From: Siphonodentalium dalli
Taxonomy: Eukaryota > Mollusca > Scaphopoda > Gadilida > Siphonodentaliidae
DNA: 64,000 nt
Assembly (NCBI GenBank): GCA_032622095.1
Contig: CP136061.1
Location: 169,203,107 to 169,267,106 of the forward strand
Direction: 5' to 3'
The first letter of the stretch is position 1. Each line of letters starts with the position of its first letter. Shown one piece after another: positions 1 through 64,000 of this stretch. A program made the translations under genes and the position numbers. The notes under the pieces were generated by a model. That model was given only the letters and a program-made list of their open reading frames with translations, was not told the origin of the DNA and did no database searches.

Positions 1-3000
1 CCTAAGAATAAGTAATAAAACACGAATATTTCGCTGTTATCACAAGAATGCATGGTGGTATACTATGAAAGCAATTTATCAAAACACAAAGGAGTGCCAT
101 ATACTTTCTTTAAAAAAATCTAAACTTGAACAAAATTGCCCACATACTCTGTGACAGAGACTGTCTTTATACCTGGAAATAATATTTGGTTATATTCACC
201 AAGGTCACATATACGCGAAGGGTACTATGTTTTCTGCAACCGCATTACCGTGTGTATCCCTTCTCCCTAATGTTACACATATCTGCTGAACTAACAACCA
301 TAACTAGCAACATTGAGTCAATGTTCAACGCTGAAATAACAGCTTTAAACGATGATCACCTGATATTTTGCACAAGTTCATGGGTGGTTTTGGCAAGATA
401 TTTTCAAACAACAAAATACGGAAAACTAATATTGTACATTGCGTAATAGCATATTCCAGTTGCAAGTTGCCGACTGAAGTAAGTTGAACAAATTGTTTAC
501 TAAGAGACCGGTTTGGAAGCAGCACGAACATTAGTCGTATATCAAATGTACGATGTGCTGTCTATTTGATCTGGTGTGATGCAGTGCTAATCTTTTGAAG
601 AGGTGGCGGTTTCTTTGCAATATAATAAGAATTGCAACATACGTGTGTGGTTTATTATCATGTACAGTGATGAACAATCCGGAAATGTAACTACTATTTA
701 TACCGCAAGGATATGCACTTAAGTTTCTGCGTTCCATTCAATAATTTATCATCACGCCGAACGAAACTACCATACACTGTGTGGCGAAACATTACTTCGT
801 ATGTTGCATGCCCGAAATTATTATTTTTGGCCCCGACTGTAAACAGAAAACCCGAAATTTTAAAGACGTAATTCATTGGGTTTGACCTGCGTTGCAATGG
901 CCGATAAATCCTCCACATGGGCCTGTTTTAATGAACTGTGTACCTTTAAAGATATTTAACAACAGACTTGTATATTGTTAATACGTATTTTACCTACTAG
1001 GTGGTTATATAATAATTTGCCATCATTTCGGCTTAGCTTGGTGGTTGCGGCCATTTTGACAGCCATTTCATGACCGCGTTTGTAGTATTCTGATCGTGTC
1101 ACTATATTCGCTCTCGTACTCATATTTCACATATACTGGTATAACTTAGTAATGCATATGACTAGCTTAGACAAAATAGAATATCAAAATACGACCAGAT
1201 CGTTGACAACCAGTTTCGGGGGTAGGGTTATGTTTTTACAAGTTTTGACAACTTATGATGTGCGTACTCGCTAGTTCTGCCTATTATAGCGACGGGGTGG
1301 TGTCTGTGCAGTTTTTAAAATAGATAGCTTGCGCCTATGTTTTGAGAAGCCTGAGAAATCCGACATCGAATACATCAGTTTGTCTTCAAAATCGTCACTA
1401 TTTTGGCTCAGTGTTTTATTTCATATCTATATATGCGAAATTCATTCGATATTTCCCTTTGAATGGGTGTCGTTGGTTCGAGAATTGTATATCGAACAAT
1501 ATTGAGTGCTTTTTGTATACGTTTCGGCTGAAAAATTGTTACAACATCCAATTATTTCCATCATTGTGAAAAATATTGTTTTGTTTAATTATATGGAAAA
1601 AATGATGTAACTCAGAAAGCTCAAATCGGATTTTAGGGGACTTTTCGTGACGCGTCCGCGATGTTATGACCAAAATAATATAAAAAAATCAGCTTTCCCC
1701 GATTTATTTCCTTACTTTTCCACTTCCATGTCTAATGTGCCTGGACTAAAAGTCGTGCTGCAAGTAAGACGATAATTGTGTTGTACAATTGATACGGAAG
1801 ACCGATTGTCAAAAAATTCAACATCAAAATACACAGGGCAAGACTTATCGATCCAAACTGTGGAGTGTGTTTTCGTTGTGTATTTTTCGCATATACCCAT
1901 GGTTATATATAAACGGGCTACGAGCATCTGACTGCTTGTGTATATATAGTGACTCTATACATGCCAATGTATGCTATTTCAGAAGCATACAATATTGTAC
2001 CAGTAGCTACAAGGGATGATCATTACAGGCCTTAAAATCCATAAAATTTTGTGAGAATCATGATTATGTTTCTCGTCAGATTGTAAGCCCTGCCTTGATA
2101 CTATCAAATTGAAATTTTGTTTTAGTTTTTTACTTTATCCCTTATGTTCAGTTTCTATGTCCCCTATATTGCAGAAGATAAAATGCATAATTCAGTTGCT
2201 CAATGGGTGTGCATCACCAATTTCAATCTGTTTCTAGGTGGCAATTGAGGCCTAATCAGACTGAGGGTGAATTCCGTGATTCTGGCCTGCCTTGCGGAAT
2301 AGTGTCATTAAATTCACCTTTTGGGGACCTTATTCTGCAAATGAGATTGTTCAAGAGACTGTACATAAAATGACATATGGTGTACCACACAGCTCAACAG
2401 TGAATGTGAAACATTTGGCTATGCCTAAAAGTAAGAATGGGGTGAAAGTACAAGTGAACATTATGATATTTTTTACTATTATGTTATCATCTACATGTTT
2501 GTAACAAAGTATTGATCAATTATCACAAATATCCACAATTATGATGTCAGATCTGCCCAACAACTAATTTCGTTGAAGGCAATTTCTTCAACATTTTTCA
2601 CATACAATACAATATTACCAAACATCTAATCATTTATAAATCTGAAATGTTTTTAATGAAAGCTACACATATAACTTTAAAGTGAATGTCCATTTAGATT
2701 TTAGCAAAATATAACTATGTACATGTCATCTCAGAAAAGCAACAGAGTATATATATGGCCAAAATTGTATTATATTTGTTTTTGTTTAATACTGCGTTTA
2801 CATCAAAACATATACCGGTGTAACAGTTTATCCCTCAGTAGACCCTCACCATGGGTATCCCCCCACCCATATATTTTTTTCTTTCCTCATTAGTTTAGTG
2901 ATTTGAAACACCCCGGTAGGGTGATTAAATATAAATGGAGAATAATCTTGCTAGAAGTAGTTATTTTTACAAATATTATATGCAAATTGACAACACACAT

Positions 3001-3145
3001 CGTCATTCTTACATATTAATTTAATAATGAGAATCTCTAATGGTGAAATCGTTCTCGTTACTTTATAGCTGATAGTTGCGTCCCGAATCACGATGTAAAT
3101 ATTTACAATTCAGCATATAGTTCAGACAATGTTTTCTATAGAGTG
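1..3145. other. Left flank, no recognisable gene
   Basis: AT-rich DNA upstream of the retrotransposon. Open frames here are all under 80 codons, do not resemble known domains and overlap on both strands. I see no tRNA, rRNA or tandem array. Short intron-like features (for example a pyrimidine-rich stretch ending in ag near 2230) occur but cannot be joined into a gene model. It may be intronic or intergenic sequence. Confidence 0.5.
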
Positions 3146-3149
3146 GCAC
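3146..3149. repeat. Target-site duplication, left copy (gcac)
   Basis: The four bases gcac directly precede the 5' LTR and the same four bases follow the 3' LTR at 20736-20739. A short direct repeat abutting both LTRs marks integrase-mediated insertion and fixes the LTR boundaries. Confidence 0.8.
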
Positions 3150-3381
3150 TGTAGCGGTTTTGGCCTCTTGTTCCACCGAGATCATCCGGAAACCCACGGA
3201 GATGTGTCTACACCACTCGGGACGACTCACGTGACCCGACTCTTCCCGAAGGTGACGTCATCCGGGAATTCCCTTCACTTCAACCACAGACTTCAAACCG
3301 ACAACTTCGCTCCGCGCTCAAGACTTCTATAATAGGTAATTTCATTAGATAACATCACTTATAAACCCTAATCATGTTATA
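3150..3381 (+). repeat. 5' LTR
   Basis: The 232 bp starting tgtagcgg and ending atgttata recur at 20504-20735 with a single difference (g at 3219, a at 20573). It begins with TG but ends in TA rather than the usual CA; the boundary is supported by the flanking gcac duplication and by the primer site starting two bases downstream. The 3' half holds a tataata stretch near 3328 that could serve as a TATA-like element. Confidence 0.95.
3228..3273 (+). promoter_or_regulatory. LTR cluster: E-box, CRE and kappa-B-like palindromes
   Basis: Within 46 bp the LTR has a CACGTG E-box (3228-3233), a perfect cAMP-response palindrome TGACGTCA (3253-3260) and a perfect palindrome GGGAATTCCC (3264-3273) that fits the NF-kappa-B consensus. 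The 3' LTR carries identical copies at 20582-20587, 20607-20614 and 20618-20627. Motif matching is seen in sequence; binding and transcriptional use are inferred. Confidence 0.55.
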
Positions 3382-3382
3382 T

Positions 3383-3393
3383 TGGCGACGAGG
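3383..3393 (+). other. Primer-binding site, tRNA-Ser(GCU)
   Basis: TGGCGACGAGG begins two bases after the 5' LTR. Its complement is CCTCGTCGCCA, the 3' end (acceptor strand, discriminator, CCA) of animal tRNA-Ser(GCU). Priming of minus-strand DNA from tRNA-Ser is known for Mag-type Ty3/gypsy elements. Complementarity beyond 11 nt is interrupted. Confidence 0.8.
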
Positions 3394-5426
3394 TGTTTCG
3401 AACTTAACGTGCGTGAAATAAAATGTAAATTAGAGTGTAATTAAATTATAAATGAATTTCTGATTTTTCTCTTGGAAAATTTTGGCGCGCCAAGCGCCGC
3501 CATCTTGCCTTCTTGCCCGAATTCTCGGCAATTTCCGGAAATGTTGGTAATTTTCCAAGAACACGCGTAAAGCAAAATAAACCATAAAGTAAACTAACAT
3601 TCTATTATTTATAAATCCTACATTTACAATAATGCACTTGGTAAACTCGTATTTAATGGACATTTTTTCTTTCAGATAGGCCCAATGCCGACGATTAATT
3701 CTACACTGTTTCCCTGAATTTGAGTCGTGCATATGAGCGCACAATTCATTGTTCAAATTCTTTCTGCAGTGTTTTGCCATGTTTCTATTTATTTCATCGA
3801 AATAGGCCAACTTTGGAACTTGCACAACACTGTTTAATTTTCTTGTCAATGTATTTCGTACTCTTATGATTCAATAAACGATTTGTTTTTTTATGTTATT
3901 CTCTCGGCAGAAACCGGAATAACATTAGCACCCACTAAATGATGTTTCGTTGGTTATCTCGAATATTCGCAACGTTGAACATAGCAAATTTGCTTGTAAT
4001 TTAAATGGTTATTACAAATTTTTGTAATAAAAGGTAAATTCTACGGGTGTCGCACTCTGGAGCCTTGCCGCTAAATCACATAAATTGCTGTTGGAAATGC
4101 TGAGTGACATGTTTTATGTCACCTAGGATACAGTGCGAATATTCGAAATACAGAAATACTCACAATAAAACTTATTTTTGAGAAAAGTACAACTTTTCAT
4201 TGCAATAGGTACGATAATTCATTGAGAGCTGTTTTTTTGCGTGGTGGAATAACTGTCCGAAAGCAGCTACTTGATGTAATAAATAAGTCTAAACAGTACT
4301 TTTATTTCCATGACATAATTAATTAACATAATATAAGGAGGATGCTATCTCTGTTGTGGCGATCGCGCTTCGCAGGAATAGAACTTCCAATAAACTTGTT
4401 AAATTTCATAGAAGAGATCAATTGGTAAATCAGACAGCGCGGAATAGGGATTTAAATTTTTGCAATAAACCTGGTATCCATTTTTTCGTCCATAAACTAG
4501 GTCATAATTAATTTGAATTCATAGACTTATCTGGCACATTTTGTATTCAGTGTTCATGGATGACATGACCACACGCGCGTAATCTGTGTTTTTTTTGTGC
4601 GCGATATAACTGTGCCAGTTAAATTAATAATTTTCAGCTGAATATTGTTGTTGTATGTAATGTATTACTAGTAGCTGTCCAGTTCACACAAATAGCTACT
4701 ATCAAATTGTTTGAACTTTTTGTGATTTACATTTCTTGAAATTATCTTGTGATAAATAATTTGGTTATTAATTTTGTGATTGTGATAAAGAATAATTGAT
4801 AATATAAAGCATTGTGAACTGAACAGATTGCAGCAACCTATATTTATATTGTAATACCCATTGAACCCTACTTGTGTTGATGTGCAACCACTGGCACATG
4901 TCAAAAAAGGTACCCACTTCTCGAATCATGCCGTTCTCTTCAATTCTTCTCAAGCAAGAGACGCGGGTCTTGAGGAATCTGATCTATTCCCTTTAGATTA
5001 ATGCAGATTAATTTAATACTTTTTTTCAATAACTCTGCTATTCAAATAAGTTACAGTTACTTAGGAAGCCGAGCATCATAAGTGTAACACACTTAAATCA
5101 GAATCAGTTAATCTGTTTCTAAACAGATTAATGTATATCACATAAATTTTGTATTGTAATTGTTGTGTGATATACATTCATAGATTAATTTGTTTTTGTG
5201 TAGTAAATTATTCAATTGTCTGAGTAAATGAGCAGCTTATAATTTATGTGTGATAATTGTTTTTGTAATAAGATATTTTTGTATTAATTTATTTTTGCTG
5301 CTCGTAGATTAATTTTTATAAGATAAGATTATTATGAGGAATGTATTAATTTAAAAGGGAATAGCATAACATCAGTATTCCAGTTAATGAAGTCTTCACA
5401 GGTGTTACTCACAGTCAATAATTAAA

Positions 5427-5580
5427 GCGGACGTTCCGTTTATTTTGCTAAAGTAATACCAGTGTGATTTAGTCTCGAACGTCAGATAAACGCGGACAAT
5501 CCGTTTGATAGGTTGAGAAAGGCTAATAAGACCAAAACTATCGAAGGCGAATATTAAAGGTAAGGCGGAAAATCCGTTTA
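5427..5580 (+). repeat. Three short palindromic repeats before ORF1
   Basis: Three copies of a palindromic core of the form gcgga..tccgttt occur at 5427-5442, 5492-5506 and 5565-5580, spaced 65 and 73 bp apart. Each core can fold as a small hairpin (cgga/tccg). The last copy ends 36 bases before the ORF1 ATG. They may be RNA packaging or regulatory hairpins; the function is inferred. Confidence 0.6.
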
Positions 5581-5602
5581 TTTTTACCAAAGCACAACAA
5601 AG

Positions 5603-5608
5603 GTGAGT
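5603..5608 (+). promoter_or_regulatory. Candidate splice donor before ORF1
   Basis: The sequence AAAG|GTGAGT matches the eukaryotic 5' splice-site consensus closely and sits 13 bases before the ORF1 ATG. With the pyrimidine-rich acceptor at 14757-14775 it would remove ORF1-gag-pol and place the third gene first on a subgenomic mRNA, as in env expression by retroviruses and errantiviruses. This is a consensus match only; no transcript evidence. Confidence 0.45.
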
Positions 5609-5615
5609 ATACATA

Positions 5616-6938
5616 ATGGCAACCAACGGAGTGGAAATAAATCTTTGCTCGCACGAGGAGTTGTGTAAAATAGTAGGCATTTCTGATGATTCAGCGGCAA
5701 AGATAGTAGTCCACAGGTCAAAGAAAGGTGATATCAAGAATAAGGAAGAATTGATAGAATTACTCACCCCCCACCTATGTGCCAGAATTAAAGGGCCAAT
5801 TGGCTATGCAACAAGCAAGGAACCACCAGAAACTCAGAAGGAGCAGAGCGCAAGCAGGGAGTACCAGGAGTACTCTCTTTCTGATGAGGACTTTCAGGAG
5901 CCCAAGTATTCCAGCTCTCCAATCACTACGAAAGGTAGACGAGAAAGAGAAAGGGAAGAACATGTGGCCTCTTACAAAAGAGAAACAGAACATATGGCCT
6001 CTTTAAAAAGAGAAGCACAGAGAGAGATGACGGAATATGAAAAGAGGCAACAAGAATGCGAAGAGTACAAAGATCCACGAAGGGAAGATCGAGAACAGGA
6101 AGAAAAAGACCTGCGACGTGGGACAATCAGCAAGGAGCAAGGAGATATCCAACCGAGGGACCAACAGGATAGTCGAGGAAATGAATTGTCGAGAGGGTGG
6201 AAATCGTATGAAGAACAGCAAGGGGACAGGTATGACCGCGTAGAAGAGGAAAGACACAAGTGGCAAGGGAAAATAGCCATTATGCAGAAAGAATTTGACA
6301 GAATGCAAAGGGATTTCGACCGAGAAATGTGCCAAAAAGAAAACCAACTTCAACAAGCTAACAGTGAGAATCTGCTGGTAAGAAGAAGTTTGGGGAATGT
6401 GGAAGAGGATCTTAAAGATCTTAAAAGGCAAAAAGAAAGAACCGGAAAAGGGTGGGAGGAAATGCACAGACAGTTGGACCAGGAGGAAAGAGAAAATGAA
6501 TTCCTGAAGAAAGAAAATGATTTCCTGAAGAAAGAAAATGAGTTCATGAAGAAAGCAATTAAGGAGAAAACACAAGAATGTGAGTCCCTGAAAGAAGAAG
6601 GAACTTGCTTGAAAAAAGAAAAGAGGGCACAGGCTCAAAGTTATGAAGACAAGTTGAGGGACGAGAGAGATGGGCGCCGGAAAGATAAACAAAGCTATGA
6701 ACAAGCTAGGGTGGTGCCCGAAGTACAAAGACACCCCACCCATTTTCCTCCACCAATCTGGCAACAACCACCATTCATGCATGGAGGCAATCAGCAGTAC
6801 ACATACCCGTCTAACCAGGTGGCGACCCCCAGCTATACAGATGCCACCAGCCACAATACCTCCAGTGACACCAGCGGTACAGGCAGTGGCCGATCTAGGG
6901 AGACGGGAGAGGGAGCCGGAACGAAACGACAGAAGTGA
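5616..6938 (+). CDS. Retrotransposon ORF1: HHH-like domain plus coiled coil (N-terminal Gag region)
   Basis: A 440-codon frame with a good start context (A at -3, G at +4). Residues 5-50 fit the ComEA-type helix-hairpin-helix pattern: an IN..(S)..EL start, a central GIS-type hairpin, A..I...R..KG and a final EL pair. Such domains bind DNA or RNA without sequence preference. Residues about 106-365 are extremely rich in Glu, Lys, Arg and Gln, with heptad-like FLKKEN repeats at 296-311, predicting a long coiled coil. The C-terminus (374-420) is Pro/Gln/Ser-rich. It ends inside the next frame (gag, +1 register), so it is either the front half of one Gag or a separate upstream protein. The role would be assembly or nucleic-acid binding in the particle (inference). 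Confidence 0.75.
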   Translation: MATNGVEINLCSHEELCKIVGISDDSAAKIVVHRSKKGDIKNKEELIELLTPHLCARIKGPIGYATSKEPPETQKEQSASREYQEYSLSDEDFQEPKYSSSPITTKGRREREREEHVASYKRETEHMASLKREAQREMTEYEKRQQECEEYKDPRREDREQEEKDLRRGTISKEQGDIQPRDQQDSRGNELSRGWKSYEEQQGDRYDRVEEERHKWQGKIAIMQKEFDRMQRDFDREMCQKENQLQQANSENLLVRRSLGNVEEDLKDLKRQKERTGKGWEEMHRQLDQEERENEFLKKENDFLKKENEFMKKAIKEKTQECESLKEEGTCLKKEKRAQAQSYEDKLRDERDGRRKDKQSYEQARVVPEVQRHPTHFPPPIWQQPPFMHGGNQQYTYPSNQVATPSYTDATSHNTSSDTSGTGSGRSRETGEGAGTKRQK

Positions 6939-8319
6939 GAACGAGGAACCAAGGAGATGGGGTGAGGACCGGGAGCATTATAGAGAGGAACGTAATGACC
7001 GGGGAAGATATGATAGAAGGGACAGGATAGGTGTTGAGAAAATACCATCTCGACTAAAGTTCGATGGAACCTCCATGTGGTTGGTGTTTGAGAAGAGATT
7101 CGTCCATTTCGCCCAGCGCCAGAACTGGGATGAGGAAGAAAAGAAAGAGAAACTGATCTGGTGTTTGGAGAAGAAGGCGGCCGAATTCTGCGCGATGGTC
7201 GACCGACAGGATGAAATGTCCTATCAACAACTTCTGAGGGAACTCCGAAGCAGATATGAGGAACATGATCGTCCTGAGAAGGCCCAGACGGATCTAGCAG
7301 TGGCCAAACAAAATACGGATGAACCTCTAGAGGACTGGGCAGACAGGGTCCAAAAACTGTCGATACAGGCCTTCAGTGACGCGCCGGGGGCAGTCCAGCA
7401 GAGACAGGCAGTACTAAAGTTCTGCCAAGGACTACTGGACAAGGAAACAGGGCAACATGTTGCCACTTCCGCCCAGCCAACCATTAAAATGGCAGTGGAA
7501 AAGGCGCAACTCTTCCAGCAGACCACGCAGGCGATATACGGGAAGAGACTGAAGAAAGAGGTAAAGGCCACATGGGTAGATTCGGATTCAGATTCGGATG
7601 GGGCCCAAATCAGCCAAGTGTATAGGGATCGGGACAATAGGGGACGAGGGGATGGAAGAAGGGCTCCCGACTTGGGGGATGGAAGAAGGAACAATTCCAG
7701 GTATGACCGGAATTGGAGGTCAGAGAGATCTGAGGGTCCCAACAATTCCAGGTATGACCGGAATTGGAGGTCAGAGAGTCCAAAGAACTCCGGGTATGAC
7801 CGGAATTGGAGATCGGAAAGTCCAAAGAACTCCGGCTATGACCGGAATTGGAGGTCGGAAAGTCCGAAGAACTCGGGGTATGACCAAAATTCCCGATATA
7901 ACCGGTCCCGAAAAACAGAAAATACGAAGCCGACAAATGATTCCACTCCATGGGGCAAGAGTGAAACTACAAGAGATGGAGACACTGCCAAAAACAGGAC
8001 GTCCGCAAACCAATCATCGGATGTCAACTTAAGGGTGAGCTCACTAGAGGGAGGAATGGGTGAGATGGCAGCAAACATTAAGAAGCTGATGGGCCTAGTA
8101 GAGGAGAAGTCAAGATACCGGAATTATTCCAACTATGGGGACAGATCGAGAAGCCCTTCACCTAGGCGAAATGCTGAAATGGTTTGCTTCAAATGTCAAA
8201 AACCAGGCCACTTTCGCGATAGCTGTCCCCAGAATCAACAACAGGACAGATTCTCTAAGAAAGTATCGTTCAATAAGAACGAGGAGTTAAACGAGAGCGG
8301 GTCGTCCATCGAGGCCTAG
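6670..8319 (+). CDS. Gag: capsid-like domain and CCHC zinc knuckle
   Basis: The frame is open for 549 codons, but the first ~70 residues look like a shadow of ORF1; genuine coding probably begins around 6870-6930, where the two frames overlap. Residues about 125-290 resemble the retrotransposon Gag capsid domain (FDG...W..F start, then helices with W.LE..A and L...Y). Residues 341-408 are a tandem repeat built on RYDRNWRSES. The nucleocapsid-type knuckle CX2CX4HX4C uses C506, C509, H514 and C519. An acidic DSDSDSD tract lies at 304-310. Gag would form the particle and bind genomic RNA. It ends just after a slippery site that leads into pol. Confidence 0.85.
   Translation: MGAGKINKAMNKLGWCPKYKDTPPIFLHQSGNNHHSCMEAISSTHTRLTRWRPPAIQMPPATIPPVTPAVQAVADLGRREREPERNDRSENEEPRRWGEDREHYREERNDRGRYDRRDRIGVEKIPSRLKFDGTSMWLVFEKRFVHFAQRQNWDEEEKKEKLIWCLEKKAAEFCAMVDRQDEMSYQQLLRELRSRYEEHDRPEKAQTDLAVAKQNTDEPLEDWADRVQKLSIQAFSDAPGAVQQRQAVLKFCQGLLDKETGQHVATSAQPTIKMAVEKAQLFQQTTQAIYGKRLKKEVKATWVDSDSDSDGAQISQVYRDRDNRGRGDGRRAPDLGDGRRNNSRYDRNWRSERSEGPNNSRYDRNWRSESPKNSGYDRNWRSESPKNSGYDRNWRSESPKNSGYDQNSRYNRSRKTENTKPTNDSTPWGKSETTRDGDTAKNRTSANQSSDVNLRVSSLEGGMGEMAANIKKLMGLVEEKSRYRNYSNYGDRSRSPSPRRNAEMVCFKCQKPGHFRDSCPQNQQQDRFSKKVSFNKNEELNESGSSIEA
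7690..7893 (+). repeat. In-frame tandem repeat in Gag (14-17 codons per unit)
   Basis: Four to five consecutive units encode variants of NSGYDRNWRSESPK. Unit lengths are 17, 15, 14 and 14 codons, all multiples of three, so the Gag frame is preserved. The Arg/Ser/Tyr composition suggests a flexible RNA-binding linker before the zinc knuckle. Confidence 0.85.
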
Positions 8320-8343
8320 AAACGACCCGAATCAAAGAAGGCC
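8286..8343 (+). promoter_or_regulatory. gag-pol -1 ribosomal frameshift signal
   Basis: The heptamer G TTA AAC (8286-8292) is in the Gag reading frame and fits a known class of -1 slippery sites. After a 5-nt spacer, cgggtcgt (8298-8305) is perfectly complementary to acgacccg (8322-8329), an 8-bp stem. Loop bases ggcct (8313-8317) can pair with aggcc (8339-8343), giving an H-type pseudoknot. The Gag stop codon (8317-8319) lies inside the loop. The pol frame is closed by a stop at 8274 and open from 8277, so a -1 slip at this heptamer enters pol cleanly. Slip efficiency is not known from sequence. Confidence 0.85.
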
Positions 8344-10235
8344 CAGGCAAAGAGAAAAAGCCTTCAGAACGTGGAAGCTCCATTATAAGTAGAGAGGGTA
8401 AGGCACAACCAAGTTGTAGAACTTATAGCCTGGAGGACGAAGAGTTCAATGCATCGATGTTCAATGTTGACTCTGACCAAACAGGTAGTGAGTTCAAAGA
8501 AGTTGTGAGCAAGCCCGGGAACGAGGTAGGTACATCAAAACGCCCTAGCCCAATGGTGAAGCTGGACGATGCATCGTTATCCGATGCTCAGCCGGCTTAC
8601 CAGGTGGATAGGGACATGAGTGGGCCTATCTTGATATCTGCCAACGAAAGAAATAAGTGGAGTAGACCAGAACCCAGGAAGGAACCGATAGGTGACGCGA
8701 GGGACGAAATACCCACGACTGGTAGGGAGGTAGAGCAAGTCGAAGAAAACTCGTGGAAGGGTGACGACGAAATCCTATCGGAAGAGAAATGCGAATGGAT
8801 CATGCCAGCGAACAGCATGAGTGAGCCCCCTAGTCAAAGAAAGGCTGAGATTGAAGAGATTGAGAACTCGGAGGATCACGATGAAACAGATCTAGTAGAT
8901 CCTCCGGATATGGGAATAGCTCAGCCTGGCGAACCATCTCCGGGTACGCTGAACAACGAAGAGGAAACCGTTGAAGTGACGATCCAACAAGTAAGGGGAA
9001 CCATGCTGTACATCCCAGTAGAGATCAATGGGAGCAGATTGAATGCCGTTGTTGATAGTGGTGCAGAAGTAACCATCGTATCGGATAAGGCTTTCAAGAG
9101 GCTGGAGAAACCACCTGACATCCAGAAAAAGGCGAAGATGCATACGGCAGGCAGGAATTTATGCATGAATGCGTGGATCACCCAGCCGACCAACTTGCTA
9201 TTAGGGGGAAAAACATACAGCCACCCCTTATATGTTGCTCCCGTGGGCGATGATATGCTGTTGGGGTTGGATTTCATGAAGAAACATTCTGCCCGTATAA
9301 ACCTAGACCGGGATATTATCGAATTGGGAGGAATCACTATCAAAATGGAACGCTTAGGGGATGCTGCCCATGATGGACAAATCCAAGTACGAGTTTCCAA
9401 GGCGACCGTGGTACCTCCAGGTCAGGTGTGCTTGTGCCAGGGTGTCATGGCCGAAAATCTCAAACCATACATCCTGGAAGGAACGGAGCATCCTAGTATC
9501 ATCATTCCGAGAACTGTTCACAGTGCCGGGAAAACCCCAGTGATCTGTCTCGTCAACACTTCAGAGAGATATATTAAATTCAAGCGAGGGCAAGTTATCA
9601 CCGCAGCATCTGAGGTGGAAGTATTGCGCTGTGACGGCGGCGCCAGTGTATCAGCAGTGCGAGTCGGAACAGAACCGTACAAAATCCCAGAACATCTGAT
9701 GGATTTATACAATCGTTCAGCGGAAAATTTAGAGGCAAGCCAGCAGGACGCTCTGGCTCAACTCATAAGTGAGTACGCTGATGTTTTCGCAATAGACGAA
9801 TATGATCTGGGGAACTTCACGGCAATGGAACACACTATTGATACCGGGGATGCTCGGCCCATTCAAATGAACCTCCGCCGAACACCCGTGGCTTTTGTCA
9901 ATGAAGAAAAACAGCTGTTGGACAAAATGCTGAGAGCCGGCGTGATTGAACCCAGCACTTCAGAATGGGCAGCTGCACCAGTACTGATCCGGAAACGGGA
10001 CGGCAGTATTCGCTGGTGCCTCGACTACCGCGGTCTGAACTCGGTGACTAAAAAAGATGTCTGGCCCATTCCCCTGTTCTCAGAATGTGTGGATTTGTTA
10101 AGCCAGAAACAGTATTTTAGCCATCTGGATGGAAATTCTGCGTATTCCCATTCGAGAAGAAGACCGCCACAAGACTGCTTTCCTAACAAAATACGGGACC
10201 TTCAATCACGTCCAACTCGCTTTCGGTCTTTGTAA
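8289..10235 (+). CDS. Pol segment 1: aspartic protease and N-terminal reverse transcriptase
   Basis: The frame is entered by the -1 shift at 8286-8292; its first internal ATG is at 8457. Counting from 8457, residues 1-180 are acidic and unstructured, the retropepsin active site is D200-S-G-A, and the second protease motif is MLLGLDF at about 267-273. Reverse transcriptase begins at about residue 480 with the conserved LD.M..AGVI.PS..EWA.P region and CLDYRGLN, reaching the first catalytic Asp in FSHLD (D558, codon 10128-10130). The frame then goes out of register at about 10144 and ends at 10235 in unrelated residues. The usual aromatic-Gln residues just after the catalytic motif are missing at the break. 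Confidence 0.85.
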   Translation, partial: KRERVVHRGLETTRIKEGPGKEKKPSERGSSIISREGKAQPSCRTYSLEDEEFNASMFNVDSDQTGSEFKEVVSKPGNEVGTSKRPSPMVKLDDASLSDAQPAYQVDRDMSGPILISANERNKWSRPEPRKEPIGDARDEIPTTGREVEQVEENSWKGDDEILSEEKCEWIMPANSMSEPPSQRKAEIEEIENSEDHDETDLVDPPDMGIAQPGEPSPGTLNNEEETVEVTIQQVRGTMLYIPVEINGSRLNAVVDSGAEVTIVSDKAFKRLEKPPDIQKKAKMHTAGRNLCMNAWITQPTNLLLGGKTYSHPLYVAPVGDDMLLGLDFMKKHSARINLDRDIIELGGITIKMERLGDAAHDGQIQVRVSKATVVPPGQVCLCQGVMAENLKPYILEGTEHPSIIIPRTVHSAGKTPVICLVNTSERYIKFKRGQVITAASEVEVLRCDGGASVSAVRVGTEPYKIPEHLMDLYNRSAENLEASQQDALAQLISEYADVFAIDEYDLGNFTAMEHTIDTGDARPIQMNLRRTPVAFVNEEKQLLDKMLRAGVIEPSTSEWAAAPVLIRKRDGSIRWCLDYRGLNSVTKKDVWPIPLFSECVDLLSQKQYFSHLDGNSAYSHSRRRPPQDCFPNKIRDLQSRPTRFRSL

Positions 10236-10683
10236 CGCGCCAAGTTGCTATTCCAGGGCCATGAGCCTTGTGCTCCAGGGGTTAAACTGGAATATAGCAT
10301 TGGCATTCTTAGACGACGTTCTGGTGATGGCGTCGGATTTTTCTAGCCACGTCGTCAACCTTAAGAGGGTCCTGGAAAGATTCCGGAAATACCAACTCCG
10401 CCTAAAACCCAAAAAGTGTGGCTTGTTTCAAAGAAAAACAGAATTCTTGGGGCGAACGATAGACGGCCAGGGCATGACGATGACAGATGCCTCCTGCAAG
10501 GTCATCGAGGAGTGGCCGACCCCTCGAAATAGCAAGGACGTAGAAAGATTTTTGGGATTGGCAGGATACCACAGAATGTTCGTAAAGAACTTCTCGAAGC
10601 TCGCCGCCCCCTACACCAGCTCACAGGGAAGAATCCAAAATTTGAATGGGGTTACGAGCAAGAAGAGGCTTTCCTTGCCTTAA
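10129..10683 (+). CDS. Pol segment 2: C-terminal reverse transcriptase (palm and thumb)
   Basis: Genuine coding resumes at about 10144 in this frame. Conserved blocks are KTAF.T..G.F...Q..FGL.NAP, the catalytic FLDD pair (codons 10312-10317), GL.L...KC.F....EFLG, and the connection-type F.GLAGY.R.F. The polymerase core is thus readable apart from the break in motif A. Sequence becomes non-homologous after the C run at 10607-10611; the last ~25 residues are out of frame. Confidence 0.85.
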   Translation: MEILRIPIREEDRHKTAFLTKYGTFNHVQLAFGLCNAPSCYSRAMSLVLQGLNWNIALAFLDDVLVMASDFSSHVVNLKRVLERFRKYQLRLKPKKCGLFQRKTEFLGRTIDGQGMTMTDASCKVIEEWPTPRNSKDVERFLGLAGYHRMFVKNFSKLAAPYTSSQGRIQNLNGVTSKKRLSLP

Positions 10684-10694
10684 GAGAAGCCCTT

Positions 10695-11024
10695 ATGACA
10701 CCCCCGGTTCTTGCTCTACCGACAATAGAGGACCCATTCATACTGGATACGGATGCCTCGGACGGGGCGATAGGCGCAGAGCTAATCCAAGTCCAGGAAG
10801 GGGTGGAGAAAGTCATTGCGTATGGAAGCATATCTTTGAGTCGTGAGCAAAAGAACTATTGCACGACTCGTAAAGAATTACTGGCCGTGGTATTTTTCGC
10901 CAGGACGTTCCGGCACTATTTGCTGGGGCGACCTTTTGTGGTGCGAACTGACCACGCCAGCCTGACATGGCTCCTACGCTTCAAGCACCCCAAGGCCAGA
11001 TTGCACGATGGCTGGAAGAACTGA
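10695..11024 (+). CDS. Pol segment 3: RNase H (N-terminal part)
   Basis: This frame carries the Ty3/gypsy RNase H hallmarks: LDTDASDGAIGA (first Asp), SR.Q.NY.TTRKELLAVV (catalytic Glu), and RTDHASLTWL (next Asp). The frame continues upstream without an ATG to the break at 10607-10611. It goes out of register at the C run 10988-10991, and the last ~12 residues are spurious. RNase H removes genomic RNA from the RNA:DNA hybrid during reverse transcription. Confidence 0.85.
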   Translation: MTPPVLALPTIEDPFILDTDASDGAIGAELIQVQEGVEKVIAYGSISLSREQKNYCTTRKELLAVVFFARTFRHYLLGRPFVVRTDHASLTWLLRFKHPKARLHDGWKN

Positions 11025-11530
11025 GCCAATACCAAATGACGATTAAGCATCGCCCAGGAGCGCGTCATCAAAACGCAGACGCAATATCACGCCTAGTGGA
11101 TGAAGATCCTTGTCATTGTTTCAAGGCAGGGGTGATATTAGAAGATTTGACCTGTGGTGGGTGCAAATACTGCCAAAGGGCAGAAGAGAAATGGGGAGCA
11201 TTCATTGACTCGGTGGATGACGTGATCCCCTTGGCTCAAGTCAGGGCACAGTCCATAAACTTGGAGCACCAAGTTATGGACGTGACGTGTCCCATGCTGT
11301 GGCATGGAAATAAGGGAACTTACCTTAATTCCCGATTGGGGTTCGGAACTAGGATCCCACCCTACCGTGACCTGTGTTGCGAAAGTGACAAATGGGGAGG
11401 AAATCTCCCACCAAGTTGGGGTAGGTGTTGCGAGAGCGACAATAGGGGAAGTTCAAGGGAACCCCGAATCCGGGTTAATAAAGGTAAGTGCGACCGACTT
11501 AGGAAAAGTCCATTTTATCGGTTCCATTGA
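10967..11530 (+). CDS. Pol segment 4: end of RNase H and linker
   Basis: Real coding begins at about 10992 with the sequence following the C-run break, including the conserved end of RNase H, HRPGA.H.NADAISR, which supplies the last catalytic Asp. A Cys-rich linker follows (CHCF, then CGGCKYC at about 11152-11172), possibly a small metal-binding knuckle. The frame loses plausible coding character near 11286-11330, where it overlaps the integrase frame; the region after that looks like a shadow. Confidence 0.7.
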   Translation: MAPTLQAPQGQIARWLEELSQYQMTIKHRPGARHQNADAISRLVDEDPCHCFKAGVILEDLTCGGCKYCQRAEEKWGAFIDSVDDVIPLAQVRAQSINLEHQVMDVTCPMLWHGNKGTYLNSRLGFGTRIPPYRDLCCESDKWGGNLPPSWGRCCESDNRGSSREPRIRVNKGKCDRLRKSPFYRFH

Positions 11531-13094
11531 CATACCCCATATGGAAATTAATACGGTGAGTCAGGTCGTGGCAGACGCATGCCCTCTTCAACTGTATATG
11601 GCTGACGACCTGAAAGAAGCACAAGGCGAGGACGTGGATTTACACAAGATGAGAGAGGGAGTACTCTGGATGATAAACAGACAAGAGCAGACAGTCAGAG
11701 TTCTTCCTTGGAATTTGCAAGGTGAAGCGATAAGAGTGTGCCACGATTTACCAGCATCAGGGCACCAAGGGATGGAAAGAACGTTGGAAAGAGCTAAACA
11801 GAATTTCACGTGGTACCACATGTCAGAAAGCGTCCGCCAATATGTTTCGGGGTGTCAACAGTGCAATGCAAGTAAGAAGTTGAACCGAAAAGCAAAGAAC
11901 CCCATGATTATGTTTCATTCAGGTTACCCCATGGAGAGAGTTCATCTAGACTTTCTGGGACCGCTCCCAGCCACGGATCGTGGCAATGAGCATATCCTGG
12001 TGATGGTCGATCAATTCACTAAATGGGTGGAATGCGTACCGTTACCTAACCAGACTGCGGAAACGACTGCCCAGGCAGCCGTGAACGAGTTTTTTACTAG
12101 GTTCGGGTACCCGTTCCAAATATTTACTGACCAGGGTGCCAATTTCCAAAGTAAATTGTTTACGGCACTATGTGACCTGATGAAGATACATAAGACCAAA
12201 ACTACAGCCTATAGACCATCGGCGAATGGGCAATGTGAGAATCACAACAAGACCTTGATGGCAGCTGTTAGATGCTTTGTGGAGAAATGCCCAAATCAAT
12301 GGGACAAGTACGTTTCTCAGATAGCTGGGGCACTACGGTCATCTGTGAATCGATCCACAGGATTCACGCCGAACAAATTAATGTTGGGGAGGGAAGTGAA
12401 CCATCCAGCTGCATTGATGTTCGGAGATCCCAGCCCGGGAGAAGAAGAAGTCCACGAGTATCTGAAGGTCTTGAGTACGAATATCCGTGAGGCTCACGAT
12501 ATAGCAAGAAAAACTCTGGTAACCACGCAGAAGAAAATGAAGCGAGATTATGACACCAAAATATTACAGAAGGTATACCATCCTGGGGAATTAGTGTATA
12601 TTTTGGACACAGCCGTCATAAAGGGAAAACCCAAGAAGCTTCAGCCGGTACGGAAAGGTCCGGGAATTGTGGTTGACCAGATAACACCCTTCTTGTATAA
12701 AGTGAAGTTGCAAAAGGCCCAATTCGTCACTAATCACGACAAGATGAAGCTATGCCGGAACCGGGAAATCCCACCTTGGCTGAAGACCTTTGTGGATAAT
12801 GGGTTCAGCTTGGGGGAGGTTGTGGATAGTTATTCATCAGTCCTAAAGGGTAAAGGGAAAAAGGTGAGTCCGGACTGGCAGGGGCCGAAGATTATCACTC
12901 AGAAATTATCACCTTTTCTGTACGAGGCAAAAGACCAAACCATCGTTAGTCGTCTTCTGCCTGACCGACTAAGAAAACACAAAGGTAAGATGCCGACATG
13001 GATAAAAGCCATCCGCAAGGAACTACCCATTTTGGGAACCAAGACGCGCTCCGAATATTGTTTCTGTAGAAATCGGACAAAGGAACATTTATGA
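11304..13094 (+). CDS. Pol segment 5: integrase with two GPY/F-like modules
   Basis: 596 codons. The N-terminal zinc-binding HHCC uses H147, H154, C184 and C187. The catalytic core is D216, D276 and E312, with exactly 35 residues between the last two, the canonical DD35E. After the core, residues about 441-492 form a GPY/F-like module (KGPGIVVDQITPFLYKVK) and 515-568 form a second, diverged copy (QGPKIITQKLSPFLYEAK); both end in a P.W(L/I)K motif. The frame then enters a PHD finger (YCFC at 585-588) that is cut by a frame break at 13088-13090. Integrase inserts the cDNA into host chromatin, and its C-terminus often selects the target. Confidence 0.9.
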   Translation: MEIRELTLIPDWGSELGSHPTVTCVAKVTNGEEISHQVGVGVARATIGEVQGNPESGLIKVSATDLGKVHFIGSIDIPHMEINTVSQVVADACPLQLYMADDLKEAQGEDVDLHKMREGVLWMINRQEQTVRVLPWNLQGEAIRVCHDLPASGHQGMERTLERAKQNFTWYHMSESVRQYVSGCQQCNASKKLNRKAKNPMIMFHSGYPMERVHLDFLGPLPATDRGNEHILVMVDQFTKWVECVPLPNQTAETTAQAAVNEFFTRFGYPFQIFTDQGANFQSKLFTALCDLMKIHKTKTTAYRPSANGQCENHNKTLMAAVRCFVEKCPNQWDKYVSQIAGALRSSVNRSTGFTPNKLMLGREVNHPAALMFGDPSPGEEEVHEYLKVLSTNIREAHDIARKTLVTTQKKMKRDYDTKILQKVYHPGELVYILDTAVIKGKPKKLQPVRKGPGIVVDQITPFLYKVKLQKAQFVTNHDKMKLCRNREIPPWLKTFVDNGFSLGEVVDSYSSVLKGKGKKVSPDWQGPKIITQKLSPFLYEAKDQTIVSRLLPDRLRKHKGKMPTWIKAIRKELPILGTKTRSEYCFCRNRTKEHL

Positions 13095-13216
13095 TTCAGT
13101 GTAACACCTGCGAAGAATGGTTTCATGGGCCTTGCGTGCGTATCTCCGAAGAAGACGCGAGACATCTGGATATTTACAGTTGTCGGAACTGCCTAAATCA
13201 AAGCGGAAAAACGTAG
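13056..13216 (+). CDS. PHD finger at the C-terminus of Pol (split by a frameshift)
   Basis: Reading YCFC in the integrase frame and MIQCNTCEEWFHGPC...CRNC in the next frame (ATG 13091 to TAG 13214-13216) gives a complete Cys4-His-Cys3 PHD pattern. Spacing and aromatic residues (Tyr before the first Cys, Met before the third Cys pair, Trp before the His) match PHD fingers of the CFP1/KDM7 type, which read H3K4me3. The two halves are separated by an apparent one-base loss in a T run (13088-13090). A reader domain here would parallel the chromodomain of chromovirus integrases. Confidence 0.8.
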
Positions 13217-13516
13217 GGTTGAGCGCGGTTCACTAAATCTCCGGACATGTTATCCCAGTGAATGCCTATCAGACTGGTAAAGCTTGTAACCAAAATTAGA
13301 TCCGTACGAGTTTATTGGTTAAGATAGGCTAGATGAAAATGTAACAGGTAATGCCTGATGCTATCATTTAAAGGGATATACGGAAATTAACCGGGGACCG
13401 GTAACGCCTAACAATCATTAATACGTCAAAATTACAATCTTATTTGATATACAGTATCAAGGAATAGCGGTGGAATGGGCCCTTAAAGCTTTTCAGGCTC
13501 GAACACACGAGGATTC

Positions 13517-13700
13517 CATCCATCTTCCAGTCTTCCGTCTTCCAGTCTTCCGTCTTCCAGTTGTCCGTCTTCCAGTCTTCCGTAGCCACGCGTCGTCCAT
13601 CCTCGCAAGTCTACAGTTTCCAGTCTTCCGCTGCCACAAGTCTGCAATCTTCTGCGGCCACAAGCCTTCCGTCTTCCAATCTTCTGCTGTCAACGTCTTC
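13517..13700 (+). repeat. CTTCC-rich minisatellite
   Basis: Repeats of about 15 bp built from cttccagtcttccgt, regular at 13525-13582 and decaying to about 13700. Short frames across it on both strands are consequences of the repeat. Confidence 0.75.
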
Positions 13701-13784
13701 GGTTGTCAAACGTCTTTCAACTGCTCACAGCACATAATATATGTTGGCTTCACAAATTTATGTTCGGAGCACGTAACGTAACGA

Positions 13785-14162
13785 CCAACCTTCTTGAAAT
13801 CTTCAACCGTCAGTATCTTCGAAGAAAACCAACCTTCTTGAAATCTTCAAGCGTCAGTATCTTCGAAGAAAATCAACCTTCTTGAAATCTTCAAGCGTCA
13901 GTATCTTCGAAGAAAATCAACCTTCTTGAAATCTTCAAGCGTCAGTATCTTCGAAGAAAATCAACCTTCTTGAAACCTTCCAGCTTCAGTATCTTCGAAA
14001 AAGATCAGCCTTCTTGAAAACGTCAATCATCAGTATCTTCAAAGAAGATCATCCAACATCGTGTTAAGTAATCTGCATCAGCATCAGTATCTTCAAAGAA
14101 GATCATCCAACATCTGGTTAAGAAATCTGCATCAGCATCAGTATCTTCAAAGAAGACCCTCC
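13785..14162 (+). repeat. 44-bp then 54-bp tandem repeat
   Basis: Six 44-bp units start at 13785 (second at 13829), each containing ccttcttgaaatcttca and cagtatcttcgaagaa. From about 14049 the unit grows to 54 bp (tcatccaacat ... gcatcagcatcagtatcttc) for two copies and then degenerates. The shared core cagtatcttc links both types. Confidence 0.85.
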
Positions 14163-14756
14163 AGTTCCCGTTAAGTAGAATACATCGGTGTCTTGAAAGA
14201 AGATCAGCTAATTTTCTGTTTAAACTGTTTAAAGTGACATTTAATCTGGACCATGTCTCTAAAGAAGATCGTCCACCTTCCGGTAAAAACTTATTGAAAT
14301 TCATATTGTTACCGGGATCATCATCTCGAGAAAAGATCAGTATCGGTGTCAGAATAGTCACTCATAGCTGAGGCGTTGTCCATCTCAAAGCTCAAGCTGA
14401 CCGCAGATCAGAGTTACACTTTCCCGTGGTTCATCAGTATCCAAATCTGCAGCGGTTTCAACAGACGGCAGGTTACTGAAATCTGGGCAGAAAGCTCCAA
14501 TGTTGGTTGTATGTCGATTGTGTTCCTGTCTGTAGTTTTGGAGGATAATGAGTTTGCAGATTGTAATGAATTATTGAAAATTGGTAGAGAAATATTCTAT
14601 ATTAAGTTGTCATAAGGAGGTAATTTTAATATCTCATCGTAATAGGTCTTTTCGGTTAGGCTATTGGTATTGTTCTTCTGTTTACACGGTTAAAAATGTT
14701 GCCGTCGTAATTCAATCTCTTGTTGGCACTGTATTTCCAAGATTGTTTTGATTACC

Positions 14757-14775
14757 TTGATCTCCATCTCCCTAG
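14757..14775 (+). promoter_or_regulatory. Candidate splice acceptor before the third gene
   Basis: A pyrimidine-rich stretch ends in ccctag at 14775, 30 bases before the ATG at 14805, and fits a 3' splice site. Together with the donor at 5603 it could make a spliced mRNA for the TatD gene. A tataaaat stretch at 14798-14805 overlaps the ATG and is too close to act as a TATA box for it. Confidence 0.4.
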
Positions 14776-14804
14776 TTCTTTGTAAAGGGTTTCCTCTATA
14801 AAAT

Positions 14805-16115
14805 ATGGACGTGGATAAGGAAAATATCAGCCCTAGGAGGGATTGGCGCCCAAAATTGTCTATCACGGAGAGGGTCCAGAAGGCATGTCGCAACCACTCG
14901 TTGATGGATGTCACCACCTTGTTCAATGAGATTGGGTTTGATGATAACCTGCACGCCCCTCAGATTGAGGATCTGACCCTGATGCAATATCGGCTCGCGG
15001 TGTACCAGAAAAACGCTCGATGGATCACGCGATGCAGACAAGATGCTAGACTATTTTTGGATGATACCTGGATAGATAACAAGCTTCCAAGTCTCGACGG
15101 AAAACAGAAAATTTCTCGCCAGCGCCCGGCTACAAGACGCCCTACTGAAACAGAAACCATAGATACGAGAGATCACACCACCGTCCTTTATGAACTCTCT
15201 TCCTCTCGAAGAAATGACACCGAGGTGAGAAATCCTTCATATTCTTCCCCGTCTTCCTCAGTAAAGCCACCGCCTTCCGCAGCATCATCTTCACAGTCAT
15301 CCGTACTGCTTAACCAGGAGCAGCCTCCTTCTTCCAGACCTTCCGGGCAGAGACCTGCCATTCCTTCTGCGTCGATGTCTTCTTCCTCGTTAGATCAACC
15401 GCTGCGACCACACTCCGAAGCCGAAAGGAACCGGTCTCGCTCACATCAAAGACAAAGTCATTCCTCTCATAGAGAATCTCGACAATCGCAGGGTGCATCT
15501 CGTGTAGATAGACGCCATTCACCACGCATTTCCAGAGACCATGGACGGCGGGACTCTAGGGCAACCATTCCCTATCGCCATTCTCCATTAAGGAAATATT
15601 CAATGCGCCACTCACCATATCCGAGATCTCAGGGGTCAGGGATGGCACAGCCTTATGAACAGCCCCTTCGAGAACGTCAATGTTCGGTCGCACCCTTTCG
15701 ATCACATCAGGGTAACATGTCATTGCAGAGATCAACGTCTTCTCCTTCTCGTAGGAATCCATCCAGTCTCGACTCGCGAGATATTGGGATTCCTTCAGCT
15801 CAGTCTTCTCGTAGGAATACGGCCAGTCTCGACTCCCGAGATATTGGGATTCCTTCGTCTCAGTCTTCTTCCCAGAAGAATCAGTCTCGTCTCGACTCCC
15901 GAGACATTGGGATTCCTTCATCTCAGTCTTCTTCCCAGAAGAATCAGTCTCGTCTCGACTCCCGAGACATTGGGATTCCTCCGTTTCAGTCTTCCCGGAT
16001 AGACTCGTCCCGTCTTGACTCCCAGGATAGTGGGGTCCATCCATCACCTTTCATCTTGCCGAATCCTCCCCGTCTCGAGGCTCTGAGGCTTCACCATTAT
16101 ATTCTTCTATTCTGA
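14805..16115 (+). CDS. Third gene, part a: Ser/Arg/Gln-rich N-terminal region
   Basis: 436 codons starting with MDVDKENISP, with A at -3 and G at +4. Residues 1-95 look folded: a short helical block with FNEIGFDDN, Q..DLTLMQYRLAVYQKNARW and RCRQDARLFLDD. Residues 110-300 are disordered, rich in Ser, Arg, Gln, Pro and RS/SR pairs. From residue about 320 there are tandem repeats built on LDSRDIGIPSSQSS. The last ~12 residues are out of frame, because the repeat loses 7 nt near 16074-16079, at a short direct repeat (ctcga); the proper frame continues in part b. No family name is recognised. It is probably the regulatory N-terminus of the TatD protein. Confidence 0.7.
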   Translation: MDVDKENISPRRDWRPKLSITERVQKACRNHSLMDVTTLFNEIGFDDNLHAPQIEDLTLMQYRLAVYQKNARWITRCRQDARLFLDDTWIDNKLPSLDGKQKISRQRPATRRPTETETIDTRDHTTVLYELSSSRRNDTEVRNPSYSSPSSSVKPPPSAASSSQSSVLLNQEQPPSSRPSGQRPAIPSASMSSSSLDQPLRPHSEAERNRSRSHQRQSHSSHRESRQSQGASRVDRRHSPRISRDHGRRDSRATIPYRHSPLRKYSMRHSPYPRSQGSGMAQPYEQPLRERQCSVAPFRSHQGNMSLQRSTSSPSRRNPSSLDSRDIGIPSAQSSRRNTASLDSRDIGIPSSQSSSQKNQSRLDSRDIGIPSSQSSSQKNQSRLDSRDIGIPPFQSSRIDSSRLDSQDSGVHPSPFILPNPPRLEALRLHHYILLF

Positions 16116-16280
16116 AGAATCCTCCTCGTCTCGAATCTCGAGGCTCTGAGGTTGCACCATTAAATAATTCTATTCTGAGGAATTCGCCCAATCTCGATTC
16201 TCGAGATTCTGAGGGCCCATCATCATATTCTTCTGTTCTGGGGAACCTACCCCGTCTCGAATCCCGAGATTCTGAGGTTT
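15765..16280 (+). repeat. Coding tandem repeat of about 60-66 bp in the third gene
   Basis: Units contain tctcgactc(c/g)cgaga followed by ttgggattcc or ttctgagg and a run of tcttct. They encode LDSRDIGIPSSQSS-type and later LESRDSEV-type peptides. They run across the frame break at about 16076, supporting the view that parts a and b were one gene. Confidence 0.8.
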
Positions 16281-16906
16281 CCAGTTTTAACGTCATGCCA
16301 TTAACTGGGGGAGCTACGACAGAGATCAATACCTCTGTTAATTCTACAGATTCTCGGGTAATTCTTCCCATGGAGTTACTGACTGAGGAAGTCAATTCTC
16401 TTCCTCCTTTGGTGACCTCTCTTGTTGAGCCAGGAGAGAAGCCGGTTAGCAAGAAAGTTCCACCTCGTAACGACACCAAGTGTCCTCTGTGCGGTCAACC
16501 GCCTAAGAAGATGAAACGGCATTGCATGGTCCATCATCTCCCTCAAACAGTCTGGGAATTTAGGACAGCAGATCAACCCCAACCGGAAGATTGGGAATTT
16601 CTTTTGCTCTTCCTTGCTAAACGTCTTAACTGTAGTCTCGCGGAGTTGATTGGAAAGTGTAATAACAGCTCCGTAAGGATGCCGTCTTCGAGCATCACAC
16701 CCGATTGCTTGACCATGATGGCAGAATTTCAGTCTTTTCTTCACACACAGTATGATTGGCCAGTGGTGGACAAGTTTTCTCTCCATCCCATTAACTCTGT
16801 GGCCGTGCTTCTGCACTGGAGACCTCTGCAATTTGCTACTCCAAATTCCCCTGGAGGGACAAGAGTTTTCGTAATCTTTGCCCAGGTCGCCTTTGCAATT
16901 TTGTAA
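16079..16906 (+). CDS. Third gene, part b: zinc-finger region
   Basis: This frame continues the repeat of part a; its first ATG is at 16295. Counting from that ATG, residues 61-83 hold a C2H2-type finger, CPLCGQPPKKMKRHCMVHH (C63, C66, H76, H80 or H81), followed by LP. About 100 residues of helical character follow (FLLLFLAKRLNCSLAELIG, LTMMAEFQSFLH, VAVLLHWRPLQF). A similar finger-plus-helical layout upstream of TatD occurs, to my recollection, in invertebrate TATDN2-like proteins. The frame loses coding character near 16843-16880, with one or more small indels, and part c continues the gene. Confidence 0.7.
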   Translation, partial: GSEASPLYSSILKNPPRLESRGSEVAPLNNSILRNSPNLDSRDSEGPSSYSSVLGNLPRLESRDSEVSSFNVMPLTGGATTEINTSVNSTDSRVILPMELLTEEVNSLPPLVTSLVEPGEKPVSKKVPPRNDTKCPLCGQPPKKMKRHCMVHHLPQTVWEFRTADQPQPEDWEFLLLFLAKRLNCSLAELIGKCNNSSVRMPSSSITPDCLTMMAEFQSFLHTQYDWPVVDKFSLHPINSVAVLLHWRPLQFATPNSPGGTRVFVIFAQVAFAIL

Positions 16907-16953
16907 CCAGATCTGGGAAAGCTCGACTGAACCAGCAGCATCTGACCGCTGAA

Positions 16954-18339
16954 TTGAACCTGACTAATGTAAAGAAGTCCGATGGAGTACCCATATCCAC
17001 GAAGAAGAAACCGGTTTATCCGAATCTCCACATCCAGATATCAGGCGAGTCTTTTCCACCACCCCATAAACTCCAGATAAGATGCGGACCTCCCCGAACT
17101 GTCAGCTGTTCCCCTCCAACTGCAGATCCTGCGATTTCAACGCTCCCCCCACCTTCCGAGGTTAAGATCAGCCACTCAACAGGTTCTGACAATACTGTTC
17201 CACCGGTCCCGCAACCACCAATCTACACTCCAGATGCTGTTTCTACAGTTCTGGATCCAGGTGTACTTACTGTGGATGCTGTACTTACAGTTCCGATTCT
17301 TTCGGAATCTCCCACTGGGTCAATGGACACGACCCTGGTTCTGGGAAGTGACCCTCCCCTTACACCGGAGGTCAGCAACTCTGCCAACGCGGATAGTATT
17401 CTTGGGAGCTCATCAGGCCAGTGGCCTCCCCTCAGTGTTCCGCAGAATAGGATCAGCCGAATCACTCTTCCTATTCTTCCCCCACCTCGGGATTTTGGGC
17501 TAGCTAGAATGGCTGTAGATTCACACTTCCATTTAGATCGCTTGCATGATTGTCTTAGAGGCTATCCGAAATTTGACATAGAGGACATGCTCCAATATCG
17601 ACCTTCGCCATTCCCGACGACTCCAATCAACCTTATAGGTGGAGTGATGATCTTCTGTGATCCCTCCACTTACCCGGTTGACATCCGTGTTGATACCCCG
17701 TTTAAGACGGCCGTTGGTCTCCATCCAAAGGAAGCCGGTCTTTATTCATCTTACCATAAACGTCTCGATGAATTGTTTGCACATCCCGGTACGGTCGCAA
17801 TTGGCGAAATTGGACTGGACCGGACTATGGCACCTAGCTACTGGGAGCAACAAGATTCTGTCTTTAGGGATATCGTCAAGTCTGCAGTACTATATCAGAA
17901 GCCCATAGTTCTTCATTTACGAGGTCTTGCGAATTTCCCTGCTGATGTCTATGCCCGAGGACACAAGATTGTCTCCGACGTCTGTCCTCCTAACCAACTA
18001 ATTCATCTTCACTGCTTCAATGCTGGCGTGGAGGAGTTCCAACAGTGGAGCAACTCCTTTCCCCATTGCTACTTTGGTTTTACGGCTGCTGTGACATTCT
18101 TCAACGTATCTCAGAAAAGGGCGTTGCAAGCCATACCTTCTTCCCGTCTTTTGTTGGAAACAGACTCTCCCTACTTTGGTCAACCTTGGGGAGCCGAAAT
18201 CAGTAGCCCCGCCTATATTGGAAATGTTGCGCGAGTCGTATCCGACATCCGGAACGAAAGTCTTCAGGACATCTTACAAGCAACGATTCTGAATACTAGC
18301 CGGTTTTACGGAACACCTGTTCCGGGGAACTTCCTTTAA
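16954..18339 (+). CDS. Third gene, part c: TatD-family metal-dependent nuclease
   Basis: 461 codons from this ATG; the frame is open upstream from at least 16801, so the ATG is not necessarily the true start. Residues 1-185 are a Pro/Ser/Thr-rich linker. Residues 186-461 (276 aa, normal TatD size) form the TIM-barrel nuclease. Metal-site motifs are all present: DSHFHLD (H191, H193), GLHPKE, AIGEIGLDR (E285), VLHLRG (H321), HLHCFNAG (H353) and LLETDSPYF (D404). TatD enzymes are Mg/Zn-dependent 3'-5' exonucleases or endonucleases; human TATDN2 has been linked to R-loop RNA, which would suit a retroelement. The domain is intact, unlike the broken upstream parts. I infer that it is a gene captured by the retroelement. 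Confidence 0.9.
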   Translation: MNLTNVKKSDGVPISTKKKPVYPNLHIQISGESFPPPHKLQIRCGPPRTVSCSPPTADPAISTLPPPSEVKISHSTGSDNTVPPVPQPPIYTPDAVSTVLDPGVLTVDAVLTVPILSESPTGSMDTTLVLGSDPPLTPEVSNSANADSILGSSSGQWPPLSVPQNRISRITLPILPPPRDFGLARMAVDSHFHLDRLHDCLRGYPKFDIEDMLQYRPSPFPTTPINLIGGVMIFCDPSTYPVDIRVDTPFKTAVGLHPKEAGLYSSYHKRLDELFAHPGTVAIGEIGLDRTMAPSYWEQQDSVFRDIVKSAVLYQKPIVLHLRGLANFPADVYARGHKIVSDVCPPNQLIHLHCFNAGVEEFQQWSNSFPHCYFGFTAAVTFFNVSQKRALQAIPSSRLLLETDSPYFGQPWGAEISSPAYIGNVARVVSDIRNESLQDILQATILNTSRFYGTPVPGNFL

Positions 18340-19798
18340 TATTCTCTCCCTCAGTCGGGACCAACCGCCACATAGGCGTTTCTTTGTGTATTATATTGTA
18401 ATGTTTCAACTAGCCGGACCGATGAAGTAATCATCATTCCTATTTTTATGGTAGAATTATCATCTTCCCCTTTAGTAGAATTCCTGTATATATTCTGGAA
18501 CTTCTCTTGGACTAGACGGACCCATCATGATTCCTGTTTTCGAGAACGTTGGAAACCAATTAATTTGTCAAATGTTTGAGTATTCTTCCATGTATTTCCC
18601 CGTAGGTTCACTAAACAAGTCTGAGGTGACTGAATCAAATTGGATAGTATTGTTGGGATTCTATATTCATAAGTTAACATGGTTTATTATAAAGTATTAG
18701 ATATCACAGTAGGTTTGTCAAGTTGAAACTAAACAGAGCCCCTATTCTATTTAACACAGAGGTTATTAATCACATTAATTCATAAGTAAGCATAATAAAT
18801 GGTAATTTCCACCTGTCAGCCATGGTGTCAGAAAGAGTGCGTCTTCCTTGTTCAGTGTCCAGTTCTGTTTCCTCTGTCTTTGGAGATACAGGGAGTCCTT
18901 TCTACATCCATATTTCGGCCAAGCCCACTGGACATCTTTCTTCACCACACCGCTGTCTTTGTGCTCCATCATGCGGTTGATTGTAATCACCAGGGACCGT
19001 TGAATTGATGTCCGGAAACTGTATTTTACGTGTGGTTGATTTTGAATGTCGAATTTAGACATTTCAACATGTTGTCAGCAATGTAAAGCAATCATAACAT
19101 GAAATATATGTTTTAAACTGTGTAATCATGATTTAAACACTGTTGATCGTCGAAGGTATAATTATCGGCAAGTCATTTTGACGAAAGTTTCATCAACAAA
19201 ACACACATTTCCGTCTCTACACTACAACGTCGCCAATGAAACCACAACAGGACATTGTATTCTATTTAACAACATGGTTTATTCTATATAATGGTCACAA
19301 AAGGTAGTAATGCAAGATGTCAGCTAAATAGGTCTTGTTCGGTCGGGATTCAGTTCTGTTCTAAGGTAATAAAAGGAATCTACGCTCTGTATATAATATG
19401 GTCAATAAAGTAATAGGACATTGAATTCTCTATTTAACCTAGTTCGTTATAATAGCAAGAATGGGTCTTGCTCGGTCAGCGATCAGTTATGTTTTGTCAT
19501 ACTGGGTCGCTAAGATTTTGTAAATATGTTATGAGTTTGTCTGATCCGGCCCGAGGAACTATTGTAGATGCGAGTTTCTCGTTCTGCTGGTCCTCCGTGG
19601 TATTGAGCTTGTCCTTTTCGCTGAGAAGAAGTCTTCATTCTCCTTGTCGGACAGCCTTGCCCAACCAGATGCCGGCCTGGAAGCGAGCACATCGTTCCAT
19701 ATATTCTTTGTTTAATGCACTCGAGAGAGGAAACCGCTCCACAGCGATCTTGGGTAACGAGGTCACCCGACCCAGGCTGACATGAGAAAGGAACCCCC

Positions 19799-20060
19799 AT
19801 GAAGACTCCCTAGTCTGATGTACTGGTTCCAGATATCATCTTTGTCACCATAATCCGTCCGAACCAAGAGCGATACGAGAAAAGAACCACAAATGAAGAC
19901 TTCCTAGTCTGATGTAGTGGTTCTCTATATCGTCTTTGCCGCCTCAATCCGTCCGAACCATGACTAACACAGGAAAGGAATCCTGATGAAGACTCTTGGG
20001 TCTGATGTATGGATTCCCTGTATCGTCTATGCCACCGTAATTCGCAAATCACAACGAATA
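19799..20060 (+). repeat. 93-94-bp degenerate tandem repeat, three units
   Basis: Units start at 19799, 19893 and 19986 with atgaagact, followed by tctgatgta, a atatc/gtc core and accgtaat/tcaatccgtccgaacc. Several indels and substitutions separate the copies. Confidence 0.8.
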
Positions 20061-20200
20061 GCAAAGGCACTAGTCTAGTTGGAAGGATCAAGGCCCTGAT
20101 GACGACGGTCGGCGTTTACCCGAAGATTTAAGCTGAGTAGAACCTTCAAGGGAGCATCATGTTGTACATCTGTATATATATTCCGCATTATTTCCTGTTC

Positions 20201-20480
20201 CACGGAGCATCCGAATAAACCCATTTCGTCCACGAAGCGTTCCGAGGAATCCAATTCTTCTACAGAGCATCTGAATCGACTCATTCCTCCATGGAGCCTC
20301 CAAATAAACTCATTTCTTCCGCTGAGCGTTCCAGGAAATTCAACCCTTCTACGGAGCATCCGGAGGGACTCATTTCTTCTATGGAGCATCCGGGGTCTTT
20401 CATTTCTTCAACGGAGCCTCCCGATAAACTCACGTCTCCTACTAAATGTCTGGGTTATCTCATTCCACCGGATATGGAGC
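20201..20480 (+). repeat. 30-bp tandem repeat, nine units, next to the polypurine tract
   Basis: Units begin at 20201, 20231, 20261, then 20291, 20321, 20351, 20381, 20411 and 20441 with a (c/t)ggagc(a/c)tcc core followed by catttcttc. The period is 30 bp, with a one-base slip between units 3 and 4. In the main frame each unit encodes a 10-residue peptide like STEHPEGLIS. It could be the remains of a coding repeat or a 3'-untranslated minisatellite. Confidence 0.85.
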
Positions 20481-20494
20481 CAATTCTTCAAAGT

Positions 20495-20503
20495 GAGGGG
20501 GAA
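20495..20503 (+). other. Polypurine tract
   Basis: The run gagggggaa lies directly against the 3' LTR, extended leftward by aaagt. It is the expected plus-strand primer for reverse transcription and confirms the + orientation of the element. Confidence 0.9.
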
Positions 20504-20735
20504 TGTAGCGGTTTTGGCCTCTTGTTCCACCGAGATCATCCGGAAACCCACGGAGATGTGTCTACACCACTCAGGACGACTCACGTGACCCGACTCTTCC
20601 CGAAGGTGACGTCATCCGGGAATTCCCTTCACTTCAACCACAGACTTCAAACCGACAACTTCGCTCCGCGCTCAAGACTTCTATAATAGGTAATTTCATT
20701 AGATAACATCACTTATAAACCCTAATCATGTTATA
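20504..20735 (+). repeat. 3' LTR
   Basis: 232 bp identical to 3150-3381 except a at 20573 (g in the 5' copy). No AATAAA is visible in the LTR, so the poly(A) signal is not obvious. The flanking gcac duplication follows. Confidence 0.95.
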
Positions 20736-20739
20736 GCAC
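20736..20739. repeat. Target-site duplication, right copy (gcac)
   Basis: Matches 3146-3149. Together they show the element inserted between the two flanks as a unit. Confidence 0.8.
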
Positions 20740-20889
20740 CGTGGATTTGCTTGAAATATTTGGTGATGCTCGTAGAATGCGGCATTCTTCCAATTTGCAT
20801 AGCACCTGACTACTACATGTAACTCATCAGTTTCACGAACCCGAAAAAGTCCATTATATGTCTTTAACCCGTCACAACAACCCAGTAGC

Positions 20890-21540
20890 GAACATATGGC
20901 AAAATATCATGATATGATTTTATCCCCTATTTTGCTTTATATAGTCATGAACGGAAAGAAATTAACTTTCCAAGAAAAAGTTGTTTGAGTCAGTATTTGG
21001 GGCGGGAGAAAGATACCCGGGCTTTATTATCGCCCCCACTCCCCAACCGAGCAGCTACTTATGACAAAAATGAACTTGTTATTTTATTGCTTATTTTGCT
21101 TCATACAGTCATGAAATGGCGAGAGATACTCAGGTCTCAGTATTTACCCCTCCCACCCGAAACCCTGACTCAATGAAATTTTTCTCGATTAAAGTTAATT
21201 TCTCGCCATTTCATGACTATATAAAGCGATATATTTGGGGTGTGGGTGGGATATTCAGGCCTGTGTAATCTCTCCCCACCCCAAATCCTGACTCAATCAA
21301 TTTTAATGGATATATAGGGCAATATTTATTTAAGCGATAAAATAATTAGTTTATTTTTGTCATATGTAGATGCTGGGTGTGGGGGATACTCAGACCTGGG
21401 TATCTAATTCCCCCCTCTCCACCCAAACCCTGACTCAAACAACTTTTTCTTGTAACATGTTCATTTATCGCCATTTAATGACTATAGCATCAAAATAAAT
21501 AAGCAATAAATTAATACATGTACTTTTATTTTTTGTCATA
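20890..21540. repeat. Degenerate dispersed repeat in both orientations
   Basis: Units share ttttattgcttattttgct, atagtcatgaaatggcgaga and gttgtttgagtcagg-type segments with C-rich or G-rich stretches (tttggggtgggg). Forward units lie at about 20899-21035 and 21061-21175. The segment from 21176 on is in reverse orientation (gttaatttctcgccatttca), and more units follow to 21540. The same family recurs at 23690-24050. Confidence 0.7.
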
Positions 21541-21898
21541 TGTTGAATTCTCGGTGGGCGTGAACATTTGACAGACTGAAAATAGTAAAAGGGGGGGTTG
21601 CACTGGGGAGATATCATGTACACCAGGTAAACAAACCATAAGTCGTGAATCATTAAAAGCAAGATATCAACAGTCCTGGATAATGAAATAGATACATGGT
21701 AAATAGTTCAGCAGGTATAACTCCTGATAACAAATTTGTGCAGAACTTGTCCAAGACTTGACTTGAAACATATTTTATCTGCAACATATACAAAAGGGAT
21801 TGGGGCACAAGTTTTTGCAACTTATGAAACTTGTCCAAGATACATGATCCATGAGAACAAGTGGACGGACAGACGCATGCCCACTGTTATTCATCAGA

Positions 21899-22045
21899 AC
21901 ATACAGTAATGCCCTAAACAATCGACCCCCTTTATAACCAAAGCAGAATTATGGGTAACTTTTCAGGATTTAGTCAGAAATATGACTTGTTACCTATAAT
22001 TCTGATGTGGTTAAGGGGTCGATTATTTAGGGCATCACTGTATGT
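21899..22045. repeat. Fold-back element 1 (147 bp)
   Basis: The ends acatacagtaatgcccta and tagggcatcactgtatgt are near-perfect inverted copies. The complementarity continues inward through tcgacccc/ggggtcga and agaattatgggtaac/gttacctataattct. A short non-autonomous DNA transposon (MITE) is the likely origin. Confidence 0.8.
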
Positions 22046-22111
22046 CAAGTTTGTTACACATTTGTCAAAGCTTGCATCAACAAAATTGAGGAATTGAATG
22101 TTAACTCTTAG

Positions 22112-22130
22112 TTGTTCCTTGTCATTTCAG
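22112..22130 (+). promoter_or_regulatory. Splice acceptor of the P2X7-like exon
   Basis: The pyrimidine-rich stretch ttgttccttgtcatttcag ends at 22130. The coding frame is open from the very next bases (22132) in the frame that gives the family's first Cys motif, so the exon start is well supported. Confidence 0.7.
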
Positions 22131-22554
22131 GTGTTCATGTGACCTATGTACAGTGATGGAGACTACCTGTGAGTGCAGATGTTGCCATGAGATTGAAAAA
22201 GTTGAGGCCAAGCTGAAGGAAATAACAAAAGCGTTTTCAGAGGAAGGACACTTCAAGTGTATCACAGAGACTGTACCCTTCAGGAGTGTGTGCCTGGACC
22301 CATGGGTACTTGAAGTTGCATGGTTAGGATACCAGCAACAGTATAGTCATCCGTTTAATGGACCTCTGCACAACAAATACAGGCATATAGCATACAGACA
22401 ATTTATTTGGTGGTGCTATGGCTATAATGGCTACCTTGGTTTGCATAACCGCAGACCTCTTCCATCGTGTGTTGTGCATGCCATCAGGCATGCTTTTCCA
22501 AATGATTGTGGAAATTACAGGGGCTTTCATTTGCCCGAGCTGGAGAATGAATGA
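22131..22554 (+). CDS. Terminal exon encoding a P2X7-C-terminus-like (ballast) domain
   Basis: The exon gives 140 residues after a one-base phase offset. The start CSCDLC...C.CRCC supplies the Cys cluster, followed by CITE, VCLD.WVL, a (K/R)YRHIAYRQF..W core and the ending LPSCVVHAIRHAFPN...YRGF. This matches the cytosolic C-terminal domain of vertebrate P2X7, which binds zinc and guanine nucleotide, and the stand-alone copies common in molluscs, cnidarians and fish. There are no transmembrane segments, so it is not an ion channel. Upstream exons were not identified. The 17.6-kb retrotransposon lies 1.4 kb upstream and could sit in an intron of this gene. A poly(A) signal follows the stop codon closely. 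Domain assignment is strong; function is unknown. Confidence 0.85.
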
Positions 22555-22561
22555 ATTATTT

Positions 22562-22567
22562 AATAAA
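22562..22567 (+). terminator. Poly(A) signal AATAAA after the P2X7-like exon
   Basis: AATAAA begins eight bases after the TGA stop (22552-22554) in AT-rich sequence. The 3' untranslated region would be very short. It supports this being the last exon. Confidence 0.5.
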
Positions 22568-22666
22568 TGAATGAAATCATAATAGATTATTGTTACAATG
22601 TGTCTCCCTAATCTTCATCTCCCATAAAATTCATGTTAAAATATCAAAGTGTTATATAACAAAATG

Positions 22667-22895
22667 GCAAACTTTCAAGTAAGTGGCGCTCAGAAATGGA
22701 TTAACTCTTCCTGGGAGTAGAATCTCTCAGGTCATGCTCCATTTGCTACATGTCACATCTTTGTATCTCACATAGTACTAATCTAATTGTTATGAAATGA
22801 ATCAAAGATGGGACACATGGTGATTGGAGCATGACCGGAGAGTTTCTACCCACAAAATTAACACATTACTGAGTGCCACTTACTTGAAAGTTTGC
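22667..22895. repeat. Fold-back element 2 (229 bp)
   Basis: The 25-bp ends (22667-22691 and 22871-22895) are inverted copies with one mismatch. Pairing extends inward through tctctcaggtcatgctcca and tggagcatgaccggagag. The centre carries ctaatctaattgttatgaaa. Confidence 0.85.
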
Positions 22896-22908
22896 TTTTT
22901 TCAGATTT

Positions 22909-23072
22909 AGATTTTTTTTCTGGAGAATGAACACACAAAATAGTAAGTTATCCCCAGACAGAAATCACTCTATCTCCCATGGCAATAATCTAATTGTTAT
23001 GAAATTTATCAAAGTGATTTATGTCAGGGGGTAACTTACTTTTTTATGTGTTCGTTCTCCAGAAAAAAATCT
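22909..23072. repeat. Fold-back element 3 (164 bp)
   Basis: The ends agattttttttctggagaa and ttctccagaaaaaaatct are inverted copies, continuing with cacacaaaatagtaagtta against taacttacttttttatgtg. The centre taatctaattgttatgaaat is shared with element 2, so the two are related and in the same orientation. Confidence 0.85.
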
Positions 23073-25280
23073 ATTTCATGACAGGGGTTATTACTAAAAC
23101 ATGACGAATGAAAACTGGTATTTTCTTGATTCAACTAATAATTGACATATATATATAAACTTTTGGATAATATCTAGGGACTTACCCGATAGAAGTTTAA
23201 CTATTTGGCATCACCAACAACAAAATGACATTCAATATTTTTCAGCAAAAAACATAATTTAACCCTTCCATCGTTCAGTAGTTCCAAATGAAATGACCTG
23301 AACTTATTATCTAAACTTTAACCACCAATGAATAATGAATTACTAGATGAGGTACCCGGTGTAAAATGTCATCTCCCCCAGGATATCTTCACCCCCCCCC
23401 CCCCCCCACTCAGGATAGCTCCCCCCATATATTACTAAAAATAATTTCACTCATTTGATAACGTTTGACCCTGGAATGGCCAAAAAAATTGTTTGATATT
23501 TAACTTTCCTGAAATTCCCTTTTTTTTTTATTAAAATATATTTTTTTCCAAGTGACAAATTTTTTTAATCACACAATTGATTATTTGATCCTGAAATGGC
23601 GAGAAAAATGACTTTTGACATTTAAATTGGTTTTTATTTAATTTCATTTTTTCAAATGTCCAGGTCTGGATAGCTACCCACAACCTACATGACAAAAAAA
23701 TTGTCTTATGGTTTTATCGCTTATTTTACTTTATATAGTCACGAAACGAAGATGTCCAGACCAGGATATAGCCCCCCCCCCCCCCCCCAACCAGCGCCTA
23801 CTTGAGAAAAATCATGGTTTTATTGCTTATTTTGCTTTATATAGTCATGAAACCTGATGAAACGGCGAGAAATTAACTTCTTCCGAGAAAAAGTTGTTTG
23901 AGTCAGGGTTTGGGTGGGGGTAAGATGTCCAGGCTGGGAAGGGAAGAAGTCCAGGACCTACATGACAAAAAATCATCTTGGGGTTTTATTGATTATTTTG
24001 CTTTATAGTCATGAAATAGCAAGAAATAGACTTCTCCTGAGAAGGTGATATATGGAACTAATCTCTGCATAAAATGACAAAATAATGACTATTGTTCACT
24101 ATTTTTAAAGCAAACGCTTATTTTGGTCGTTATCGTTGTCACATTTTTGTATATTATACAGTATTATAATGAAAAAAGAATGAGTCGGAGGAAAATTGGA
24201 AAAAAAACTTGAACCCCATACAATGCTGAGGATGCGGTCCATTTTGGGAGGGGCTGGTGTGTTTACCCTAAACATAGATATATTATTTAGCGTAATAAAA
24301 CTCCAGTATTTACCTTTTCAACTCAATGGAAGAAGCCATAGTATACTGTATAGATCTGTATTTCACTATTTGATCATATTAAAATAATTTTCACAAAGAT
24401 GATACATGCAGATAAGTAGACAGCATAGCTGCCCAAGAAGCCCTTCTGATAGTTCAGCCATAAACGTAATTCGTACTCTTCTTGTGGAACTTGAAAGCAG
24501 AAATCTGCGAAAGCGGTCACGTATCCCATGTATTTCATATCAACAATAGGTTGAAAGTTAATAAATTTCGAAGTTCCCGTAGACCTACATGTAGATCATG
24601 ATCTACTGTGGACCTATTATGACAGTCACAGTGACACACGAAATTCGTCCAAATATGTACGCATTTACTCCCGAGCTGTTGGCGACGCAAATAAATTCCT
24701 GTCGTATTATTCAATATTTTATTACACATATAAACCCATTCCGAATTCACGATTTCCAACGAAAACGAAACATGTTTCAATGTGAAATAAAACAAAACCA
24801 CGCTGAAACCGATTTCGATAACACAATGTCAACAGAGTGCGGGAAGGTCCTCTATGATGTCACAGGTCAAAAATAAAATACACCTAATCTGTTGTTTTCT
24901 TTTCGAGCTGTGCGCATGCCACAGCTAGGGTTTCCCTGGAATCTGAATCGATAGCGGCTAATCTCGGGGCGATTCATTTCGTTCTCAGAATGATTATGTG
25001 GGTCTAATAATCGGGGAAATGGGTAAAATATGAACTTCGCGACAGCGACTTTTAGTCTCTGACATACACCGATAACTTTGACATATAACACATATGGTGT
25101 TTCTTCAGTGCGAATGGGAAATAAGGTCAATATAAGTACTGTGCTTTCAATAAAATGAACCAATTTCACCCAAATTATTGGTTATTATAGCGGAAAAAAA
25201 ACAAAGCTAAATTCTAAATGTCACATCATGCCCACCCACCTTAAAACTAAATCTCATCCTGTCGAAAAGGCGGTCTGAAC
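23073..25280. other. Non-coding flank with poly-C tracts
   Basis: No recognised gene. It includes two C runs (23392-23407, 16 C; 23772-23788, 17 C), a further copy of the dispersed repeat at 23690-24050 and, at about 24600-25170, a less AT-rich stretch with a tgcgcatgc palindrome near 24911 that resembles an NRF1-type promoter motif. Frames of 90-100 codons there on both strands lack known domains. A third C run (25347-25360) lies inside the next feature. Confidence 0.5.
23690..24050. repeat. Second block of the dispersed repeat
   Basis: Shares tgacaaaaa, ttttattgcttattttgct, tatagtcatgaaa and gttgtttgagtcagg with the block at 20890-21540. The two blocks flank the P2X7-like exon and its fold-back elements. 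Confidence 0.7.
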
Positions 25281-25505
25281 AGATATATCACATCTGTATT
25301 GTGCTGACCAGACCATGTGCGCTGTGATTATTTACTATCCAGCCGTCCCCCCCCCCCCCCACAATATGCTAAGACAGTGACAATACTTGGTTATTCGGAA
25401 ACACGGCCAAGACTGCATGAACAACCAATATTAATACGCCTATTCGTAGGTGGTATCCGAGGAATTCCATTGTTGGAATGTTCCCTTTAATAGCAACACA
25501 TTTCG
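25281..25505. repeat. Diverged direct repeat, copy 1
   Basis: Segments tatatcacatctgtattgtg, ggaaacacggccaagact, accaatattaatacg and ggaattccattgttggaatg recur in the same order at 25694-25900. A 14-C run lies inside this copy. It is a local duplication of unknown origin. Confidence 0.75.
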
Positions 25506-25693
25506 TTACATGCGAATCACTTTTATGTGGTCATATAACAACGCAAAACTCCAAACAAATCATAGGGAATAACTACTGCATATATAATGACCCCCTCCCA
25601 CAAAATGTGAACCATGTTTATTTGCCCGGTCGGTGTACATTCAACGACTTAATTGTCAAGTTGAAATCACACTATTTAATTATTGATAGCAAC

Positions 25694-25900
25694 GTATATC
25701 ACATCTTTATTGTGCTGGCACTCACGCACTGTTCGTGATAAATCAGTAGTTGACTTCACTCCTCTCCAATATACGTATTGACATTACTCGGTCATTCAGA
25801 AACACGACCAAGACTAAATAACCAACATTAATACGGCTTTTCGCACCAGGTATCCAAGGAATTCCATTGTTGAAATGTTTGCATGGCAACACGTATCGAA
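25694..25900. repeat. Diverged direct repeat, copy 2
   Basis: Carries tatatcacatctttattgtg, agaaacacgaccaagact, accaacattaatacg and ggaattccattgttgaaatg, matching copy 1 about 413 bp upstream with scattered substitutions and indels. Confidence 0.75.
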
Positions 25901-27740
25901 CTCTTTTGTTGCCGAGCTAATTTTACACCTAAATTGCCGGAGAATTTATGAGAAAACTGATTTTATTGTGGAAAAGTATGATACAATAATAGTCTTCTTC
26001 TTATGAAATAATATTTCAAATATCAAGGACATGTATGTAGGTGATTAGCCAAAGAATTGCAGATGAATATTTTGCCGAAGAATATTCACGACAATTAAGG
26101 GGCATAACTCCTTGTCACCCAAGGGAAATAACTCCAAATAAGGATTTTTTTGCAATAATCCAATTGAAAAATGGCCCACAACCTGCTATTACTCTAGTAG
26201 CTGAGGTGGTTTTGTATGCACTTTTATGTCCAGAGCAAAACTCTTCATGAATCCACTAATTGAAGGTACACGAACAATATTTGGTTGGTGACACATTTCC
26301 CAATGAGGGCGAAATGGGTCAAATGGCCACGCCCCTTTTTGCGCGAAGTACTACCACCCGCCGTGACTATATCTCCAGAACCGTTGGACATAGGGGGTCG
26401 AGTAACCACTCAAAATGTGCTGAATGGCCACATTATGGGGGGTCAGTAATACATTTTCATATCCAAAAGTCAATGGTTTTTAAGATAATTGCCAAAAACC
26501 AAAAACAATCCATTTTTAAGGGCCCAATTTTGGGGTTCAGCACTTTTATCTCAAAGCTGAGCCCCAAATTAGAATTTTATTGACCTATATCCATCGGTGC
26601 CACATACAGGTATCATTTCTGATATTTTCTGTACCATTATCGGATGGGATTGACCTTCAAGGAGCTCTTGACCCTGAAAATAAGGTTTTTGGATGGAATA
26701 TATTGGTCGTAGAATGAAAAATAGACATTTTCCCAATAAAAAAGATGTTGAGGAAATCATCAGTTATGGGGTATTTGATCAGTAACCTAAAATCCTACAA
26801 AAAGGTTACCTGGTGATATAATTTGAATGTAGTTCATCTTTTGTTATCTAGATTTCATGGCCTTTGATGTGAGATGGCTGCCAAAATGGTTATAAATGGA
26901 ATGACATATATCACATTAGCAATATACTTGTAAATGAGTTCAATGTGTTATTTTCTTTAAACTTATGGGAGAACATGGTGTTTTTATGGTATTCTAATGT
27001 TGAATTGAATTATACTCAGCCCACAAGTAGGTTTAGTAAATGTTAAGTTACTACAATTTGATCAATCAGTATGATTCGGTAGTCGAGCAGGTTGTGTCTT
27101 TATCAGTCCCACATCAATTTTGATTGGCTGCATCGCCATTTTGTATAAAGGTTATACAATTTCCTTAACACGTACATTATTTTAGAACAAATAATGGCTA
27201 GCCTGGCATGATTGCCTATATTTATATCCTGATATATGTATACGTACACGTAGATGTATATTTGCCCTAAATTGTTTCTGGTTCAAATTTGGGAGTTTGT
27301 AAGAAAATAAGTCATAAGAAAGATGCAGTTGCAGTAATATTAAAATATATTGTCCTGTTCAAAACTAACAAATACATGTCCAGTTATAATAAATCCACAC
27401 ATTAAAAATATAGGGCTTCCATAAATACAGAATATTTTCCAACTTGACAATCGTTCCTTGTGTTCAACTGAGTGAGTTCATGTGAGGTTCATGGAAATTT
27501 ATTTGGCAAGCTTGATTCTAAAGTGTCTAGCTTTATGGGCTTGACATTCCGAATGCAATCCTGTTGCGTTGTGAGCTCAGAGAGAGTTAGAAGAAAAATA
27601 CAAGCATCAGTTGATATACAGATATAAATACATACAAATCTACATTCTGCAGGTAGCCATGCTATGCAATCCTCCCTCATGTTTCAACTTGTCAAGGAAA
27701 AATGATCACATTACCAATGTCTATGGTAGTCAGATGTTTT
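25901..27740. other. Non-coding flank before the satellite
   Basis: No recognisable gene. The stretch near 26095-26140 has ggggcataactcc and gggaaataactcc, a wording I associate with molluscan non-coding DNA. Frames of up to 107 codons (26260-26583) have no known motifs. Confidence 0.45.
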
Positions 27741-27792
27741 TGTAGATTTTGTAGATTTGTGGATGTTGTAGATTTTGTAGATTTCTGGATGT
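27741..27792. repeat. 26-bp tandem duplication
   Basis: Two 26-bp units starting at 27741 and 27767 begin tgtagattttgtagattt and differ at one base. Each unit is itself built from gtagattt. Confidence 0.85.
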
Positions 27793-27940
27793 TGTAATGC
27801 AATATAGATCTCCATTATAGTTGCACAAATTTATTTTTCATTTCGTCCCTTTAAATTGACTTTTTATGTATGTATATGTGCCACTCCAAAAATGTCAGTA
27901 AAAGTACTGTAAACCGTTTGGTTTGATGTTATAGGCACAG

Positions 27941-27943
<3 letters not shown>

Positions 27944-28016
<73 letters not shown>
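27944..28016. repeat. (AT)n microsatellite, 73 bp
   Basis: An uninterrupted alternating AT tract immediately left of an inverted satellite fragment. It lies exactly at the edge of the satellite domain. Confidence 0.97.
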
Positions 28017-28017
<1 letters not shown>

Positions 28018-28147
28018 CTAACAACACTAACGACCTTAGGGAGACTGTTGAAATAATCCGACCTTAGGGAGACATCTCGATATATCATTTTCTATGCATT
28101 TTCATAGCTTCTGTGTTGTGTGCGGTGAGAGCATTTGGTATTAATCG
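28017..28147 (-). repeat. Inverted, diverged satellite fragment at the array edge
   Basis: On the minus strand this reads attaataccaaatgctctca, a tgcat-aaaatgatatat block, gagatgtctccctaaggtcg and gttgttagc, the same order as the + strand of the main array. It differs from the array at many positions. It is a single partial copy in opposite orientation. Confidence 0.85.
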
Positions 28148-28206
28148 AAAAACCATCAATTATATCATTTGTGATGACTATTATAATATTAAAAAATATA
28201 TACCAA

Positions 28207-28316
28207 GTGTCCCCCTAATACTGTCTCCCTAATGTTTGGTCATTTTACATACAACATGAACCATATTAGGGGGACATATACAATAAATACCACTACATGC
28301 GGTATTAGGGGGACAC
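28207..28316. repeat. 110-bp element with perfect 14-bp terminal inverted repeats
   Basis: The ends are gtgtccccctaata and its exact complement tattagggggacac. A further inverted half-copy lies at 28264-28276. It is embedded between the inverted fragment and the array. The tccc(c)ctaat wording resembles the satellite's own tctccctaatg. Confidence 0.75.
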
Positions 28317-30534
28317 ATATTAAAAATCAAAGTTATGGAGATACATAATATGTACTTTATATTTTGAAGCCATATTCTTGCAATAGTCTTACGAAATGAC
28401 TAGATATAATTTAAGATGCTAGCATACGCGAGAAATTTAACCCTCAATACACGAATGCGGGACCTGGTTTAATCTTTGTAAAACGCTATATCAGTACATG
28501 GCATTGGTTATAATAATCAAAGGCACGGGCGGCGTTCGTTGCAGAAATATCATATGTGTTCAAATCCCAACCAACAGAAGGAATATTAAAAAATATATAG
28601 TTTTGATCATATGCAAACATAATCAGCGCGTAAATAGTATATTGTCCTCAATGTGCACTATGGTGGCGTAAAAAGCAGTCTGCTCATGTTACAGAAGTTT
28701 TGCTTTTGTTTACACAACACAACGCAAGTATAGTAGTTGACCACACCAAAATTATATAAACGCTCTTTATTATTTCCATATAAGGAACAAATAACGCTCT
28801 TTATGTTTACCATATCCGGATCTAAACAAAAGCAAGGAAACGTAACGGTTTTTCCCTTTCTTTACATAATATGCGCAAAACACAACGCAATCATATTGGT
28901 TAATCACACAAACATTATATAAACGCTCTTCATTATTTCCATATAAGAAAAATAGTAACAAATAACGATCTTTATGCTTACCATATCCGGATCTATACAA
29001 AAGTCAGGAAACGTAAAGGTCGGATTATTTCAAGAGTCTCCCGAATGTCGTTTCATGTTGTTAGGTATATGTATATCATTACATGGTATTGGTTATAATA
29101 ATTAAAGGCACGGGCGGCGTTCTTGCAGAACTATCCATATGTGATCAAATCGCCACCAACAGATGGAATATTAAAATATATATAGCTTTGTTGAGATGTC
29201 TCCCTAAGGTCGGATTATTTCAAGAGTCTCCCTAATGTCGTTAATTTTGTTAGCTATATGTATATGTATATCAGTACATGGCATTGGTTATAATAATTAA
29301 AGGCACGGGTGGCGTTCGTTGCAGAACTATTCATATGTGATCAAATCGCCACCAACAGATGGAATATTAAAATATGTACAGTTTTGTTCATATGCAAACG
29401 TAATCAGCGCGTGAATAGTGTATTGTCCTCAATGTGTACGATGATTGCGTAAACAACAGCATGCTCGTGTTACAGAAGTTTTGCTTCTGTTTACAAAACA
29501 CAACGCAATCATATTGGTTAATCACACAAACATTATATAAACGCTCTTCATTATTTCCATATAAGAAAAATAGTGACAAAGAACGCTCTTTATGCTTACC
29601 ATATCCGGATCTATACAAAAGTCAGGAAACGTAACGGTTTTTTCCTTTTGTTTGCACAACAAAGTGAAAACAATTGACAATAACATACTGTTTATGCCAT
29701 ATTTATGTATGATATAACAACAACTTCTGCCTATATTTTACTATTTCTGTTTATGGCGGTTTTTGACGGAGATGAATATTTTAACAGCATACCCACCGCC
29801 AACACCGCCCGTATCTTTAATATGAGCAATAAAAGATGTTTTTTTTATTAATACCAAATGGTCTCACCATACCCAGAAGCTGCACGTTGCATGGAAAATG
29901 ATATATTGAGATGTCTGCCTAAGGTCGGATTATTTCAAGAGTCTCCCGAATGTCGTTTCATGTTGTTAGGTATATGTATATCATTACATGGTATTGGTTA
30001 TCATAATTAAAGGCACGGGCGCCGTTCGTTGCAGAACTATTCATATGTGATCAAATCGCCACCAACAGATAGAATATTAAAATATATATAGCTTTGTCGA
30101 GATGTCTCCCTAAGGTCGGATTATTTCAAGAGTCTCCCCAATGTCGTTAATTTTGTTAGCTATATGTATATGTATATCAGTACATGGCATTGGTTATAAT
30201 AATTAAAGGCACGGGTGGCGTTCGTTGCAGAACTATTCATATGTGATCAAATCGCCACCAACAGATGGAATATTAAAATATATATAGCTTTGTCGAGATG
30301 TCTCCCTAAGGTCGGATTATTTCAAGAGTCTCCCTAATGTCGTTGATTTTGTTAGCTATATGTATATGTATGTCAGTACATGGCATTGGTTATAATAATT
30401 AAAGGTACGGGCGGTGTTCGTTGCAGAAATATTAATATGTGGTCAAATCGCCACCAACAGATGGAATATTAAAATATGTACAGTTTTGTTCATATCCAAA
30501 CTTAATCAGCGCGTGAATAGTGTATTGTCCTCAA

Positions 30535-33500
30535 TGTGTACGATGATTGCGTAAACAACAGCATGCTCGATTTACAGAAGTTTTGCTTCTGTTTACATAA
30601 CACAACGTAATCATATTGGTTAATCACACAAACATTATATAAACGCTCTTCATTAGTTCCATATAAGAAAAATAGTAACAAACAACGCTCTTTATGCTTA
30701 CCATATCCGGTTCTATACAAAAGTCAGGAAACGTAACGGTTTTTTCCTTTTGTTTGCACAACAAAGTGAAAACAATTGACAATAACATACTGTTTATGCC
30801 ATATTTCTGTTTGATATAACAGATTCTGCCTATATTTTACTATTTCTGTGTATGGCGGTTTTTGACGGAGATGAATATTTTAACAGCATACCCACCGCCA
30901 ACACCGCCCGTATCAATAATATGAGCAATAAAAGATGTTTTTTTATTAATACCAAATGCTCTCACCATACCCTGAAGCTGCACGTTGCATGGAAAATGAT
31001 ATATTTAGATGTCTGCCTAAGGTCGGATTATTTCAAGAGTCTCCCGAATGTCGTTTCATGTTGTTAGGTATATGTATATCATTACATGGTATTGGTTATA
31101 ATAATTAAAGGCACGTGCGGCGTTCGTTGCAGAACTATTCATATGTGATCAAATCGCCACCAACAGATGGAATATTAAAATATATATAGCTTTGTCGAGA
31201 TGTCTCCCTAAGGTCGGATTATTTCAAGAGTCTCCCTAATGTCGTTAATTTTGTTAGCTATATGTATATGTATATCAGTACATGACATTGGTTATAATAA
31301 TTAAAGGCACGGGCGGTGTTCGTTGCAGAAATATTAATATGTGGTCAAATCGCCACCAACAGATGGAATATTAAAATATGTACAGTTTTGTTCATATGCA
31401 AACGTAATCAGTGCATGAATAGTGTATTGTCCTCAATGTGTACGATGATTGCGTAAACAACAGCATGCTCGTGTTACAGAAGTTTTGCTTCTGTTTACAT
31501 AACACAACGCAATCATATTGGTTAATCACACAAACATTATATAAACGCTCTTCATTATTTCCATATAAGAAATATAGTAACAAACACCGCTCTTTATGTT
31601 TACCATATCCGGATCTATACAAAAGTCAGGAAACGTAACGTACTGTTTATGCCATAGTTCTGTATGATATAACAACAAATTCTGCCTATATTTTGCTATT
31701 TCTGTTTATGGCGGTTTTTGACGGAGCTGAATATTTTAACAGCATACCCACCGCCAAAGACAGTCCGTATCTTTAATATGAGCAATAAAAGATGTTTTTT
31801 TATAAATACCAAATGCTCTCACCATACCCTGAAGCTGCACGTTGCATGGAAAATGATATATTGAGATGTCTGCCTAAGGTCGGATTATTTCAAGAGTCTC
31901 CCGAATGTCGTTTCATGCCGTTAGGTATATGTATATCATTACATGGTATTGGTTATAATAATTAAAGGCACGGGCGGCGTTCGTTGCAGAACTATTCATA
32001 TGTGATCAAATCGCCACCAACAGATGGAATATTAAAATATATATAGCTTTGTTGAGATGTCTCCCTAAGGTCGGATTATTTCAAGAGTCTCCCTAATGTC
32101 GTTAATTTTGTTAGCTATAAGTATATGTATATGAGTACATGGCACTGGTTATAATAATTAAAGGCACGGGCGGTATTCGTTGCAGAAATATTAATATGTG
32201 GTCAAATCGCCACCAACAGATGGAATATTAAAATATGTACAGTTTTGTTCATATGCAAACTTAATCAGCGCGTGAATAGTGTATTGTCCTCAATGTGTAC
32301 GATGATTGCGTAAACAACAGCATGCTCGTGATACAGAAGTTTTGCTTCTGTTTACAAAACACAACGCAATCATATTGGTTAATCACACAAACATTATATA
32401 AACGCTCTTCATTATTTCTATATAAGAAAAATAGTAACAACTAACGCTCTTTATGCTTACCATATCCGGATCTATACAATAGTCAGGAAACGTAACGGTT
32501 TTTTTCCTTTTGTTTGCACAACAAAGTGAAAACAAATGACAATAACATACTGTTTATGCCATATTTCTGTATGATATAACAACAACTTCTGCCTATATTT
32601 TACTATTTCTGTTTATGGCGGTTTTTGACGGAGATGAATATTTTAACAGCATACCCACCGCCAACACCGCCCGTATCTTTAATATGAGCAATAAAATATG
32701 TTTTTTTATTAATACCAAATGCTCTCATCATACCCAGAAGCTGCACGTTGCATGGAAAATGATATATTGAGATGTCTGCCTAAGGTCGGATTATTTCAAG
32801 AGTCTCCCGAATGTCGTTTCATGTTGTTAGGTATATGTATATCATTACATGGTATTGGTTATAATAATTAAAGGCACGGGCGCCGTTCGTTGCAGAACTA
32901 TTCATATGTGATCAAATCGCCACCAACAGATAGAATATTAAAATATATATAGCTTTGTCGAGATGTCTCCCTAAGGTCGGATTATTTCAAGAGTCTCCCC
33001 AATGTCGTTAATTTTGTTAGCTATATGTATATGTATATCAGTACATGGCATTGGTTATAATAATTAAAGGCACGGGTGGCGTTCGTTGCAGAACTATTCA
33101 TATGTGATCAAATCGCCACCAACAGATGGAATATTAAAATATATATAGCTTTGTCGAGATGTCTCCCTAAGGTCGGATTATTTCAAGAGTCTCCCTAATG
33201 TCGTTGATTTTGTTAGCTATATGTATATGTATGTCAGTACATGGCATTGGTTATAATAATTAAAGGTACGGGCGGTGTTCGTTGCAGAAATATTAATATG
33301 TGGTCAAATCGCCACCAACAGATGGAATATTAAAATATGTACAGTTTTGTTCATATCCAAACTTAATCAGCGCGTGAATAGTGTATTGTCCTCAATGTGT
33401 ACGATGATTGCGTAAACAACAGCATGCTCGATTTACAGAAGTTTTGCTTCTGTTTACATAACACAACGTAATCATATTGGTTAATCACACAAACATTATA

Positions 33501-36248
33501 TAAACGCTCTTCATTAGTTCCATATAAGAAAAATAGTAACAAACAACGCTCTTTATGCTTACCATATCCGGTTCTATACAAAAGTCAGGAAACGTAACGG
33601 TTTTTTCCTTTTGTTTGCACAACAAAGTGAAAACAATTGACAATAACATACTGTTTATGCCATATTTCTGTTTGATATAACAGATTCTGCCTATATTTTA
33701 CTATTTCTGTGTATGGCGGTTTTTGACGGAGATGAATATTTTAACAGCATACCCACCGCCAACACCGCCCGTATCAATAATATGAGCAATAAAAGATGTT
33801 TTTTTATTAATACCAAATGCTCTCACCATACCCTGAAGCTGCACGTTGCATGGAAAATGATATATTTAGATGTCTGCCTAAGGTCGGATTATTTCAAGAG
33901 TCTCCCGAATGTCGTTTCATGTTGTTAGGTATATGTATATCATTACATGGTATTGGTTATAATAATTAAAGGCACGTGCGGCGTTCGTTGCAGAACTATT
34001 CATATGTGATCAAATCGCCACCAACAGATGGAATATTAAAATATATATAGCTTTGTCGAGATGTCTCCCTAAGGTCGGATTATTTCAAGAGTCTCCCTAA
34101 TGTCGTTAATTTTGTTAGCTATATGTATATGTATATGAGTACATGACATTGGTTATAATAATTAAAGGCACGAGCGGTGTTCGTTGCAGAAATATTAATA
34201 TGTGGTCAAATCGCCACCAACAGATGGAATATTAAAATATGTACAGTTTTGTTCATATGCAAACGTAATCAGTGCATGAATAGTGTATTGTCCTCAATGT
34301 GTACGATGATTGCGTAAACAACAGCATGCTCGTGTTACAGAAGTTTTGCTTCTGTTTACATAACACAACGCAATCATATTGGTTAATCACACAAACATTA
34401 TATAAACGCTCTTCATTATTTCCATATAAGAAATATAGTAACAAACACCGCTCTTTATGTTTACCATATCCGGATCTATACAAAAGTCAGGAAACGTAAC
34501 GTACTGTTTATGCCATAGTTCTGTATGATATAACAACAAATTCTGCCTATATTTTACTATTTCTGTTTATGTCGGTTTTTGACGGAGCTGAATATTTTAA
34601 CAGCATACCCACCGCCAAAGACAGTCCGTATCTTTAATATGAGCAATAAAAGATGTTTTTTTATAAATACCAAATGCTCTCACCATACCCTGAAGCTGCA
34701 CGTTGCATGGAAAATGATATATTGAGATGTCTGCCTAAGGTCGGATTATTTCAAGAGTCTCCCGAATGTCGTTTCATGCCGTTAGGTATATGTATATCAT
34801 TACATGGTATTGGTTATAATAATTAAAGGCACGGGCGGCGTTCGTTGCAGAACTATTCATATGTGATCAAATCGCCACCAACAGATGGAATATTAAAATA
34901 TATATAGCTTTGTTGAGATGTCTCCCTAAGGTCGGATTATTTCAAGAGTCTCCCTAATGTCGTTAATTTTGTTAGCTATATGTATATGAGTACATGGCAT
35001 TGGTTATAATAATTAAAGGCACGGGCGGTATTCGTTGCAGAAATATTAATATGTGGTCAAATCGCCACCAACAGATGGAATATTAAAATATGTACAGTTT
35101 TGTTCATATGCAAACGTAATCAGCGCGTGAATAGTGTATTGTCCTCAATGTGTACGATGATTGCGTAAACAACAGCATGCTCGTGATACAGAAGTTTTGC
35201 TTCTGTTTACAAAACACAACGCAATCATATTGGTTAATCACACAAACATTATATAAACGCTCTTCATTATTTCTATATAAGAAAAATAGTAACAACCAAC
35301 GCTCTTTATGCTTACCATATCCGGATATATACAATAGTCAGGAAACGTAACGGTTTTTTCCTTTTGTTTGCACAACAAAGTGAAAACAAATGACAATAAC
35401 ATACTGTTTATGCCATATTTCTGTATGATATAACAACAACTTCTGCCTATATTTTACTATTTCTGTTTATGGCGGTTTTTGACGGAGATGAATATTTTAA
35501 CAGCATACCCACCGCCAACACCGCCCGTATCTTTAATATGAGCAATAAAATATGTTTTTTTATTAATACCAAATGCTCTCATCATACCCAGAAGCTGCAC
35601 GTTGCATGGAAAATGATATATTGAGATGTCTGCCTAAGGTCGGATTATTTCAAGAGTCTCCCGAATGTCGTTTCATGTTGTTAGGTATATGTATATCATT
35701 ATATGGTATTGGTTATAATAATTAAAGGCACGGGCGCCGTTCGTTGCAGAACTATTCATATGTGATCAAATCGCCACCAACAGATGGAATATTAAAATAT
35801 ATATAGCTTTGTCGAGATGTCTCCCTAAGGTCGGATTATTTCAAGAGTCTCACTAATGTCGTTAATTTTGTTAGCTATATGTATATGTATATCAGTACAT
35901 GGCATTGGTTATAATAATTAAAGGCACGGGTGGCGTTCGTTGCAGAACTATTCATATGTGATCAAATCGCCACCACAGATGGAATATTAAAATATATATA
36001 GCTTTGTCGAGATGTCTCCATAAGGTCGGATTATTTCAAGAGTCTCCCTAATGTCGTTAATTTTGTTAGCTATATGTATATGTATATCAGTACATGGCAT
36101 TGGTTATAATAATTAAAGGCACGGGCGGTGTTCGTTGCAGAAATATTAATATGTGGTCAAATCGCCACCAACAGATGGAATATTAAAATATGTACTGTTT
36201 TGTTCATATACAAACGTAATCAGAGCATGAATAGTGTATTGTCTTAAA
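30535..36248 (+). repeat. 2,861-bp trimer duplicated in tandem
   Basis: Anchors at 30535, 31437, 32294 are followed by 33396, 34298, 35149, so spacings 902-857-1102 recur as 902-851-1100. The first two units of each trimer are exactly 2,861 bp apart, and diagnostic variants (gctcgatttacagaag, ccatatccggttctata) appear in both copies. Confidence 0.85.
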
Positions 36249-39200
36249 TGTGTACGATGATTGCGTAAACAACAGCATGCTCGTGTTACGGAAGTTTTGC
36301 TTCTGTTTACATAACACAACGCAATCAAATTGGTTAATCACACAAACATTATATAAACGCTCTTCATTATTTCCATATAAGAAATATAGTAACAAACAAC
36401 GCTCTTTATGCTTACCATATCCGGATCTATACAAAAGTCAGGAAACGTAACGTACTGTTTATGCCATAGTTCTGTATGATATAACAACAAATTCTGCCTA
36501 TATTTTACTATTTCTGTTGGCGGTTTTTGACGGAGGCTGAATATTTTTAACAGCATACCCACCCGCCAAAGACAGCCCGTATCTTTAATATGAGCAATAA
36601 CAGATGTTTTTTTATTAATACCAAATGCTCTCACCATACCCAGAAGCTGCACCTTGCATGGAAAATGATATATTGAGATGTCTGCCTAAGGTCGGATTAT
36701 TTCAAGAGTCTCCCGAATGTCTTTTCATGTTGTTAGGTATATGTATATCATTACATGGTATTGGTTATAATAATTAAAGGCACGGGCGGCGTTCGTTGCA
36801 GAACTATTCATATGTGATCAAATCGCCACCAACAGATGGAATATTAAAATATATATAGCTTTGTCGAGATGTCTCCCTAAGGTCGGATTATTTCAAGAGT
36901 CTCCCTAATGTCGTTAATTTTGTTAGCTATATGTATATGTATATGAGTACATGACATTGGTTATAATAATTAAAGGCACGAGCGGTGTTCGTTGCAGAAA
37001 TATTAATATGTGGTCAAATCGCCACCAACAGATGGAATATTAAAATATGTACAGTTTTGTTCATATGCAAACGTAATCAGTGCATGAATAGTGTATTGTC
37101 CTCAATGTGTACGATGATTGCGTAAACAACAGCATGCTCGTGTTACAGAAGTTTTGCTTCTGTTTACATAACACAACGCAATCATATTGGTTAATCACAC
37201 AAACATTATATAAAGCTCTTCATTATTTCCATATAAGAAATATAGTAACAAACACCGCTCTTTATGTTTACCATATCCGGATCTATACAAAAGTCAGGAA
37301 ACGTAACGTACTGTTTATGCCATAGTTCTGTATGATAAACAACAAATTCTGCCTATATTTTACTATTTCTGTTTATGGCGGTTTTTGACGGAGCTGAATA
37401 TTTTAACAGCATACCCACCGCCAAAGACAGTCCGTATCTTTAATATGAGCAATAAAAGATGTTTTTTTATAAATACCAAATGCTCTCACCATACCCTGAA
37501 GCTGCACGTTGCATGGAAAATGATATATTGAGATGTCTGCCCTAAGGTCGGATTATTTCAAGAGTCTCCCGAATGTCGTTTCATGCCGTTAGGTATATGT
37601 ATATCATTACATGGTATTGGTTATAATAATTAAAGGGCACGGGCGGCGTTCGTTGCAGAACTATTCATATGTGATCAAATCGCCACCAACAGATGGAATA
37701 TTAAAATATATATAGCTTTGTTGAGATGTCTCCCTAAGGTCGGATTATTTCAAGAGTCTCCCTAATGTCGTTAATTTTGTTAGCTATATGTATATGAGTA
37801 CATGGCATTGGTTATAATAATTAAAGGCACGGGCGGTATTCGTTGCAGAAATATTAATATGTGGTCAAATCGCCACCAACAGATGGAATATTAAAATATG
37901 TACAGTTTTGTTCATATGCAAACGTAATCAGCGCGTGAATAGTGTATTGTCCTCAATGTGTACGATGATTGCGTAAACAACAGCATGCTCGTGATACAGA
38001 AGTTTTGCTTTCTGTTTACAAAACACAACGCAATCATATTGGTTAATCACACAAACATTATATAAACGCTCTTCATTATTTCTATATAAGAAAAATAGTA
38101 ACAACCAACGCTCTTTATGCTTACCATATCCGGATCCTATACAATAGTCAGGAAACGTAACGGTTTTTTCCTTTTGTTTGCACAACAAAGTGAAAACAAA
38201 TGACAATAACATACTGTTTATGCCATATTTCTGTATGATATAACAACAACTTCTGCCTATATTTTACTATTTCTGTTTATGGCGGTTTTTGACGGAGATG
38301 AATATTTTAACAGCATACCCACCGCCAACACCGCCCGTATCTTTAATATGAGCAATAAAATATGTTTTTTTATTAATACCAAATGCTCTCATCATACCCA
38401 GAAGCTGCACGTTGCATGGAAAATGATATATTGAGATGTCTGCCTAAGGTCGGATTATTTCAAGAGTCTCCCGAATGTCGTTTCATGTTGTTAGGTATAT
38501 GTATATCATTATATGGTATTGGTTATAATAATTAAAGGCACGGGCGCCGTTCGTTGCAGAACTATTCATATGTGATCAAATCGCCACCAACAGATGGAAT
38601 ATTAAAATATATATAGCTTTGTCGAGATGTCTCCCTAAGGTCGGATTATTTCAAGAGTCTCACTAATGTCGTTAATTTTGTTAGCTATATGTATATGTAT
38701 ATCAGTACATGGCATTGGTTATAATAATTAAAGGCACGGGTGGCGTTCGTTGCAGAACTATTCATATGTGATCAAATCGCCACCAACAGATGGAATATTA
38801 AAATATATATAGCTTTGTCGAGATGTCTCCCTAAGGTCGGATTATTTCAAGAGTCTCCCTAATGTCGTTAATTTTGTTAGCTATATGTATATGTATATCA
38901 GTACATGGCATTGGTTATAATAATTAAAGGCACGGGCGGTGTTCGTTGCAGAAATATTAATATGTGGTCAAATCGCCACCAACAGATGGAATATTAAAAT
39001 ATGTACTGTTTTGTTCATATACAAACGTAATCAGAGCATGAATAGTGTATTGTCTTAAATGTGTACGATGATTGCGTAAACAACAGCATGCTCGTGTTAC
39101 GGAAGTTTTGCTTCTGTTTACATAACACAACGCAATCAAATTGGTTAATCACACAAACATTATATAAACGCTCTTCATTATTTCCATATAAGAAATATAG

Positions 39201-42200
39201 TAACAAACAACGCTCTTTATGCTTACCATATCCGGATCTATACAAAAGTCAGGAAACGTAACGTACTGTTTATGCCATAGTTCTGTATGATATAACAACA
39301 AATTCTGCCTATATTTTACTATTTCTGTTTATGGCGGTTTTTGACGGAGCTGAATATTTTAACAGCATACCCACCGCCAAAGACAGCCCGTATCTTTAAT
39401 ATGAGCAATAACAGATGTTTTTTTATTAATACCAAATGCTCTCACCATACCCAGAAGCTGCACCTTGCATGGAAAATGATATATTGAGATGTCTGCCTAA
39501 GGTCGGATTATTTCAAGAGTCTCCCGAATGTCTTTTCATGTTGTTAGGTATATGTATATCATTACATGGTATTGGTTATAATAATTAAAGGCACGGGCGG
39601 CGTTCGTTGCAGAACTATTCATATGTGATCAAATCGCCACCAACAGATGGAATATTAAAATATATATAGCTTTGTCGAGATGTCTCCCTAAGGTCGGATT
39701 ATTTCAAGAGTCTCCCTAATGTCGTTAATTTTGTTAGCTATATGTATATGTATATGAGTACATGACATTGGTTATAATAATTAAAGGCACGAGCGGTGTT
39801 CGTTGCAGAAATATTAATATGTGGTCAAATCGCCACCAACAGATGGAATATTAAAATATGTACAGTTTTGTTCATATGCAAACGTAATCAGTGCATGAAT
39901 AGTGTATTGTCCTCAATGTGTACGATGATTGCGTAAACAACAGCATGCTCGTGTTACAGAAGTTTTGCTTCTGTTTACATAACACAACGCAATCATATTG
40001 GTTAATCACACAAACATTATATAAACGCTCTTCATTATTTCCATATAAGAAATATAGTAACAAACACCGCTCTTTATGTTTACCATATCCGGATCTATAC
40101 AAAAGTCAGGAAACGTAACGTACTGTTTATGCCATAGTTCTGTATGATATAACAACAAATTCTGCCTATATTTTACTATTTCTGTTTATGGCGGTTTTTG
40201 ACGGAGCTGAATATTTTAACAGCATACCCACCGCCAAAGACAGTCCGTATCTTTAATATGAGCAATAAAAGATGTTTTTTTATAAATACCAAATGCTCTC
40301 ACCATACCCTGAAGCTGCACGTTGCATGGAAAATGATATATTGAGATGTCTGCCTAAGGTCGGATTATTTCAAGAGTCTCCCGAATGTCGTTTCATGCCG
40401 TTAGGTATATGTATATCATTACATGGTATTGGTTATAATAATTAAAGGCACGGGCGGCGTTCGTTGCAGAACTATTCATATGTGATCAAATCGCCACCAA
40501 CAGATGGAATATTAAAATATATATAGCTTTGTTGAGATGTCTCCCTAAGGTCGGATTATTTCAAGAGTCTCCCTAATGTCGTTAATTTTGTTAGCTATAT
40601 GTATATGAGTACATGGCATTGGTTATAATAATTAAAGGCACGGGCGGTATTCGTTGCAGAAATATTAATATGTGGTCAAATCGCCACCAACAGATGGAAT
40701 ATTAAAATATGTACAGTTTTGTTCATATGCAAACGTAATCAGCGCGTGAATAGTGTATTGTCCTCAATGTGTACGATGATTGCGTAAACAACAGCATGCT
40801 CGTGATACAGAAGTTTTGCTTCTGTTTACAAAACACAACGCAATCATATTGGTTAATCACACAAACATTATATAAACGCTCTTCATTATTTCTATATAAG
40901 AAAAATAGTAACAACCAACGCTCTTTATGCTTACCATATCCGGATCTATACAATAGTCAGGAAACGTAACGGTTTTTTTCCTTTTGTTTGCACAACAAAG
41001 TGAAAACAAATGACAATAACATACTGTTTATGCCATATTTCTGTATGATATAACAACAACTTCTGCCTATATTTTACTATTTCTGTTTATGGCGGTTTTT
41101 GACGGAGATGAATATTTTAACAGCATACCCACCGCCAACACCGCCCGTATCTTTAATATGAGCAATAAAATATGTTTTTTTATTAATACCAAATGCTCTC
41201 ATCATACCCAGAAGCTGCACGTTGCATGGAAAATGATATATTGAGATGTCTGCCTAAGGTCGGATTATTTCAAGAGTCTCCCGAATGTCGTTTCATGTTG
41301 TTAGGTATATGTATATCATTATATGGTATTGGTTATAATAATTAAAGGCACGGGCGCCGTTCGTTGCAGAACTATTCATATGTGATCAAATCGCCACCAA
41401 CAGATGGAATATTAAAATATATATAGCTTTGTCGAGATGTCTCCCTAAGGTCGGATTATTTCAAGAGTCTCACTAATGTCGTTAATTTTGTTAGCTATAT
41501 GTATATGTATATCAGTACATGGCATTGGTTATAATAATTAAAGGCACGGGTGGCGTTCGTTGCAGAACTATTCATATGTGATCAAATCGCCACCAACAGA
41601 TGGAATATTAAAATATATATAGCTTTGTCGAGATGTCTCCATAAGGTCGGATTATTTCAAGAGTCTCCCTAATGTCGTTAATTTTGTTAGCTATATGTAT
41701 ATGTATATCAGTACATGGCATTGGTTATAATAATTAAAGGCACGGGCGGTGTTCGTTGCAGAAATATTAATATGTGGTCAAATCGCCACCAACAGATGGA
41801 ATATTAAAATATGTACTGTTTTGTTCATATACAAACGTAATCAGAGCATGAATAGTGTATTGTCTTAAATGTGTACGATGATTGCGTAAACAACAGCATG
41901 CTCGTGTTACGGAAGTTTTGCTTCTGTTTACATAACACAACGCAATCAAATTGGTTAATCACACAAACATTATATAAACGCTCTTCATTATTTCCATATA
42001 AGAAATATAGTAACAAACAACGCTCTTTATGCTTACCATATCCGGATCTATACAAAAGTCAGGAAACGTAACGTACTGTTTATGCCATAGTTCTGTATGA
42101 TATAACAACAAATTCTGCCTATATTTTACTATTTCTGTTTATGGCGGTTTTTGACGGAGCTGAATATTTTAACAGCATACCCACCGCCAAAGACAGCCCG

Positions 42201-44489
42201 TATCTTTAATATGAGCAATAACAGATGTTTTTTTATTAATACCAAATGCTCTCACCATACCCAGAAGCTGCACCTTGCATGGAAAATGATATATTGAGAT
42301 GTCTGCCTAAGGTCGGATTATTTCAAGAGTCTCCCGAATGTCTTTTCATGTTGTTAGGTATATGTATATCATTACATGGTATTGGTTATAATAATTAAAG
42401 GCACGGGCGGCGTTCGTTGCAGAACTATTAATATGTGATCAAATCGCCACCAACAGATGGAATATTAAAATATATATAGCTGTGTCGAGATGTCTCCCTA
42501 CGGTCGGATTATTTCAAGAGTCTCCCTAATGTCGTTAATTTTGTTAGCTATATGTATATGTATATCAGTACATGGAATTTGTTATAATAATTAAAGGCAC
42601 GGGCGGTGTTCGTTGCAGAAATATTAATATGTGGTCAAATCGCCACCAACAGATGGAATATTAAAATATGTACAGTTTTGTTCATATGCAAACGTAATCA
42701 GCGCACGAATAGTGTATTGTCCTCAATGTGTACGATGATTGCGTAAACAACAGCATGCTCGTGTTACAGAAGTTTTGCTTCTGTTTACAAAACACAACGC
42801 AATCATATTGGTTAATCACACAAACATTATATAAACGCTCTGCATTATTTCCATATAAGAAAAATAGTAACAACCAACGCTCTTTATGCTTACCATATCC
42901 GGATTTATACAATAGTCAGGAAACGTAACGGTTTTTTCCTTTTGTTTGCACAACAAAGTGAAAACAAATGACAATAACATACTGTTTATGCCATATTTCT
43001 GTATGATATAACAACAACTTCTGCCTATATTTTACTATTTCTGTTTATGGCGGTTTTTGACGGAGATGAATATTTTAACAGCATACCCACCGCCAACACC
43101 GCCCGTACCTTTAATATGAGCAATAAAATATGTTTTTTTATTAATACCAAATGCTCTCATCATACCCAGAAGCTGCACGTTGCATGGAAAATGATATATT
43201 GAGATGTCTGCCTAAGGTCGGATTATTTCAAGAGTCTCCCGAATGTCGTTTCATGTTGTTAGGTATATGTATATCATTACATGGTATTGGTTATAATAAT
43301 TAAAGGCACGGGCGGCGTTCGTTGCAGAACTATTCATATGTGATCAAATCGCCACCAACAGATGGAATATTAAAATATATATAGCTTTGTCGAGATGTCT
43401 CCCTAAGGTCGGATTATTTCAAGAGTCTCCCTAATGTCGTTAATTTTGTTAAGCTATATGTATATGTATATCAGTACATGGCATTGGTTATAATAATTAA
43501 AGGCACGGGCGGTGTTCGTTGCAGAAATATTAATATGTGGTCAAATCGCCACCAACAGATGGAATATTAAAATATGTACAGTTTTGTTCATATACAAACG
43601 TAATCAGCGCATGAATAGTGTATTGTCCTCAATGTGTACGATGATTGCGTAAACAACAGCATGCTCGTGTTATAAAAGTTTTGCTTCTGTTTACATAACA
43701 CAACGCAATCATATTAGTTAATCACACAAACATTATATAAACGCTCTTCATTATTTCCATATAAGAAAAATAGTAACAAACAACGCTCTTTATGCTTACC
43801 ATATCCGGATCTATACAAAAGTCAGGAAACGTAACGTAAAGTTTATGCCATAGTTCTGTATGATATAACAACAAATTCTGCCTATATTTTACTATTTCTG
43901 TTTATGGCGGTTTTTGACGGAGCTGAATATTTTAACAGCATACCCACCGCCAAAGAAAGCCCGTATCTTTAATATGAGCAATAAAAGATGTTTTTTTATT
44001 AATACCAAATGCTCTCACCATACCCAGAAGCTGCACGTTGCATGGAAAATGATATATTGAGATGTCTGCCTAAGGTCGGATTATTTCAAGAGTCTCCCGA
44101 ATGTCGTTTCATGTTGTTAGGTATATGTATATCATTACATGGTATTGGTTATAATAATTAAAGGCACGGGCGGCGTTCGTTGCAGAACTATTCATATGTG
44201 ATCAAATCGCCACCAACAGATGGAATATTAAAATATATATAGCTTTGTCGAGATGTCTCCCTAAGGTCGGATTATTTCAAGAGTCTCCCTAATGTCGTTA
44301 ATGTTGTTAGCTATATGTATATGTATATCAGTACATGGCATTGGTTATAATAATTAAAGGCACGGGCGGTGTTCGTTGCAGAAATATTAATATGTGGTCA
44401 AATCGCCACCAACAGATGGAATATTAAAATATGTACAGTTTTGTTCATATGCAAACGTAATCAGCGCACGAATAGTGTATTGTCCTCAA

Positions 44490-44714
44490 TGTGTACGATG
44501 ATTGCGTAAACAACAGCATGCTCGTGTTACCGAAGTTTTGCTTCTGTTCACATAACACAACGCAATCATATTGGTTAATTAAAGGCACGGGCGGTGTTCG
44601 TTGCAGAAATATTAATATGTGGTCAAATCGCCACCAACAGATGGAATATTAAAATATGTACATTTTTGTTCATATGCAAACGTAATCAGCGCACGAATAG
44701 TGTATTGTCCTCAA
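44490..44714 (+). repeat. 225-bp truncated satellite unit
   Basis: Between two anchors only 225 bp apart. The unit keeps the hairpin and the attaaaggcacgggcggtgtt block but lacks the rest. Its junction ttggttaattaaaggcacgg fuses the end of the hairpin segment to the middle of the monomer through shared ttaatt bases. Confidence 0.9.
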
Positions 44715-45817
44715 TGTGTACGATGATTGCGTAAACAACAGCATGCTCGTGTTACCGAAGTTTTGCTTCTGTTTACATAACACAACGCAATCATATTGGT
44801 TAATCACACAAACATTATATAAACGCTCTTCATTACTTCCATATAAGAAAAATAGTAACAAACAACGCTTTTATGCTTACCATATCCGGATCTATACAAA
44901 AGTCAGGAAACGTAACGGTTTTTTCCTTTAGTTTGCACAACAAAGTGAAAACAATTGACAATAACATACTGTTTATGCCATATTTCTGTATGATATAAAA
45001 AACAACAAATTCTGCCTATATTTTACTATTTCTGTTTATGGCGGTTTTTGACGGAGATGAATATTTTAACAGCATACCCACCGCCAACACCGCCCGTATC
45101 TATAATATGAGCAATAAAAGATATTTTTTATTAATACCAAATGCTCTCACCATACCCAGAAGCTGCACGTTGCATGGAAAATGATATATTGAGATGTCTG
45201 TCTAAGGTCGGATTATTTCAAGAGTCTCCCGAATGTCGTTTCATGTTGTTAGGTATATGTATATCATTACATGGTATTGGTTATAATAATTTAAGGCACG
45301 GGCGGCGTTCGTTGCAGAACTATTCATATGTAATCAAATCGCCACCAACAGATGGAATATTAAAATATATATAGCTGTGTCGAGATGTCTCCCTAAGGTC
45401 GGATTATTTCAAGAGTCTCCCTAATGTCGTTAATTTTGTTAGCTATAGGTATATGTATATCATTACATGGTATTGGTTATAATAATTAAAGGCACGGGCG
45501 GCGTTCGTTGCAGAACTATTCATATGTGATCAAATCGCCACCAACATGTGGAATATTAAAATATATATAGCTTTGTCGAGATGTCTCCCTAAGGTCGGAT
45601 TATTTCAAGAGTCTCCCTAATGTCGTTAATGTTGTTAGCTATATGTATATGTATATCAGTACATGGCATTGGTTATAATAATTAAAGGCACGGGCGGTGT
45701 TCGTTGCAGAAATATTAATATGTGGTCAAATCGCCACCAACAGATGGAATATTAAAATATGTACAGTTTTGTTCATATGCAAACGTAATCAGCGCACGAA
45801 TAGTGTATTGTCCTCAA

Positions 45818-46042
45818 TGTGTACGATGATTGCGTAAACAACAGCATGCTCGTGTTACCGAAGTTTTGCTTCTGTTTACATAACACAACGCAATCATATT
45901 GGTTAATTAAAGGCACGGGCGGTGTTCGTTGCAGAAATATTAATATGTGGTCAAATCGCGACCAACAGATGGAATATTAAAATATGTACATTTTTGTTCA
46001 TATGCAAACGTAATCAGCGCACGAATAGTGTATTGTCCTCAA
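45818..46042 (+). repeat. 225-bp truncated satellite unit
   Basis: Same structure and same junction as the unit at 44490-44714, with its own variants (aaatcgcgaccaacag at 45955-45970). Its following hairpin has acgctcttgttaccgaac. Confidence 0.9.
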
Positions 46043-49000
46043 TGTGTACGATGATTGCGTAAACAACAGCACGCTCTTGTTACCGAACTTTTGCTTCTGT
46101 TTACATAACACAACGCAATCATATTGGTTAATCACACAAACATTATATAAACGCTCTTCATTACTTCCATATAAGAAAAATAGTAACAAACAACGCTTTT
46201 ATGCTTACCATATCCGGATCTATACAAAAGTCAGGAAACGTAACGGTTTTTTCCTTTAGTTTGCACAACAAAGTGAAAACAATTGACAATAACATACTGT
46301 TTATGCCATATTTCTGTATGATATAAAAAACAACAAATTCTGCCTATATTTTACTATTTCTGTTTATGGCGGTTTTTGACGGAGATGAATATTTTAACAG
46401 CATACCCACCGCCAACACCGCCCGTATCTATAATATGAGCAATAAAAGATGTTTTTTATTAATACCAAATGCTCTCACCATACCCAGAAGCTGCACGTTG
46501 CATGGAAAATGATATATTGAGATGTCTGTCTAAGGTCGGATTATTTCAAGAGTCTCCCGAATGTCGTTTCATGTTGTTAGGTATATGTATATCATTACAT
46601 GGTATTGGTTATAATAATTTAAGGCACGGGCGGCGTTCGTTGCAGAACTATTCATATGTAATCAAATCGCCACCAACAGATGGAATATTAAAATATATAT
46701 AGCTTTGTCGAGATGTCTCAATAAGGTCGGATTATTTCAAGAGTCTCCATAATGTCGTTAATTTTGTTAGCTATATGTATATGTATATCAGTACATGGCA
46801 TTGGTTATAATAATTAAAGGCACGGGCCGTGTTCGTTGCAGAAGTATTAATATGTGGTCAAATCGCCACCAACAGATGGAATATTAAAATATGTACAGTT
46901 TTGTTCATATGTGCAAACGTAATCAGCGCGTGAATAGTGTATTGTCCTCAATGTGTACGATGATTGCGTAAACAACAGCATGCTCGTGTTACAGAAGTTT
47001 TGCTTCTGTTTACATAACACAACGCAATCATATTGGTTAATCACACAAACATTATATAAACGCTCTTCATTATTTCCATATAAGAAAAATAGTAACAAAC
47101 AACGCTCTTTATGCTTACCATATGCGGATCTATACAAAAGTCAGGAAACGTAACGGTTTTTTCCTTTTGTTTGCACAACAAAGTGAAAACAATTGACAAT
47201 AACATACTGTTTATGCCATATTTCTGTATGATATAACAAAACATTCTGCCTGTATTTTACTATTTCTGTTTATGGCTGTTTTTGAAGGAGATGAATATTT
47301 TAACAGCATACCCACCGCCAACACCGCCCGTATCTTTAATATGAGCAATAAAAGATCTTTTTTTTAATTATTAATACCAATGCTCTCACCATACCAAGAA
47401 GCTGCGCGTTGCATGGCAAATGATATATTGAGATGTCTCCCTAAGGTCGGATTATTTCAAGAATCTCCCTAATGTCGTTCATGTTTGGTATATGTATATC
47501 ATTACATGGTATTGGTTACAATAATTAAAGGCACGTGCGGCGTTCTTTGCAGAAATATTCATATGTGTTCAAATCGCCACCAACAGATGGAATATTAAAA
47601 TATATATAGCTGTGTCGAGATGTCTCCCTAAGGTCGGATTATTTCAAGAGTCTCCATAATGTCGTTAATTTTGTTAGCTATATGTATATGTATATCAGTA
47701 CACGGCATTGGTTATCATAATTAAAGTCACGGGCGGCGTTCGTTGCAGAAATATTAATATGCGGTCAAATCGCCACCACCAATAGGAATATTAAAATATA
47801 TAGTTTTGTTCATATGCAAACATAATCAGCTCGTAAATAGTATATTGTCCTCAAGGTGTACGATGGTTGTGTGAACAACAGCCTACTCGTGTTACAGAAG
47901 TTTTGCTGCTGTTTACATAACACAACGCAGTCATATTGGTTAATCTCACAAACATTACATGAACGCTCTTCATTATTTCCATATAAGAAATATAGTAACA
48001 AACACCGCTCTTTATGTTTACCATATCCGGATCTATACAAAAGTCAGGAAACGTAACGTACTGTTTATGCCATAGTTCTGTATGATATAACAACAAATTC
48101 TGCCTATATTTTACTATTTCTGTTTATGGCGGTTTTTGACGGAGCTGAATATTTTAACAGCATACCCACCGCCAAAGACAGTCCGTATCTTTAATAAGCA
48201 ATAAAAGATGTTTTTTTATAAATACCAAATGCTCTCACCATACCCTGAAGCTGCACGTTGCATGGAAAATGATATATTGAGATGTCTGCCTAAGGTCGGA
48301 TTATTTCAAGAGTCTCCCGAATGTCGTTTCATGCCGTTAGGTATATGTATATCATTACATGGTATTGGTTATAATAATTAAAGGCACGGGCGGCGTTCGT
48401 TGCAGAACTATTCATATGTGATCAAATCGCCACCAACAGATGGAATATTAAAATATATATAGCTTTGTTGAGATGTCTCCCTAAGGTCGGATTATTTCAA
48501 GAGTCTCCCTAATGTCGTTAATTTTGTTAGCTATATGTATATGAGTACATGGCATTGGTTATAATAATTAAAGGCACGGGCGGTATTCGTTGCAGAAATA
48601 TTAATATGTGGTCAAATCGCCACCAACAGATGGAATATTAAAATATGTACAGTTTTGTTCATATGCAAACGTAATCAGCGCGTGAATAGTGTATTGTCCT
48701 CAATGTGTACGATGATTGCGTAAACAACAGCATGCTCGTGATACAGAAGTTTTGCTTCTGTTTACAAAACACAACGCAATCATATTGGTTAATCACACAA
48801 ACATTATATAAACGCTCTTCATTATTTATATATAAGAAAAATAGTAACAACCAACGCTCTTTATGCTTACCATATCCGGATCTATACAATAGTCAGGAAA
48901 CGTAACGGTTTTTTCCTTTTGTTTGCACAACAAAGTGAAAACAAATGACAATAACATACTGTTTATGCCATATTTCTGTATGATATAACAACAACTTCTG

Positions 49001-52000
49001 CCTATATTTTACTATTTCTGTTTATGGCGGTTTTTGACGGAGATGAATATTTTAACAGCATACCCACCGCCAACACCGCCCGTATCTTTAATATGAGCAA
49101 TAAAATATGTTTTTTTATTAATACCAAATGCTCTCATCATACCCAGAAGCTGCACGTTGCATGGAAAATGATATATTGAGATGTCTGCCTAAGGTCGGAT
49201 TATTTCAAGAGTCTCCCGAATGTCGTTTCATGTTGTTAGGTATATGTATATCATTATATGGTATTGGTTATAATAATTAAAGGCACGGGCGCCGTTCGTT
49301 GCAGAACTATTCATATGTGATCAAATCGCCACCAACAGATGGAATATTAAAATATATATAGCTTTGTCGAGATGTCTCCCTAAGGTCGGATTATTTCAAG
49401 AGTCTCACTAATGTCGTTAATTTTGTTAGCTATATGTATATGTATATCAGTACATGGCATTGGTTATAATAATTAAAGGCACGGGTGGCGTTCGTTGCAG
49501 AACTATTCATATGTGATCAAATCGCCACCAACAGATGGAATATTAAAATATATATAGCTTTGTCGAGATGTCTCCATAAGGTCGGATTATTTCAAGAGTC
49601 TCCCTAATGTCGTTAATTTTGTTAGCTATATGTATATGTATATCAGTACATGGCATTGGTTATAATAATTAAAGGCACGGGCGGTGTTCGTTGCAGAAAT
49701 ATTAATATGTGGTCAAATCGCCACCAACAGATGGAATATTAAAATATGTATTGTTTTGTTCATATACAAACGTAATCAGAGCATGAATAGTGTATTGTCT
49801 TAAATGTGTACGATGATTGCGTAAACAACAGCATGCTCGTGTTACGGAAGTTTTGCTTCTGTTTACATAACACAACGCAATCAAATTGGTTAATCACACA
49901 AACATTATATAAACGCTCTTCATTATTTCCATATAAGAAATATAGTAACAAACAACGCTCTTTATGCTTACCATATCCGGATCTATACAAAAGTCAGGAA
50001 ACGTAACGTACTGTTTATGCCATAGTTCTGTATGATATAACAACAAATTCTGCCTATATTTTACTATTTCTGTTTATGGCGGTTTTTGACGGAGCTGAAT
50101 ATTTTAACAGCATACCCACCGCCAAAGACAGCCCGTATCTTTAATATGAGCAATAACAGATGTTTTTTTATTAATACCAAATGCTCTCACCATACCCAGA
50201 AGCTGCACCTTGCATGGAAAATGATATATTGAGATGTCTGCCTAAGGTCGGATTATTTCAAGAGTCTCCCGAATGTCTTTTCATGTTGTTAGGTATATGT
50301 ATATCATTACATGGTATTGGTTACAATAATTAAAGGCACGTGCGGCGTTCTTTGCAGAAATATTCATATGTGTTCAAATCGCCACCAACAGATGGAATAT
50401 TAAAATATATATAGCTGTGTCGAGATGTCTCCCTAAGGTCGGATTATTTCAAGAGTCTCCATAATGTCGTTAATTTTGTTAGCTATATGTATATGTATAT
50501 CAGTACACGGCATTGGTTATCATAATTAAAGTCACGGGCGGCGTTCGTTGCAGAAATATTAATATGCGGTCAAATCGCCACCATCAATAGGAATATTAAA
50601 ATATATAGTTTTGTTCATATGCAAACATAATCAGCTCGTAAATAGTATATTGTCCTCAAGGTGTACGATGGTTGTGTGAACAACAGCCTACTCGTGTTAC
50701 AGAAGTTTTGCTGCTGTTTACATAACACAACGCAGTCATATTGGTTAATCTCACAAACATTACATGAACGCTCTTCATTATTTCCATATAAGAAATATAG
50801 TAACAAACACCGCTCTTTATGTTTACCATATCCGGATCTATACAAAAGTCAGGAAACGTAACGTACTGTTTATGCCATAGTTCTGTATGATATAACAACA
50901 AATTCTGCCTATATTTTACTATTTCTGTTTATGGCGGTTTTTGACGGAGCTGAATATTTTAACAGCATACCCACCGCCAAAGACAGTCCGTATCTTTAAT
51001 AAGCAATAAAAGATGTTTTTTTATAAATACCAAATGCTCTCACCATACCCTGAAGCTGCACGTTGCATGGAAAATGATATATTGAGATGTCTGCCTAAGG
51101 TCGGATTATTTCAAGAGTCTCCCGAATGTCGTTTCATGCCGTTAGGTATATGTATATCATTACATGGTATTGGTTATAATAATTAAAGGCACGGGCGGCG
51201 TTCGTTGCAGAACTATTCATATGTGATCAAATCGCCACCAACAGATGGAATATTAAAATATATATAGCTTTGTTGAGATGTCTCCCTAAGGTCGGATTAT
51301 TTCAAGAGTCTCCCTAATGTCGTTAATTTTGTTAGCTATATGTATATGAGTACATGGCATTGGTTATAATAATTAAAGGCACGGGCGGTATTCGTTGCAG
51401 AAATATTAATATGTGGTCAAATCGCCACCAACAGATGGAATATTAAAATATGTACAGTTTTGTTCATATGCAAACGTAATCAGCGCGTGAATAGTGTATT
51501 GTCCTCAATGTGTACGATGATTGCGTAAACAACAGCATGCTCGTGATACAGAAGTTTTGCTTCTGTTTACAAAACACAACGCAATCATATTGGTTAATCA
51601 CACAAACATTATATAAACGCTCTTCATTATTTCTATATAAGAAAAATAGTAACAACCAACGCTCTTTATGCTTACCATATCCGGATCTATACAATAGTCA
51701 GGAAACGTAACGGTTTTTTCCTTTTGTTTGCACAACAAAGTGAAAACAAATGACAATAACATACTGTTTATGCCATATTTCTGTATGATATAACAACAAC
51801 TTCTGCCTATATTTTACTATTTCTGTTTATGGCGGTTTTTGACGGAGATGAATATTTTAACAGCATACCCACCGCCAACACCGCCCGTATCTTTAATATG
51901 AGCAATAAAATATGTTTTTTTATTAATACCAAATGCTCTCATCATACCCAGAAGCTGCACGTTGCATGGAAAATGATATATTGAGATGTCTGCCTAAGGT

Positions 52001-55000
52001 CGGATTATTTCAAGAGTCTCCCGAATGTCGTTTCATGTTGTTAGGTATATGTATATCATTATATGGTATTGGTTATAATAATTAAAGGCACGGGCGCCGT
52101 TCGTTGCAGAACTATTCATATGTGATCAAATCGCCACCAACAGATGGAATATTAAAATATATATAGCTTTGTCGAGATGTCTCCCTAAGGTCGGATTATT
52201 TCAAGAGTCTCACTAATGTCGTTAATTTTGTTAGCTATATGTATATGTATATCAGTACATGGCATTGGTTATAATAATTAAAGGCACGGGTGGCGTTCGT
52301 TGCAGAACTATTCATATGTGATCAAATCGCCACCAACAGATGGAATATTAAAATATATATAGCTTTGTCGAGATGTCTCCATAAGGTCGGATTATTTCAA
52401 GAGTCTCCCTAATGTCGTTAATTTTGTTAGCTATATGTATATGTATATCAGTACATGGCATTGGTTATAATAATTAAAGGCACGGGCGGTGTTCGTTGCA
52501 GAAATATTAATATGTGGTCAAATCGCCACCAACAGATGGAATATTAAAATATGTATTGTTTTGTTCATATACAAACGTAATCAGAGCATGAATAGTGTAT
52601 TGTCTTAAATGTGTACGATGATTGCGTAAACAACAGCATGCTCGTGTTACGGAAGTTTTGCTTCTGTTTACATAACACAACGCAATCAAATTGGTTAATC
52701 ACACAAACATTATATAAACGCTCTTCATTATTTCCATATAAGAAATATAGTAACAAACAACGCTCTTTATGCTTACCATATCCGGATCTATACAAAAGTC
52801 AGGAAACGTAACGTACTGTTTATGCCATAGTTCTGTATGATATAACAACAAATTCTGCCTATATTTTACTATTTCTGTTTATGGCGGTTTTTGACGGAGC
52901 TGAATATTTTAACAGCATACCCACCGCCAAAGACAGCCCGTATCTTTAATATGAGCAATAACAGATGTTTTTTTATTAATACCAAATGCTCTCACCATAC
53001 CCAGAAGCTGCACCTTGCATGGAAAATGATATATTGAGATGTCTGCCTAAGGTCGGATTATTTCAAGAGTCTCCCGAATGTCTTTTCATGTTGTTAGGTA
53101 TATGTATATCATTACATGGTATTGGTTATAATAATTAAAGGCACGGGCGGCGTTCGTTGCAGAACTATTAATATGTGATCAAATCGCCACCAACAGATGG
53201 AATATTAAAATATATATAGCTGTGTCGAGATGTCTCCCTACGGTCGGATTATTTCAAGAGTCTCCCTAATGTCGTTAATTTTGTTAGCTATATGTATATC
53301 AGTACATGGAATTTGTTATAATAATTAAAGGCACGGGCGGTGTTCGTTGCAGAAATATTAATATGTGGTCAAATCGCCACCAACAGATGGAATATTAAAA
53401 TATGTACAGTTTTGTTCATATGCAAACGTAATCAGCGCACGAATAGTGTATTGTCCTCAATGTGTACGATGATTGCGTAAACAACAGCATGCTCGTGTTA
53501 CAGAAGTTTTGCTTCTGTTTACAAAACACAACGCAATCATATTGGTTAATCACACAAACATTATATAAACGCTCTTCATTATTTCCATATAAGAAAAATA
53601 GTAACAACCAACGCTCTTTATGCTTACCATATCCGGATTTATACAATAGTCAGGAAACGTAACGGTTTTTTCCTTTTGTTTGCACAACAAAGTGAAAACA
53701 AATGACAATAACATACTGTTTATGCCATATTTCTGTATGATATAACAACAACTTCTGCCTATATTTTACTATTTCTGTTTATGGCGGTTTTTGACGGAGA
53801 TGAATATTTTAACAGCATACCCACCGCCAACACCGCCCGTACCTTTAATATGAGCAATAAAATATGTTTTTTTATTAATACCAAATGCTCTCATCATACC
53901 CAGAAGCTGCACGTTGCATGGAAAATGATATATTGAGATGTCTGCCTAAGGTCGGATTATTTCAAGAGTCTCCCGAATGTCGTTTCATGTTGTTAGGTAT
54001 ATGTATATCATTACATGGTATTGGTTATAATAATTAAAGGCACGGGCGGCGTTCGTTGCAGAACTATTCATATGTGATCAAATCGCCACCAACAGATGGA
54101 ATATTAAAATATATATAGCTTTGTCGAGATGTCTCCCTAAGGTCGGATTATTTCAAGAGTCTCCCTAATGTCGTTAATTTTGTTAGCTATATGTATATGT
54201 ATATCAGTACATGGCATTGGTTATAATAATTAAAGGCACGGGCGGTGTTCGTTGCAGAAATATTAATATGTGGTCAAATCGCCACCAACAGATGGAATAT
54301 TAAAATATGTACAGTTTTGTTCATATACAAACGTAATCAGCGCATGAATAGTGTATTGTCCTCAATGTGTACGATGATTGCGTAAACAACAGCATGCTCG
54401 TGTTATAAAAGTTTTGCTTCTGTTTACATAACACAACGCAATCATATTAGTTAATCACACAAACATTATATAAACGCTCTTCATTATTTCCATATAAGAA
54501 AAATAGTAACAAACAACGCTCTTTATGCTTACCATATCCGGATCTATACAAAAGTCAGGAAACGTAACGTAAAGTTTATGCCATAGTTCTGTATGATATA
54601 ACAACAAATTCTGCCTATATTTTACTATTTCTGTTTATGGCGGTTTTTGACGGAGCTGAATATTTTAACAGCATACCCACCGCCAAAGACAGCCCGTATC
54701 TTTAATATGAGCAATAAAAGATGTTTTTTTATTAATACCAAATGCTCTCACCATACCCAGAAGCTGCACGTTGCATGGAAAATGATATATTGAGATGTCT
54801 GCCTAAGGTCGGATTATTTCAAGAGTCTCCCGAATGTCGTTTCATGTTGTTAGGTATATGTATATCATTACATGGTATTGGTTATAATAATTAAAGGCAC
54901 GGGCGGCGTTCGTTGCAGAACTATTCATATGTGATCAAATCGCCACCAACAGATGGAATATTAAAATATATATAGCTTTGTCGAGATGTCTCCCTAAGGT

Positions 55001-56079
55001 CGGATTATTTCAAGAGTCTCCCTAATGTCGTTAATTTTGTTAGCTATATGTATATGTATATCAGTACATGGCATTGGTTATAATAATTAAAGGCACGGGC
55101 GGTATTCGTTGCAGAAATATTAATATGTGGTCAAATCGCCACCAACAGATGGAATATTAAAATATGTACAGTTTTGTTCATATGCAAACATAATCAGCGC
55201 ATGAATAGTGTATTGTCCTCAATGTGTACGATGATTGCGTAAACAACAGCATGCTCGTGTTATAAAAGTTTTGCTTCTGTTTACATAACACAACGCAATC
55301 ATATTAGTTAATCACACAAACATTATATAAACGCTCTTCATTATTTCCATATAAGAAATATAGTAACAAACAACGCTCTTTATGCTTATCATATCCGGAT
55401 CTATACAAAAGTCAGGAAACGTAACGTAAAGTTTATGCCATAGTTCTGTATGATATAACAACAAATTCTGCCTATATTTTACTATTTCTGTTTATGGCGG
55501 TTTTTGACGGAGATGAATATTTTAACAGCATACCCACCGCCAAAGACAGCCCGTATCTTTAATATGAGCAATAAAAGATGTTTTTTTATTAATACCAAAT
55601 GCTCTCACCATACCCAGAAGCTGCACGTTGCATGGAAAATGATATATTGAGATGTCTGCCTAAGGTCGGATTATTTCAAGAGTCTCCCGAATGTCGTTTC
55701 ATGTTGTTAGGTATATGTATATCATTACATGGTATTGGTTATAATAATTAAAGGCACGGGCGGCGTTCGTTGCAGAACTATTCATATGTGATCAAATCGC
55801 CACCAACAGATGGAATATTAAAATATATATAGCTTTGTCGAGATGTCTCCCTAAGGTCGGATTATTTCAAGAGTCTCCCTAATGTCGTTAATGTTGTTAG
55901 CTATATGTATATGTATATCAGTACATGGCATTGGTTATAATAATTAAAGGCACGGGCGGTGTTCGTTGCAGAAATATTAATATGTGGTCAAATCGCCACC
56001 AACAGATGGAATATTAAAATATGTACAGTTTTGTTCATATGCAAACGTAATCAGCGCACGAATAGTGTATTGTCCTCAA

Positions 56080-56304
56080 TGTGTACGATGATTGCGTAAA
56101 CAACAGCATGCTCGTGTTACCGAAGTTTTGCTTCTGTTTACATAACACAACGCAATCATATTGGTTAATTAAAGGCACGGGCGGTGTTCGTTGCAGAAAT
56201 ATTAATATGTGGTCAAATCGCCACCAACAGATGGAATATTAAAATATGTACATTTTTGTTCATATGCAAACGTAATCAGCGCACGAATAGTGTATTGTCC
56301 TCAA
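56080..56304 (+). repeat. 225-bp truncated satellite unit
   Basis: The partner of 44490-44714 in the second 11,590-bp copy, with the same ttaatt junction. Confidence 0.9.
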
Positions 56305-57407
56305 TGTGTACGATGATTGCGTAAACAACAGCATGCTCGTGTTACCGAAGTTTTGCTTCTGTTTACATAACACAACGCAATCATATTGGTTAATCACACA
56401 AACATTATATAAACGCTCTTCATTACTTCCATATAAGAAAAATAGTAACAAACAACGCTTTTATGCTTACCATATCCGGATCTATACAAAAGTCAGGAAA
56501 CGTAACGGTTTTTTCCTTTAGTTTGCACAACAAAGTGAAAACAATTGACAATAACATACTGTTTATGCCATATTTCTGTATGATATAAAAAACAACAAAT
56601 TCTGCCTATATTTTACTATTTCTGTTTATGGCGGTTTTTGACGGAGATGAATATTTTAACAGCATACCCACCGCCAACACCGCCCGTATCTATAATATGA
56701 GCAATAAAAGATGTTTTTTATTAATACCAAATGCTCTCACCATACCCAGAAGCTGCACGTTGCATGGAAAATGATATATTGAGATGTCTGTCTAAGGTCG
56801 GATTATTTCAAGAGTCTCCCGAATGTCGTTTCATGTTGTTAGGTATATGTATATCATTACATGGTATTGGTTATAATAATTTAAGGCACGGGCGGCGTTC
56901 GTTGCAGAACTATTCATATGTAATCAAATCGCCACCAACAGATGGAATATTAAAATATATATAGCTGTGTCGAGATGTCTCCCTAAGGTCGGATTATTTC
57001 AAGAGTCTCCCTAATGTCGTTAATTTTGTTAGCTATAGGTATATGTATATCATTACATGGTATTGGTTATAATAATTAAAGGCACGGGCGGCGTTCGTTG
57101 CAGAACTATTCATATGTGATCAAATCGCCACCAACAGATGGAATATTAAAATATATATAGCTTTGTCGAGATGTCTCCCTAAGGTCGGATTATTTCAAGA
57201 GTCTCCCTAATGTCGTTAATGTTGTTAGCTATATGTATATGTATATCAGTACATGGCATTGGTTATAATAATTAAAGGCACGGGCGGTGTTCGTTGCAGA
57301 AATATTAATATGTGGTCAAATCGCCACCAACAGATGGAATATTAAAATATGTACAGTTTTGTTCATATGCAAACGTAATCAGCGCACGAATAGTGTATTG
57401 TCCTCAA

Positions 57408-57632
57408 TGTGTACGATGATTGCGTAAACAACAGCATGCTCGTGTTACCGAAGTTTTGCTTCTGTTTACATAACACAACGCAATCATATTGGTTAATTAA
57501 AGGCACGGGCGGTGTTCGTTGCAGAAATATTAATATGTGGTCAAATCGCGACCAACAGATGGAATATTAAAATATGTACATTTTTGTTCATATGCAAACG
57601 TAATCAGCGCACGAATAGTGTATTGTCCTCAA
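57408..57632 (+). repeat. 225-bp truncated satellite unit
   Basis: The partner of 45818-46042 in the second 11,590-bp copy; it shares that unit's private variants. Confidence 0.9.
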
Positions 57633-60600
57633 TGTGTACGATGATTGCGTAAACAACAGCACGCTCTTGTTACCGAACTTTTGCTTCTGTTTACATAACA
57701 CAACGCAATCATATTGGTTAATCACACAAACATTATATAAACGCTCTTCATTACTTCCATATAAGAAAAATAGTAACAAACAACGCTTTTATGCTTACCA
57801 TATCCGGATCTATACAAAAGTCAGGAAACGTAACGGTTTTTTCCTTTAGTTTGCACAACAAAGTGAAAACAATTGACAATAACATACTGTTTATGCCATA
57901 TTTCTGTATGATATAAAAAACAACAAATTCTGCCTATATTTTACTATTTCTGTTTATGGCGGTTTTTGACGGAGATGAATATTTTAACAGCATACCCACC
58001 GCCAACACCGCCCGTATCTATAATATGAGCAATAAAAGATGTTTTTTATTAATACCAAATGCTCTCACCATACCCAGAAGCTGCACGTTGCATGGAAAAT
58101 GATATATTGAGATGTCTGTCTAAGGTCGGATTATTTCAAGAGTCTCCCGAATGTCGTTTCATGTTGTTAGGTATATGTATATCATTACATGGTATTGGTT
58201 ATAATAATTTAAGGCACGGGCGGCGTTCGTTGCAGAACTATTCATATGTAATCAAATCGCCACCAACAGATGGAATATTAAAATATATATAGCTTTGTCG
58301 AGATGTCTCAATAAGGTCGGATTATTTCAAGAGTCTCCATAATGTCGTTAATTTTGTTAGCTATATGTATATGTATATCAGTACATGGCATTGGTTATAA
58401 TAATTAAAGGCACGGGCCGTGTTCGTTGCAGAAGTATTAATATGTGGTCAAATCGCCACCAACAGATGGAATATTAAAATATGTACAGTTTTGTTCATAT
58501 GTGCAAACGTAATCAGCGCGTGAATAGTGTATTGTCCTCAATGTGTACGATGATTGCGTAAACAACAGCATGCTCGTGTTACAGAAGTTTTGCTTCTGTT
58601 TACATAACACAACGCAATCATATTGGTTAATCACACAAACATTATATAAACGCTCTTCATTATTTCCATATAAGAAAAATAGTAACAAACAACGCTCTTT
58701 ATGCTTACCATATGCGGATCTATACAAAAGTCAGGAAACGTAACGGTTTTTTCCTTTTGTTTGCACAACAAAGTGAAAACAATTGACAATAACATACTGT
58801 TTATGCCATATTTCTGTATGATATAACAAAACATTCTGCCTGTATTTTACTATTTCTGTTTATGGCTGTTTTTGAAGGAGATGAATATTTTAACAGCATA
58901 CCCACCGCCAACACCGCCCGTATCTTTAATATGAGCAATAAAAGATCTTTTTTTTAATTATTAATACCAATGCTCTCACCATACCAAGAAGCTGCGCGTT
59001 GCATGGCAAATGATATATTGAGATGTCTCCCTAAGGTCGGATTATTTCAAGAATCTCCCTAATGTCGTTCATGTTTGGTATATGTATATCATTACATGGT
59101 ATTGGTTACAATAATTAAAGGCACGTGCGGCGTTCTTTGCAGAAATATTCATATGTGTTCAAATCGCCACCAACAGATGGAATATTAAAATATATATAGC
59201 TGTGTCGAGATGTCTCCCTAAGGTCGGATTATTTCAAGAGTCTCCATAATGTCGTTAATTTTGTTAGCTATATGTATATGTATATCAGTACACGGCATTG
59301 GTTATCATAATTAAAGTCACGGGCGGCGTTCGTTGCAGAAATATTAATATGCGGTCAAATCGCCACCACCAATAGGAATATTAAAATATATAGTTTTGTT
59401 CATATGCAAACATAATCAGCTCGTAAATAGTATATTGTCCTCAAGGTGTACGATGGTTGTGTGAACAACAGCCTACTCGTGTTACAGAAGTTTTGCTGCT
59501 GTTTACATAACACAACGCAGTCATATTGGTTAATCTCACAAACATTACATGAACGCTCTTCATTATTTCCATATAAGAAATATAGTAACAAACACCGCTC
59601 TTTATGTTTACCATATCCGGATCTATACAAAAGTCAGGAAACGTAACGTACTGTTTATGCCATAGTTCTGTATGATATAACAACAAATTCTGCCTATATT
59701 TTACTATTTCTGTTTATGGCGGTTTTTGACGGAGCTGAATATTTTAACAGCATACCCACCGCCAAAGACAGTCCGTATCTTTAATAAGCAATAAAAGATG
59801 TTTTTTTATAAATACCAAATGCTCTCACCATACCCTGAAGCTGCACGTTGCATGGAAAATGATATATTGAGATGTCTGCCTAAGGTCGGATTATTTCAAG
59901 AGTCTCCCGAATGTCGTTTCATGCCGTTAGGTATATGTATATCATTACATGGTATTGGTTATAATAATTAAAGGCACGGGCGGCGTTCGTTGCAGAACTA
60001 TTCATATGTGATCAAATCGCCACCAACAGATGGAATATTAAAATATATATAGCTTTGTTGAGATGTCTCCCTAAGGTCGGATTATTTCAAGAGTCTCCCT
60101 AATGTCGTTAATTTTGTTAGCTATATGTATATGAGTACATGGCATTGGTTATAATAATTAAAGGCACGGGCGGTATTCGTTGCAGAAATATTAATATGTG
60201 GTCAAATCGCCACCAACAGATGGAATATTAAAATATGTACAGTTTTGTTCATATGCAAACGTAATCAGCGCGTGAATAGTGTATTGTCCTCAATGTGTAC
60301 GATGATTGCGTAAACAACAGCATGCTCGTGATACAGAAGTTTTGCTTCTGTTTACAAAACACAACGCAATCATATTGGTTAATCACACAAACATTATATA
60401 AACGCTCTTCATTATTTATATATAAGAAAAATAGTAACAACCAACGCTCTTTATGCTTACCATATCCGGATCTATACAATAGTCAGGAAACGTAACGGTT
60501 TTTTCCTTTTGTTTGCACAACAAAGTGAAAACAAATGACAATAACATACTGTTTATGCCATATTTCTGTATGATATAACAACAACTTCTGCCTATATTTT

Positions 60601-63600
60601 ACTATTTCTGTTTATGGCGGTTTTTGACGGAGATGAATATTTTAACAGCATACCCACCGCCAACACCGCCCGTATCTTTAATATGAGCAATAAAATATGT
60701 TTTTTTATTAATACCAAATGCTCTCATCATACCCAGAAGCTGCACGTTGCATGGAAAATGATATATTGAGATGTCTGCCTAAGGTCGGATTATTTCAAGA
60801 GTCTCCCGAATGTCGTTTCATGTTGTTAGGTATATGTATATCATTATATGGTATTGGTTATAATAATTAAAGGCACGGGCGCCGTTCGTTGCAGAACTAT
60901 TCATATGTGATCAAATCGCCACCAACAGATGGAATATTAAAATATATATAGCTTTGTCGAGATGTCTCCCTAAGGTCGGATTATTTCAAGAGTCTCACTA
61001 ATGTCGTTAATTTTGTTAGCTATATGTATATGTATATCAGTACATGGCATTGGTTATAATAATTAAAGGCACGGGTGGCGTTCGTTGCAGAACTATTCAT
61101 ATGTGATCAAATCGCCACCAACAGATGGAATATTAAAATATATATAGCTTTGTCGAGATGTCTCCATAAGGTCGGATTATTTCAAGAGTCTCCCTAATGT
61201 CGTTAATTTTGTTAGCTATATGTATATGTATATCAGTACATGGCATTGGTTATAATAATTAAAGGCACGGGCGGTGTTCGTTGCAGAAATATTAATATGT
61301 GGTCAAATCGCCACCAACAGATGGAATATTAAAATATGTATTGTTTTGTTCATATACAAACGTAATCAGAGCATGAATAGTGTATTGTCTTAAATGTGTA
61401 CGATGATTGCGTAAACAACAGCATGCTCGTGTTACGGAAGTTTTGCTTCTGTTTACATAACACAACGCAATCAAATTGGTTAATCACACAAACATTATAT
61501 AAACGCTCTTCATTATTTCCATATAAGAAATATAGTAACAAACAACGCTCTTTATGCTTACCATATCCGGATCTATACAAAAGTCAGGAAACGTAACGTA
61601 CTGTTTATGCCATAGTTCTGTATGATATAACAACAAATTCTGCCTATATTTTACTATTTCTGTTTATGGCGGTTTTTGACGGAGCTGAATATTTTAACAG
61701 CATACCCACCGCCAAAGACAGCCCGTATCTTTAATATGAGCAATAACAGATGTTTTTTTATTAATACCAAATGCTCTCACCATACCCAGAAGCTGCACCT
61801 TGCATGGAAAATGATATATTGAGATGTCTGCCTAAGGTCGGATTATTTCAAGAGTCTCCCGAATGTCTTTTCATGTTGTTAGGTATATGTATATCATTAC
61901 ATGGTATTGGTTACAATAATTAAAGGCACGTGCGGCGTTCTTTGCAGAAATATTCATATGTGTTCAAATCGCCACCAACAGATGGAATATTAAAATATAT
62001 ATAGCTGTGTCGAGATGTCTCCCTAAGGTCGGATTATTTCAAGAGTCTCCATAATGTCGTTAATTTTGTTAGCTATATGTATATGTATATCAGTACACGG
62101 CATTGGTTATCATAATTAAAGTCACGGGCGGCGTTCGTTGCAGAAATATTAATATGCGGTCAAATCGCCACCATCAATAGGAATATTAAAATATATAGTT
62201 TTGTTCATATGCAAACATAATCAGCTCGTAAATAGTATATTGTCCTCAAGGTGTACGATGGTTGTGTGAACAACAGCCTACTCGTGTTACAGAAGTTTTG
62301 CTGCTGTTTACATAACACAACGCAGTCATATTGGTTAATCTCACAAACATTACATGAACGCTCTTCATTATTTCCATATAAGAAATATAGTAACAAACAC
62401 CGCTCTTTATGTTTACCATATCCGGATCTATACAAAAGTCAGGAAACGTAACGTACTGTTTATGCCATAGTTCTGTATGATATAACAACAAATTCTGCCT
62501 ATATTTTACTATTTCTGTTTATGGCGGTTTTTGACGGAGCTGAATATTTTAACAGCATACCCACCGCCAAAGACAGTCCGTATCTTTAATAAGCAATAAA
62601 AGATGTTTTTTTATAAATACCAAATGCTCTCACCATACCCTGAAGCTGCACGTTGCATGGAAAATGATATATTGAGATGTCTGCCTAAGGTCGGATTATT
62701 TCAAGAGTCTCCCGAATGTCGTTTCATGCCGTTAGGTATATGTATATCATTACATGGTATTGGTTATAATAATTAAAGGCACGGGCGGCGTTCGTTGCAG
62801 AACTATTCATATGTGATCAAATCGCCACCAACAGATGGAATATTAAAATATATATAGCTTTGTTGAGATGTCTCCCTAAGGTCGGATTATTTCAAGAGTC
62901 TCCCTAATGTCGTTAATTTTGTTAGCTATATGTATATGAGTACATGGCATTGGTTATAATAATTAAAGGCACGGGCGGTATTCGTTGCAGAAATATTAAT
63001 ATGTGGTCAAATCGCCACCAACAGATGGAATATTAAAATATGTACAGTTTTGTTCATATGCAAACGTAATCAGCGCGTGAATAGTGTATTGTCCTCAATG
63101 TGTACGATGATTGCGTAAACAACAGCATGCTCGTGATACAGAAGTTTTGCTTCTGTTTACAAAACACAACGCAATCATATTGGTTAATCACACAAACATT
63201 ATATAAACGCTCTTCATTATTTCTATATAAGAAAAATAGTAACAACCAACGCTCTTTATGCTTACCATATCCGGATCTATACAATAGTCAGGAAACGTAA
63301 CGGTTTTTTCCTTTTGTTTGCACAACAAAGTGAAAACAAATGACAATAACATACTGTTTATGCCATATTTCTGTATGATATAACAACAACTTCTGCCTAT
63401 ATTTTACTATTTCTGTTTATGGCGGTTTTTGACGGAGATGAATATTTTAACAGCATACCCACCGCCAACACCGCCCGTATCTTTAATATGAGCAATAAAA
63501 TATGTTTTTTTATTAATACCAAATGCTCTCATCATACCCAGAAGCTGCACGTTGCATGGAAAATGATATATTGAGATGTCTGCCTAAGGTCGGATTATTT

Positions 63601-64000
63601 CAAGAGTCTCCCGAATGTCGTTTCATGTTGTTAGGTATATGTATATCATTATATGGTATTGGTTATAATAATTAAAGGCACGGGCGCCGTTCGTTGCAGA
63701 ACTATTCATATGTGATCAAATCGCCACCAACAGATGGAATATTAAAATATATATAGCTTTGTCGAGATGTCTCCCTAAGGTCGGATTATTTCAAGAGTCT
63801 CACTAATGTCGTTAATTTTGTTAGCTATATGTATATGTATATCAGTACATGGCATTGGTTATAATAATTAAAGGCACGGGTGGCGTTCGTTGCAGAACTA
63901 TTCATATGTGATCAAATCGCCACCAACAGATGGAATATTAAAATATATATAGCTTTGTCGAGATGTCTCCATAAGGTCGGATTATTTCAAGAGTCTCCCT

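What the first reader, a model, noticed from the sequence alone, without database searches (positions are those of the whole stretch)
3150..20735. A 17.6-kb Ty3/gypsy retrotransposon that has acquired a TatD nuclease gene
The LTR pair, target duplication, primer site and polypurine tract enclose a full gag-pol plus a third gene ending in a TatD-family nuclease. Known Ty3/gypsy extra genes are usually env-like. A nuclease with a full metal site in the env position is, to my knowledge, not a standard part of these elements. TatD proteins act on DNA or RNA ends, and TATDN2 is reported to act on R-loops, so it could process reverse-transcription intermediates or counter host defence. This role is inference.
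Basis: partly seen in the sequence, partly recalled or inferred. Interest (0 to 1): 0.88.

Follow-up and report, generated by a model that had tools for sequence, protein, structure and literature searches.

The report
LTR retrotransposon carrying a TatD nuclease
A jumping element of the Ty3/gypsy retrotransposon kind carries, in the place where such elements may have an envelope gene, a gene for a TatD-type nuclease with its active site intact; whether other copies carry it too could not be tested here.

Summary
A 17,586-bp LTR element spans 3150-20735: 232-bp LTRs, 231/232 identical; target duplication GCAC, primer site and polypurine tract. It encodes a CCHC gag, protease, RT, RNase H, a DD35E integrase, and a third coding region ending in a TatD nuclease domain (Pfam 2.4e-39). 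All metal ligands are kept and the domain is unbroken. The AlphaFold model matches solved TatD nucleases. No sign of a nested insertion was found, so TatD most likely moved with the element. "Full gag-pol" is too strong: pol and ORF3 have frame breaks. The decisive test, other copies in the host genome, could not be run: the genome search failed 14 of 14 times and the protein database was off. Closest precedent: rotifer LTR elements whose ORF3 is a DEDDy exonuclease (PMC5408684). Ten searches of an open-licence library showed me no paper on TatD in an LTR element. New variant of a known kind.

The parts
3146..3149 (.). target-site duplication, left copy (GCAC)
3150..3381 (+). 5' LTR, 232 bp, TGTAGC...GTTATA
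   Evidence: 231/232 identical to the 3' LTR
3383..3393 (+). primer-binding site TGGCGACGAGG; fits the 3' end of a serine tRNA (GCT) as recalled, tRNA not checked by a call
   Evidence: tRNA identity recalled
5616..6938 (+). first ORF, 440 aa: N-terminal helix-hairpin-helix (HHH_3) then coiled-coil-like stretch
   Evidence: Pfam PF12836 5.7e-9, above cut-off; FPP coiled-coil model 9.6e-8, below cut-off
6670..8319 (+). gag ORF, other frame: sub-threshold PNMA and Retrotrans_gag matches, zinc knuckle CCHC near 8185, in-frame 42-bp repeats with pN/pS about 0.11
8277..10235 (+). pol frame: aspartic protease and start of reverse transcriptase
   Evidence: PF13975 3.4e-12; RT start by eye
10102..10683 (+). 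pol frame: reverse transcriptase (FLDD motif), broken out of the frame before it
   Evidence: PF00078 1.3e-15; Ty3 Gag-Pol 7q5b 1.4e-30 in PDB
10533..11024 (+). pol frame: RNase H
   Evidence: PF17919 3.4e-30
11286..13094 (+). pol frame: integrase with HHCC, D-D-35-E, and two GPY/F-like modules (12657-12698, 12882-12923)
   Evidence: PF17921 2.6e-16, PF00665 7.5e-13; motifs; PFV and Ty3 integrase in PDB
13056..13213 (+). PHD finger directly after integrase; its first Cys pair lies in the integrase frame, the rest in another frame
   Evidence: PF00628 1.4e-9 for 13076-13213
14802..16115 (+). ORF3 first frame: ATG at 14805, Ser/Pro/Arg-rich, 63-bp in-frame repeats
16031..16906 (+). ORF3 second frame: Cys/His zinc-finger-like motif CPLC...H....H at 16481-16537 (by eye, no Pfam match to a zinc finger)
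16795..18339 (+). ORF3 third frame, ends in the TatD nuclease domain (about 17509-18320, unbroken)
   Evidence: PF01026 2.4e-39; motifs HFH 17524, GEIGLD 17803, LHLR 17911, HLHCF 18004, ETDSPY 18157
18340..20503 (+). 3' untranslated region with 94-bp and about 30/89-bp tandem repeats, ending in the polypurine tract 20490-20503
20504..20735 (+). 3' LTR, 232 bp
20736..20739 (.). target-site duplication, right copy (GCAC)

Best explanation
This is a probably young but now broken copy of a large Ty3/gypsy (Metaviridae) LTR retrotransposon whose third coding region encodes a non-envelope accessory protein ending in a TATDN2-like, metal-dependent TatD nuclease. SHOWN here: the LTR frame, gene order, the complete metal site, the TatD fold by prediction, and the lack of any nested-insertion mark that I looked for. 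INFERRED: the nuclease travels with the element as a family trait. INFERRED: the element makes it as ORF3, and it works on the element's own nucleic acid (RNA in RNA:DNA hybrids, 3' ends, or abasic sites in new cDNA), because human TATDN2 is reported to degrade R-loop RNA and TATDN1/TATDN3 to cut abasic sites.
For: LTRs 231/232 identical with a 4-bp target duplication around the whole. Pfam domains in order on one strand. TatD domain 2.4e-39 with the metal-site residues invariant in an alignment with 25 prokaryotic TatD proteins chosen by hand from 59 usable ones. Model pLDDT 79.6, pTM 0.83; best solved match YcfH, TM 0.75 and 0.80 by query and target length, E 1.9e-15. No internal LTR pair, no A run of 7 or more in 13095-14801 or 18340-20503, and no 12-mer shared by the two sides of ORF3. 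GC of three ORF3 pieces 0.47-0.50, like gag-pol at 0.46-0.50. No window at the membrane threshold in ORF3. Activities of relatives: PMC10707325 and PMC12709183, passages.
Against: Only this copy was seen; family status is untested. ORF3 itself has two frame breaks in this copy. GC is weak evidence: the element's own non-coding parts are at 0.33-0.42, so the match of ORF3 and gag-pol may only mean that both are coding. Codon usage gives only weak frame-specific support: the TatD segment scores -0.05 against -0.19 and -0.35 in its other frames, with non-coding windows at mean -0.35 and best -0.17; synonymous choice gives no support; in the Ser-rich part and at the TatD end the best frame wavers. 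Substitutions between the ORF3 tandem repeats give little sign of selection: pN/pS 0.59 in the first array (lowest of the three frames), but in the second array pN exceeds pS (0.246 against 0.217), the worst of the three frames. The recalled TATDN2 scores hardly better than the best bacterial protein (91.2 against 89.0 bits). The 95% range of LTR divergence, 0.01-2.4%, is wide, so the age is loose.
Confidence: 0.65

Rival explanations
1. One-off capture: the element's RNA once picked up a host TATDN2-like transcript; the TatD gene is a passenger in this copy or a few sisters and does nothing for the element.
For: Only one copy seen; ORF3 is broken by frame shifts; codon and repeat tests for constraint are weak or against it.
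Against: About 3.5 kb of ORF3 with an unknown Ser-rich N-terminal part, a Cys/His motif and a TatD domain only 33.7% like the recalled human TATDN2 is not what I would expect of a fresh copy of a conserved host gene (no invertebrate TATDN2 was at hand to check); all ligands kept.
Confidence: 0.23
2. Nested insertion or chimera: TatD belongs to a second mobile element, a processed gene copy, or a misassembly inside the LTR element.
For: A 1.6-kb stretch with tandem repeats and no coding signal separates pol from ORF3, so a junction could hide there.
Against: No inner repeat pair beyond two chance-level 15-16-mers, no A run, no shared 12-mer on the two sides; same strand.
Confidence: 0.07
3. The third gene is an ordinary envelope gene misread as a nuclease.
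For: It sits in the env position; one window of the third frame reaches hydropathy 1.57, just under the 1.6 threshold.
Against: TatD match 2.4e-39 with metal site and fold; 0 windows at or above the threshold in 3 of 3 ORF3 pieces. Cleavage and glycosylation signals were not tested.
Confidence: 0.01

Closest known systems
Bdelloid rotifer LTR retrotransposons Juno and Vesta with ORF3 DEDDy exonuclease or GDSL esterase (PMC5408684; passages and section 3.3 seen)
   Same: LTR element with a non-envelope enzyme, in some a nuclease, encoded as ORF3, catalytic residues intact, no membrane segments
   Different: DEDDy (DnaQ-like) exonuclease is an unrelated fold (recalled); there several families show it as a trait, here one copy is known
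Ty3/gypsy (Metaviridae) elements
   Same: PR-RT-RNaseH-IN order, RT nearest Ty3 among solved structures, DD35E, GPY/F-like module, 4-bp duplication
   Different: 17.6 kb, HHH domain in the first ORF, duplicated GPY/F-like module followed by a PHD finger, TatD in the env position, LTR ends in TA
Human TATDN2 and the TatD nuclease family
   Same: TatD barrel with all ligands; FCDPxT and GFTAxxT as in the recalled TATDN2, absent from 59 of 59 prokaryotic TatDs compared
   Different: Encoded by an LTR element, next to a different N-terminal region; only 33.7% identical to the recalled sequence
Chromoviruses (Ty3/gypsy with an integrase chromodomain; abstract of PMC3605345 in the listing)
   Same: a chromatin-reader-type domain at the end of integrase
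   Different: PHD finger instead of chromodomain

Membership tests
Ty3/gypsy (Metaviridae) LTR retrotransposon | two near-identical LTRs with target duplication of 4-6 bp, primer site and polypurine tract | tested here: met
Ty3/gypsy (Metaviridae) LTR retrotransposon | protease-RT-RNase H-integrase order (integrase last) | tested here: met
Ty3/gypsy (Metaviridae) LTR retrotransposon | RT nearest Ty3 | tested here: met
   among solved structures only: 4ol8 (4e-31, Ty3 RT by recall) and Ty3 Gag-Pol 7q5b (1.4e-30), next row 8r0s 1.2e-13; no clade tree was possible
Ty3/gypsy (Metaviridae) LTR retrotransposon | DD35E integrase with GPY/F-like module | tested here: met
   (pattern search; spacing counted from its positions)
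Ty3/gypsy (Metaviridae) LTR retrotransposon | usual TG...CA LTR ends | tested here: not met
   TG...TA in both LTRs; PMC12440569 says most, not all, LTR elements end in TG...CA, so I take it as common rather than defining and keep membership on the other rows
TatD nuclease family | TatD domain, metal ligands, barrel fold | tested here: met
   NCBIfam TIGR00010 matches at 1.2e-33 but below its curated cut-off (116.6 against 206 bits)
TatD nuclease family | nuclease activity | not testable with these tools
   none
TATDN2 subfamily | closer to TATDN2 than to other TatD groups | tested here: inconclusive
Element family with TatD as standard ORF3 | several copies with LTR, pol and TatD in the same order | not testable with these tools
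Envelope-bearing errantivirus or retrovirus | envelope ORF with membrane segment after pol | tested here: not met
   (hydropathy only; best window 1.57 against 1.6)
DEDDy-ORF3 elements | DnaQ-like exonuclease in ORF3 | tested here: not met
   only TatD_DNase found in the ORF3 pieces

The most novel reading that the evidence does not exclude
A lineage of very large Ty3/gypsy elements combines an HHH domain upstream of gag, a PHD-finger integrase and a TATDN2-like nuclease ORF3 kept by selection to process reverse-transcription or integration intermediates. Some of the 'TATDN2' genes annotated in invertebrate genomes, such as the one shown among transposon-like genes in the giant-squid Hox cluster, would then be pieces of such elements.
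Probability: 0.35. Interest if true: 0.75.

Novelty: new variant of a known kind. Interest (0 to 1): 0.56.

Why it matters
If other copies carry it, an LTR retrotransposon lineage has recruited a cellular RNA/DNA nuclease in place of an envelope. That gives a defined enzyme with which to ask what limits reverse transcription or integration, and it would warn that some invertebrate 'TATDN2' annotations may be transposon genes. A PHD finger after integrase would also be a possible histone-reading tether in the place where chromoviruses have a chromodomain.

Tried and rejected
Relatives: IMG/VR scans with the TatD ORF, an RT piece and an integrase piece gave no relative; an RNase H DNA pattern gave 1 contig with no real pol match; an alignment scan gave 1 distant TatD, 25% identical; a TATDN2-type DNA pattern gave 10 contigs, none a relative. 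These scans need short exact matches and may leave out records near the window, so distant relatives could be missed. Plasmids: 80 records, 5 listed. Phages: 25 records, under 31% identity in the 10 listed. Rfam and ARAGORN found nothing in the window. PHROGs found nothing for 4 of 4 proteins.

Rows dropped: of the 85 loci held, 59 gave a usable TatD frame (open, 230 residues or more, phmmer 1e-5, HxH near the start, at most 330 residues; 3 of the 59 are plasmid loci); the motif census and the tree use these 59. The structure alignment uses 25 of them, chosen by hand.

Constraint tests: codon usage and pN/pS between tandem repeats did not decide for ORF3; only the gag repeats show clear constraint. 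One search compared the LTRs two bases out of register; the identity comes. One search used one stretch in a wrong frame, corrected. The Cys/His region of ORF3 (16388-16789) folded badly (pLDDT 48) and has only one Pfam match, far below its cut-off, so no function is claimed. Viral fold library: a Yasminevirus protein matches TatD well (E 2.5e-13), a Pandoravirus one weakly (1.3e-4); among the 50 rows listed of 551 I see no reverse-transcribing virus or LTR element by name, but some rows carry no name.

Literature: ten searches in open-licence PMC papers. Five required TatD or TATDN2 in every hit and listed all hits (4, 8, 1, 6 and 4 papers, some the same); of these papers I read passages of four (PMC5408686, PMC6962438, PMC10707325, PMC12709183), the rest I saw as listings only. 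The other five did not require TatD and their lists, but, are capped. None of what I saw reports TatD in an LTR element. Of PMC5408684, PMC6338049, PMC6431247 and PMC12440569 I saw passages, of the first also section 3.3. Subscription papers and Repbase entries are outside that library.
Full report
Structure of the element. Two 232-bp direct repeats, 3150-3381 and 20504-20735, are 99.57% identical, which is 1 difference in 232 bases. Both read TGTAGC...GTTATA, and GCAC stands on each outer side. TGGCGACGAGG follows the left LTR after one base, and AAAGTGAGGGGGAA stands directly before the right one. From memory the primer site fits tRNA-Ser(GCT); no call tested that. The 95% range of LTR divergence is 0.01-2.4%, so the insertion looks young but its age is loose. 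No other copy of the element pieces tested occurs in the window.

Gene content. Pfam, + strand in order: HHH_3 (5.7e-9) followed by a coiled-coil-like stretch in the ORF 5616-6938; zf-CCHC (9e-5) with sub-threshold PNMA and Retrotrans_gag matches in 6670-8319; aspartic protease (3.4e-12) from 8277; RVT_1 (1.3e-15); RNase H (3.4e-30); Integrase_H2C2 and rve (2.6e-16, 7.5e-13). The RT piece matches Ty3 best among solved structures (7q5b, Ty3 Gag-Pol, 1.4e-30; 4ol8, 4e-31, is Ty3 RT by recall; the next row is 1.2e-13). The integrase piece matches foamy virus and Ty3 integrase. It keeps HHCC and D-D-35-E and has two GPY/F-like modules. Right behind it lies a PHD finger (1.4e-9), split from the integrase frame by a frame change.

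Broken frames. Pol changes frame near 10.15, 10.6, 11.0 and 11.3 kb and again between integrase and PHD finger; ORF3 changes near 16.07 and 16.85 kb; the HHH ORF and the gag ORF are in different frames (places judged by eye). Programmed shifting, decay and assembly error were not separated.

The TatD gene. The last 276 codons of ORF3 (from the ATG at 17509) hold an unbroken TatD domain (PF01026 2.4e-39). In an alignment with 25 prokaryotic TatD proteins HxH, E, H, H and D are invariant. The AlphaFold2 model (26-row alignment) has pLDDT 79.6 and pTM 0.83, lowest in parts of the first 51 residues. Its best solved matches are E. coli YcfH (E 1.9e-15), S. aureus TatD and human TATDN1. NCBIfam's TatD model TIGR00010 matches at 1.2e-33 but below its curated cut-off. 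The rest of ORF3 is Ser/Pro/Arg-rich with 63-bp in-frame repeats and a Cys/His motif at 16481-16537; Pfam finds nothing convincing there and the model of that region is poor. No ORF3 piece has a window at the membrane threshold, though one reaches 1.57 against 1.6; with the TatD match this argues against an envelope.

Which TatD. In a 61-row maximum-likelihood tree the two group with 95/97 support, but both branches are about 6 changes per column and the program warns that long branches meet there. The recalled TATDN2 is the top match by only a little (91.2 against 89.0 bits), and identity to it is 33.7% over 252 residues, no higher than to the best bacterial proteins (33-36%). I read this as TATDN2-like with a long separate history; it is not proof, and no invertebrate TATDN was available.

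Is TatD part of the element? For: same strand, inside the LTR and duplication frame; no internal repeat pair except two chance-level 15-16-base matches; no run of 7 A in the stretches before and after ORF3; no 12-mer shared between the two sides of ORF3. GC of three ORF3 pieces is 0.47-0.50, like gag and pol (0.46-0.50), against 0.33 in the leader, 0.41 in the spacer, 0.42 in the 3' untranslated region and 0.35-0.37 in the flanks; since the element's own non-coding parts are low too, this may only say that ORF3 is coding. Against, or not helpful: codon scores give only weak frame-specific support and synonymous choice none. The ORF3 repeats show pN/pS 0.59 in the first array and pN above pS in the second, where the coding frame is the worst of three, while the gag repeats show about 0.11. 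One copy cannot show a family.

IMG/VR scans gave no relative element.

Function. [quoted passage not shown] TATDN1 and TATDN3 have abasic-site endonuclease activity (PMC12709183, passages). An accessory nuclease that trims RNA from RNA:DNA hybrids or repairs cDNA is the reading I find most likely; all of this is inference from relatives. Precedent: rotifer Juno and Vesta elements carry DEDDy exonuclease or GDSL esterase as ORF3, acquired independently at least twice for DEDDy (PMC5408684, section 3.3 read). Its main text has no mention of TatD; nor do those of PMC6338049 and PMC6431247 on accessory domains and giant transposons. The giant-squid genome paper lists an annotated TATDN2 in the Hox cluster beside transposon-like genes (PMC6962438, passages); whether that is an element gene is a guess.

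Verdict. It is a new variant of a known kind (LTR retrotransposon with an acquired non-envelope ORF3), unusual in the enzyme and in the PHD and HHH domains, with its family status open. On rechecking, the GC argument proved weaker than I first held it, and I moved 0.01 from the best explanation to one-off capture.

Noticed in passing
13056-13213: PHD finger (PF00628, 1.4e-9) directly behind integrase, after two GPY/F-like modules; a possible histone-reading tether in the place of a chromodomain.
   Followed up: partly
5616-5760: Helix-hairpin-helix domain (HHH_3, 5.7e-9; weak ComEA matches) at the start of the first ORF, followed by a coiled-coil-like stretch, upstream of the CCHC gag in another frame.
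   Followed up: partly
28700-64000: Large satellite array of about 190-, 196- and 225-bp units arranged in a higher-order repeat of about 2.8-2.9 kb; 1-kb blocks up to 99.7% alike.
   Followed up: no
20896-24007: Short dispersed direct and inverted repeats (65-89% alike) that look like small inverted-repeat elements beside the LTR element.
   Followed up: no
13786-14163 and 19785-20421, against 5957-6555, 7725-7885 and 15755-16279: Tandem repeats inside the element: in coding parts the main periods are 21, 30, 42 and 63 bp, multiples of three; in non-coding parts 44, 54, 94 and about 30/89 bp, of which 54 and 30 are also multiples of three.
   Followed up: partly
PMC6962438, giant squid: An annotated TATDN2 gene listed beside transposon-like genes in the squid Hox cluster; could be an element gene.
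   Followed up: no
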